From the NCBI GenBank assembly GCA_030062745.1, contig CP099840.1:31251006-31315005 (forward strand): a stretch of 64,000 nucleotides of DNA, given 5' to 3'. Positions 1 to 64,000 of this stretch are shown piece after piece (the stretch's first letter is position 1; each line of letters starts with the position of its first letter). A program made the translations under genes and the position numbers. This DNA is from Capitulum mitella (lineage: Eukaryota; Arthropoda; Thecostraca; Pollicipedomorpha; Pollicipedidae). Under the pieces are notes generated by a model. It was not told where the DNA came from. It did no database searches and saw only the letters and a program-made list of their open reading frames with translations.

Positions 1-596
1 CGGTCCCAGTCCAAAGGTAACTCAGCGGTGTTGTATTGTTTTCGGCGGTTTTGGGCACTTCGGCGACCTCAGGCATTCCACATATGCCCATCTGGACAGC
101 AGGCGTCTTCCGCAGTCTCTCGCTCCCCGGTCGCTTACGGCGCGCAGGCACAAGTGGGGGAACATGGTAAGCACTGACACATGGAGGCACAGCGTCTCCC
201 ATAGAATTCTCAGAATAAGCTGATTTTCATATCATAGCAAATTGCTGTTCTGCCGTGGCATCGACGGTGCTCAATCCGCAAAGGCGTCGGGAGACTGAAA
301 AGAACAGGCCGTTTGATCCAGGTGGCAGGGATGTTGGAACCGAGGGGGCAGGATAGCTGCCCCACAGCTTTGGGCAACATTTAACATTAACCCTAACATT
401 AATGGCGTTGCATGGAAAGCAACGAGGTAAAAATCACGTTTACCCCCCCCCCCCTCTCCACGGAGGTTCCACCGCTCCTGCCGGGCAGTACTTAACAGTC
501 TTATTCAAGTCTGTTGTATTGTTATTTTTGGAAACTAATTCGGAAACAGGGGGCAGAAATTATTTTGGGAAGCCACCTTTTCACACATCATACACT
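1..596. other. No gene recognised
   Basis: I see no convincing coding exon here. Short open frames lack family resemblance and flanking splice sites. The segment ends at the TTAA that borders the transposon copy starting at 601. Confidence 0.5.
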
Positions 597-600
597 TTAA

Positions 601-1913
601 CCCTATTCCCGGAGAGTTAGACGGTATGGCCGATTTTCGGCAGGGAGGCGAATTGGTCCCCTCCCCGCCGGAGATCTCGAGAACTACTTGTCCGATTTCA
701 TCGCAACAAACGGCAATCGATTTGCCGTGACATGCCATGCCATGCCATTTTGAAAAAAATAATAGGCGTTCACATGATTTCAAAGATAGGAGGATCAGTT
801 TTTTTTCAAAAACCAAATAAATAAAAAAGGCAAAAACATTTTTTGGCTTCTGCTAGTCATGTCATGCTAGCGAAGCACAAATGGTATTACAATTTGTGCA
901 TAATGTTAGCAAAGGCGGTGCCAGGAACATGAAAAAAGAAGATCTGCCATGGTCACATGTTCTTCAGATCAACTCTTGACCTTTGACCTTAAATGACCTC
1001 CAGTGACCTTGGAGTCACTTGGAATGACCTTGTGTGCGTTTAGTATTGTCGGTAAACGTTTCCAATCATTTGAATTCACTCTGTTTCAAAAATTCCATTT
1101 TACGGCTATTGTAATATAGGATACGCGCACTAACATTTTAGGTCATAGCTCCGTGACCGTGATATCAAGCTGAAACTTGATACACAAATAGAGGGCACCA
1201 TTCTACGTCACGCATATTTCGGGTTTGGCATTTCAAAAAGTAACGTCGAAATTATTACTATAAAACCAAATTTTGACCTTTGACCTTGACCTGACCTTGT
1301 AAAGTGATCTCAGATGAACAAAATTGCATTTGCACGTTGCACAGCTATTTCGCTATACATCCATGTAAGGTTTAAATTCTTTCTTAAAAAGGCTAGTTTT
1401 GGCAGTCATTTTCCTTTTACCCTTTTCAACAGGGCCAAAAATGGCCTGAGGTGCCTCCCAAAAACGTTACCTGACTCCGCCCCTGAGCCAGGGACTTAGC
1501 CAAAGGGGACATGGGGACCGTGGCCCCCTGAGCCAAGCGTTCTACACTAGATACATAGCGATTTTGCACGAATACGGAATAGTGATCATATGTATGTTGC
1601 AAAAATAAACTTTATATGTATTCCTGTGGGTTAAATATGAGGCCAGTTATATATAACTGCTGTTTTCCCTATAAATTTTGCCATATGCCGGCGACATATG
1701 ACAAAATTTGACATTTGCCACCCCCCCTGGGGGGCAGGCTTGGCTACGTGCCTGCCCTGTGCAATATAGGATTTCGAAATTTTGTCACAGTACGTAGAAA
1801 GAATGGCTAGGAAAAGTGACCAAGGTTCGTGAAGCTGCGTCAAAAAGCCCAGAAGTGACAAGCAAAAAACCCGAGGAGGGCGCATTCATCCCCCCGTCCT
1901 GCCGAAAATAGTG
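601..1913. mobile_element. TTAA-flanked non-autonomous DNA transposon, copy A
   Basis: The element starts with CCCTATTCCCGGAG just after TTAA (597-600) and ends in a decayed inverted copy of that terminus just before TTAA (1914-1917). A second, better preserved copy lies at 40074-41284 and shares most of the internal sequence. TTAA target sites with termini starting CCC are typical of piggyBac-type elements; assignment to that superfamily is inference. No transposase frame is visible, so it would be a MITE-like derivative. This copy is about 100 bp longer than the other because of extra sequence around 1490-1740. It carries clusters of TGACCT at 977-1030 and 1274-1297, including two half-site pairs spaced by one base. 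Confidence 0.75.
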
Positions 1914-4132
1914 TTAATGGGTATTTTACCGTCGAGGCCGTTTTTAATATGATCATTTGACCGAACTGAACCTCCGTTTCCAAAGCTCGGGGTACGTGGC
2001 TATGACCAGAGTTATTAGACAGTGCTGCAGGTACGTGGCTATGACCAGGGCTATCAGAAAGTATTGCGAAGCTATAGTCCGTGTTCTGATCACAAAGAGC
2101 CAAAATGGTGCAAGAGCCCGGGCACTGAGGTAAGATGCCTATCACATGTGAAGTGAGTATCGCGACTGCTTAATCATGTAAGTAACGATTTAAGCCTTGC
2201 CAGCTTTTTGGTTTTCTCCACCTTCGCCATTCCGGGAGGAGGGGGTGTAACCCCCACGCGTTTCCCCACCTGACATGCCAGGCAAAAAACAGTAGATAGA
2301 CCTGGCTGTTCTCTATAGTTTTTGCTCGGGTCATTCTAAGATGACTCTAACCGTTGACCTGTCACGTTAGGTCAGACTAGGTCAAATCCAGTTTTACAGA
2401 ATTTGTACGGTTCTTTCAGGCATTTACAAGGCAATGTTTCATAAGGTTCAAGTAGACCATAATGGTGTCCAAGTGGTCGGTAAGGTTATGTGAGGTCATG
2501 CAAAGTTAATTCCACCTTGACCTCGAATGACCTTGAGTCAGTCTTGCACTATGCTGCAACAGTTTAATTGCATGGTAAAAGACAAAGTTCCATCACTTAA
2601 AGGAAATTCCGGAGCTCAACCTGATATGACCATGGCCTTGAATGACCTCGTTCCCACTAAAGACAAAACCCATGTTTCCAGAGAACCATAAAATTCCTCT
2701 AAACACACTTTGAAAGGGGAGTCGCAACCACCGGCGAAGCCAAGAGGGTCCAGGAGGGCCGCCGCTTCCCCTTAGATCCGCATTTTTGTTAAAACCATTG
2801 CATATCGTCTCCCAGCGGCGGTTTTCGTATGATTTCAGGCCACACTGAGCTCAGTACGCCCCCTCCCCCTTAAGAAAATCCTGCTTGCACCCCTGTCCCA
2901 ATAGACTAATTTTCACGGAATGTGGTCCGACGTGGCCTTGACCTTAGATGACCTGGGCGTTGCGATTCGTATAAAAGAGCACTTCATAGCCGGACGTAAC
3001 TTAAGAACCACCAGCAGACAACTATCTGATCTGAAATCCACATCGAAAACAATTTTTTAATGGTAAGGGCCAGATTTTCGACCTTGGTGATCTGCAGGTC
3101 TTCGAGAACGAGGTCACAGCACAGGGGAGTCGATCTCTGTAAATGATGGGGGGGGGGGGCGGAGAGCCGAAGGCCCAACAATCTGACCTTCCCCCAAATG
3201 TGGGTTTCTGAACGGATTTAGCCCACTTTATTTTGACCAGCGGAAATTTATGAGTTTGTTTTTGTTTCTATTTATCAAATAAAAAATTGCGCCTATCCCC
3301 GTGTATATGTGTGTACGTATCTATGTGTATATATACATGTATAGAAGATAGAAAGATAGATGGATACATTGCTTTAGACTTTATTCTTCACTTTATATCT
3401 TTTATCTATTGCGACCGATTTTTCGCTAGTATTACTCATTTCCCTTCAGAACCGGCAGAAAACGGGTGGATGGATGGGCCCAAACCAACATTGAGTGGGC
3501 CCAAATCTACATTGGGTGGGCCAGGGTCCTCTCAAAAGAATATAAATCGACATTCCTGTTACAGCGTCAATGACCTGACATGACATCAGTTTGAATGCTT
3601 CAGGGCATGTACAAAAAAACGCTTAAAATCCAGCTATCCAAAATTTCGGCCCATTCGGTTGACCGGTCCAGCACCTATCCCAGAAAAAGGAAAAAATAGG
3701 AAAAACTGGCGAGGGTGCGCACCAATCCTCCTCCCCGGACTGGTGAAGGTTAATGCAGCGTTTGTGCTCCGAGCTAACTGTGGGATGGTTTTGCGTTGGT
3801 TCTGAGGTAGTTGGAAGGTCTACGGAATACTTGGCCTTCACATGGAGGTGACAATTGGGCCAGTACTTGACATATGTCGTTTGAGCTCGCAGATTATAAA
3901 ACTGCATGTCATGTTTACAAGGTGCCTCCGTAAACCCTCTTCTAGAGCCTCCACTTGATGCACTGGGATCGTGTATTTATGCCGACGTGCTAGAAAGAGG
4001 ATTACGAACAGTGACCGAGTTTCACGGCTTTGTCTCGAACGGTTCAGGAACAACAGGCAAAAAACCGTAATTGGCTTTTTCCGCGTGTTAAACGTTGCAG
4101 CCCGGCCGGACCGGTCGGTCGCTGGGGTTTCA
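1914..4132. other. Gene-free stretch with TGACCT-rich patches
   Basis: No coding exon recognised. Two roughly 40-bp direct repeats, each containing GGTACGTGGCTATGACCAG, lie at about 1990-2070. Scattered TGACCT/AGGTCA half-sites (about 2370, 2480-2540, 2630-2650, 2935-2955) resemble the interior of the TTAA transposon and may be decayed fragments of related elements. A G homopolymer of about 11 bases lies near 3150. Confidence 0.4.
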
Positions 4133-4148
4133 TGACGTCACAACCAAT
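4133..4148. promoter_or_regulatory. CRE plus CCAAT box, possible promoter
   Basis: A perfect TGACGTCA (4133-4140) is followed by CCAAT (4144-4148). A donor-like CAGC|GTAAGT lies downstream at 4725. Together they could mark a distal promoter and a 5' untranslated exon for CERT, whose first coding exon at 9411 begins with a clear acceptor and so needs an upstream exon. The link is inference; no transcript evidence can be seen. Confidence 0.3.
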
Positions 4149-4899
4149 CAGATCGTTTCAGCTGGGCGCCACTTTGGGACCTGAAAAAACATTTCCCTTG
4201 CGGTTTTTGCAGTTCTGGCAATGAATTTGGAATAATGGAGTCATAACTGACTCCATAAGACGAAAAAATGGGAAAGAGTTTCCGGAGGCCACTACTCTAT
4301 TAGAGCCTCTTAAAGCCAATGGGCTGTCGTTGACTGGTCGTTGGCTTTATGCCTTATCACGTGGCGTGGTTTGTTTTTCCCTGGAATATGGACATCACTG
4401 AAAAATGACCATGTTAAAAGAACAGGATCTGTAGTTTGTATTGTTACGCAATAACGACGTCTTACGTTTCTAACATCGGCTTAATTTACTGAAAAAACAA
4501 TATTTTTTTTGTTGCAGCATTTTAACCTGACCCACATTGTTTATGATACGTGATGCATTTATGGCGCGCAGGACGCGGAACGCCTAATGCTGTCTACGCG
4601 GCTGTCGTGTTCATCGTCGTCAGGCACGGTGTTAGTTCAGTTGGCCCTTGAGTGCATTAGTGGTTTGAGTAGTTTCAGGAGTGGTCACACTTGCTTTGCA
4701 TTATATATTTACGAGGTGTACCAGCGTAAGTTTGTCCTACAGATTATTAGTACGTTTAGTGTGTAGTTTGTCCAAGGCGTGATGGGGCGTAAATTGAATT
4801 TACGTTTCACAGACCAAAGCATACTTTCTTAAATGAAATGCATAATTTCAAATTTTTCCTGTTGGATGGAAATTGTCCATGCATTCTTTCCAACCCTGA

Positions 4900-7785
4900 A
4901 AGCGCGATATTTGCAGAATTGTTTTTGATTTATCTTTATATGGAGTTCATACATGTCTAATTATTATCAGCACATGTTGATGTGAGCTGAGAATGATTTC
5001 CAAGAACCATTCGACTGGCAGCTGCAGCCATTATCAGTCCATGTATTGACATGTTTGGACTGCTGATACTAGGCTTGGGTTCCATTCATGTTCAGGCAGT
5101 AAGGCTTGTGTCAAAACAGATGCACAGAATTGGCAAGTCTAAACCCCATCAAGTTTACATGGGAAGTGCACCTGGATCACAATCATGTGATAGTGCTCTG
5201 CAGTTGTGTATGCTTTTTCTGATCTGTCTTTGTTTTGCTGTGGATCCTGATCCTCATTGGTGTGCATTAGTTCAAGACCGTGATGTGTGCCAGAGAAGCC
5301 AAGTTTAGCACAAAAGTGTGGGCTAGTGATCAGTGCTGTGCCAGCAAGGTATCATTGAAGCTTGTCACACTTTATAGTCTGTGATGTGGGAAAGCTGGGG
5401 TTATCAGGCTTTTTATTTTTGGCATGTGAGTTCCTACATGGCATCAACCCTTACATGGCTGGCAGGATATCAGACACTCAAGCCTTTTTCTTTGCTCCAG
5501 TGCTGCATAGCTCCAGAAGAAAACAGTCATAAACTGTAGTGTCTGGGTATGTTTGGTACCCCCTGGTATGCCAGTTGTACATGTTGTATTTTTTTTTTTA
5601 GGTCAGTCATTTTCATGCCACTATGATACAATAAGCATGATGTTTTAGAACTTTGCCTGTTTTTAGTATGTGTTATGTCTTGTTTTATTATACTGGTCAT
5701 GTAAGGTGCAATTAATGTGCAGTATATGCTGTTCATGAGAGGTCATTGTAGAGTATCCTTGGCCTGGCATTGGTCAACACAGGTTTACTTTATCTAATTA
5801 TAATTCTTTAAATATAGTGTCAGTTTGTGTCATAAAATTAGTTGCAATCATTGTATACATTCAGTTGACAAACAACCTCCATTATACCAGGAGATACTGT
5901 ATATCTTCTGACCCTGACCAAAACATTGAGTCCAATATATTTTTGATTGGTAGCTGATTTATGTAACAATACAGTGTCTCCTGCTATACTGAAGGTCATT
6001 TGTTAGTTGAATGTATACAATGTCTAAAAACCAGGAGTATTCAAGACCTATTCTTCAGGATACTAAACTAGGTGTAACCATGTGATGGCTCTCTGTAGAG
6101 ACATTTCATGGAGTTTTTTGGCTGTCAGTTGAGACATGCAGTTGATTGTTGTGCCTGTTTGCTGCAGATAGTGTATTGGCATCCTGTGTGTGCTGTTTCA
6201 CATATTTTGGCCATCATATACCTGTAATATACAATGTGAACATGAAAACAGCATGCCCCAAAGTGTTCAGGTATTGACCATTGCCTTGTTCTGTGATCTG
6301 TGCTGAAGTGTGAAGGCCCAGAAAAGGGATGTATTCAGGGTTGTATCCTCTGGGGCAATTTGGCTGATACCATTTGAATCAGCCAGATTGGTCCATTGGT
6401 TGCAGAGTTACTGAGTGGGAGCATCCAATGCCCCTCTCCCACAAATGTCAGGTTGCAGAATATGCCAGCAGCTGTCAGGCTAAAGCCCTCAACTCAGACA
6501 TCCAGGCTGGAAGCCTTATCTCTTGGACTGCCTGAGATCCTGTGTGGATGGTGATTTTTTAGTGATCAAAGTATAAAACAGATCTGGACAAGGTGCCAAG
6601 ATGGCCAAATCCATAGCCGTGCAATCTAACCTGTCCCTAAATGTTGATTTCTCTTTAGATTTTGGCCACTTTATTCTACCATTTTTGGAAATTATTGTTG
6701 ATCTTAAAGAAAAAATTCAGGAACAAAAAAAACAATTTTGTCTAAAAAGTGGGACTAATAGGCATGTTTGCTGACAAAATGAGGCCATAACCCTGATGCC
6801 CCCCCCCCATCTCATAGTTGCACCCAGTTTTGAGGTCAGAGTGGACAAGTGGTAAATTTATGAATCTTCTTTTATGCTTGAGTATACAAATATGCATAAT
6901 TTTAAATGAACATTTTTACTTCATGCTTTAGTTGAAGGATGTAACAAGAATTTCAACAAAGAGATGCCAGAAAGGTCCCTAATTAGGATCCTGAGATAGA
7001 GATCCAATGTTATATTTGCTAGACTGCAAATCATGGCAGATGTTTGCCTGAGATATGATTGGGTCACAAGATTGGATGCCAGTGCTTTGTGGTTGTGGGC
7101 ACTTTTCCAAACAGTCATGCTGCTTTTCATTCTGCATCCCCTCTTATGTACACTGGTACATGCCAAAATTGTGGTGTGTGCATAAAAAGCTTAATTGTGT
7201 ACCAGTGCATGGCAATGATTGGTGCAGTATCTATGAGGTCCTGGCAGAACCTGTCATGGTTAATGCTGGTTTCCAGCTCTATAAGTAAACTGACAGTTGG
7301 CTGCCATATCATCAGCCAGACATCCTGTCACAATCTTTTTACTACTCAGACACACCAAAAAACTCTGCACTTAAGCCTTAGATTAAATATAAAAGAACAG
7401 AAGACTTACATCAGTCCTTCTGGAGCTACAAAAATAGGGAGAAGTAAAGCATATTGCAAGGAATATTGCAGAGGCACTAGAAAATCATGCCTGACATTGT
7501 TAGAAAGAGGATATAAATGCTGACTTGGTACTGGAAATAAATTTTTGTCCAGACATGATAGTACCAATGTAGGAATTTAGGAACACAGAGATAGGGACAA
7601 GAAATTCATCCCAGATATCATGAACTCTGGCCACACTTGCTGTTAGGTACTGAATTAGAGTATCAGATTACAGTGGACCCCCAGTATTCACAGGGGTATA
7701 TTATTATGTATGATGTTATATATTTTATGTAGATTATATATAAGCATGTATTTAATATTCTGTATTAGATATATGCACTGACCCC
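4900..7785. other. CpG-depleted block without recognised genes
   Basis: I count only two CG dinucleotides between 5041 and 7785, in sequence of roughly 40 percent GC. CG becomes common again abruptly at 7788. Open frames inside, such as 7059-7523, have no recognisable domain. The block contains a hairpin-forming inverted repeat (5850-6023). It looks like old, methylated or foreign repeat sequence rather than a gene. Confidence 0.55.
5850..6023. repeat. Inverted repeat, hairpin MITE-like
   Basis: Left arm 5850-5902 and right arm 5970-6023 are imperfect reverse complements. The shared core includes ATTGTATACATTCA and AGGAGATACTGT, the latter differing by one base between arms. The spacer is about 67 bp. 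No coding capacity; a small foldback or MITE element is likely. Confidence 0.7.
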
Positions 7786-9410
7786 CTCGCGAGTACGGCG
7801 AATCCGCGAATAGACTGGACCTGCCCCCTTTCCTTCCCAAAGCCTCTATTTTTACTGTTTGAATTATTCCCATTACTTATAGATTCTCAGTGAGACCAGT
7901 AAATGCATTTTAAAGCACAGTTATCCAGCAGTAATTCCTGAAAAAATGATGTAGACACACGACTACAGTATTACACAAGTCGTACCGGGAACGGTGTACA
8001 GTTCTCACCGATGCGGTAACGGCTCGTATGAACTGGCCTTGATTCGTCCCTATCCCTAGCCATTGCCAACCAGTCACAGGCACATAAAAAATGTCTTAGG
8101 CCTTAGACTGGCTCTGGCCTTTGCCTGGCGATTAGGAAAGGGAGAAACAAGACGTGTATTTGTGTACAACGGGACGCTACCGTTTGAGCTACCCTTTGAG
8201 GGGCGCTAGCCTAGAATGCATGATTCTTGTGCCGCACAGCACAGACCTATCGTAACTGCATAGCATAGCCATATAGAGCAGTATTTGTTCGCTGGAGACA
8301 CATTAATAGGAGCACTATGAACTGTTAGAAGCGTCTTGCACTGCAAACAATGCCGGGATATCCTCCTGTGATTTTTTAATTTTGGTTTCCCCAAAAATTC
8401 CGTGAATGCGCGAAGCGCGAGTGGCGAAGCCTTGAATATTGGGTTTACCATATTCTTGCAGTCTGGCGTCATTCCTCAAAGCTAGGAGCACTTCGTGCCA
8501 GATTGGGAAGGTATTGTGTCTCCGGTGTCTTGGGTTATGTGCCAAGGCACTTATTTGGAAAAAACGTTGGAACATTTAATGCTGCAGTAACGTTTTGGTC
8601 AATTGTATAATGGTTAATTTTCATGGGTCCATAAACCCAGAGCTGACAGCTGCAGCTAAATATTTCATTGTTAAGCTAACATTTGAGTACTGACAAACTC
8701 TGGGAGATGAGATTTTTCGAACCAAATGTTTCCCTTCAACTAAATCTTCACGTTCGTATTCGGATTTTTGCCAGATCCAAGTGTTGGGTTAAATGCTCGA
8801 ATATCGTATCATCTGAATCTGCGTTGCCAATTCCAGTCCCTTCTTCATCAGGTAGCCTGATAATCTCGGACGTGAGATACCGAAGAATAGACTCTGAAAC
8901 CCTTTGTACTCTAGTTCTCGTAAAGTCAGGCTCTCTCGGGGCTGTTGTGGTACTTAGATAGGTGTGCAATGGCGAACGCAACAGGTGTTTTACTCCAAAA
9001 TAAACAGACTTCTGCTGGTATCGATTATGTGTGTCTTTGTTTGTGTGCACTCGGGGATTGCTTTGAAAGTTGTGTTCAGAGGTGCAGATGAAAGTTGTGT
9101 TCAGAGGTGCAGATGTGGTTTCCAGTGTTTTCGTGGAGGTATGAAACTGGATATTTAGCATTAGCATTTTGATCGTTGAAAACTTTAGAAAGTGTACTTG
9201 TTGATCTCATGGTGCGTGTTATAGAAGATCATGTTGCGCTATTGTCGTTGAGACATACAAGTGATCGGAGGACTCGTGAATGTGTTGTCCTGTAGTATGT
9301 GTGTAGGACCATTATTATTACCATTTTCATTACATGGAGTGTTATTATGACCGTTATTATTTCCGTTTTCGGTATGTGGAGGAAAGTGAAATGCTGTATT
9401 TTTTCCCCAG
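7786..9410. other. Region upstream of the CERT coding exon, no gene recognised
   Basis: CG content returns to normal here. No exon can be supported. The pyrimidine-rich acceptor TTTTTTCCCCAG ending at 9410 shows that a 5' untranslated exon of CERT must lie somewhere upstream, here or near 4.1-4.7 kb. Confidence 0.4.
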
Positions 9411-9414
9411 GTTC

Positions 9415-12400
9415 ATGATGGAAGAACCAACTGTCACATTTAGTGATGAGGAGGAGGATATGGATCAGCAGACCCCATCACTGAATTATGAAGGGTCTTT
9501 AAACAAGTGGACAAATTATATTCATGGTTGGCAGAACCGTTGGATGGTTCTTTCCAATGGTATGGCTTAATGAAAGCAATTTTATACTGAAATCATTTGT
9601 CTTTTTTAGGTGTTTTGGTAAACACTTACATTATCATGGACGTTTTGTGATAAAATAGATAACATTCAGAGCCTTCAGAGTTATGACCTTGTGGTGCATG
9701 GGCGAGTGGGTGTACCTTCCATGTATATTTTAGCCATATTTATAGAAGGCTTAAATCCTGGATAATTTGCATTTCAATCTTGAAATTTCTGTTGTGTTCT
9801 GGATTTGTTTATTTATTGCTGTCTGTAATTTTATTTTGATTATTGTCATTTTCACATATTTGGATATGTTTTCATCAGGCATTATTGTTCTTTTTAAGTA
9901 TGCATTGAAAAGATTCCTTAGATGTCGTTAACATGTTTTACATCTTGTGGGGTGTCTTAGTCAGGTATTGTTGTTTTTTTAAGTGAATGTTGGAAAAATT
10001 CGTTTGATGTCTCTGATATTCTGCTGGTTACCAAGAACAGTGTGTTGAATTCTGTTTACAGTAGCTTGCATCGTTAATAATGGCTATGTTTCTGTTCCCT
10101 TCTTTACCTCCATGGGAGGATGGGGAAATGTATTGGCCTGTGCTTGCAGAATTTGACATGTCGCCCATTCATAGAATTCCCTTGCAACTTAGAAGAGACC
10201 TTTTTTACCTGTTGTTATTCCATTGTTGTGTGCAGTGATCTTGCGATGCAGTGATCCTTCATTGCCGATATTTTGCTGCTGTTTTTCATACTGTTTGCGG
10301 TTTTGCAGGGACGCTTTCTTATTATAAGTCGGAACATGAACAGGGCGTTGGATGTCGTGGAGCGATTAGTGTCTACAAGGCGACCATCAAGGTGATGTCC
10401 GTGTTAGATCAAGTCCGCGTCTCACGGACATGGGCTGTCTCGTCGCAGTTTAACGGCCGGAACGGGCCATCGTCTCCGTTCACCTCCATTCGTGTAATGC
10501 TGAAGTAGCCATTACCTTGGTAATGGCAAGTCTGTATAGGTGATGGAAATATAACGTGAAGGAAGGACGGAAGTGTTACCGGATGATGATAGTCGAATGC
10601 GGTGGGTCCGTTCTCTCACAGGTCCGTTCCGTTTGGGCCAAGAAACATAGATATATAATGGTCTCTGCCACATTTATCTCTCATGATGTGGAAAACACCC
10701 GATCTATAGTTTACGAAGATGGGAGGACAGGATTCGTTATTTTAGACCAAAACAGAATTGCCTGATATTCGGCATTTCGTCCATGTCATTCAACTTACAA
10801 GTTGCACTGAGCAACCATCCTTAGTTTCGCCATTGTACCAAGTTGAATGCATTCTTAACCTGTGCATTGTACGAAAGTGTGTGGAATTTAAACCTTCCAG
10901 TTTTGACTGTACTGCCTTCAGTTCTAATGCGGCGATGCTGCGCCTGCAGCCTCACGAGTTTGACGAGTGCCGGTTTGACGTCTGCGTCGGCGACTCCGTC
11001 TGGTATCTGAGGTCCAACGCGCTGGAGGAGCGCAACCGCTGGATGGACGCCATCGAACGGGCCAAAAGCGTACGTGTCCCGCGACCTGCGTCCTGCAGCG
11101 TGGCCTCGCGCCCCGTGCATCGTTTGGCCACTGGTGCCCGAGCGATGTGTATTTGTGCCTTTACGATGAGAATGTTGCCGTTCATATAGTTGATATAGGA
11201 TAGTTTTGCACTTCCATGCGGGTGCGTATTACATGTGGCGCAGATTCATTCTGCGTGTTTTGTACAGGCTGGACACGCTTCGGAATTTCATTGAACGGAC
11301 AACGTGGTGAACGAGCCACTGTTGTGGAATTTTTCTCTTTCTGAATCTTCATTGCCTGAGATGACAATGTTTTGGCTTTCTGTCTTATTCACCACCTGCC
11401 ACAAGGCTACCGCCCTCAGCTGGAACACATTGACACGGAAGCGACTGACACGATGACTGAAGCGGCCGGTCTGTACCGTTCAATTCGATTCTGTGCCTAG
11501 CTTACGCCAGGCCTAGTGATACCGCCGTCTCCGTTGTGTTGGCTGGGTGAGCCCGGTACATCTCGCCGGGCCGTCCGTTCGCAGGCGGACTCCGCCTACG
11601 GCAGCGCCAACAGTCTGAAGCGGCACGGCTCGGCCGTCTCGCTGTCGTCCAACACGCTCTCCTCCTCCGGCGCCAAATGGTGCAAAGGTACCGGCCGGCT
11701 GCCGCGGTGGGAGGTCGTTTTCGCTTGCGCGTCCGGATCGGCTGCTCAGTCCGTTCGGCACGTGTTTTCGGTTGTTAAGTTTTGCGAAATTGCCAGCGAA
11801 TGTTGGTTGTATCCGGAAGCCGTTACAGTGAATGTGTCGATCACCTGTGGCCGTGCTGCTCCAAACACCCCTTTCGTACGCGGCAGGGCTGAAGGAGAAG
11901 ATCGACGAGCTGGAGACGTACCGCGACATACTGGCCCGCCAGGTGGACACGCTGCAGAACTTCTTCGACGCCTGCGTCAGCGTCGAGCATCGGGCGAGCG
12001 TCAGAGGTGAACGGCTAACTCCTCTTCGCAACGGCCAGGGACGTCTGGCCGGAGACCGCGGAAACGGTCGCTGCTGGACGCATTAGTTTATCTGCGGTAC
12101 TGGAAGAGACGCCCCACAGTCCGACAGATCATCTGTCGAAGACTGCTGTCGGATGATACAGTAAACGTTCGACGAGCTTTACGTCTTACTTTTACTTTTG
12201 TTGCGGTGATCTGCGGTGTTTTTCACCGTTAAACGCATTTGTATTCAGGAGGAGGCGCGACACGAGCCGGCTATAGATTTTCCGTGCCGTCAGGCATGTA
12301 AATGCTGTGTTGGCCTCAGCAGATTATGCTAAATCATGCTGGCCATTAGCACTGAACGTATCCGGATTGGATTTGTCCTTGGCTGTCATTGAAGACGGTG

Positions 12401-15400
12401 GGGTGAGGTTTCGCTCGTGGTCCTGACGCATCACCGAGTCTTGTGCCGCTGGTGGGTCGGGTCGGTTCAGTGACCGGCGTCAGTCCGTGGCGGTCCCGCG
12501 GGCGGTGCGGAGGACAGCCTACCGCCAGGGCGTGATCCGACTGTTAACCCGATTCGCCGCGTTACAGCGTGGAGCGACAGCGAGGACGAGGGCGGGCCGC
12601 TGCCGCACACGGCGGACGGAAAGGCCCGTAAGTTGCCGCCGTGTTAGACACCCCCTGTCCAGGGCGTCGGTGTGTCGACACGTTTTTTTGTGCCACGACC
12701 ATGGGCTGATATTTGGCTGCACGGAACAGTTCCACTTTTTCATGAGTGTTAGGTTATCGTAGCTGATACATTCACGCGTGAGTCGTCTTTCGCCCACGTC
12801 CGTCCGTGTGCTCGAACATAGGGATTTCGTTTCTGTTGACAGTTACCGCTGTGGTCGGCTTTGTCTGAATGCTGACGTATTGCTTTTCCAGTGGCGGCCG
12901 CGGCCCGGCCGACTCGGGAGGCGTTCCGGAGGATTCGGAGTGGACCCACTGGACTTCAAGGGCGAGGCCATCACGTTCAAGGTGAGGTCCACTGGGGCGT
13001 GACTGCCGATGGAACAGTGGCTTCGTCACCCGTCTGTACTCTTTGTACTCCTTCTCTGGTCCAAAGTCTGGTGCCACTTGCTTTCAGCAAGGTATCGGGC
13101 TTTGCCCAAGAAGTCTGTGCATCTTATCGTTCCCAAACGGTTTGTTTCTCTCTTGTAAGTTATAGTCTTAGAGACGCCACGACATTTGCTGTCGTGGAAT
13201 GTAGCATTGCCGGCTGTGGTTGCTCTCGGTATACGGTTGGCGTTCCACATGGGAGGGACTCCGCTTTTTGTGTGCTATTTTCGGGCCGAATGACAGCTCC
13301 TCCCACTAAAAAATGCCATATTTTAATCTTGCTCAGGAGAAGGTCTGAGATCGCGTGGAATTGTGATCTGATGTACAAAGAATTCCATGCCCAGTTCGTA
13401 GTGGTTTCCGGCGTGTCGTGCGCCATATGGAGTAGTCTCATGAGCCCGTCTGGCGCTGTGAATGGCTGTCCGGTCCTTTGGTCTGTGTCGCCTCACCTTC
13501 CTCACCTGCAGGCACGACGGCAGGCGCCTGCCGGTGCCTGCCATCGTGCCCGGCCGGCTGTGAGCCGATCCGGTGGGGCAGACCTGCTGACCGCTCGCCG
13601 CCGCTCCGTCCCGCCAGGCGACCACGGCCGGTGTGCTCGGCACCCTGCAGCACTGCGCCGACCTGATGGGCCAGCGCGAGGACGGCTGGCGGCGCCGGCT
13701 GGAGCGCGAGCTGGAGCGGCGCCGCCAGCTGGAGGAGCTGCTGAGCCGGCACCAGGCGGCGGCGGAGGCGGCCGCCGCCGGCTCGCCCGGTCCGGAGAGC
13801 CCGGCCGGCAAGCGGCACGTCATGTTCGGCGGCCCCGACTACCAGGTCAGCTGCCGCCGGCCGGGGCGGAGCTGGCCGCTGGTGCGGCCGACGGCGCTGT
13901 CGGGAGAGTTCGGACGAGGCTTCTCTGCCGAGCTAACAGGGACCCTGCGGTTTCAAGTACACTCAAGCTGGTGGGCGTTTTTTATCGTACTTGTCAGGCC
14001 TCTCCGTTAGATATAGCTCATGTAAGTGTGACGTCGCCGCCTTAAATCACTGCCACACTCGCTGCTAGGTAGGTGCTGGGTAACGGCTGGCAAATTTTGT
14101 TTTTTGATAATCCTGAACATGCTGTGCAACGTGCCGTGGAGGATGGGCCACTGCATGAAACCTTACGTCGTATTCCGCTAGCTCTTTCGACAACTTTCTC
14201 CTACCATAGGTTAATCGCACTGCTTTTTGGTGTGTCATTACTCGAAAACGTACCGCCACTGGTTTGCTTAGGCTCTGATGGAACGCGTGACATTTGACCG
14301 TCCTAGGAGTCGAGTCGAATACAATCCAGTTTTTATTTTTATTTTTTCATTTCGGTATCGTGAGTTTTCCATTACCGGAGGAAACACGCAATATTGCGTC
14401 ACAAAACAGGTAGTTTTTACTGTGAAAGGTCGCAGCTTTCCAGGCACGACTCTGTAGGCATCGTTGGAAGCATTCCATCGCATCGTAAGGAACTGATATG
14501 CCTCTGGGACTAGTTGAGGATTGAAAATTTGCTGAGGCGGAAGTTGCCTCATTGGCATCGGCGCAACGACATTAGCATTTGATGCATTACGCATTGCGTA
14601 TCATGCGGTGCGAGACACGCGGTTAAATGGGTGCCGCATAAACGCATGGCATTGCGTTGTCAGATGCATCCAGTCATCAGTTGCCGTTTGCCATCCTGCA
14701 AAAAGCTTAGCTGCCTTTCGGCTAATACAGGACACCTTGTCTTGCATGTTGTTATCTGTTATCACAGAAATCAGAGTACGAGCGGATAAATCCAGTTCGA
14801 TCTGATGCATTCCGTTTCCTGCTAGGCTGAAGCCGGATCCAATCCATTTTTCCAATCCAAAGCCGGATTTTCTGCGAGACCGATCGAATCTGGATCCGAT
14901 CCGCTACAAATAATAGGCCAATACCTGGAAAAGCCTGTATGGGAAATATCGGTGTCCAATCTGTTGCAGACTTATGTGCTAGAAAATAGTTAAATATTGT
15001 CTACTTTTAGCACAAAAAAGTCTCACAAAAGTGATAAATATGATACAAAGTGCACGAAAAATGGTAAAAAGTATCTTACAAAAATGGTATATATGAATGA
15101 GAGTTGCCACATTCATTTGCTTACACAGTTTACTTTTTTCAAGACATGTCATCTCTGTTTAAACTTTTCAGCAGCTTATATTTGGATTTCTTCCTACCTT
15201 TCATCACTTGATGGAAGAACACAAGCACTTGATCCCGTTAACCGTCGCGGAGCCAATCTCCGGATCCTCCGTCGCCGGTCCAGGGGGTGGGGGGGTCATG
15301 ATGGAAAGCCCTTGTCGAAACTCGAAAAAAGCATCCGGATTAATTCAGTCAATCAATCCAATCAATCCAGTCCAATATTGTGGTCAGTAGAGGTCATTGT

Positions 15401-18400
15401 AGTTCAAATCACCTGTTGGCATTTTTAGGCGGAAAACAAATAAAGACGTTAGATGTAAAAAGAAGGCCAAATTTACCTAGCTGGACAGTAAAAGAGCACT
15501 CCAGGTTAAGTGCGGCCATATCACACGGGACTAAAAGTGAAGGATTTTATTCTTTTTGTCTTTTGATGTTTTCGTCTTTTTATTATCTTTTTAAGTCGCC
15601 TTTTTCCTCGCTGCGCAAGACAATGTTTTGGCCAGATCACTTATCGAAAATGTATTTAAGATACATGTCTAGTCCGCAGTTATCATATCAAGATATAACA
15701 AGGTCAACGTAAGTCAAGCTTTTGGGACATATAAGGCACATAAGGCGGGGTTTTTGGTATCTGTCATGTCATCTGCCGCGTTTCCATTGATCAGACACGA
15801 CATAGCATAAAATCCTAAAACGTCGGTTCATGCAGTTTCCGTTCTACATCGCAAAATGCATGCCCCACAGCATTTGTTCTTGCAAATCATACAGGCACCT
15901 GGTGACGGGCGCTGCCGCAATGCAAAATTCGTATATTTCACGGGAAGTTCTTCTTTTAGCAACGTCAAGGGTGTTTTATTAGCGCAGTACAAGCTGTGTG
16001 GAAGGAAGGCTTGGATAAAGTTATCATTTGTGACCGTACAAAGTGTGTTCGCATTGAAAACAGACGTAGTATTTTTAAAAAGTCAAATCGAGTCGGCCTG
16101 CATCAGATGGGACTGGGTCACTTGGAAAATAAATTCTTATATATTAGTGCTTCAAAAGCCTATATTAGCATCCTTTCACATTCCAAGGCCGTAAATCAAA
16201 GAACTGTATACGGTTGCTGGTCCGAAAATCCGATACGAAACGTGACCGGACCCCATGTCACGGGTCAAAGGTTACAGTTACGTGTGCAGATGACGTAAGA
16301 GGCGCCAGGGTATATCCAAGCCTCACAACCGCTGGACCATTGTCATAATCTCAGTAGCAAACGTAGACAGGCCGAAAGATCAGCTGACCGAAGGTCAGTG
16401 ACGTGGTAATTTTCGAGAAATTTGAGATCACAAAATGGTGTCATTTGGTCGTGTTCTTTTAGTACGCTAAGTCTGATGTCATTCGATATATTTCACAAAA
16501 TGTTATGCTCGTTTCATTTTTTTCTGCAACTTGGCCCCACTTGGCCTCCACTAGGTCAGTGACCTGTGGTCACCCTGAGTTTAGAGATTGTCACAAGTAA
16601 AAAAGATATGAAAATGATGTGTGAAAAAGTACCTCAAGTTTCGCGTCTGTACGCCCTTTCTTTTTTTGGCTGATCTCAGAAAACTGAAGGGAAGTTCTCT
16701 TAATCCCTCGGACCGTCGAAGGTGTGGACACTTTTTGAAGCGGATTTGTAAAGGTCGTAATTACCAGCCTCCAAGGTGTAGTGACCTTTTAGTGTAGTTG
16801 CTTGCGGGGGGGGGGGGAAATACAGTTCAAGCCTCTGTCAGCGCACTACGACTAGGTTAGTGCCAAATTTTGTGCAAGTCGCGGTACAGCCTTTGCCCCG
16901 TTCGTTTGATCCTACACTTCTGTTGATGCGGTTTCCAAGGATGTTCAGTGACCGAAACATCAAGCACATACTTAATAAAAGGGTTTTGCACTGTTTTTCG
17001 ACTTCATCAGGAGGAGCTCAAGTATGTTTCAGTTTTTACTTACGTGCCATAAGTTCATGAAACTTCAGATCCAAATCCGATCCGGATCCGTGTTTTTAAC
17101 AGATGTGTCAATCCAGTCCGGATCGATTCCGGCGGATTGGATCGGACTGTAAGATCCGCCGGATTGATTCAGTCCGTTTCGTACTCTGTGAATAATATGG
17201 CACGTTATGACGTCAGTCCGCCATGCTCTTTTTGCATGGAATCACAACATGGACTCAAGATTCCTTGGGACGTCTGAACTTGCCGGGTGAGGGGTATTTT
17301 TGCGCATTCAACGTCAAGAAAATTCGTGTTGATTAGTAATTGGCTCGCTGAGTGCCATTCATACCATGGGCGTCATGAAACATGTTCTCCGAATCGGGAA
17401 ATGTGTGCCCTCTGCGGGAAATAGATGTCCTCGGTTTATCCTGACGGACGATGTGTGTTGCTGCGACGAGGACAGCCAAGTCTTCAGAATTGGGCCGAGT
17501 TTCTTGTCATTACGATTAAGAGAGCTGGATCATTCATGCGTGGTCGGCTGGAATAGTGATGCTGAAGTGACCAGAAATATGTACCATTCCATGCACGTGG
17601 AAGCACATCTGGTATTTGTTTTTGCTCTGAACAATATTTGTAACAATCGAAGTCTGTGCTACTACTTGCACTTGTCAGTGGCCTTGGCTAATTTCGATCG
17701 CAGTGCGATGTTGGCGAAATGGCTCCTTTTTCAACGTGTGGTACACGAGGACGTCGTCCGTGTTCGTAGTTTACCTGTGTGGTGGTTTTCAGATTTCACG
17801 GACAGAGAATTGTGCGCGTTTTCTCAGGTATTTGCATTTGCTAAACGATTTCCACTTTCGCTACATCAGGTAGATGCTAATTTTGTGAATGTTGCAAACG
17901 GAGTGAAAGGCCCGGCCCCTCCCGTTCTGACATCTACGAATTCGATTGACAGCATGGGGCGCAGCAAGTCTTGTCGCCGCGTTGGACAACACATAACGTG
18001 AACGAATGACCCGCACGAGTCCATTCCCCTATAATGGCTCGCTCGCCGTACCAGTTATCACGGTGAATAGCCAGTCCGCGGACGACGTTTTCCGTACAGT
18101 GTCCGGACCCCGCTCCCTGTCTGTCCGGGTACAGCCTCCGTCAGAGGGCCGGCCGGACCGGGCTGACTCGCCGTCCCGCCGCAGCCGGGTCGGTCTCGAC
18201 GTGTGACGTCACGTTGGCGGGGCCGGATGCGGGCGCGTCACCGCCGCCGCCGCTGCCGCCGCCGACCCGTCCGATGACGCGTCCACGTCAGCTGGCGGCC
18301 GCCGCCAGCAGTACAGTCTCTGACAGCGCGGAACAACCCGCAGCCAGCGGCGCGTATACAGTCTCTGGCAGGATGCGGGCTACCCGCGGCCGCGGCGCGG

Positions 18401-21400
18401 CGGCTGGTCGTTGTTGGAGCCGGCCAGTGCGGGCGGTGGCCGCGGCTCCGTGCGGCGGATGCGGGGAGGCGCGGCGCTGGTGCGAGCTCCCGTGAACAGG
18501 TGTGGCCGGGGCGGACGCGCCCGTGCGAACGTCCCTGCGAGACTCGCTCGAGACAGAGCCGCGCGCCGCCATGGGACTGCACAAGCAGAGCAGCTTGTCG
18601 AGCTTGTTCCGCAAGCCGTTCCACAAGCGGAAGAGCAAGCACAAGGCGTCGCGCGCCGAGGCGGCCGGCGAGCCGGCGGCCGTCTGCGCGAACGGCGCGA
18701 CCCCGTCGGCGGCGGCGTGCGAGCGGTGCGCGCCGCTGGAGGGCCGCGTCTCTCAGCTGACGGCCGAGCTGGGGGAGCTGCGCTCCGACCTGGCCGCGCT
18801 GAAGGGCGCCGTGTCCGGACTGCAGACGCAGCTGGCGCGGGCCGACAGCGTCGGCCGCGGCAGAGTGCGCCGCGACTCGTACGAGTCGTGCTGGGACGCC
18901 GCCAGTCTCCGCTTCTACAGCGCGCACGAGGTAGGCTGCGTGCCGGACGGGCGGCCTTGGCGGACCGCTCTCCCCCGTGGAGGGCGCGCGGCCGCCGCCG
19001 GCCGCTGGCTGGACGTAACCGCCGGCCGCGGGAGGGGCGGGTAACGACCGGCCGGTCGAACTGTAGGCCTGGGTATGCCCGGCTGCGCCCGCTCCGAGCG
19101 CACCACCTTCCCCCCACAGCCGCGCCCCAGTCTCCGTCCCCTAGACACCCCAGTGGCTGTTGCTGTCGCCCTGCGGGCACTGTCAGCGGCGGCGAGCCAT
19201 CGTGCTGTCGCAGCATTGCCGAGATCGGCGCCAATCCAGTAGCCGCTCTCCGGAGGTCCGGGCCCGGTTTGGAGACGTTCTGTAACGCTGTCTGGAGGTC
19301 CGGGCCCGGTCCAGAGCCGTGTTGTAACGCCGTCTGGAGGCCCGGGCCCGGTTCGGAGCCGTGTTGTAACCGGCCCGGTCCGCCCCGGCCGATCACTGCC
19401 GCCGCCATGTGGCAATGCATTGTGTAACTCTGCTGGAAGCCACCTGATGGGCGGCCGAGCGGGCCGGCGACCGCGGGCCGGCGACCTCGTGACATCTCGG
19501 CCGCGCGGCCGGCCGTTGCTGCCTGCTGTTGGGCGTCGGCAGCCGAGACAGGCCGCAGCTCACGCAGTGGTCCGTGGATCCAGGCTGCTGCCGACACCAT
19601 GTTCCGTGGGTCCAGGGCGTTTTGTTCCCGCGCTTGGTCTGTTCGATGCGTTCGCGTCGACACCTGGACCGGGACTGTGACTGCAGTGACTGGGCTGCCG
19701 GTGTGTTGGCTAGACAGTTGACACGTGACCGGGACTGTGACTGCAGTGACTGGGCTGCCGGTGTGTTGGCTAGACAGTTGACACGTGACCGGGACTGTGA
19801 TTGCGGCGACCGAGCGGCTGGTGTGCTGGCGGACTGCTCCTGGAAGTCGCGCCTCCTGCCGCGGTTAAGCGGGCTGACGTCAGCCAGCGGAGGGCGTGGC
19901 GAGCACTCCGTGGAAGGAACCGCGGCCGAACCTCAGGAACGCGGGAATCCCTGGGAATGCGGGTCGGCCGGCAGCGGCGGATGGCGCACCGGTGACCGCG
20001 GAAGACGCCCGTCCGTCGGCCGGTGACTCATACCGGCCGTCCAGCGGCCCGCGGACTGTGGCAGCAGGACACCTGACTCCTGGCCCCGATCGTGCACGTA
20101 GTAGGAGGTGTTTTGGGTCTGAAAGCCGTCACGTGGCGATAAGACGTCAGGACCGGTCCCACGGCACATGACGCGACCGTTTCGGACTGCGACATGTGAT
20201 TTGTGGACAGTCAGGAGTCATGATTCTGGCCTGCGTCGGTCTTTGTGAATGGAAGAGCCCTAGGTCCCAGACAATTGCAAGTTGATCCGACACGTTGCAT
20301 TTTGACGTTAGACCTGGCTTACGCAGAGCAGAACTAGCACCCAGGGTAGATATCATCCTACGTTGTAGTGCAGAGGCAGAGGTCGTCGGCTGTATCCGAG
20401 TTTGCGCAATGCCCCGTTTATGCACGTGCGGATGCGGTTCTGACAAGGACTGTAAGGGAGGCATCCGCATCGGCGAAGAGCTTGCTTTGGAAGGTCGGCG
20501 CCCGGGTAGTCTTTGTCGGGCTATATCCAGCGACGCAGTTCTCCGGGACTCTGTACGGGGCGTGCGGCGCTCTGCAGACGTTGAAATTGATGCGAGCCAT
20601 GGTATGCTTTTTATCGTCCAAGGACACTTGAACAGGGGCATTTTGCTGCTGGTCGTGCTGATCGCGACGCTGCGCCGAAGTGTACATTTGATCCTGCCTG
20701 TTGTCAAGCCGTACGGAGACGCGCAGAGCCTACCAAACGCTTCATCAGAGGTTTCCAGTGGAAGGAGGGGAGGGGAAAGGAGACCCAGATCTCTTGTTCA
20801 TTGACCTTCATCACGGTATGATTCGTTGTCGTTGATTTCAGTGGCTTTTGTTAAGAAAACGGAACAAAAGCCTGTGAATGTGCATGAATTTTCTGCCACG
20901 AAGAATGTCCTGGTCGTCGCTACTCCCCGTGGGTGCGCCTCTAACAATTCCGGGTGCGCTCCTTTATGGTGACTGCAGCCGCCCGCCTGTGTGCGGTAAA
21001 GGCTGCGCGAGCGGTCGTGTCGAGCACGTCGGTCGCCGTGACGTCAGCCCGGCCCGGCCCCCGCACGTGGCCTCGTCGCGATCGAGGAGTGGACGGTGAC
21101 TCCGGTCTGCCGCTCGCCCGGCGGCGGTAACCCTACACCCGGTCAGAACTCCCCGCCTGCCGTCACGCGGAGGTGCGGAGCCGCGCGCCGCAGACCTCGC
21201 TAACCCGCTCACTCGGATGGAAGGACAAGGAGGACGTGCGAGCGGCACCGAGCGTGGTCTCGCGGACAACGCCGACCTTTTCGGACAACTGGGATAGACG
21301 CCACGCGGACAGGCTCGTTATCTGGGGCCGTAGCTGACGAAGTGCCGGTAGCTGCTGGTTAGTGCAAGATTGGGCTGATTCTAGGGCAGTGACACAAGAA

Positions 21401-24400
21401 GCAGATTTTACTGTTTCTCACAACATTTCGTTCCGCAAATATCGTTTTTCACAAAAGGTTGCACAACGTGGCGCAGTGTGCGTTTTTCTGTATGCACTTT
21501 GTTTCCCAGCGTTCTTTTCTCCCCCGTGTTCGGTAAGGCTTGTACCGTGCACTATTTGTTCTTTGTTAAGCAGCTTGGTGAATCAGTTCCAAACGTAACG
21601 TCTTTGCTGGAGTAGGAGAGCTTTCTGTTCCGGATGGGGAGGTATTGTTTACGTGCATTGCTCTCAAGCAGCATGTTGTTCCGCCCGTTACAGCGCTTTG
21701 TGCTCAGCGCTTAAAACATATTTAAGTTGATTCCAAGGCGAACAAGACGTATCCCGGTCCCAAGGCAAAAAGTCGTATTCCGTTGGCTGTGGTCTGGTCG
21801 TCTTTGCGGCCGAGGATTACACAGGATCGTCTTTGGGCGTTATTTGAAATGCTGATGCACGCTTTTGCAACTGGAAAGCTGGCGAGAGTTGGACCCACCG
21901 GCAGGCACGTATCTAGGCAGAAACATGTTAGGGGAGCACACAAGCGAAAGACATATTCAAAAAGTCTCATACGTTAGCTCTCTGCAATACTGTTAGAAGC
22001 TCAGTTGTTGGCGAGAGGGGCTATTGATTTGTGAGGGCGGTACGTGCCCCAAGTACCCTGATGATACTGCGGGGTTTTATGGACACTGGTCGATGTCACC
22101 TTCATGTACTGTGCCTTTTGGAAATTTGTAGAACACCTGGATTTTCTCACGTTCTCGGGACGTTACTGAGACGCGTTGTGCCCTGTGCCTGAATTTGTCT
22201 TGTTACGCCTGAACTGAGAGAACACGAGCAGCAGGCATGTCTGGTCACTGACATTTGCGTGTGTAGTTCATTCACGCATTTTTGTAGGCGAAGTTGGCGG
22301 GCGTTAAGGATTGTCGTGACAAAAGCGTAACTGCGCAGCAGTCGTGTCTTGATTTGTGTACAGTTTGGAAAGATCACCATGCCAACCTTAGGATAGCCCA
22401 AGATTGGTGTTGGTGCCCTGGGACCTTGGGTTATTGCAGGTTCAGTCTCCATTGAGTATTCAAATCGTTCGTCGCACGAGTTATGAAGGCTTTTGATCGA
22501 CGTCATTTTCTTACGAAGCTTCATTGGTTTTCGAAATCATGTTAAGCGCTATTCTCGGCTGCCCCTTAAAACTGCGAGGTGGTTTTAACCCCAGATTTTA
22601 GGCGCTTGTAGGCACATATATTTATACTGCTATGATGAGTGATATAATCATAAATAAACGGATACCAAGGAGTAATTACCTGACTGGTGCTGCGTTATTG
22701 TACTTATTGCATTTGCTTTGGTTACACCTCTGCTTTCTGATCCTCGTATTTTAAATCCGAAATCCGTCTGTCTGTCTGTCATGTCTGATTGTGGACCCCG
22801 TCTTGTTTATCAGTCTGTACACGGGTTTTAAATAACACCCGTTTTGTTGGAGTTTGTTTCAAGTCCCTTTCGGATACCTTATCCGGTCGTGATTCGGTCC
22901 AAACAAATCAGAGACAAGTTTTGGGGCAGTCACGCGGGAATTGCAAAACTGCGGGTGATCTGCGGGATCGGATGCGCCCAGTTTGGACGAAGGTCACCAA
23001 ACCCCCCGGCGGGCAGCGTAGCTTTCCTGGCCCACGGCCGGAAAACTGCTCCGCCAATTTCGCGTCATTGGCCCCAATTGCCAAAACGCGGCAGGCGTGG
23101 TGAGCTGCTGCGGATGGAGCTGGACATGACATGTTTGCTGCGAGCACCCTGCCCCCTCCCCCCCCCGGCTGGGGTCTCGCGGTGTGTTTGCAGTACCCTG
23201 GCAGTTGAAGCGTGACACTGTAATTGGGTGATCGGTTGATTTTTTTTGGGGTGGGGTGGGTTCGTTGGCTGCTTTGCGTCATGATCAGTGATTATGATTT
23301 GTCGTAACCATTGATGATGCGTCGTAGATTTCAAGACATATTTTTACGCAATACCGCAGTCGTAATGAAACTTTTCGTGCAGTCTGAAGGCGGCCCAGAT
23401 ATTACAGAGCTCTTCTCAAGGATATGGCATCCGCTCCTGTCGCTTTCCTTCCTTCCCATAAAGCACGAAGCAGAAAAGCACAGTGTGGTTTCGACACGGA
23501 AGTCTGTGTACTATTCCTGACAGAGATCTCTGTTAATTTGAGGACGGGAAATCTGCGGTATGCTCGCGGATACGGCGCGCCAAAAGTGTCCTCGTAGACG
23601 CCAGGAACCACCAGCCTGTATCTGGGCCGGCTCAGACGGGATTGGGGAAACCACGTCTGGCACGGCGTTGCCCGGCGGCCGACGCTGACGAGCGAGGGCC
23701 GGGGGACACTGGCGTTCTGTGTCGTGTCATGTGATGCCAGTTTGTTTAAGTGGATGTCTGGGGGGCGCCGCGCAACGCCAGACCAGTTTGGTTTTGTTCG
23801 ATGTCGGCGACTCATGTGCAGGTTCTCAAGGGTCTCAAGGGGTCCGTGCTGGTGCATGTAGCATGCGTCGCTGGGTCCCTGCCCCCCCCCCCGCCCCCCC
23901 TCCCTCAATATCCCCGCGAAGGAAACGTCCGACTGTGTGAATGACCCCAGGCGGGGAAGGCTCGACGGAACTGTTAAACATTCCGGCTGTTGTGTTGCAG
24001 GAGGGTCCTCACAGTACCATTGGTGAGGATGAATTCTTCGACGCTGTGGAATCAGCCTTGGACCGGATCACTGAGGATCAAGAGTTCCGTGACAAAATGC
24101 GCAAGAAGCAGCACATCAAACCCCTGGAGGCTCCGAAGAGCAGCCAGCACTCCCTACACAAAGAGGTACCGGACATCACCCTTAACGTAACAGCTAGCTC
24201 ACAGGGAGATACATCTCACGTAACGTGATGCCTCTATCACAGGACGTACCTGACATCTGGGGTAGCGTAACGCCTCTCACAAGGAAATGCACGTTGTCGA
24301 CGTGTTTGCTGCGGCGTCGACCAGGACGGTGTCGAGAAGCGTCAGAAGTGGTTTGCGTCGTGCAGATGTCATCGCACAAATCATGGTGTCTTTGTGTGTG

Positions 24401-27400
24401 TTGGAAAGCACAGTTTTATTTGCAGTTTGCCTGATTATTCGTCGGTTTCCTTTCCGCAAGTAGAAGGATTTTAGAGAGTGCCGTGAGAGCTCATACGAGC
24501 ACGTTAGCCCACCAACACCACTGATTACACAGGGGACGCAAACGCCCGGGAGTGGGGTCAGCGCGCTTGTGGACCTCGAAATCACTTGTTTTGTCAGGTT
24601 AGCGCTGGCTTTGTGTATTGTGTCATCTGTGTCGGTTTCCATTGAACTGTTTTGGCGAGTTGTGCGCCGCGAGTCCGCTCTCCAGCTGTTCTCGTTGTGG
24701 AGCGATTGGGCCTTGTCTGTCCGACCGCGGCCATTGAAGGAAGTCCCCGAGATGAACCTGTGTTTGTCGTGCCGGCTTTGGTCCTTCATTGCATTGAATG
24801 AGTCAAGCGGTGACTGTGCTATGTACGTCGGACTGGGTGACGAATTCTGTCCCGTGTCTCGTGTGTGGCCCTCGCGGGATCCGTCAGCAGAGACGGAACG
24901 GGCAGTAGCAGTATCCTGTATCCCGTACCCCGGGCATTGCGGCAGGCGCCCGCACTCCAACGTGACAACGTTACCCCGCTGTATCCCGAACGCTGGGCTG
25001 GATGTTCTCGCACTCCTACTCACTGTCCTGGACGGATGAAGTGGCAGCCGGACCTTGTGCCCCACGGATCAAACAGCAACTGTACCGCGCAGTCGCCCCC
25101 TCACCCCATCACAGAATAATGGCTGTACCCTGTAGGACAGACCAGTTGGTAACTACGCTGTACCCGGACAGATCGGTCAGTGACTACCGTCTACCCGGAC
25201 AGATCGGTCAGTGGCTGTACCCTGCACCCAGATAGATCGTTCAGTGACCGTACCCTGTGCCTGGACAGATCGGTCCGTGACTATCCTGTACCTGGACAGA
25301 TCGGTCAGTGACCGTACCCTGCGCCCGGACAGATCGGTCAGTGACCGTACCTGTACCTGGACAGATCGGTCAGTGACCGTACCCTGTACCTGGACAGATC
25401 GGTCAGTGACTGTGCCCTGTACCTGGACAGATCGGTCAGTGACCGTACCCTGTACCTGGACAGATCGGTCAGTGACTGTGCCCTGTACCTGGACAGATCG
25501 GTCAGTGACCGTACCCTGTACCTGGACAGATCGGCCAGTGACTGTGCCCTGTCCTCGGACAGATTGAACGGGTCAGTCAGCAGCAGCTGAGCTGTACCTG
25601 GACAGATCGGTCAGTGACCGTACCCTGTACCTGGACAGATCGGTCAGTGACTACCCTGTACCTGGACAGATCGGTCAGTGACTGTGCCCTGTACCTGGAC
25701 AGATCGGTCAGTGACTGTGCCCTGTACCTGGACAGATCGGTCAGTGACCGTACCCTGTACCTGGACAGATCGGTCAGTGACTGTGCCCTGTACCTGGACA
25801 GATCAGTCAGTGACCGTACCCTGTACCTGGACAGATCGGTCAGTGACCGTACCCTGTACCTGGACAGATCGGTCAGTAACTGTGCCCTGTACCTGGACAG
25901 ATCGGTCAGTGACCGTACCCTGGACCTGGACAGATCGGTCAGTGACCGTACCCTGTACCTGGACAGATCGGTCAGTGACTACCCTGTACCTGGACAGATC
26001 GGTCAGTGACTGTGCCCTGTACGTGGACAGATCGGTCAGTAACTGTGCCCTGTACCTGGACAGATCGGTCAGTGACTGTGCCCTGTACCTGGACAGATCG
26101 GTCAGTGACTGTGCCCTGTACCTGGACAGATCGGTCAGTGACCGTACCCTGTACCTGGACAGATCGGTCAGTAACTGTGCCCTGTACCTGGACAGATCGG
26201 TCAGTAACTGTGCCCTGTACCTGGACAGATCGGTCAGTGACCGTACCCTGTACCTGGACAGATCGGTCAGTGACTGTGCCCTGTATTCGGACAGATTGAG
26301 CGGGTCAGTCAGCAGCAGCTGAAGTACGCATTGGCCGGCGTCGATGACGGCGTGTGGACGCTGTTCGCCGAGGAGGGCGAGATGAAGATGTACAAGCGGG
26401 AGGAGGAGGTGGACGGCCTGGCGGTGGACCCGCTGAAGGCGGTGCACGTGGTCTCGGGCGTGACGGCGCACGAGGTCTGCTGGCACTTCTGGTCGCCGGA
26501 CGTCCGGCTGGAGTGGGAGAGTGAGTTTACCGGGGTCTGTGGACCGCCACAGTGTTCTCTGCTGGAGTGGGAGAGTAAGTTTATAGGGGTCTGTTGACCT
26601 CCACAGTGCCCTCTGCTGTAGTGGGAGAGTGAGTTTACCAGGGTCTGTGGACCGCCAGTGTTCTCTGCTGGAGTGGGAGAGTAAGTAAGTTTATAGGGGT
26701 CTGTTGACCTCCACAGTGCCCTCTGCTGTAGTAGGAGAGTGAGTTTACCAGGGTCTGTGGACCGCCACAGTGTTCTCTGCTGGAGTGGGAGAGTAAGTAA
26801 GTTTATAGGGGTCTGTTGACCTCCACAATGCCCTCTGCTGTAGTGGGAGAGTGAGTTTACAGGGGCCTGTGGACTGCCACAGTGTCTTCCGCTATAGTGG
26901 GAGAGTGAGTTTACAGGGGTCTGTTGACCTCCACAGTGCCCTCTGCTGTAGTGGGAGAGTGTGAGAGAGTGAGTTTATCGTTGTGTGTGTGTGTGTGTGG
27001 ACGGCCACAATGTCGTCGGTAGGCGTTTAATGCGATTTGTTGTCGATGCGTCTTAAAAACTACAATAACAAAGGAATTAAAGGAATAGATAGCGAATACG
27101 GAAGCAGAAAAAGCGAAATCGTCAACCCTTTCTGGAAAAGCTGGACGTGGCAGTTTTCTTGCCGTTATCCCCGTGTTAGATGAGCTCAGCCGAGAGCGTT
27201 TCCAGCATCCCTGTCTGGGTCAGCGGCAGGGGAGGGGGATGGCGTTCCTGTGATTGCTGAGATTCATCGGGTGTGACGCAGGATTTCTACACAATGCCTA
27301 GTGAGTCACGGTCAATGCGATAAAACAAGCACGGCCCTGACCTTGCCACTGAGGTGTTCCTAACTGGGGCATTGGAGCCAAACACTTGTTATCAGGTCAG

Positions 27401-30400
27401 ACTAACCGACACTTGGCCCCGGGTGTTGTGACATTTTGACGGCACTGTCATGTATGACTGGGCACGGTGGCCTTCCTTGCTTTTCACCAGTGTCATTTTA
27501 TGGGGGTAACATGAAGGGCATAGGACATTACTCGTAACTACTCACGATTTCTTCCACTCACCCGGTTATGGATAGCGGACGTGTGATATCAGAGAAAAAC
27601 TGAGTAAGATCTGGGCCGTGTGATTAGGGTTTCCGTTTCTTGCGAGACACGCAGAGTGAAAAACAGCAGCGGCCATCCGCATGCCTCCGGTGTGTGAGCA
27701 TTTGGTGAAAACGTTTCTGAAGCTATTCACGCGACATTACCTGTGTTGTAGATGTAACGCTTGTGTCCGTGAAACGGTCGTCCCGTGGAACCGTGTGTCT
27801 GCGAGACACGTGCTTCTGTATCGACGCAGTGGTTTGACAGTTCGGAGGACGGTGTGTGGGTTGGTTATCGGTTGTAGTTGTAGACCATGGCCAGTGATGA
27901 CGTGTTTTGTGGGTCTACGTGAATAATGCCTGCTGACTCGTCTGCGGGCTGTGAGGTTTGGTTATATGTGTGAGCTATGAGCTATGGTTCATTGGTTGGA
28001 CCGATTAAACTGCCCCCCCCCCCTCCCCTGCGGTCTGTCCAACATCGGGTCGTTTCTGTTTGTTCGGACTGTAGTGGTTTTCGTGCGATGTTGAGCGATT
28101 TTTTTTCTTCATTCAATGTGTGCACCTCATATGACCTTAGCATTGTCCTTCCGGTAATGTCCGGTGACTACCTGACCTCTCAGTCCGTGCACAGACAGTG
28201 TACGGAATTGATGTTCCGTCCTCGCTGGCACCCCGCCGGGCCCCGTTCCGCGCTGGCCCGTCACAACAAACAGGCCCGACCAGTCTCCGTCCGTCCGCTC
28301 TCCGCCGGCCGCGTCACCCGGGCCCCGGCGCGGCACCTGACTGCCGAACCCCGGCCGCCCGCAGCCACCGTGGAGCAGGTGACCATTCTGGAGACGGTGG
28401 ACGAGCAGACGGCCATCAACCTGCAGGTGCACAAGCGCGTGTGGCCGGCGGCTCAGCGGGACTCGCTCTTCTGGTCGCACATCGAGCGCCAGGTGGTCGA
28501 CGGCCAGGAGTGGTGGATCGTCGTCAACAACTCGACCGACTACGCCAGCGAGGTGAGCGCGCCGGCCGCCCCGGTCCCTCTCCCGCGAGCCCGCCGGCCG
28601 ACCCCCAGAGGCCGACCCTCAGAGGCTGATCCCTAGAGGCCGACCCCCAGAGGCTGATCCCCAGAGGCCGATCCCCAGGGACTGGTCCCCAGAGGCTGAT
28701 CCCAAGAGGCTGACCCTCCCAGGGGCCGACCCACCCACAGAGGCCGACCCCCTAGAGGCCGATCCCCTAGGGGCTGACCATCAGAGGCCGGCCCCTTGGA
28801 GGACGACCCCCCACCAGAGGCTGATCCACAGAGGTTGACCCCCTGGAGGCCGATCCCCCAGAGGGCGGCGCCCCATGGGTCGACCCCCAGAGGCCTACCT
28901 TTACCGGCCGTAGAGACCGGACCGGCCGTGTGCTGCTGGATCATACTCTGCTGTTTTTTCGTTGGAGGTTTTTTATGACTGATTCTGCGGCGCTGAAGGC
29001 CGAAGTTGTTTAGCCATTGCGAGGAATGCCTTTTTACGTGTGCCTTTTCCGTTCACGACCTGGGAATCTTTCTCATTTTTTCTTGTTTGCCCCTTTCCTG
29101 CCGTCTCTAACGTGCATCTCGTCTGAACTCCTCTGATGATGTGGAACGGTTCCGTTCGCCACTTAGCTTAGACGCTTGTCTGTGACTAACTTGGGCACGC
29201 AGCCTTAAAGTTCTGTGCACAAGACACGAAGGCTGCGCGTATGTAGTGCTGCATGTTTCACGTCGTGTAGTTTTGAGAGCCAGGTGTCGTGGGCTCGTAT
29301 GGGTGTTATTGCCCAATTTATCTAGCCGGCTGCGGCCGTTGCTCCTGAGTTTCGCAGTCTGTGTGCTCGTAGCCGGTGCATCAATGACGCCAGCGAGTCG
29401 TCAGCTCTGCACGCCCGCTCGCGACGTCGACGTTTATCGGCTCTGTTTTCCGGTAGCAAATGAAACTGCACCCACCCTTCCCTCACACGGACGATCCCAG
29501 AGCGGCCGAGGGATGGATCTTTCTGGTAAACGGGCGTCCGCCGGCGCGTGCTGTCGTGTGCCCGCCGCATGTGGCCCCCGGCGGCGGCGCGCCGGGTCGG
29601 CGCCGACGCCGGCCGGCCGGTCGCCCACTGCATGCCGCCTGATGCTTGGCGTCCTGTCACGCGGCGTCCGCGCGCCGCTCGGCCCCCGCTTGTGCGACTG
29701 CTGCGCTGCGCGAGTGGAGATCGCCCGGTCCGTGGCTTCTCTGTGTGCGTGTGCTCGGTAATTCTGTCGCGTGTGATTGTGTTTGTCTAACGAATGTTTG
29801 TCACTTGTGCGTGGTCATTGTGGTCGTCGTGACTTCGTTTGTTGTTTTTGTGTGGCTTGTCCCCTTCCTCGTTTTGACCCGTGCGCGGGGTAAATTTCCA
29901 CGTTCAAACTGCAAGTGCAGGTATGTGTGGTTTTGCTTTGCCAATCGAACTGTGAGTAAGCAAGAGTTGTGATAAATTTGGATTCCTAACTTTTCGTATT
30001 GCGACATCCCAGAATTTCACCCCATTTTCAGGTATACTCACATTTTAACAGCAGGCTGCGGAAAATATGTTTGCTCCACTTTGGTCTTTCTACCAGAGCT
30101 TGATAACAGCGGTAGCCAAAACTTTCAAAATTTCAGCTTGCGTACCAAAATATCACAGGTACATCCTGAAAAAAGGTGGTTTTCCAACTCATGTAAGGTC
30201 GTGTCTGTCATCGAGACAATGCTTATAAAATATTCGCTTTTCATAATGTTTGCTTTGTGCTACCGTATGTATCCTTTTCACGGGACCTGACCGTCACAGG
30301 CCCGTCGGGAATACCATGGATATCAGTCATATGATGTCATGCGTTTCAAGCGTCGTCTTAGGTACGGTCGTCAACGGACTTTGGATGTTTTTTCTCGGAT

Positions 30401-32503
30401 ATATTTCTGCTTTTATGAATGAAACGTGCATACCGCGAACAAAGTATTTCGGGTGCAGAGGTGAAATTTCGTTTCTCGACTTCTCATAAGTTGTAAAACA
30501 GGAACACATTATATGTAAAACGTTAGGCTGTGACCTAAATGGGCCGCGTAACCTAGGCCGAGTTTCTATCACTTGGCGATTGTTTGGGTTGTTGCCAAAG
30601 TTCGTAATTGGACTGAAACCTTATGTTACCACCCATTTAGTACTGGGCCTTGGTTTGCAACAGTCATTAATTTTAAGTTTACCCGGTTGGTAAGTCATGA
30701 TTCCGTCGGGTGATGGGCAGCCGATGGCAGCCCAGATCACCCGAATCCGCCCATTGGTTTTCAAGGCGGACGGTGGAACTTCGGTAGTGATAGGTGGCAA
30801 AATACTCAAAAAATGCCGGTTTCGGAATTACAGAACAGGTGCCCATTGCGTATGTGCATGATGATATCAGTGACTGATCTGGACGATATGTGGTATCTGT
30901 AATAGGATCATTTTGACGTTGTTTTATGGAGTCGCTGTTGTAACTGGAACACGCGACCCCGTCAGCAGGCTGTTGCTGTCGGTCCGTCTTTTTGTCGCGC
31001 GCTGCCCCTGTCAGATGTGGTTTGTTTGCGCGCACACCGGCCTTCCCCAGCCGGTCTTTGGTGGCCGGTACTCTGCTTTTCCGAGCGCCCTGCTCTCGTG
31101 CTTTGGAGCCAACGGCGACCGCCGGCAGGCGGAGCTGTCTGATGCCACGACCGGAGGCGCATTGTGACCTCTGGCCATGTACAGAATATGTTGTCATTAA
31201 TCGCGATGCACTGTGGTAAATACGTGCATTTTGTTATTGATATAAGCGCTTCGGCTAACAACAAGAGGCCTTATCCTTCGTGGCTGGTCTGCCACGGTGT
31301 CGTGGTCTGCACTGGTTGGTAAGGCCTCGGCTTTACTGTGAATGCAGTGACATGGTGCTCTGAGTACTGCATGCCTGACCTATGAAAGCGTTCGTGAACA
31401 GTTAACCAAGCAAGCAGTCAGGTGTTGCGGATTTCGATGAATGACGCTGAACGTCATGTTAGTAACAGTGACGCCGTTCCGGTTGGCCGTTTCCTGGTGT
31501 GTGCTCTGTCAGTTGCGGACGTTCTCGTTGTGATCTGCAGGGAATATGGGACGTCCGTTGGAAGTCGTCGTTGGCTTTCGTTTTGTGACGTTTGGGATTC
31601 GGAATTTGTTTGAGCTGTCTCCGTCTGTGTGGGTTTTATGTGCGGGGTGTTGAGTCCGTCAAAACTTGTCTGCTCAGCAGATGCGGTCTGTTACATTTTA
31701 TGACGGTTTTAACTTTACCGAGGAGCTCGCATTGATGTCAGGGAGTTCGTGTCCTTTCGTTGATAGATAAGTAGGATCACTCATGGTTCCTTTTGGCTGT
31801 GAAGGTTTGTTGTTTTTGGGCTGCCGATAGACGTTCTACGTCATTGTCTTCTGTAAGGAAGTGAAGGCACACGAACTCGATCTGTTTCATCTGGGCAGGC
31901 AAGAATGCGAGACAGATGGTCGCAAGAGATGACAAAGGGTCTGCTCCTGTAATTCAGCGCGGGGCCTGTCGCCAGTGTTACCCACTAACTGCGTGTTTGA
32001 ACCGGTAGGCGGCGCGCGAGTCGAGCGACAAGTACGTGCGAGTGCTGCTGACGGTCTGCATGGCGTGCCAGACAGAGATAGTCGGCGACAAGTCCGACCT
32101 CTCCAAGGTCACCCGGGACCAGCTGCGCTGCAAAATCACCTACTGTTCCGTCGGTGAGTTTCGCGCGTCCGTGACGGGTGGGGGCCACAGTGTAAGCGGC
32201 CGTTTTCCCTGTCATCTGTCTTCGTTGCCGGCGGTGTGTAAGGTTGCCCGTTTACTGCTCTGCTATCGACAGCGATCCTTGTTTCCGCCTGCGCCGACTT
32301 GCCGCCGCCGGGCGCCTCGCCTCAGCGACGCGGACTCCGAGGGAGAACTGACTGACCTGCCGCCGTGTGTTGCAGTAAACCCCGGCGGCTGGGCGCCTAC
32401 CTCGGCCCTGCGCATGGTCTACAAGCGCGAGTACCCGCGCTTCCTCAAGCGCTTCACCGGCTACGTCATAGAACAGTGCAAGAACAAACCGATCCAGTGG
32501 TAG
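9415..32503 (+). CDS. CERT1: Ceramide transfer protein (CERT / StARD11 family)
   Basis: CERT extracts ceramide at the ER and delivers it to the trans-Golgi for sphingomyelin-type lipid synthesis. Coding exons: 9415-9559, 10309-10391, 10950-11069, 11585-11687, 11887-12006, 12568-12627, about 12932-12981, 13618-13845, 24001-24165, 26295-26520, 28365-28552, 32009-32153, 32376-32503, giving about 586 residues (human 598-624). Domains in order: PH (residues about 20-116, with [15 protein letters not shown] and [10 protein letters not shown]); serine-rich motif ([13 protein letters not shown]), known in the family as a phosphorylation switch; coiled coil ([18 protein letters not shown]); [14 protein letters not shown] motif (EDEFFDAVE, residue about 313) that binds ER VAP proteins; C-terminal START domain ending NPGGWAP...[10 protein letters not shown] start at ATG 9415; a second ATG follows directly. 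Phases agree throughout except at the seventh exon, whose best-looking acceptor (12891) is out of phase. Minisatellites made of splice-site copies flank exon 26295-26520. Confidence 0.95.
14828..14908. repeat. GATCCG/ATCCAATCC-rich cluster
   Basis: Degenerate short repeats built on GGATCC, GATCCG and ATCCAATCC. A similar cluster lies at 17068-17190 and a smaller AATCAATCC patch at about 15340-15375. The two larger clusters might be the ends of one decayed 2.3-kb element, but I could not align them convincingly. Confidence 0.4.
16553..16565. promoter_or_regulatory. Perfect palindromic AGGTCA-N-TGACCT site
   Basis: AGGTCA, one base, TGACCT. This is the IR1 palindrome bound by the ecdysone receptor EcR/USP in arthropods (established for the motif). 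It lies about 2 kb upstream of the candidate alternative CERT start exon. Function here is inference; such sites also occur by chance in AGGTCA-rich repeats. Confidence 0.35.
17068..17190. repeat. GATCCG/ATCCAATCC-rich cluster, second
   Basis: Same short-motif composition as 14828-14908, including ATCCGATCCGGATCCG. Possible partner end of a decayed element. Confidence 0.4.
18571..18930 (+). CDS. Candidate alternative first exon of CERT (PH-less isoform) or nested gene
   Basis: A 120-codon open stretch starts at ATG 18571 in a near-ideal context (CCGCCATGG) and ends in phase 0 at a good donor (GCACGAG|GTAGGC). It lies inside the 10-kb CERT intron and is in phase with the acceptor of the FFAT exon at 24001. 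The product begins [20 protein letters not shown], a strongly basic stretch; residues about 50-90 form a short heptad-like coiled coil ([20 protein letters not shown]). Upstream sequence (18200-18500) is CpG-rich, as at a promoter. If spliced to 24001, the protein would keep FFAT and START but have this basic tail in place of the PH domain. I recognise no homologue; a separate nested gene is the alternative. Confidence 0.5.
19230..19372. repeat. Three-copy tandem repeat of about 50 bp
   Basis: Units contain GGAGGTCCGGGCCCGGT and TGTAACGC. Three copies follow each other within the CpG-rich zone downstream of the candidate CERT start exon. Confidence 0.7.
19670..19826. repeat. 60-bp tandem repeat, about 2.6 copies
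   Basis: The unit begins GGGACTGTGACTGCAGTGAC and ends GACACGTGACC. The first two units are virtually identical and the third partial copy diverges (GATTGCGGCGACC), which suggests recent duplication. Confidence 0.85.
24001..24165 (+). CDS. CERT1: CERT exon carrying the FFAT motif
   Basis: The exon has 55 codons and is phase 0 at both ends. It encodes [20 protein letters not shown] and a basic stretch (KMRKKQHIK). The acidic EDEFFDAVE is the two-phenylalanine-in-an-acidic-tract motif that docks CERT on VAP in the ER membrane. Phase-0 symmetry lets it accept either the upstream exon 13618-13845 or the candidate start exon 18571-18930. A weaker, diverged copy of its donor neighbourhood recurs about 79 bp downstream (near 24245). 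Confidence 0.9.
25120..26294 (+). repeat. 33-bp minisatellite made of copies of a splice acceptor
   Basis: About 35 tandem units, mostly 33 bp, with core CTGTACCTGGACAGATCGGT. The array ends at the true acceptor of CERT exon 26295-26520 (CTGTATTCGGACAG|ATT), of which each unit is a recognisable copy. One internal block (25563-25590) reproduces the first 28 bases of the exon, so exon sequence was captured in the expansion. Long frames through the array are repeat artefacts. Confidence 0.9.
26295..26520 (+). CDS. CERT1: CERT exon, start of the START lipid-binding domain
   Basis: The exon encodes [20 protein letters not shown] and continues through [16 protein letters not shown] and [12 protein letters not shown] to RLEWE. 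Entry is phase 0, exit phase 1, both matching the neighbouring exons. I chose the acceptor TTCGGACAG|ATT because it gives the family-like [18 protein letters not shown] junction. Both edges lie directly against minisatellites built from copies of the same splice sites. The first 28 bases are also repeated at 25563-25590. Confidence 0.9.
26517..26965 (+). repeat. 54-57-bp minisatellite made of copies of a splice donor
   Basis: About eight units, each starting GAGTGGGAGAGTGAGTTTA or GGGAGAGTAAGT. The first unit is the real junction: exon 26295-26520 ends GAGTGGGAGA and the intron begins GTGAGT. Some later units read GTAAGT, a better donor consensus than the authentic site. A short (GT)n run lies just after the array at about 26985. 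Confidence 0.9.
28591..28910 (+). repeat. Degenerate minisatellite near a CERT donor
   Basis: About 14-bp and multiple-of-14-bp units built on CCGACCCCCAGAGG and CTGATCCCCAGAGG. It starts about 40 bp after the donor of exon 28365-28552. Unlike the other arrays it does not contain the splice-site sequence. Confidence 0.75.
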
Positions 32504-35399
32504 CCGCCGGTCCGGGCCCGGCCGATCCCAGCGCCGCGCCGCAGAGCGCTGCCGCGGTTGCAGTGTCCGCCGCGGCCGACAGGCTGTGGCGTTCCGAGCG
32601 CGCGGCCGCAGGCGCTGTTTCGGCGGCGGTCGACAGATGTCTCTGGTGGTCTCGCCTGGGTCGGCGTTGGACGGGATATAGAACGTCGCGCTGTTGACGG
32701 GGTCTCCTCTCTGCATGCCTGGCCGCACGGAGCGGCTCCGAGAATGGCACCAGGAGCTCAGAACACATATCGGGACGCGTGAGGCCCACCTATGCACCCC
32801 AGTTAATGTTTCCAAAATGGGCGGAGGTGCAGCCTTGATTGTGGAGGTTGCTGATATTTGTATCCTTCGGTAATTGCCCGGGGGACTATTTCTACTTCTC
32901 TCCCGATTGTGCTACGAAAATGCCATGCAAGAATAGCTTCCTTCTTCCCAGCAGTGTGGACAGTGCAACTGTCCACGTGTGTTTGGTATTGCATTCTGTT
33001 TGTATGAATCCCGCTGTATTAATGATCAGCGAGTGGGGATATTAACTGGCAGTGTGTTATCGGTATATGTATCTGGGGGATATGCTAGATAATTGTATTT
33101 TGTGAGGCATCATTGCGAGTGTTGCGTTCGTTGTTTACTGCTGTTGATACAAGTGATCTGACGGTTTAATAGTCATTTACTTCGTGTATTCAACTTTGCT
33201 ATCGTCGCACAGTTCGAATACAGCATTCTTCGTCCTGCGAAGAATGAATGGCGTGGCTCTTTTATCAGTCTTCTGATCTGAAAAGCCAGTCGGCACGCGT
33301 CAGCCCAGGAGCACGTAGACCGTTACCCGGCCTCCACGCACAATGCGCTGCGTGGGCGCCGCCCATCGCCACCTTCTCTTTGGAAAGGCGGCTGTTTTTT
33401 AGCCGGCGTCTGCCGGGCCGGCCGGCGGTGATCTATCGCCGCTCTCTTCCGCCGCTTTCGTCGGCGGCGCGGCGCGACGCGCGGAGAAATCGGCAGCCGA
33501 GCCGCCGCGGGAGAGGACACACGCACAGCGCGCGCCGCCGCCGCCGGCCGCCGACGAAAGTGAAATGGCGCGCCAGCCGGCTGGGTGACGGCTGCGTCGG
33601 CCGCGCCGTCAGCTGGCGGTCGGAGCCGCACGGAGGACGGAGGCGCGGCGCCCGCTGCTGGGCCGGGAACCGCAGACCGACACTGGGGGCGCAGTGAGGG
33701 CCGGAGCTGGGACCAAAGGATCAGAACGGGGAAAGCAAATACATATCTGGCTTTGGTGTACGGCAATCGTGTACTTGGAAATCAGTGCCAGACTTATTCG
33801 GAAAGATATGGGAAAGTTCGGCTGGCGCTGGTCTCTTAGAAGGCGGCGTTTGAACGGACTGAAGCGTGTGATCCGTTTTTCTTGCTTGAAACTATCGTGC
33901 ATATCTACATAGAAACTGCTACAATGGATTCATTGGAGCTCGTCAGACGAGACCACTTTTTGTGCACTCACTGCACGCATCGAGTCAAACGCTTTAGCAT
34001 TGGTGCCTCTGTGCCAACGAGGTAATCAAAACGCATGGCACAAAGGGGATATAACAAAGGCCATTGGGCTTAGCTGTGCATCAACCTCCGAGTTATGTAA
34101 TTCCGTGCCCAGTTTTTCCTAGCCGAAATAACGCAACTGTTTCGGGTGTTTGGTACGTCATTCGTCGCGTGTTCGACTGACGTTCGACATAACCTGATTA
34201 AGATGTATGGGTACAGTTTTTAGTGTTTTCTGTTCCTTACCACCTCGTTTCCTTCGAATGGGGCTGATAAACAGAATACCAGGCACCTATACATTACCGT
34301 CAATGTTAATTTGTTCAGTTAACATTGGCATTGAAGAAGTTCGTCAGTTCGTTTCGCTCATTGTATGTCTTGCACTAATTAATTGAACTTAATGCCAAGC
34401 TCATTATGCTTCCAGTCCAAAATGGGTACATCAGGTTGATCGGTTATTTTAAACCTTGCATGGAGCCTGCGAGATTTTGTACCAGAAGCGCGCTACAGGT
34501 TAACTGCCTCTGTGCAAGGTGATCCGACATGAAGTTTTAATCTTTCTGAAAAGAAAAACATTCTACTTGAACCGAGACAGCCATGAAGCAACACTGTACC
34601 TCGTTGGCTTGCAAAATGAAACTCATCGAAACATACACGCCATGTCGCATTTTGCTATGCCGGTGTTCTACTTAACAATTTTCTCTTCCATGTAATATAA
34701 GCGTCAAAAAATTCGACACAGAAGAACTCAAAGTGTTGCTAAATTAACCCAGGCGTCTAAAGTTGCGTAACAGCGGTTCTGAAACGATGCTTGTCATGTC
34801 TATCGCGCGCACCCCGATAGTCATGAATCTGCAATGGAGTAGTTTCGCCGCAGTCACCGCGAGTACGTCGCGCTGGAAGGTCCTTATCGCGCCGTGCAGC
34901 TGCACAGCTCGACCGTCACGTACCCGGCTAACGACTTCGGAGTCAGGCCAGTTACCACACCCGGCCTTCGTTCTGCAGAGCTTTGGCATGCGGTGGTTAT
35001 GACAGCAAGTTCGTAAGCATAATTTCGCCAAACAGACGTCATAACAAGCAGATACAAATATCTTAGAAGAGCGCCGACCGTACTGGTACATAACCGAAAT
35101 TCTTCGTTTCAAAAGAAGATGAAAAATGCATTTAATTGGTATTATATATGCATCCTGACCCAAGTTTGAGACATGTTCCAGGGAGAACAAATCAGAATCG
35201 TCTTCCTACAGCATAGTAAGGTACCTCCCGTTTTTGGACAGTCGATTAACTGTGCCACCATTTTGGCCAGCGGCCGACCCCGCCATCATGGGGGCTCTCC
35301 CGGTAAGTGCCTTCCGCCCGGTTTCACTCGTTCGAGAGGGGTCAGTCCTCTGGGCTGGGCGTTCTGTCTCGTGGCCTCAGGCCCGCCCGCCCGAGACGC
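32504..35399. other. Intergenic region downstream of CERT
   Basis: Holds the CERT 3' untranslated region, whose end I could not place because no convincing AATAAA was seen nearby. A CpG-rich, low-complexity zone at about 33280-33720 produces long frames on both strands with no recognisable domain. The rest shows no gene. Confidence 0.4.
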
Positions 35400-35406
35400 T
35401 ATAAAA
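35400..35406 (+). promoter_or_regulatory. TATA box of the secreted-peptide gene
   Basis: TATAAAA lies 51-57 bp upstream of the start codon at 35457, the spacing expected for a short leader with transcription starting near 35430. Confidence 0.7.
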
Positions 35407-35456
35407 GCTGGGCCGCCCGTTGTTTTCACCATTGTGTGTTTGGCTGCGACGACAAC

Positions 35457-36837
35457 ATGAACACGAAACTGGTGAGTAAGAAACTCCGCCTTCACTCACA
35501 GACGGGTGTCTCAACCGCGCCCGCGACATGTTTTGGTGGTGCGCGGTACCAGCGTTCAGTAGTCAAGCAAATTAACACTCTTGTTGGGAATATTACATAA
35601 ATCGTATTACATGAATGAATGAAATGGGAGGTGGAAGGTGGATACAAATATGCAGGGGAAAAATACTACGGAATTTACGGAGACTTCCAAAGATAGACTT
35701 TTCAGTCTGTCTTGAACCCTTTAAGTCGCTTAAATCATTATTAGTTATTACTTAATACTTTTCCCTCGATCCAGGGGAAGCTATTGGTTTCTGCAAGAGG
35801 TCTGGGCGTTCTGTAAAAACGGAGCTGGTAAAGTCTAGTCTGCAGCAAAGTTTAGCCTGTAAGGTAGTCCGTAAAGACGCCTCTGATCCGGAGACGTCAG
35901 ATGCCTCCCCGAGAGGCGGTGCCTCCGATATCAGGCCGCGCTCCTGTGTCCGGCCGGCGCCCTGTGACCGTGACCGGCTCCGTCCGCAGATGGTTCTGAG
36001 CGCCGTGCTGGCCGTGGCCGCGGCGTACCCGCGCTACGTGCTGGTGCCGCTGGACCAGGTGGAGATGGCGCCGCCCCGCGTTCGCGTGGCTCGTCAGGCG
36101 CCGCTGCCCGCCCTGGAAGGGGTCCCGGTTCCCGCCGCCTCCGACGACAGGTCTGTTGCCGACTTCCCCGCCCGAGCTGTATCCGGACATACCGCGGCCG
36201 CCGGACGAGCCCGCCCGCGGGGTCACTGATGCCTACTTGCTGCCGGAAAAGATGATGGAAAAGATGAGGACTGGGCTGCTTTTGATGCCCGCTAGTCGCA
36301 TCCTTCCAGTGTAACGTCTGCCTTGTAAAGTATGTCCCCGTTGCTGCCCAAATAGCGCCCGTTTCCCATAAACAGTTGTTCAGTTTAAACTCTCCAAATG
36401 TTCTCCGCAGCAACGCGTCAGATTTCAGCTGGAATGGTAGGTTTGAGCGACTTACGAGGTACTGTGCGTCTGTCGACAGATTCGTGCGTCAGACTGACGT
36501 GCTGTGCGTGTGTTGGCAGGTCCGTGCGTCAGATGGACGTGCTGTGCGTGTGTCGGCAGGTCTGTGCGCCAGACTGACGTGCTGTGCGTGTGTCGGCAGG
36601 CCCGTGCGTCAGACTGACGAGCTGTGCGTGTGTCGGCAGGCCCGTGCGTCAGACTGACGTACTATGCGTGTGTCGGCAGGCCCGTGCGTCAGACTGACGT
36701 GCTATGCGTGTGTCGGCAGGTTCGTGCGTCAGTCGGAGTCCGGGTACGGCCCGGCCCAGGTCGACTACGGTGCGTACACGGGCGGTAAGGGCGCGTTCGG
36801 CTGGTACGCCGACTACCCAGTCGGCGGCCGCCGGTAG
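35457..36837 (+). CDS. Small secreted Gly/Tyr-rich peptide (cuticle- or neuropeptide-like)
   Basis: Three exons: 35457-35471 (MNTKL), 35990-36150 and 36720-36837, total 97 residues. Donors are GTGAGT and GTCTGT; acceptors are CGTCCGCAG and TGTCGGCAG. Phases (0, then 2) agree. The N-terminus (MNTKLMVLSAVLAVAAA) is a signal peptide, probably cut before YPRYV. A five-codon first exon followed by an intron inside the signal peptide is a common layout for arthropod cuticle proteins. The mature chain has a Pro/Val-rich part, basic sites (RVRVARQ, DRFVRQ) and a Gly/Tyr tail (GGKGAFGWYADYPVGGRR). The terminal GGRR could be a processing and amidation signal, so a neuropeptide-like precursor is the alternative to a cuticle protein. 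I recognise no exact family. The intron before exon 3 carries an array of acceptor copies. Confidence 0.75.
36461..36731 (+). repeat. 40-bp minisatellite made of copies of a splice acceptor
   Basis: About six and a half units containing GTGTCGGCAGGCCCGTGCGT, ending at the true acceptor of exon 36720-36837 (GTGTCGGCAG|GTTCGTGCGTCAG). Each unit carries the CGGCAG acceptor and the first dozen exon bases; after CGTCAG the units continue ACTGACGTGCT where the exon continues TCGGAGTC. Confidence 0.9.
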
Positions 36838-37783
36838 AGGCAGCTGGCCAGTCTGACGTCACTTCACCGCAAGACCTCCGGCGTCGTCGGGCTGCCCGAA
36901 CAGCGGACTAACAACAGTCGGAACAGGAGCGGCGGACGCCGTACCTACAATGTCTTTCAGCCGAGCGCGTTGTTGCCTTGTTAATATAACTGCCGCTAGT
37001 GCCCCCAGAATCCAGTAGGGCAAGGTCCAGAACAATAGATCGTTCATGAGTAGTTTTTAGTTCGTTAGCTCAAAATTAAGCCGATTCCAACTGGCTAGGG
37101 AACTGATTGGACCCGCCCTCGTACGGATACTTGTTTAGCTTGGCGTCATGGGCTGACCGTTGTTTCACCAAGAGTTGTAATGTCTCCGTTGATCAATATA
37201 TATATATTGCCCATCGCGCAAGTCACAGAATTTCCGGACAGCGACTTCACTAGATTCGATCTGTGAACGCGAATTCCCGCCCTTGTCTGGGCATCATGGC
37301 GGAGAAAAAATGCTTGTCAAAACAGGGTTTACTGATTACTACAATGCCGCCAAAAAGCTACCACTTTCGGAACAGTTCTGGCTGTCTTCGCTTGCAAGAC
37401 GCATCGCTCATACCTGACGCAGTTCCTTACTGCGTTGCCTGCAACCAATAACCGACTACACTTCGGCCAATCCCAAACAACACGTTTATTAAACGTTTAT
37501 TCACACGTTCATGGAGCATATAATACAGCGTTTTCGATTCCATGCGGTTCGATTGAAGATCGCGGGGAACTACAGGTCGGCGGCGGACTGGTGCGGATCA
37601 CCGCAGTCAAAACTCCCTAAAATGTTCACAAAGAGCAGCGAGCCTCACTTCGCTTCTTGGATCACCCGGACGGTCGCCGGCACGTTCCTCCGACCCGGAG
37701 CCGGAGCGCACGAGCAACTCGCCGACCCGCGGACGCCGGACCACTAGCTAGCTAAAAGGAAAGAGCAAGAGATCCACTGGACA
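36838..37783. other. Convergent intergenic region
   Basis: Lies between the 3' ends of the secreted-peptide gene (+) and cyclin B (-). A 62-codon minus-strand frame with a hydrophobic N-terminus (36859-37047) has no supporting context. No other gene seen. Further TTTATT motifs at 37485 and 37495 could be alternative cyclin B polyadenylation signals. Confidence 0.4.
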
Positions 37784-37789
37784 TTTATT
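37784..37789 (-). terminator. Likely cyclin B polyadenylation signal
   Basis: AATAAA on the minus strand, about 400 bp past the cyclin B stop codon; the first such hexamer I see downstream. Confidence 0.5.
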
Positions 37790-38188
37790 CATCACCGGCG
37801 AGCATGTGGCGCCACACCGCCGCAGCGGCGTAAAACAAACTACTCGCGCGCATCATCACCCGGCGAACAAAAGATTAGAGGCGTCAGCACACAGCGACAA
37901 CAGGGGACAGCAGCACGTAAGGGGCGGAGACCGGACAGAACGGACGGCGACATCGACAATCTAAAATCGGGACGGCAGCGCCCGCTCGCAGAGTATTTCA
38001 AACAATCTCTAAAAGTAGTGATAATCTCCTAAAGTCCTCAAAGGTAGCAATGCTTCCGAACCCTGCTGCACACAAAACACGGCCAAAAAATCCAAACTAG
38101 TCAATCGCCAACGTTCGAACGGCTGCGGCCCCGCGGCGCTGACGGCGGCTGAGCTGGGCGCGGCGGCTGTCCCGGCCCGCTCGGCGGC

Positions 38189-41100
38189 TCAGAGCGGCGC
38201 CTCGGCCGCCAGCTCGGTGATCACCGGCCCGGACAGCTCCGGCAGCACGCTGATGCACATGAACTTCTTGGTGGCGTACTTCCGCGCCACGGCCTGCGAA
38301 CGTCACATGCTCAGACCGAGCCACTGGTCGGGGAAAATAGGCGTCAACAACCCTTCCCGCCCAATAGCGCCCGGAATAGGGTCTTTTCGGACCGTCTCCT
38401 TGAAATGGACGGCGATTTCCTGCCACCAGCGTCAGTGAAAGCGAACGGGAAAACAAATGATCCGGCCGCACTAGTGTACAATTAGTGTAACGGTCACGGC
38501 AGTCCAATCAGTGCCCAAAAACGCAGTGTATTACATTTCAGGCTTAACGACTTACCAAATCGGACCTACGCACCGCCACATTAAAAAGACAGAAGCCCGA
38601 AAGAAAGACGAAAATCGCAAGAAACCAGCTCTCACAACACGTTATGCCGGCGATCCGCAGCCACCTTGCACGGACACGTGCAAAGTGGCTGGTTAGGTTA
38701 GGTTAGGTTAGGTTAGGTTAGGTCACCACGCGGGAGGTCACCTGAACAGGCATCACACACAGCCGGACTCCGCGGGTCCGCACAGCGCCCTCCTTACCAC
38801 GCGCTTGGCACGGGAGTCGGTCAACTTGTCGTTGGCCTTGAGCACCAGGTCGGCCAGGCGGCACATGATTGGCTTCAGCCGGTTCTCCTCGTAGTAAGAG
38901 TAGTAGGTGAGCGTGTCCGTCCAGCCCTCGGTCTCGTCATCCCGTAGCACCCTGGCCACAACAGGCGACACAATCGCGTCACGTGACCATGAAGGAAACA
39001 GCTCCGGCTTGGCCCAACATGAATGCCATGTGAAAGGAGTCCCGAATAAGATACCGAACAACACCAAGGATATTCAACCAAATCACCGGTACTGTGATAC
39101 TCTGGTTTTTTCCGGCAAATTTGACAGAAGGCATCCAGTTTTATCAAACAGAAGAGTCACAGCTTAATTCCCAACCATTCAGACGTATATAATACGGAGC
39201 CATAAAAGATGACTAGCGCAAGTTTTCGTCACACTGGCAAAGCACACCAACTCCCGCAAGACGCACCACTTGTCAGACAAAGAATACCAGTGCCACCCTC
39301 CCCGAACTTTCATGCAATGTTTCCAGCTGACGGAAATAGAACAGGAATTCCGTTTTGTACTTAGCTTGCAGACCAAGTGAATCTGTATTTAGAATGTATG
39401 CAGAAAGTGAATTCACATTAAGCTTGAAGACAGAGTGAATCCAACCGTACAACAGACAATACTCCGGAGAAATCCTACTGCCGCGCAGACACGCCGGCGC
39501 CGTCTGGACCGACCCGTGCACGCACTTGAGCGAGAGGCAGAGAGCGGCGGCGGCCAGCTGCGAGACCAGGCAGTGGGCCAGACCGTACTCCTGCAGGCTG
39601 AGCTCCATCAGGTACTTGGCCAGCGTGTGCTGCCGATTGTCGACGCAGCCGGCCTTGCTATTGCGGCGCAGGAAGTGCAGCGGCAGCGGCCGGCCCAGGT
39701 CGAACCGCAGCGCAGTGAGGATCCGGCGCTCCATCGCGCGCATCTGCTCCGTGTCGAACGACTTGTCGGCGATCACCACGAAGTCGTTCACCTCCGGGGC
39801 GTAAATCTCCTCGTACTTGCTGGCGATCCACATGCACGTCACGCCCACCATCTGCAGCTGGTTGGGCGTGATGGACGAGTCCACCTGAGAATAAGACGGG
39901 TCAGGCGCGCATCGGTGGTCGAAAAAAAACGACAAACTACTTCCTAGACAATGCGAGATAACAGCGAAAGCGCAATTCGCAATCGTCAGAAGCGGATCCA
40001 TATTTCCGAACGTCAGAATACGTTCCGAGTGAATGGCGAAATGACCAACGCGCGACAAATGCGATCGCCTTAACCCTATTCCCGGAGGGCTACACGGTAT
40101 GGTCGATTCCCGGGAGGGGAGGGGGGGGGGCGGATTCGGCCCCCCCCTGAGATCTGGAGAACTACACATCCGATTTCATCGCAACAAACAACAATCGATT
40201 TGCCATGACGTGAACTACATTTTTATAAGAAATTTTCAAAATTTTGAAATTTGTGGATACAGGGGGGCAAAAATGTCAAAATGGGGGTACTTTTGGACTT
40301 CGTATAACTCCGTTGTTTATCGACCGATTTCGATGAAACTGGCATGAATCGAGAGATTATGAATAGGGGTTCTACCATGGATCCACAAATCTGAAATTTT
40401 GAGAAAATTCATGGGCGTTCACAGGGTTTCAAAAATAGGAGGATTAGTTTTCTAACAACTGGATGAACAAAAGAGGCAAACACCCTTTTTTGGCTTCTGC
40501 TAGTCATGTTATACTAAAGAAGTACAAATCGCATTACAATGTTTAAATAATGTTAGCATAGGCGGTGCCAGGGACATGAAAAAGGGGAGCTGTCATGGTC
40601 ACACGTTTCTCAGATCAACTTGTGACCTTTGACCTTAAATGACCTCCAGTGACCTTGGGGTCATTTGGAATGATCTCGTGTGCATTTAATATTATCTGTA
40701 AACGTTTGCAATGATTTGAATTCACTTCATTTAAAAAATTCATGTTATGGCTATTGCGATATAGGGTACGCGCACTGAACATTTCAGGTCATAGCTCCGT
40801 GACCTGACCTGATATCAAGCTGAAACTTGGTATACAAGTAGAGGGCATAATTCTACGACACATATATTCCGGGTTTGGCATTTGAAAAAACGGCGCCGAA
40901 ATTATTGCAAAAAAAACAAATTTTGACTTTTGACCTTGACCTGACCTTGTAAAGTGACCTCAGATGAACAAAATTGTATCTGCACATTGCCCAACTATCT
41001 AGCTATATATCTATGTAAAGTTTTAAGTTCTATCTTAAAAACTCTGTTTTTGGCAGACATTTTCCTTTTACCCTCAACATGGCCAAAAATGGCCTGAGGT

Positions 41101-44100
41101 GCCTCCCAAAAACGTTTCCTGGCCTCGCCCCTGAGCAAAACAGATTTTTGAAATTTTGTCACAGCGCGTAGAAAGAATAGCTAGGAAAACTGACCAAGTT
41201 TCGTGAAATTGCGTTAAAAAACCTGGAATTGGCAAGCAAAAAACCCAAGGGGGGGCGGACTCAGCCCCCCTGCTAGGAATAGGGTTAAACCGGAGACATT
41301 ATTTCATTCGCACCCAATCTGCTCTAGCTGTTGCGACGATCATCTCTGCAAACACTGAAAATGTAAAGCTGAGAAGCCACGATCCTCCGTTCCACACACA
41401 CACACAAAAGATCGGCACTAGCGGCGCATACCTGTAGAAATCTGTCGATGATGGCCACCGTGAGGAAAAGCGTCTCGTGTAGGAGCTTGAATTTTAGGTG
41501 AACTTGGACGAGCCAATCTATCAAGATCTCTCGCATCTTTCCCGTGATTTGGCTATTCATCAAGTGATTTTCTGCGACACGAAACTTATCCTGCAAACAG
41601 TTTGGATCAATGACGCTAAGTAACAAGGGCTCAGTGACGACAAATCATTCAAACGGTGCCGTTCTGAAACACGCCAACTGGACTAGACAAACTATAAGGG
41701 CGTTTCAGCTGGCACTGGGTTCCAGCTGTCACGATGCCGAAAAGCAAACGAGAAATAACACTCCGTCTAGGACGAATGGGTCATGAAAAAATGGCAACTC
41801 GATACAGCTTTGAAACGTAACACGGGCTGTACGTCGACGAGACGCGACATACCGCATGCGATTCATAGACTTCAAACGAAAGACTGGGAAATGCAACGAC
41901 CGCAGCCGCAGTACAACTATTACTACTTCTGCTACTAATAATAATAATAAGCAACGACGGCAATAATTGCCAGTCAGTACCTCGAGAAAACGCATGTAAA
42001 GATAGATATCCTTAATGTACTCTGACACCAGCTGAGGATTATCTGCATCTTCAGCGTCGATGTCATCGACCTGCAGCATTTTGCTCGAGTACGCATTCAG
42101 CTTTTCGTTTTCCTCCGCCGCAGAGAAGGGCTTAGAAGGCTCCGGCTTGCTTGCAGCTTCCGAAGCTTGCCTAGGCGAAAAAAAAACTTCCAAATGAACA
42201 CATTCAGTGCATTCCTTTCCGTCGATGAAGAAATTTCAAGACAGAGCACACCTAAAAATGTCACTGATCTGAATGTCATTTACATTCAATCACTGGCCAT
42301 TCACGCACTTTAACATGCTCGCGACTGAGCAAGCAGATCATGGTTTCGCCGGTACGTTGCCAACGAGACGCGCAAGATCTTTATAGTGAAAACATCTACA
42401 TGAAGGAACGAACCTGATGGAGCTGGTGGCCTTCGACCTAACCAGCGGCTTTCGGGCCTCTGCTGTGATGGTGCCTTTCTTCTGGACATTGCTCACAGAA
42501 AGTCCTTTGACCCGGTTGCCAATTTCGCCAAGAACTGCCTCTCTGTGTTCCAGACGCGCTCCTGGTGGGAATACCCTTCCCGGGCAGCAGCTGATTCTCA
42601 TTCTTGATGGCCTGTAAAACAGCCTCAGCATTACTGTGGATCCTGAGTGGATATGGGCCATCAGGTAAGTAATGATAAGATTTGAATCACACATCTGAAG
42701 CTGAATCTGGTGTTCTGCACATCTGGATGGTGTGGATTCCAGTGTTTCCAGTGTGGTCTCCCTCAGCTGTGCAAAGCAGAGCAGCCCAAATGCATTTCAA
42801 CCCTGCATTTGGCATGCATGTTTTGCTAAGGCAGTGCTTGAATCCAAGGCTGTATTGGTCAAACTTTGCTGCACAGACTGTGTAAATCATACATGACTAC
42901 ATTTTTGAGCAGCAGTTGATTTAGTGGCAACAGCAACACAATGTGGTAGTTAACATGATTGTCTCTTTTGGGACTGCCAACTGACCTGGAGGCCAAAATA
43001 AGAGGACCAAAATGTTTTGGATCATGGTTGCCAGAGACCATACTGACAACCCTAACAAAGAAATCAGTCATGGTATAATGTTGTGGTATAATGCAATGTT
43101 GTGCACTCCTCATGACCAAAACAATTGAATGCATCATCAAATATGGAATGACTATACTCCATACCTGAATTCCGCTAACCTGAAGCTTTTCACGGTGTAG
43201 TCAAAAATAAAATCACTCAACTTTGGGAATGCTCGTGGTTTATTTTTGCTCCTTAACTTTTCAATGGCAAATCTGTTGGTACCTTTTACTGTCTTGCATT
43301 GAATTTTGACAGAATGAGTGCATCACAAATGAAACTTAAAATCCTTGTGTTTCACCATACTTATGCTCAATTCTGTCAGAATCAGTATAATCAGAAATAA
43401 TTCTGTTCTGGTCAGTCATGATCAAGAATGACTAATGGTGAGTGCCAGATTCAGAGTCACTGTTGAATCACACAGCTTTGTATGGAATGAAACTGGCATT
43501 GATCCCAATGTCTCAATCCAATCCAGTGGATCTCAGTGGAATCATTTCCAGAATCAACTCATTTAATTTTGAGTCAGAATCAGGATCAGATCATTTTTGG
43601 AAACATCACATTGTGATAGAACCAGAACTGACTCAGTAAGTCAGATTTGGGACTTATTCCTCTCAGAGTAATATTGAGCACAAGTCAGTCTTGCACACCA
43701 TTCCAATGAATGTAGACAACACTAAAGCTACCTTGTGGAACAAATGTACTGCATAAAAATCAGCCATGGATTCAGCTGTAAGCATTGTGCTGTGCACACA
43801 GAACTAAGCCAAAATGGCAGAATGGGAAGGCAAATGCCTGGATGCTTTTGCCATTGCCACAGAAATAATGGATGTCTTCATTATGACTGAACTCCCTGGG
43901 GGAAATGTTTTCCATTTCATGGTTCCAGCTACAAAGTAACCAATTAAACACACCAAATTTTTGCTGCAACTAAGACAATTAAGTGCAAACAACCGCATGA
44001 TTATATCTGCATACAGATGTCTTTACAAGAATTAAAAAGGGATATTCTTATCCATTCACCAGCTCTAACCAATGCCATCCATAAACACAAACAAAATTAT

Positions 44101-44231
44101 GGGATACCAAACATTATACCAAGTTCCTGCGCCGCGCATGTACAAACCAGGAAGAACTAGATTAATAATGCACGTTTAAATGAGTTACTTACATTGTTTC
44201 CTAACGTGGTTGATCGCAAAGCGTGAGACAT
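38189..44231 (-). CDS. CycB: G2/mitotic-specific cyclin B (one-base frameshift in exon 2)
   Basis: Cyclin B binds and activates CDK1 to drive mitotic entry and is destroyed through its D-box at anaphase. Minus-strand coding exons: 44231-44193 ([13 protein letters not shown]), 42611-42414, 42170-41981, 41590-41432, 39884-39514, 38951-38798, 38293-38189; about 404 residues if exon 2 is read with the frame corrected. The cyclin box shows [35 protein letters not shown] and [19 protein letters not shown]. The second fold has [16 protein letters not shown] and [12 protein letters not shown]. The C-terminus is [16 protein letters not shown]. Exon 2 is entered in phase 0 and must leave in phase 2, yet is 198 bp long; one extra G near 42538-42542 breaks the frame exactly at the D-box. 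The donor of exon 39884-39514 (GG|GTCGGT) is weak. A 1.2-kb transposon sits in the intron after exon 4. Confidence 0.9.
38691..38723 (+). repeat. Interstitial TTAGG telomere-type repeat
   Basis: Six uninterrupted copies of GGTTA followed by GGT, in the last intron of cyclin B. TTAGG is the usual arthropod telomere repeat. Confidence 0.9.
40074..41284. mobile_element. TTAA-flanked non-autonomous DNA transposon, copy B
   Basis: 1,211 bp, bordered by TTAA at 40070-40073 and 41285-41288, with inverted termini CCCTATTCC and GGAATAGGG. It is homologous to copy A (601-1913) along its length and lies in the cyclin B intron between exons 41590-41432 and 39884-39514. It carries TGACCT clusters at 40623-40660 and 40930-40950. 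No transposase frame. The intact target duplication suggests a fairly recent insertion. Confidence 0.85.
42538..42542 (-). other. Frameshift site in cyclin B exon 2
   Basis: On the minus strand the upstream frame reads ...SASGTQR and the downstream frame reads [15 protein letters not shown]; between them GAGAGG has one base too many. Removing one G would join them as a canonical D-box R-A-V-L-G-E-I-G-N. As written, the frame that includes VLGEIGN has its arginine one residue too far away ([10 protein letters not shown]). Confidence 0.8.
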
Positions 44232-44410
44232 ATTCGGTTGCTCGGGTAAAATCGTCTTCAGTTGTCGTTAAGTCTCAAAACGTTCACTTCTCACAGACCA
44301 GAAAACGTCGCGTTCTCGTCGAAAACGAGTGGGCTCCAATCTCAGTTCCACTCTTTTTGGCAAAAATTAAAATCTCACGAGGACAGCGCACGGGCAGTCC
44401 ATCCACGATT

Positions 44411-44457
44411 GTTGGCGTTTTGAATTTAAATGTCCCGCTACTAACGCTTCCGATTGG
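44411..44457 (-). promoter_or_regulatory. Cyclin B promoter: CCAAT box, CHR-like and E2F-like sites
   Basis: About 190-225 bp upstream of the cyclin B start codon. On the plus strand, ATTGG (44453-44457) is a CCAAT box on the gene's strand. About 25-30 bp nearer the gene are TTTGAA (44419-44424) and TTTAAA (44425-44430), both forms of the cell-cycle homology region, next to TTGGCG (from 44412), an E2F-like core. The CCAAT plus CHR arrangement is well known in G2/M genes such as vertebrate cyclin B; function here is inference. Confidence 0.55.
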
Positions 44458-45635
44458 TCAGTGAAAACGTACACCAGGCCAGCCAAAAAATAAAACAGTC
44501 AGAACACAACATTTTATTTAAAATGTTTGTATTAATTTGCAGTAGCTTTGCGCTAAATCTATAACAAAGTACATTAAAGGCAAATATTGTTTTTCCTAGA
44601 AAATTATTGCCACTCTTCTAACATGGCGACTATTTTCTACATTCACGGCGCAGTATTGGATATGACTCACTTTGCACGTTGTTTTGGCTTAGTTACCTAC
44701 TAGTTGGCATAGTTGAGATTGTGTTAAGTTTTGGAAAGTCGTGCAACTAATCTCAAGTCTGAACCTGAGTTTTGGGAATTCAACAGATAAATGTAAGACG
44801 CTTCAAGCTGTCATGCTATGAAACTTGAGATTGGCAATGGTTATCCCCTATTACCGTAAATTTCTTTGCCCTGTTAGAGGAAGTTGTTATATTGTTTGCC
44901 AACATTTGGTATTATCTCGTTTTTTTACTCTTGTTGGGCTGTTCGATAGGTGTATGCTAGAGGCAGTTCACACATCAAAACCCATTGTATGTTTACTGTG
45001 CTCTTTTTGTATGGGAGCTTTATGAAAAGTAGCAGTTGTTGGGTGATTGAATAATAAGACCACTTTAAGGAAGATGCAGTTTTATGTACATGAATGTTCT
45101 AATATTGACTAAAATTGCATCTTGTATATGCCCTCTGGAAATTCCATGTTTTCCACACAGTCCTTTTATTCTCGTGTTTATGTATGCTGTAAGCAGTGAT
45201 GGAACAAGCATTCCAAGCAGATATTTTTAACCATTGTTTATGATCTTAGGGGTGTTGACTGCTAAGCAATAAGCTGCCCTGGGTCTACAGTAAGATTCAG
45301 CCCGAGCGCTTACTTCCAGGGAAAATAATCGTAGTAGTGGTTGCATGGCGTTTCAAATGCAATATTGATAAGTATTACTTACGATTTCAGCCGGAAAAAC
45401 CTGAAACACACATTATTCCCCCGAAACAGATTGCGTCATCACTGGTACGCTAACCGCCAGACGCTCGCGTAGGGATTTTTGACGTTTCTGTGTTAAATAG
45501 TTTGTTTACGTGGGATCTCGACGCTGATTGGTCGTCGGTCGGACTCAAGGTTCAATCAAGAGTAATAAAAAAGTTTTGGGGTAATAACTAATGCGATATA
45601 AATTATCTTTAAAATAAAAAGTTAACCGTTGTAAA

Positions 45636-45654
45636 AATAATAATAGTAATAATA

Positions 45655-45689
<35 letters not shown>

Positions 45690-45702
45690 CAATAATAATA
45701 AA
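45636..45702. repeat. (AAT)n microsatellite
   Basis: Nearly pure AAT/ATA triplets with a few AGT interruptions. Confidence 0.95.
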
Positions 45703-45869
45703 AAAGTAAAAGTATTACAAAGATGGCAAAGTGTAGTTCCAATTTGAAAAATACAAAAAAAACAAAAAGCAGTGAAATATAATATCTGAAAAAAAATCAC
45801 GGAACAAAACTGGAAAATATTAGGAAGTGAAATAAAACAATAAATGAAAATTTACCCTAGCCTAACATA

Positions 45870-46185
45870 GTAACCAAACCTAACCTAACCTAACCTAACC
45901 TGACCTAGCCTAGCCTGGCCTGGCCTAACCTAGCCTAACCTAACCTAACCTAACCTAACCTAACCTAACCTAACCAAACCTAACCTAACCTAACGTAGCC
46001 CAGCACAAAAAATCACGGAACAAAACTGGAAAATATTAGGATGTGAAATAAAACAATAAATAAAAATTTACCCTAGCCTAACATAGTAACCTAACCTAAC
46101 CTAACCTAACCTAACCTAGCCTAACCTAACCTAACCTAACCTAATCTGATCTAACCTAGCCCGGCACAACCCAACCTAGCAACCT
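45870..46185. repeat. Interstitial TAACC (telomere-type) repeat tracts in a duplicated block
   Basis: Two tracts of CCTAA repeats with CCTAG/CCTGG variants. Each is preceded by the same unique sequence containing AATCACGGAACAAAACTGG, at 45795 and 46011, so a 216-bp unit (unique part plus telomere-type tract) has been tandemly duplicated. Orientation is opposite to the tract at 38691. Confidence 0.9.
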
Positions 46186-46756
46186 AATCTAACGAGTATT
46201 AAATGTCATAATGTAGTAATACTGATATCAGACATCCCAACAATTATCTAATACAATAATATAATGGCGTAATAATTCAGCAGTTCCTCCAAGTTCAGTT
46301 TGTGGCAACAGAATAGAATTTTCCTATATATGACGTCATTAATCGCTTGAAGATGCATGCAGGGTCTACACGTCCTTGATGTCAATAACCGTAACCTTGG
46401 CGGCACTACATTTTCCGCCGCAGAATAATGTTGTTCTCCGCCAGTCGACTGCAGCACGGTATTACTGTGTGGTACGTTATCGTTACGATTTTGTCGTTAG
46501 TGTTTAAAAAATCAAGTAGTGGAAAGTACGGTTAGAAACAGGATGATACATTCTTTACATTGGTGGCAGTTATACAAAGGGTTGTTTGCGATTTCGTTGG
46601 GCAGAAACTGACCTTTAGCCCTGCCCTGTAATATGCATGATAAGCATATGTTGATGTGTGCAGCTTTAAATTTTGAAGTATGTTTTAGAGAACTACTTGC
46701 TTTTTGGTTTCAGTTGATGCATTTTGCTTGACAAACAGATGTTTGTCAGCCCTCTT

Positions 46757-47878
46757 CAGTATTTTGCACCTAGAAATTCCAGTATATGACTCCAGAAATC
46801 CACATAGGTACCAGACCATATGAGTACTAATATATGCACATCTGAAAAATGGGCCAGTTGCAGGCATTTAGTTCCTTTTTACCATCACCACTTCCTCAAA
46901 ATAATTTGTGAAAAGATTAAGCCACACACCACCTCATCAACTAGTATGGGTTTGAAGCATGGAGGATCTCTGCAGGACAGATCAGCACCAACTGTTGAGC
47001 ATTGGTGGTTGATAAACATGCCACAAAAGGCATCACTGAACAAGCTATCAAAATGTGGCTGTCTGGAAACTCAAAATAAACCGAGACAGTACTGGAATGG
47101 GACAGGGAGATGGACTGCGACTGAACAAGGGCAGACATGAGTGCCTGGGAGGGAACAGGCAGACCCAGATAAGGAAAACTGGGATAGTACAGACTGAAAC
47201 GGGACTGGTGCAATGATGGGAAACTGGACGTGACCGTTAATCCGGCACAAACTGGGGTATTTGGCACGGTTTCGCTCGTTCAAACACCAATTGATAGCCT
47301 CATCCCCGTATATGCCCCCGTTCCTATTCCCATGACATTGCTTGACTTTTCCTAAGCCCAGTTGCTTTTCACTGTTCTGTCCTAATACCCTTCCATGCCT
47401 GTTCTGTTAGTCCTATCTCTCTCCTAACCCTGTCCGGGTCCTCCGTATCTCTGTACTGTCTCCATGTCCTTGTCTATCCCTGTTCCCTCCCAGGCATTCA
47501 TGTCTGTCCTTGTTTGGTCCCAGTCCACCTCCCTGTCCCATTCTTATTTAGAGTTTGGAGACTGAAACGTTTTGATAGGTCTTTCGGTGACGCCATATTT
47601 CATAGCATGTTTATCAACGATCAGTGCTTAAAAATTGGTGTTGATCTGTCTCCCAGAGATGCTCCGTGCTTCAGACTTGTGCTAGTTGTTTAGACAGTGT
47701 GTGGCTGAATCACTTCAAGAGATTATTTGAAGGAAGTGGTGATGGTGGCAAGGCACTAAATGCCTGCAGTTGACCTTTTTTTTAAATTGTGCATCTTTTC
47801 ATATGCATATGGCTTGGTAACTACATGGACTTCTGGAGCTATGAGAAGTCAGAGGTCTGTGCCCAGAATACTGAAATT
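46757..47878. repeat. Large imperfect palindrome (foldback element)
   Basis: Left arm about 46757-47208 and right arm about 47436-47878 are reverse complements with many substitutions and small indels. Matching blocks include AGGAAGTGGTGATGGT, ACTAAATGCCTGCA, GTTGATAAACATG and AATGGGACAGGGAG. The spacer is about 230 bp. No transposase frame. The left arm has lost CG dinucleotides that the right arm keeps. Confidence 0.85.
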
Positions 47879-50039
47879 CCAAGTTTCAGTGTCATGTGCT
47901 CTTGTGATATTGTTTGCTGTCATTATAAATGATTTTTTTCAAAAGGCCACTTCCTTTAAGTGCCCATATGATTTTGTCATGTGGATTCATATAGTTTCTG
48001 TGACATGGCTACTTTTTTACTGACATGAATACATGTAGACATCCGATACTTACACTTCCCATGTGCAAAAGTGAATTGTCCCTCCATATGTTTTAATCTG
48101 TCCTACATGAGCAGTTGTGATTTGGGTGTTTAAATGAAATGGCCATTTGAAAAAGTGAACTCTAGTAAGTGACTCAAAATCACCCAAACAAAAATGTCTG
48201 ACAGCAAATCATTCCTCCAGGAATGACTGTTCAGAATACAGATATAAGAAACTGCAAACCAGTTATTTACAGAGTCAGATTTACAAAATTTGAATGGTGG
48301 GCAAAAACTAGATGACTAAAAAACTAGAAAACTAGGCTTGTTTCCAGTAGCTGCAAAGCCATTAGAATATGAAGAGGATAACAGCTGGGTCAAGCCAGCT
48401 GGTCAGTTTGTTTTTGTTCCGGTGCAACCAAGACTCATTGGCATGTATGATGACAAACTGGTTGGCATTGCTCATAATGATAGGCTTGCGATAAAATGGC
48501 ATTTTCAATCTGACGTTTTTTTGTCATATTCCATATTCTGGCATTTTTTGCCATTGCTAAACTAAACTTTAGGCTAAACTATTTTCAATGTTTTTGATAA
48601 TACTATAGCTGTTTGGTATTTGAGAAGCAGAACTAATGATAATAGTTATGCATAAAATGAGGCATTTGACATGTGGTGTATAACTGCAGTATATTCAACA
48701 TATTTAGCGTAATGACATTAACCTGTTCAACAAATAGTTCATTATTTGTTGTATCCTTTCTTGCTAATTTTACTGTAGTATCATTGTAGTGGCACAACTC
48801 TTTTTGTTGTATGACAGTAAAGAAAATGTACTCATATGTATGCCATATGTATAAGGCAAATTACAAAACTATGCTGAATATGGTTAAAAGTGTATTTATT
48901 TTTCTTTTTGTGAAGTACTTATTATAGGCCTCTCAATGAAGTCATCACATGTTCAGCATTAACTGTTGTACCTGTTGCTCAAGGGTATGGTGGCAGCACT
49001 GCCTAATATTTTTGAGCCATCTGCACATCTTAAGATGGTTTATTTTTATGTACCACATACCAAAAAGACTTATTCATTATCAGTAATCTGACAGATTTTA
49101 GGCATCCCAAAGCAAGCTGATTTTTCTCATGGATCAGTGAGATAGGTATTAGTCAGAAATTGAGTTGACAAAACACATTTCACAAGACTTTTGCAAATGA
49201 AATGGAATATAGAGACCTGACCTTGATTGATTTATTATGAATGCTTAAGGGCACTTTGACATTTGGTCATATGGTGCCTGTGCCTGGAGTCATAAATATG
49301 GGCAGCATTGATATGTACAGTGAAGGGAACATCATCTTATTTCTGTTACTTCCCATATTCATACATGTATTCATGCCATGCTTACACTTCCCTTGCTGCC
49401 ATTCCCACACTCAGACAATGTAACCAGCAGGTCTGGTGCAAAAGCCTCAGCTTGATTTGAGGCAGCTGATTTGCTGATGATATTAAATTATTGATACAAA
49501 GCAGTACATAAGCAGCCTGTTGAAAAATTCAGTGTGATCAAACTGTAGCTTACCTGGACTGTCAAATCTAAGTTGACTCTAAATGACCAGGAACCATTTA
49601 CTGACTGGAGTGGAAAATGCAAGATATGGTTTGTAACTGTACCATAATTCCTACACCTATTTTGTTCACCATTGTTCAGTTGTGCTTATTCCCACCATGC
49701 AAAAGGCAGTGCTGCTGTAGTATATTGCATATCTTTCACTGTCATCATGTGGTCACAGTTGCAATGGGTTTTGCACCATTTTGCATTGTATTTGCAAAAT
49801 TTGCAGTAAAGCAGACATGCTTTGTGATGTTTTGTGATCATGAATTGTTTTCGCGATTTTTTGTGCGAATTGTTTTTATATTGGTTGGTGGAGTTTTCTC
49901 AGACGTTTTTCTCATTTGCTGTGATATTCATTACTAATTTCCTAGATTGTCTACTGCATCCTTCAGAAACATGTCTGTGATAATGACAAATTATCATTTG
50001 TGCCCTCATTCCCTATAAACATTTATATGTCGTTTGCAG
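47879..50039. other. CpG-poor intergenic region before CWC15
   Basis: I count about five CG dinucleotides between 47900 and 49840. No coding exon recognised. The acceptor GTTTGCAG ending at 50039 shows that CWC15 has an upstream untranslated exon that I could not place. Confidence 0.45.
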
Positions 50040-50062
50040 ACTAGCCTGAGCAGAGAGCAGCG

Positions 50063-50719
50063 ATGACGACAGCGGCGCGGCCCACGTTTGAGCCGGCGCG
50101 CGGCGGCTCGTCGCGCGGCGAGAAGGACCTCTCGGCCATCAGTAAGCAGTACTCGTCGCGCGACCTGCCGGCGCACACCAAGCTGAAGCAGCGCGAGCCC
50201 GGCCAGGGCACCACCGACGAGCTGCGCAGCCGCGACTTCCGCCGCGAGCTCGAGGACCGCGAGCGCCAGGCGCGCGACAAGCGCGGCGGCGACGCCAGCG
50301 CCTCTGGCGGCTCGGGCCGCAAACAGCGCGCCGAGCCGGTGGCGCCGGCCAACTTGGACGTGGACGACGTGCTGGACGAGGACGAGTCGGACGAGGAGAG
50401 CGACGACGACGAGGCCGAGCTGATGGCCGAGCTGCAGCGGATCAGGAAGGAGCGAGCCGCCGAGGCCGTGAAGCGCGAGGCTGAGAAGAAGCTGGAGGAG
50501 GAGCGAATCCGCATGGAGAACATCCTGAGCGGCAACCCGCTGCTGAGCTACAGCGGCGCGGCGGCCAAGGGCGACGCCCGCGTCAAGCGTCGCTGGGACG
50601 ATGATGTGGTGTTCAAAAACTGCGCGCGCGCCGAGCCCGAGAGGAAGCAGGCCAGGTTCATTAACGACGCGCTCCGAAATGACTTTCATAAAAAGTTCAT
50701 GGACAAGTATGTGAAGTGA
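50063..50719 (+). CDS. CWC15: Spliceosome-associated protein CWC15 homolog
   Basis: CWC15 is a core component of the Prp19/CDC5L-associated complex of the activated spliceosome, in the nucleus. The single-exon coding region gives 218 residues (human 229). The conserved N-terminus [15 protein letters not shown] is followed by [19 protein letters not shown] and [11 protein letters not shown] central acidic block ([18 protein letters not shown], residues about 110-127) leads into a Glu/Arg-rich helix ([13 protein letters not shown]). The conserved C-terminus has [20 protein letters not shown] and [20 protein letters not shown]. The ATG lies 23 bp after an acceptor (TTTGCAG at 50039), so an untranslated first exon is expected. 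No intron interrupts the coding region, unlike every neighbour. Confidence 0.95.
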
Positions 50720-51750
50720 AGCGGCGTGTGACTTGTAAGTCGTGTTTATTGCGGTGACGATGGTTGGTGTTGCCGGTGATGGACAGTGCTAGGCTCCTGC
50801 TTCGTGTCGGTTTTCGAAGTAACGTAACAAACTGAATACGCCAGTTTGTTGCGCACCGAGATGTCGTGTCGGGTGCTAGTGATCTGTCTGTTCATATTGC
50901 GTTCACGAAGGTCAGGATTCCGTGGCATTTCGATAGTTCGTCCTGCTTCTCTTAGGCAAGTCGATATGGATTCAGGGCGATTCATGACTTGTGAAGTGTT
51001 TAAAGACGTTTCATAACTTACATCTTTCAAAACTAGAAACTACCGTGACATTTTGCTAAGCAGTAATGTTTCCGCTCAATAGCCTTCAGTTCCGCGATGA
51101 TCAGTTCTGTTCACATCTGTAGGTGGAATTTAACACATTATTTCGTTGCGAAACTGTAATTTTCGACTTCCTCAACTAGGAAGGTATTGTAGTGGGCGCA
51201 TGTTAACGTCTGTTTAATTGTCTTATTTCATCGTCTTTTTGTCATGCCCAATACAAAAGCTTGAATGGACTCATCACAAATCTGTATAAAACGACTCACA
51301 AGTGTCGTCAGAAAAAACGAGGAATCGGGACGCAGTGTACTGTCAAAGACCGAGCGGTCCGCGCTGTCGACTAAACGTGATTTTCTGGGCAACGAGCTGT
51401 ATTTCTGGTGATCAGAAACTGAATGATGTTGATTAATCATGCACTTTCGTAACTGTCTTGGTGTGGTGGATTTGGCAATTGTTACAGCGACGGTAAAAAT
51501 TCATCGACGACGACGCAGACAGTGGAACGGGAGGTTCTAGTGCGAGGGATTTCACGAGAAACTAATGAAAATGTGGGAAAACATTGTGAATGCCACAATG
51601 AGTTTATTTCGTTTACAGATAAGGCATCTTGTTAAAACTGTGTGCATGAATATAGGAACTCTTGATGTACTGAGAGTGCTCGGTATTCACATTTATCCGT
51701 CTGTCCTGTTACGTTTGGTGTTAGTTTGTGATAAATATCGTCCTTGAACA
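50720..51750. other. Intergenic region between CWC15 and the coiled-coil gene
   Basis: CWC15 3' untranslated region and probable promoter of the next gene; no exon or clear core promoter motif recognised. Confidence 0.4.
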
Positions 51751-54700
51751 ATGTTTGGTCCTAGATCGATGCAGGTGTCTCGAGCTGGTCCGAAGAAGCC
51801 AAAACCAAAAAAGAAAAAGGTAAATCTGAAATTAACGCTATATTCCTGATGCCCTTGCACGATAGTTCTGTTACATGTCTCATTATAATTCCAATGTTTT
51901 ACGGACGTTATTAAAGTACCGTGTGTTTCGTGAGCCTCTACTTCCAGTAGCATATTCTGATTAATTAAGATAACATATTTAGCCACCTCTGGAGAAGACC
52001 AGTGTTTCACAAAGCCCACTGATTGTGTCCGCTGACCCCATGTGTTAAGCTACCATCTCTCCCTGTTCGTGCAAAGCCGGCACACGGCGCGCTATCTGCC
52101 CGCTCCGGCTCTACCGGCTCGCTGCCGGCATTTCCGACGCCGCGTCAGGCGGCCGGTCGCCAGCGCTCGCTGACCACCGACCAGCCGCGTCTGCGGCGAG
52201 CCGAGCTGGACTCGAGGGTGCGCGAGACCAGCTACCTGGTCAGGCCGAGCCGCCGCGGCCCGCCGCCCACCAGGGCCGCCCCCAGAGATCACCTGGTGGA
52301 AAGACTGGTGCGCACCGCTGCAAGCAATACTGGTTGAATGTCCGTCTACGGCTTCAATTAGACCTAAGCCGTTGTAACGCTTAATACAATGCCGTAGCAT
52401 ACGCCACTATCGGAGAATGCTTTTGCAGGACGCTGCCGTTTATAATACAACACTGAAATCTAATGCTACCTTCAGCGCGTAGCAAAGCGCCGAACCACAT
52501 GAATAAATGCATTTTCAGGATAACTTGAATTCATAAGTGTTTGCTGAATGCAGACGATTCAGACAATTCAGAACGCTGATATAAGCAGGAGACACGGTAC
52601 GTGGAACTTGGTAATCGCCATTCAGCTGCCGTTTATATGTTTTCAGCCTTCGCTCCGAGCCCGCATAGCTGAGATGAAGGCTTTGGCTTCCTTCTTTCCC
52701 GACTCAGAGCTGTCCATCAGCGACGCCACAGGATCGGATACCCGGGCCAACATTGCATCCATTCTGAAACATCGAGAATACGAGCAAAAACCGTTCAAGA
52801 CCCGCCGAAAACTGAGCAAAGTAAGGACAATGTGTCTGAGGTGTCAACATGTGAGGTATGTCCTCATTACAGCAATTAGCGCTGCCGTACTAGGACAAAT
52901 ACGGTTGCCGCAGGAAGCCGTGGGCTTGTTCAAGCTTTCTGCTCAAAACTTTTAAGCTGTTAAGCTGATACGAGTTTTACGCGGTGGTCTTTTAATGACC
53001 GCCATGAATTAAACTGCGGTGTGTTTGTCGAGTTGCCATCGAACGTAGCATTTAATTAAGCTACCATTTATGGTTACATTCATTTAGTTTGCTCATGGGA
53101 ATCGTGGTACGGGAAATTTTGATGTTTCGTGCGGTCTCGTCAGTTAATCAGTACCACCTTCACTGCATTCCGAAGTGGTGTCTTGTGCGCCACGAACCGA
53201 AAGAATATAAACACCCGTGATGTAACGAGACACAACGTAAAACGCTTTCATGACAAAGCCTAGTACTAGGCGGCTGTTACCATCCAGTCAAAGCATGAAG
53301 AGCGGGTTCAAAGCAAGTGGCCAATTTAAAAGAGTATTTCATGCTTCACAGAACAATAGGGAGGTGTTTGATAGCCTACTTGAACGGTGAAGTCGGCAAA
53401 GCAGACCGAAAATTCACGATACCTATTGTCTACTCGTCTTTCAAACCAGACAGTGACATCAAAGTTGACCTAGCCTTGACAGTGTTATCCCACTAATAAC
53501 TTGCTGCAGAGTCACATGTTGAGCCGTCCGACGCGTCCATGGTCACTCAGCAACGTGCGAACTCACCTTAATGCTAGTTTTCGAATAATGCCAGGCTGAA
53601 ACTATCCCACATTAGCGTCACGCAGTCAGCTTAGCTGCCCAAACCATGGGATACGCAGTTTACCAAAACATCTTCTCCGTGGCAATGGATCACTTTACCT
53701 TCCTTACCTAGCTGTCTTGATCTCAACCATGTTCTATAAGCCAATGCAGAGTGCCCCATGAGGAGAACCCGTCTTGCAAGCAGTATTTTCTGGCGCGGCA
53801 GCCGTCCGTCTCGTCCCAGAAATCCCGCCGCAGTAGCCACACGCACACGGACTCGTCCGTGCGAGGCCGGCGGCCGCCGCTGCGGCCGGGACGCTCCCGC
53901 TCGCCGCGCGAGGCCGGCTCCCACGCGGCCGGCCGCCACTCGGACACCGTCTCACCGCCGGAGGAGGCCGGCCACAGCACCGGCGGCGGCACGCAGCGCG
54001 AGGCGTCCGCCGGCAGCAGCAGCGAGCAGCGGGAGCCACCGCCGCCGCCGGGCCCGCAGCACGACATAGGGTCTTATACGGAACCGAGAGCGCCGCCCCA
54101 GCAGCAGCAACAGCTGCAGCACCAGCAGCAACAGCAGCTGTACCAGCAGGTGCAGCAGCAGCCCCAGCAACAGCAGCTGCAGCAGCCGCTGCTGCAGCCG
54201 GAGCTTCAGGACGCCACAGACAAGCCTGGGATCGACCCCATGAAGGTTAGTTGCAGTAGGTGATACAAGTGTTGCATGGGAATACTACTGTGCGGCAACA
54301 TCGTATATTATATTACCTTAATAACAGCGCTAGATTCAGTGAGCACGATTCTAACGCAACCAGTTATGGTCATCAGTGATATTGGTCTTTCATTACTGAG
54401 CGCTGTTAGTAGTTGTCGTTTGATAATGAATAAAAGGCGTGGTCGAAATCTGCTCTTGCGGCTCATCTGACTAACAGCCATATCCGGCAGCTGCTGTCGC
54501 TACCCCAGATCCCCAACATCTCCGATATGATGGCGTGCCCTGGCGGCGGCAGTCCCAACAACCTGCAGGACGTCATCAGGAACTTCGTGTGGGCCAAGCA
54601 GCAGGCCAGCGCCGCTGCCAGCGTCATGTCCAGCCTGCGGGGCGTCATCGAGGGCATGAGCCAGGTGAGACCTCTCTTTTGTCTCAGGTTAGACTGTCGA

Positions 54701-57700
54701 ATCGGTTCAGGCAGCGGAGCGGGACCAGATCTGAAAATTGAGTCAACATTGACTGCCGAGTCAACTCGCATCTTAATCCGGGGCCGGTCATGTCGGTGAG
54801 AGAAATCACTGCGACATGCGATGGATGCAGCCGTGGAATTTGGAGTCAAATTAACTTTTGGGCCAAGCCGGTCAGTAGAAATACACATGAGTGTATTTCT
54901 ACATACATTCAGCATCATGAAACTATGGACCTTTCTCATGATAAACCTGTGAGTCCAAGTGGTACATAGGAGACTCAGTGGAACAGCTGACGAAATGCTC
55001 CATTTCAGCCGGACTCCAGCGGCAAGCAGGCGCCGAAGACAGTGCTGCAGCTGCAGCAGCTGCAGCAGCTGATGGCGACGTCGCGGGTCGGCTCGTCCTC
55101 CTCGGAGGCTCAGCCGAGCAGCCGGCCGACAGCTGCGGCCGGCCAGCTGCCCGGCGCTGGCGGGGGACCTCACAGCGGCCAGGCCAGCTGGCACACGGTG
55201 TCGGGCAGCGGCAGCCTGCCGCCGCAGGAGGCCTCCCGACAGTCGCTGCTCGGCACCGGCTCGGCCCTGGCCCAGCGCCGGCCGGCGCCGGCCGGACCGC
55301 CGCCCGACGCCGCCCGGCAGGTCGGCGCGGCGCCGGCGCCGGGCCAGCGGCAGCCGCCGGAGCCGGCTGTGCCGCCGCCGCCGCCGCCGGGCGGCACGAC
55401 GTCATCACTGGGGCGGCGGCGGCCGGCCGGCACGGCGCGCTCGGCCGAGCTGCCGGCCGAGCTGCCGGCCTCGGCCCGCTCGGCGGCCAGCTCCGCCAGC
55501 TCGGCCGGCACCACCTACCTGCTGCCGGGGGACTCCAAGTCGCAGGCGGCGGCCGGCAGCTCCAAACAGCTCGGCAGTCACGTCGATCAGGAGGTGAGGT
55601 CGTGCCGGTCGGCCGGACGGAGAGACTGGGCTCATTCCACTGATGGCGAATTATGGTTGACTGGTCGGGTTCAGCCGTTGGCGTTCTGCTGATTAGACAC
55701 TTGAGATGTAACGCAAGTTTTTTGGCTGTTCCGTTTGTTTGATCAGTTTCTTCAGTGTCTTTTCCACCCGCTTTTTTGGAGGGGGGGGGGCGGGGGTAGA
55801 GGTTGCTGCTTGCTGATTAAACTGACGGGAAATCCAAGAAAATTTTCTTGTTTGAAGCTACTGTTTTTACCGGAACTCGCCATGAGGTGATCTGCCGTAC
55901 TTAACTGGAGGTATTATGGCAACTTTTGCGCGGGGAGAATAAAAATTTCCCTGAATTTCGGATTGTTTGCTTTCGTGGCGCAAAGCTCGCTGGATCTTTG
56001 CTTGGTCTGAGTCGAAGACAAATTAAGTTTCTCTGCCCGCTGCAGATCTATTGGTGTGGCTGGAACGGTACCTCCAAGGACAGGATATGTCCGCGCCGGC
56101 GCTAACGTTGACTGTGATGCGCCCCCAGGGCTCGGAGACGGGCTCTGGCCTGCGTTCTGTCAGCGAGACGGGTCTTGTGGCACATCACGGTGGGACGGAG
56201 CCGACCAATCCAGAACAGGTGGACGACGTCAGCCAGCTAAGACAACAGTTCCAACTGCAGCAGGCCAAACTCCGCCAAATGGAGCAGAAAAATTACGTAA
56301 GTTCAGGAATTCTGTGTCGCCTTTGCCGCCAGTCTTTCGGGGATATGGTTTGCGAATCGGGAGCACTTGTCCTTTGCTAAGGAAGATGACCAGTATTTTA
56401 TCACTGCACCGATATTGTTCTCATCTAGGATATTTTTAATGATACGTTCTCGATGACAGGGATGACATGGACATGGACATGGACCTACGCAAACCTGGTG
56501 CCGCTTCGAATGCTTCAATGTCTCCCACATGTATAAAATAGCAATGTCCGCTGCCAGGTTCTGAGCCTTGCGGTGGAGGGCCAAGAGAAGACAATCCGCA
56601 CCATGAGTAACGAGCTGCAGGACGCCAAGGAGGCGTTCTCTTTGGAGGTCACCCAGCGGCTGAAGGGCGGAGACGCCAGCGCCGCGGCCGCCCTGGTCCA
56701 GTTCGGTCCGGCCCGGCAGGAGGTCGGAGGGGTCGGACAGGAGACGGCGCCCGGACAGGATGGAGGGCTGCCGACCCTCTCCGCCCAGTCCTGGGTGAGA
56801 CCTCCCGTGACGTGACGGGGTCGCGCGTTCAGCCGTCACAGGGCGGAACGTCGTGAGGTCCTGATGATGACCACGGTTCGAGCCTGGGTGAAGGTTTGCA
56901 TTGCGCCAAAGATTGAGTTTTACGGCATGTTCTGCGAAAGGACGCAGTTTATGACACACTGTGTGCAGTAATGAATATCTGAGTACAGCAAATAATGGGG
57001 ATTCTGTTAGTAGTAGTATACACACCTGACTCTCTCTTGGTGTGTTTTTTGGCAGTAAATTACTCATTGCATTGTCTATGCCATCGTGCGACTCTCGACA
57101 TTTTCCCAGTTTGCCTGACTGTATGTCACGTAGGCACGCACCCTTTTCTCTTTCAACAGCCGATTGCGTCTACTAAAACGGAAATTTTATCGGAACACAA
57201 TGGCGATCACGGAACAGAGGTGGAGAGACTTCACGCCGCTCTGGAAAGAAAGGTGAGAATGAAGGCTAGGCGCAGGAGAAGCGCCGAAATGCAGGACACC
57301 AGCAGATTCTACGGCAACCGTAAATGTCTTCAACCGAGCATTAACCCTTCACCGCCTGAAGGGTGTCAAATATGGCAACCCCCTCGGTTTTTCTTGAATA
57401 ACTTCTAAATCGTTAGAGCCAGCCCAATCAAATTTTCAGTACCCCTTCAGCGATCAGTTTTACATGTTTTAACCAAAAGCATTTCTATGCTAGGTCAAAT
57501 CATGGAGATATGACGTCATAAATGAACCCTTGCATGGATGTTTTCGCCTCTTCGAGCGGTGGCGCGAACCTACCTCGGTTTTGATAATATTTGAGAATAT
57601 AATGCGTGAATTATTTGGATTTACATAGGACACGGTCCCAAAAGCATGAACAACCGTGAAACGATAACATTAGAGGTCATGCTAGGCCAAAGCATGATGA

Positions 57701-60700
57701 CAGTTGGACTGATTTGCATGCTGGGTGACAGAAGTGGTTGCCGCCGACCTTCCCCATCGTTCAAGCCAGACAAGCAAATATTTATGCGCCTCTTAGCAAG
57801 GCTCAGCAAACGCAACGTAAGGTCATGAAAGGTCACGTCATAGGCAGATGTCAAAACGGAATAAAATGCAGCATTGCCTGAGGAAGATCGTTCAGTAGCA
57901 GCAAACAGGAATTGTTCTTCCTAGCCAGCAAATTATAACGGCTGATTGTCCTTCCCTGGCTTGACCTTGGCCCGATAAAGAGCAGGAAGTGCAGATTTTA
58001 TTACCGTGACATATCATTTCAGTTTTATACTTGACGCAGTTAAGAATTCCAGTGAGTAATTATTGCTCGTTGTCAGGAAGAGTAATGCAGCTTTATCTGA
58101 CCCAACCTAGGCTGATCTTGACAGAATGAAAACCAGGTGATGCAAAACTGGCCGTCAGAATGTTTTATTTCAGTCCTTTTTGTCACGTGGATCAAAATAA
58201 CTGCGAATAACTATCAATCTTTGGCATATACATTACGAGAAATATTTCACCTGGCCTAAGTTGACCTTGACCCGATATTTTTTGACTTTCTGGCATGCTT
58301 CTGATGCAGGAGATCGTGGCCTTTCGTTTGACACCCATTTGAAGGCTCTAAGACCAGTATTACCGATGATATGATGTACAGACCGATGCCAGTTTTTCTG
58401 GCTTCGTGTTTGCGTTTTACGTGACCTGTGATGTCATCAGTCACGTGAACTGGGCTTACGTTGTATTTTCTGAATCGCGAGACTCAGAGCTATTGATTGG
58501 TGGAAGACCGGTTCAGATCCGACGGTTAGTTCCGGAGATAGCAGGGGGTGCCTTTTTTGACACCCTCAGGCGGTCGCGGGTACAAAATCACGCCAAGCGG
58601 TGCCGGGGTAAGAGCCAAAAAGAGCCATATGGCCTCTACATGCTCTTTTCGTACAGTTATGCGTTGGTTGGAATGAAATGAGAGGTGAAGAAATACCCTC
58701 GTTGAAGTCCTACTTGAATGATCTCGAAGATAAATATTTCAAAAAATGCATGGGTTATGTTCGGGAAACATGCCGACCCGTATGTACACCGTGTTGCTTC
58801 TACCTTTTCTAGGACTGTGAGCTGCATATCCTAAAGGGAAACAGAACTGGCACAGGCCTGAAGTCGCACTCAACAGGAAAACCCAGGCCCGTCCCCTCAA
58901 CGATCGGCTTTAAGCCGCCTGAACCGGTAACGAACACATCGCGCTTGATACCAATATCCAGTGTGGATCTCAAAGTTTGGGCAAGGGGGCAGGGCCCATG
59001 TAACGAACGCGTCTGAAATTGAGGAAATGTTGGGAAAATAGTAATGAAATTCGAAAAAGGGCGCGTTTCGGCCTCGAACATTTGCACTTGGGTCCTCCCC
59101 CAAGTTCATCCACAATTTTGTTTTTTGTATAAATTTAACCCGAATGTGTTGCAATGTGTGACGCCACCCAGGTGTTCTCAAAGATTCATGATGAAATTCG
59201 CTCCGAAGATAAGATGATGGCTCCATTTGATTAGGTCATCCTGTCTGGCCTAGTTTGAATGTGGACGAAATAACCAAATTTTTAATAATGTATGCAGGTA
59301 ATGTTGGTGGGTGAAATATATTTTATGGAATGGACTTCACCGGTGTCGCGACGTACTGGGGAGATACAGGGCGATTGCAGGGCATTGCGGTCTGTCCACT
59401 GTGGTCATCGACCTTTAGTCTGTTCACTGCAATCAGTGCACTGCAGTAAATGTGATGGTGAAGTACTAAAGAGCTTTAAGTCATCTTTCAGGCCAAAGTA
59501 TCTGAACTTCGAATAATCCCACCTAAAGCGGTGTCCAGTGCCTCAACCGCCACCTACAGACGGGGAGATTATGCCTTGAATGAACGTTTTGATGAAATAA
59601 CTGGGCTGAACACTTCCAATGGCGAAATCGCGTCGCTTTCTTTCAATGCTGCTAATGAGTAAGATGATGGGACATCGTCATCCCGGTCACCGGCATTGCG
59701 GCAGATGGATATGAAGTTCTTTCCAAGTGAGTATCTGGCGGCGCTGCACTGATCGGCCGGGGGAGGAGATGCGGGCTGTGGGTCCCTGAGACCACAGACA
59801 GGACAGTGCTGACCCCGGGCGCGGTCTGTGACGGTGTGCGCCGCTGTGCCAGCAGCCGGGCCTGTCGGAGGGCTGGCGGACTCGCCTGGACGGCGGCCGG
59901 ACCCGTTCCACGGAACTGCACCGGGCCCAGCCTGCAGATGGAGCGCGTCACGAGCCGACTCCCCTGCGGCGTCACAGCTTCACCGTCCCGCCCCCGGTCA
60001 GTCTTGTCCACCCTGGTCAGTCCTGTCCACTCGGTCAGTCCTGTCCACCCTGGTCAGTCCTGTCCACCCCGGTCAGTCCTGTCCACTCGGTCAGTCCTGT
60101 CCACCCCGGTCAGTCCTGTCCACCCTGGTCAGTCCTGTCCACTCGGTCAGTCCTGTCCACCCCAGTCAGTCCTGTCCACCCAAGATCAGTCTTGTCCATC
60201 TCGGTCAGTCCCGTCCACTCAGTCAGTCCTGTCCACCCCGGTCAGTCCTGTCCACTCGGTCAGTCTTATCCGTCCTGGTCAGTCTTGTCCACCCAAGATC
60301 AGTCTTGTCCATCTCGGTCAGTCCCGTCCACTCAGTCAGTCCTGTCCACCCCGGTCAGTCCTGTCCACCCCGGCCAGTCTTGTCCACCCCGGTCAGTCCT
60401 GTCCACTTGGTCAGCCCTGTCCACCCCGGTCGGTGCTGTCCACTCGGCCAGTCCTGTCCGCCCCGGTCAGTCTCGTCGACTCGGTCAGCCCTGTCCACCC
60501 CGGCCAGTCCTGTCCACCCTGATCAGTCTTGTCCGCCCCGGTCAGTCCTGTCAATCCCGGCCAGTCCCATCCACTCAGTCAGTCCTGTCCACCCCGGTCA
60601 ATCCTGTCCACTCCGGCCACTCTTGTCCACTCGGTCAGTCCTATCCACCCCGGCCAGTCCTGTCCATCCCGGTCAGTCCTGTCGGCCCCGGTCAGTCTCG

Positions 60701-63700
60701 TCCACCCCGGTCAGTCCTGTCCACTCGGCCAATTCTGTCCATCCCGGTCAGTCCTGCCCATCCCGGTCAGTCCTGTCCGCCCTGGTCAGTCCCGTCCACT
60801 CGGTCATTTCTGTTCATCCCTTCAGTCCTTACTTGCGTAGCTCGAGCCGCGACTTTCTCTGCCCGTTGGCAGCGTGCCGACGACGCCTGGAGGAGTCAGG
60901 TATTGGCCAGCCGGTCCAGCCCGCTGGCCGGCCGCCTGCCGCCGCTCGTCAGGGACCAGTACGCCGCAGGAGGCGTCGGCCCCAGAGCCGCAGGTCAGAG
61001 CTCGGCCGACCCGCTACATTTATTTTAATCACTCAGTTATTCAGCAATTAGTTTACAGTTACTTGGAAATAGTCTGTTGCCGACTTCACCGAAGAAGACA
61101 TCGTAATTCAGTTTCAAAATACGAAACATCATTTTAACCCCGGAAAACGCTTTCCATTCGACAAGCTTCTGAGTAAAACCACAATAAAAGGTTGCCCTGT
61201 GTTAACCACTCGCTGTCATACCGCTCGCGGGAAATACAAGTTTTTCTCGTGATTGTTGGATCCCGGTTACGGTGCGGCCGTAGGTGCGAGTTCGTGAATA
61301 CCTGAATCAGCTCCCCCATCTGCAGCGTACGAGGGCCGCTGCCAGGAGCTGAAGGAGACGGTGGACGAGAGTCTGGCCCGTGTGCGGGAACTGGAGGCCC
61401 AGCTGTTCGAGCTGAAGTGCAGTCGAGACCGCGGTGACAACGTCGAGGTCAGTGATCGCGGCATGCGCTGCATCCAGGGCAAGGAATCCAGTAAGAGAGC
61501 TCCTGTGGGCCTGGCCCCGAAAGCCGAATACGTGTGCATTATAAAGATATCAAGTTTAAGTAAACATTTTGCGGTTAAATCATTACAGTTTGATGCAGTT
61601 TAATCGTCACGAAGGAGGTCGTAATAATTTAACTACATCAGAGCTGCAGTGACCGAAAAATACCAGTCTGACGAAAACAGGCAGCAAAGGAAAGAGCGCC
61701 GAGGTTGTTCCCATTGTGCTAACTTGATGTGGACGACGACTGAGGCAGTAGGTGGATTACAAAAGCGGCACAATCTCTTAGACCGCCATTGAAGAACAGT
61801 ATCAGCGACGCTCCGTTCTTCCCGTCAGGTTCCTCTGCTGGCGGGCGCTGGTCTGCCAGAGATGACCGACCTGGGAGCACTGGGTGCCGGCCCCAGCTCC
61901 CTCTGCAAGCCGTTCCCTCAGATCCTGCGCATGACGGAAGTCAAGCTGCAGCAGGCCTACCAGAGCCTACTCACTGAACAGCACAAGAACAAACTACTGC
62001 ACAAAAATCTGCATGAAATCACCTCCAGGGTGAGCCTTGACTGTCGCGGCATGCATATCAGGGAATTCTTTTCGAATGTCTCTTCGCAAGGGAAATTTGT
62101 TAATTCGTGTGGAAATTGAAGCAAGCAGCGTATAACACGATATCTTGTTTTCTCCTCAAGTTTTCATTTTTCTTTGCATTGTTTTGCGCACAACCATCAG
62201 AACTATTTAAACCATCGTGGTTCATCGTGCTATGGCGAACAGCCAGACATTTGTAAAACTGCCATTGGACTTCTGCCTTCGACGTTTTTACGGATAAGTT
62301 TTCATAGGATCGACAGCACTACTCTGTCGTATTCACGCACGACACTCGGGTGCTTCACCGAGTGGGTGGTGAAACTGACGGTGAATTTTCAGCTGGAGCA
62401 GCACAGCGCTCAGACGGAGAAGCTGAAGGAGAGACTGTCCGGCTCGGTGGAGGAGCGGCGAGTGCTGCAGACCCGGCTCGCCGCCGCCGAGGGCTCGCTG
62501 GCCGAGACCCAGCGACAGCTGCAGGAGCTCAGGTCCGCTCGAGACGGGCTGCCGGTTAAACGCGGCACGGAACTCCCCATAGTATGTCTTACCGCAGGAC
62601 AACGGTGGTTGTCACTTCTCAAACTACGGGGCAGATCGCAGGACGGCAGTGGTTTAAATCTTTCGATTCGGGATGACAGTGATTACCAGTTACGTTATTG
62701 CGGAGCCTCGGGTGCAGCACACATGAACTCGCCTTTGACTATGCAAGCTCAGATGCAGCACAACTCATGACAGTTATGGTGATAGTTATTTACCGAAGGC
62801 ATCTTAAACTGGCGGCTGCGGGTACTCGGATATCACTTTCCCAGTCCTGGATAAGTTAAACTGCGCTTCACTTGAGCGCAGTTATGTCACGTTATGTTTG
62901 CTGTGCTTTCCGTCAGGGAAGAGCTGCACCGCAAGACTGAACTTTTGGCACAAACTTCACAGCACCTGGATGACCGGATCGAGCAGGTGATTTCATGTGG
63001 GATCAGTGCGTGAAGAATCGCCCACAAAAGTATTGCTCCTACGCTTCTCATAAAATGCTAGTCGTCTGATGGTCGACTGTGTGCTGTTTTCTTCCCAACG
63101 GGCAACCAAAAGGCTTTACTCTCACAAGAAGCTGGCATGCTACTACTAGAAGGGCTGCATTATGTTGCATCGCGACGCAAAATGGTCTAAAGCAGAACAG
63201 TCGACGTGGTCCGGCAGACGCAATTTTAATTCACCGTCTCGTCGCCAGGTGTCAGCACTGAATCGGGAGCTGGACGCCACCCGATCCGAGGCGGTACACG
63301 AGGCGCGTCTGGCGGCGGAGCGACTCGCAGAACTGAGAGAGCACATCGCCGAGCTGGAGGCCCGTACCTCCAAACAGGAGGCCGAAAACAGGCAGCTGCG
63401 CCAGGCCAGCGAGGAGGCCGGACACCTGTCTCAGGTCAGGAGAGACGGAACAACTGTCTCAGGTTAAGACCAGGACACCTGTCTCAGGTCAGGAGAGACA
63501 GGACACCTGTCTTAGGCTAGGGGAGACAGGACACCTGTCTCTGGTCAGGAGAGACAGCACACCTACAGACAGCACACCATGTCTCGGATTTCGGGAGCTG
63601 ACAAGGCGAAATACTCTGATGCTTTCTGACCCGTACGTGTCCGTCTGGTGACTTCACAAGTAATGGCACGTGCTGGGGTTTGAGTAAAAGTGACCTCTTA

Positions 63701-63995
63701 CGATCGCTGGTCGTTTTCCCTTATAAAGGAGAACTGCGGTTACGTTCTTGGCGTCGTTTGTGACGTCTCTGTTTTTCTTGGTGGGCAGAGCGAGCGCCGG
63801 CTCCGACAGCGGGTCATCGAGCTGCAGGGGAAGCTGGAGCAGAGCACCAGCACCGCCAAGATGTTGGAGAACTACATCCTCTTCCTGAAGTCGTCCTACA
63901 GCAAGATGTTTGGGGCGCCGACGCCGGTGCCGACGCCGGCCTTCGACCTGCCGGCGGGCATCAGGGATCTGCTGGAGCAGGCGGACGGCCAGTAG
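51751..63995 (+). CDS. Long coiled-coil protein, possibly centrosomal/spindle (SPICE1-like)
   Basis: Exons: 51751-51819, 52077-52307, 52647-52820, 53784-54245, 54491-54664, 55009-55593, 56129-56296, 56558-56794, 57160-57252, 59853-59996, 60873-60993, 61326-61447, 61829-62029, 62393-62532, 62917-62986, 63249-63434, 63789-63995; about 1,130 residues. Most introns are phase 0; the phase-1 and phase-2 ones also match across their junctions. The N-terminus is basic (GPKKPKPKKKK). The middle holds Ser/Arg, poly-Gln and Pro/Ala-rich low-complexity sequence around a conserved-looking block (LPQIPNISDMMACPGG). The C-terminal half is heptad-rich coiled coil (ELKETVDESLARVRELEAQL, LAELREHIAELEA) ending ENYILFLKSSYSKMFG. 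The basic start, coiled coil and exon order suggested a spindle/centriole protein such as SPICE1 from memory, but I could not confirm the family. Exons may be missing in the 57252-59853 gap, which contains a transposon. Start: ATG 51751, with no acceptor close upstream. Confidence 0.75.
54096..54206 (+). repeat. In-frame CAG/CTG-rich tract (poly-Gln)
   Basis: A run of CAGCAG and CAGCTG triplets within exon 53784-54245, coding for Gln interrupted by His, Leu and Val (e.g. PQQQQQLQHQQQQQL). Likely length-variable. Confidence 0.85.
57345..58580. mobile_element. Terminal-inverted-repeat element in an intron
   Basis: Left end CCCTTCACCGCCTGAAGGGT (from 57345, preceded by TTAA at 57341-57344); right end contains TGACACCCTCAGGCGGTC (to 58580) in inverted orientation, followed by TACA, perhaps a mutated TTAA. 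About 1.24 kb, no transposase frame, with TTGACCTTGACC motifs inside (near 57960 and 58260). Termini and target resemble the TTAA elements at 601 and 40074 but internal sequence differs. Confidence 0.65.
59992..60838 (+). repeat. 18-22-bp minisatellite made of copies of a splice donor
   Basis: About 44 units of the type CCCCGGTCAGTCCTGTCCA, starting at the true donor of exon 59853-59996 (CCCCCG|GTCAGT). Nearly every unit keeps GGTCAGT. The array runs to within about 35 bp of the next acceptor (60872), so it fills almost the whole intron. Long frames through it (e.g. 59828-61051) are repeat artefacts. Confidence 0.9.
63418..63575 (+). repeat. About 29-bp repeat made of copies of a splice donor
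   Basis: Five to six units containing GACACCTGTCTCAGGTCAGG. The first is the real junction of exon 63249-63434 (CTGTCTCAG|GTCAGG). Later copies read CTTAGGCTAGG and CTCTGGTCAGG and so are decaying. Confidence 0.85.
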
Positions 63996-64000
63996 CGGCC

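Follow-up and report, generated by a model that had tools for sequence, protein, structure and literature searches.

Minisatellite Arrays Spanning Splice Junctions in a Probable Arthropod Belong to the Mirages

Results and Discussion

Five minisatellite arrays in the window (the whole analyzed stretch of 64,000 nucleotides) span a splice junction and repeat it. These arrays belong to a known kind of structure, the mirage, found here in a genome whose probable arthropod origin is indicated by TTAGG-type repeats in the window. A sequence-only reading had claimed five arrays that sit at splice junctions and reiterate them. TRF locates all five at about the positions given by that reading, each contains a junction supported by the reading frame, and in 5/5 the repeat unit includes this junction together with some exon bases (Table 1). 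That reading knew of no named system of this kind, a point that has to be corrected: excerpts of two papers on amphioxus already call such arrays mirages (PMC3087553, PMC3902484). A mirage has a unit that lies across a true exon–intron boundary, as we find in the five window arrays and in three arrays from myosin loci. Both boundary types are hit, with five donors (A2, A4, A5, and myosin loci L026 and L036) and three acceptors (A1, A3, and myosin loci L031/L032).

Table 1. Arrays and Related Features of the Window. Copies are splice-site-like sites with at most 4 mismatches of 12, the functional copy included; a slash marks the junction.
Feature	Position	Strand	Repeat unit	Copies	Description	Evidence
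A1	25154..26296	+	33 bp x 34.6	36	acceptor mirage, intron 3' end before CERT/START exon; ggacag/ATTGAG at 26295	TRF
START-domain exon	26295..26520	+			between A1 and A2	frame, Pfam START, intronless paralogue
A2	26507..26961	+	54 and 112 bp	13 (donor-like)	donor mirage; GGGAGA/gtgagt at 26521	TRF
A3	36462..36732	+	40 bp x 6.8	7	acceptor mirage before last exon (36720); cggcag/GTTCGT at 36720	TRF, frame
A4	59992..60829	+	19 bp x 44.7	34 (donor-like)	donor mirage; CCCCCG/gtcagt at 59997	TRF, frame
A5	63420..63564	+	28 and 53 bp, ~5 copies of the 28-bp unit	4	donor mirage; CTCAG/gtcagg at 63435	TRF, frame
Possible single decayed donor duplicate	24166..24250	+			17/24 match at +80 bp	
Minisatellite, counter-example	28596..28899	+	14 bp		about 43 bp inside intron, without junction	
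Minisatellite, counter-example	19244-19370	+	42 bp x 3		10-kb intron, not at known junction	
Minisatellite, counter-example	19659-19830	+	60 bp x 2.8		10-kb intron, not at known junction	

Anatomy of the Window Arrays

The junctions at 26295 and 26521 are additionally supported by Pfam and an intronless paralogue, and those of A3–A5 by the frame alone. In every window array the frame-keeping junction is the exon-most copy, and the intron contains another 3 to 35 copies with similar scores. Many copies retain their AG/GT signals, which gives 94 junction-like sites over the five arrays with the functional ones counted.

A1 and A2 flank the START-domain exon of a CERT-like gene. The protein of an intronless START-domain paralogue aligns across both junctions with 50% identity over 234 amino acids. 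Whole-gene frame assembly broke at exons 12568–12981; those next to A1 and A2 were examined individually. The A2 unit contains up to 16 exon bases followed by GTGAGT or GTAAGT. A typical A1 unit has about two contiguous bases in common with the exon, and an internal copy at 25563 carries 28 exon bases. The proposed identity of unit and junction is real in all five arrays, but a typical A1 unit shares just the junction core with its exon. When a 311-bp piece of A1 was searched against the genome DNA, 7/7 matches fell inside its own array; the A2 query returned its own copies in 4/5 matches and, through its exon part, the paralogue in the fifth. The matches, confined to the home locus apart from the A2 exon part that the paralogue shares, point to a local origin of both arrays, and we reject their derivation from a dispersed element.

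A3 lies in a gene for a small secreted-like protein without a Pfam match. In a coiled-coil gene, A4 takes up the greater part of an 876-bp intron, and the frame continues across this intron in phase 0 from 59856–59996 to 60873. A5 contains 15–17 exon bases in its unit, and the frame across its junction reads AGHLSQ/SERRLRQ. Two pieces of the coiled-coil gene with junctions 59997 and 63435 match no Pfam family above the cut-off.

Recurrence in Myosin Genes

The recurrence of such arrays in different genes extends beyond the window. Ten myosin loci, picked by protein homology, contain three further junction-spanning arrays. One is a donor mirage at L026:5533. For the second, at L031/L032, the repeat unit led us to predict an acceptor mirage; the following exon (EEYVREGIKW), retrieved afterwards, confirmed the prediction, and Pfam Myosin_head continues across the joined exons. 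The third, at L036:7909, is a donor mirage whose unit includes 38 exon bases. The units of the eight arrays, judged by eye, differ from gene to gene. They measure 19–112 bp, and A1 and A4 reach about 35–45 copies. An array at L034/L037, suspected to be a donor mirage, was rejected after the fetched flank revealed an intronic position. Another array, by an EBF-like donor (block C1 69379–69509), begins 17 bp into the intron and was left out of the count.

Two further explanations were also rejected. Translation of the repeats is contradicted by stops within A2, A5, and the myosin array M1; A4 is open and was assigned to the intron from the frame alone. Assembly error is improbable as the sole cause, given copies that differ by point changes and eight arrays on two contigs (C2 and C14).

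The repeats might instead be functional, either as a device for regulated splicing or intron retention, or as a source from which new exons or introns could form (Rogers-type intron gain). The splice scores of the copies are, on average, near that of the functional copy, and excerpts of PMC3087553 propose a comparable mirage route for globin introns of amphioxus. However, each array sits within one intron with a frame-consistent solution, with no extra intron at the arrays, the units are different in every gene, and both extra copies at L036 carry GC in place of the GT of the used donor. We consider a function of this sort highly improbable.

Placement of Arrays at Junctions

Among strong arrays in verified introns, 8/17 span a junction, compared to 1.2 expected under uniform seeding (P 4.8e-6 to 6.5e-6) and 2.1 under GC-weighted seeding (P 3.6e-4). 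For a 40-bp unit, the computed expectation is that 6–16% of intronic arrays are junction-spanning. The claim that chance placement is implausible is thus supported for all 17 arrays together but becomes marginal without the window that prompted it: outside, 3/9 strong arrays span a junction (P 0.014–0.078). These small numbers, the 0/5 strong arrays that span a junction in verified introns of blocks C1 and C3, and the mixed outcome of the k-mer tests described below are what one would expect if arrays arose at random in introns, were merely tolerated at junctions, and formed a lucky cluster in the window. The P values over the full set, together with three myosin cases of which one was predicted beforehand, make this reading quite improbable. 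A home-made gene finder, in its strict version, was used just for exon candidates. Because its local-shift test did not single out A3–A5 (local p 0.27–0.33), little weight attaches to its negative outcome for the 28 arrays listed from blocks C1 and C3.

Alternatively, junctions may be active seeding sites, at which co-transcriptional R-loops, spliceosome-linked breaks, or polymerase-theta-like end joining cause duplications more often than in other DNA, so that the arrays would be a by-product of transcription and splicing. The 8/17 count would fit this model. So would part of the genome-wide check, which was run as a donor-motif count on the assembly (477 Mb, 16 contigs). Three exact tandem copies of the donor 9-mer CAGGTGAGT give 96 matches at 20 loci, whereas five control 9-mers of identical composition, scrambled or reversed, give 0, 7 (2 loci), 0, 13 (4 loci), and 14 matches. 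Single copies are about equally frequent: CAGGTGAGT occurs 2 times in 350,510 bp, the five controls 3, 1, 0, 2, and 2 times, and 300 CpG-free scrambles 2.1 times on average. In contrast, the donor 9-mer CAGGTAAGT forms 0 tandem triples genome-wide, even though its singles are commoner (6 in 350,510 bp). The broader motif CAGGTGNG shows a weak excess, with 1851 matches compared to 733, 1480, and 1186 for three controls and, over the initial 31.9 Mb of contig C1, 20 loci compared to 6 and 11 for two controls. The genome-wide check that the sequence-only reading asked for thus gives mixed results. Junctions are also not repeated nearby more often than intronic control points (8/228 vs 70/1252), and the marginal count outside the window argues in the same direction. 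We therefore regard active seeding as unlikely. At least as doubtful is the fuller claim that junctions act as tandem-duplication hot spots, driven by transcription- or splicing-linked breaks or slippage, that 2–3% of junctions carry arrays, that introns grow outward from splice sites, and that an inner copy is occasionally recruited as a new splice site. If junctions were true mutational hot spots, a link of splicing to DNA duplication could be tested directly.

Origin of the Arrays

The arrays are probably ordinary minisatellites born at GC-rich exon edges and kept as an intact junction remains beside the exon. Among the mechanisms named by the earlier reading, tolerance of duplications that preserve the junction fits best. 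GC content is 0.61 both in 102 exons and in the initial 25 bp of introns; deeper inside it is 0.48–0.49 at 150–225 bp and 0.52–0.54 further on. With one exception, the 17 arrays lie at GC ≥0.54 (16/17). The genome forms many GC-rich minisatellites. Exons and the 50 bp at either end of introns are rich in GC, so short direct repeats there may become duplicated through slippage or end joining. A founding tandem duplication would have straddled the exon–intron border by happenstance. Because the exon-most junction copy stays beside an unchanged exon, the mRNA need not change. Spare copies would land in the intron, where the array could grow by unequal exchange, and duplications deeper inside exons would be purged. 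Introns would thereby gain length at their ends, along with numerous spare splice sites.

We infer that the exon-most copy is used exclusively. Stop codons follow when reading continues past the donors of A2, A5, and M1, or when it begins at the preceding acceptor copy of A1 or of the myosin array M2; splicing at these spare copies would therefore be penalized. No stop occurs in the stretch examined on read-through of A4 or the myosin array M3, nor from the inner copy of A1 that reproduces the junction faithfully; the previous A3 acceptor leads into a shifted frame that is open over 30 codons. Given that GC-weighted seeding predicts just 2.1 junction-spanning arrays among the 17, where 8 are observed, something beyond GC may contribute to their birth.

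Relation to Known Systems

Amphioxus mirages are described in excerpts of PMC3087553 as minisatellite-like tandem duplications over 5' and 3' exon–intron boundaries of unrelated genes, with Adh3, the globins BflGb6 and BflGb9, and other loci as examples. Excerpts of PMC3902484 add PGBD5 and cite Adh and TnC. Our arrays resemble these, as far as the excerpts describe them, in that both boundaries are affected, many copies carry AG/GT, and the host genes are unrelated. They differ in the probable phylum of the host and in dimensions: amphioxus units are 10–72 bp (Adh3) or 150–160 bp (globins), and in the globin case the copies number 3 and 6, well below those of A1 and A4. Among the open-licence papers listed by our searches, including searches that did not name this animal, we saw junction-spanning minisatellites described just for amphioxus. 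Arrays occur here at 8/234 counted junctions overall and at 3/156 outside the window. This occurrence outside amphioxus suggests that mirages are a general product of minisatellite-prone genomes rather than a cephalochordate oddity. They provide a measurable route of intron growth and natural test cases for how the spliceosome chooses among dozens of similar sites.

Other systems are less similar. The potato RdRp case, in excerpts of PMC4974935, also involves a tandem duplication over an intron–exon boundary with splice signals taken from the parent; here, in contrast, the copies are many, the arrays stay in one intron, and no new intron is seen. Introner-like elements and stwintrons (excerpts of PMC8469720) are likewise repeated sequences bearing splice sites, and introners consist of related copies dispersed at many loci, whereas the genome DNA search found A1 and A2 to be gene-specific. 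Ordinary intronic minisatellites are GC-rich tandem arrays with variant units as well, but units that include a junction and exon bases set our arrays apart; the excerpts of PMC12783039 and PMC6905558 describe minisatellites that are intronic, with no junction-spanning units.

Other Repeats in the Window

The three counter-examples in Table 1 are strong arrays of the window that lie away from known junctions. For the possible decayed donor duplicate, 0.8% of 2000 random 24-mers from the window reach 17 matches against the same region, and 76/1252 intronic control points reach 17/24 against their own introns. TRF also detects TTAGG-type repeats in the window.

Genes and exon borders

The window occupies G000:C2:31251006-31315005 in a genome of 477,042,490 bp in 16 contigs. 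Pfam identifies in the window a CERT-like gene on the plus strand (PH and START domains), a cyclin gene on the minus strand, and a Cwc15 gene; a small secreted-like gene gave no match in Pfam, and two searched pieces of a coiled-coil gene gave no Pfam family above cut-off. Exon borders were set from the reading frame, and the whole-gene frame of the CERT-like gene is interrupted at exons 12568-12981, distant from the arrays. Both junctions of exon 26295-26520 are backed by an intronless START-domain gene (L004, 605 aa), as the protein alignment with the CERT-like protein (E 6e-83, 50% identity, 234 aa) crosses both. By sequence, L004 looks like a retrocopy. The 10-kb CERT intron contains a long GC-rich open exon with an ATG and a donor, which likely serves a START-only isoform as alternative first exon or as promoter; a transcript starting there is perhaps the parent of L004, given a similar MGL... 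start.

Features discussed in the text. Site counts include the functional junction.
Feature	Location	Strand	Type	Junction-like sites	Mean score	Functional score
A1	window 25154-26296	plus	acceptor array	36	3.2	3.8
A2	window 26507-26961	plus	donor array	13	4.6	4.7
A3	window 36462-36732	plus	acceptor array	7	3.3	3.2
A4	window 59992-60829	plus	donor array	34	3.0	3.9
A5	window 63420-63564	plus	donor array	4	3.7	4.5
L004	G000:C12:15025002-15028100	minus	intronless START-domain gene
Open exon	window 18571-18930		within CERT intron
TTAGG/TAACC	window 38691-38723; 45871-45994; 46087-46158		interstitial arrays
L036 array	L036 7909-8122		donor array
L027 copies	L027 646-940		donor and downstream copies
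EBF-like intron array	block C1 63017-63473 (G000:C1 near 5.063 Mb)		33-bp array
Endophilin upstream array	block C3 89324-89488 (G000:C3 near 8.089 Mb)	minus	41-bp array

Arrays that reiterate splice junctions

The sequence-only reading described five arrays that each repeat a splice junction. TRF recovers all five, and the unit includes the junction in 5/5. Among copies with at least 10/12 core matches, identity extends into the exon by 10-16 bases in A2 (16 in six of nine), 9-15 in A3, 15-17 in A5, and 28 in the sole A1 copy that reaches this threshold. The typical A1 unit retains ggacag/AT (slashes mark junctions) and a shifted ggtcagt. In A4, 8 exon bases recur with at most 2 mismatches in twelve shown of 27 copies, the unit itself holding about 5; its lowest single copies score 0.6. 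A 311-bp piece of A1 matched the genome only within its own array (7/7), and the A2 query returned four self matches and one match to the exon of the paralogue L004. The sixth site suggested earlier, at 24166, is possibly a single decayed donor duplicate.

Recurrence outside the window

We sampled 100 kb at each of two places fixed in advance (block C1, C1:5.0 Mb; block C3, C3:8.0 Mb) and ten myosin loci picked by Pfam Myosin_head exon coordinates. An eleventh, partial locus (L030) has one exon only, and L032 and L037 were added to extend the arrays of L031 and L034. The myosin set contains three junction-spanning arrays. In L026 the donor follows ISAAGYPSR, and the unit is CGGATACCCGTCCAG/GTGGGCAG. 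The L031 array (unit ...CTGCGCTCAG/GAGGAGTACGTG) lies at the end of the L031 stretch. Since myosins continue with EEYV at this point, we predicted that the next exon directly follows the array; the next kilobase indeed gives EEYVREGIKWRQIDYFNN, and a Myosin_head match crosses the joined exons. In L036 the donor follows RGTPARDVTR, and the unit includes 38 exon bases. The used donor is GT and both extra copies are GC, possibly because spare donors are selected against or have simply decayed. The large L034/L037 array, also considered, is intronic and was ruled out as junction-spanning. In L027, a donor has a 19/24 copy (GT lost) 86 bp downstream and a 17/24 copy 290 bp downstream, possibly old junction duplicates.

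No junction-spanning array occurs in the four genes of blocks C1 and C3 whose exons were verified. Pfam assigns three as EBF-like (TIG), endophilin-like (BAR), and Argonaute (ArgoN, ArgoL1); the fourth, whose tested exon has no Pfam match, we take to be glutamine-synthetase-like. Two exons are missing from the endophilin-like model, where arrays could escape the count. Units of the array in the EBF-like intron contain TGTGCAG and TGTGAGT, and a good-looking acceptor precedes it (63512, minus strand); the array, away from any known junction, may mark an unrecognised exon. The unit of the array upstream of the endophilin-like gene contains a very strong donor, CAG/GTGAGG (score 7.5), possibly a repeated junction of an untranslated exon.

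Observed and expected placement

Counting TRF arrays (score at least 150, period at least 9) within introns between verified exons, 5/8 span a junction in the window, 3/4 in the myosins, 0/2 in EBF, and 0/3 in endophilin; Argonaute and glutamine synthetase have no qualifying arrays. This count leaves out the L030 array and 18 of the 23 qualifying C1/C3 arrays, which lie beyond verified introns, and assumes missed exons (myosin 20, EBF 2, endophilin 3). Junction-spanning arrays occupy 8/234 counted junctions (two of the 234 are intron ends outside the sequence analysed), and 3/156 outside the window. Under a uniform null, in which founding units drop evenly on introns and all junction-spanning placements are tolerated, 1.24 are expected against 8 of 17 observed (P 6.5e-6), 0.64 against 5 in the window alone (P 1.2e-4), and 0.59 against 3/9 outside it (P 0.015; pooled 0.031; 0.054 if the L030 array is scored as a miss).

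Mean GC is 0.61 in exons and 0.61 at intron edges, 0.48-0.49 at 150-225 bp into introns, and 0.52-0.54 deeper; 16/17 arrays have GC of at least 0.54. Because exons, intron edges, and arrays are all GC-rich, part of the junction excess follows from composition. With seeds limited to GC of at least 0.54 and array interiors excluded in the window only, 2.11 of 17 are expected against the 8 observed (P 3.6e-4), and 0.95 against 3/9 outside the window (P 0.058; 0.014-0.078 over five thresholds). The earlier claim that chance placement is implausible is supported for the full set and only marginally so outside the window; junction enrichment is moderate, base composition partly accounting for it.

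Junction 24-mers show no excess of copies with at least 18 matches within 300 bp (8/228 versus 70/1252 intronic control points), a blunt test since many of the control points, placed 40-240 bp away, fall within the same arrays. The genome-wide enrichment check proposed from sequence, run as tandem triples of donor words, gave a divided answer: CAGGTGAGT has 96 matches at 20 loci (motif matches, exon ends not implied) against 0, 7, 0, 13, and 14 for five same-composition controls, but CAGGTAAGT has 0. The broader CAGGTGNG has 1851 against 733, 1480, and 1186 for three controls, one of which matches A4 itself; among the matches listed for contig C1 up to 31.9 Mb, it occupies 20 loci against 6 and 11. 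As single words in the sequence analysed, CAGGTGAGT occurs 2 times (controls 3, 1, 0, 2, 2), CAGGTAAGT 6 times, and CAGGTGNG 57 times (controls 65, 43, 57). A splicing-linked origin of the arrays is possible.

Proposed mechanism and known relatives

Where exon edges are GC-rich, slippage or end joining could duplicate the short direct repeats they contain. A duplication that spans the junction can be neutral, because the junction copy nearest the exon still abuts an exon left intact, and the array would then enlarge within the intron via unequal exchange. Splicing at a spare copy would in many cases introduce a stop: read-through of A2, A5, and L026 reaches stops, as does starting at the preceding acceptor copy of A1 and L031. 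Read-through of A4 and L036, and a faithful inner A1 copy, met no stop over the stretches examined; the preceding A3 acceptor shifts the frame, which stays open over 30 codons. The A1 unit lacks a CTGAC-type pattern. CTGAC, a branch-point-like motif, lies 26 bases upstream of the acceptor in the A3 unit and 19 in that of L031; every copy in these two arrays may therefore form a complete 3' splice module.

The sequence-only reading knew of no named system. Minisatellites of this kind, with spare copies inside the intron, are in fact already described as mirages in amphioxus (PMC3087553). Lancelet PGBD5 is reported to have such junction duplications, with Adh and troponin C cited alongside (PMC3902484). 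The nearest relative by event type is intron gain in potato via duplication across the boundary (PMC4974935). Within open-licence PMC, titles and abstract openings on minisatellites at exon-intron borders, with parts of PMC3087553, PMC12783039, and PMC6905558, gave no other such units; the term "mirage" itself was traced in combination with amphioxus. The junction-spanning arrays are real and recurrent, and of a kind known in another lineage.

The window also holds interstitial arrays of TTAGG/TAACC, the arthropod telomere-type repeat; the second and third have, by eye, near-identical flanks about 216 bp apart.
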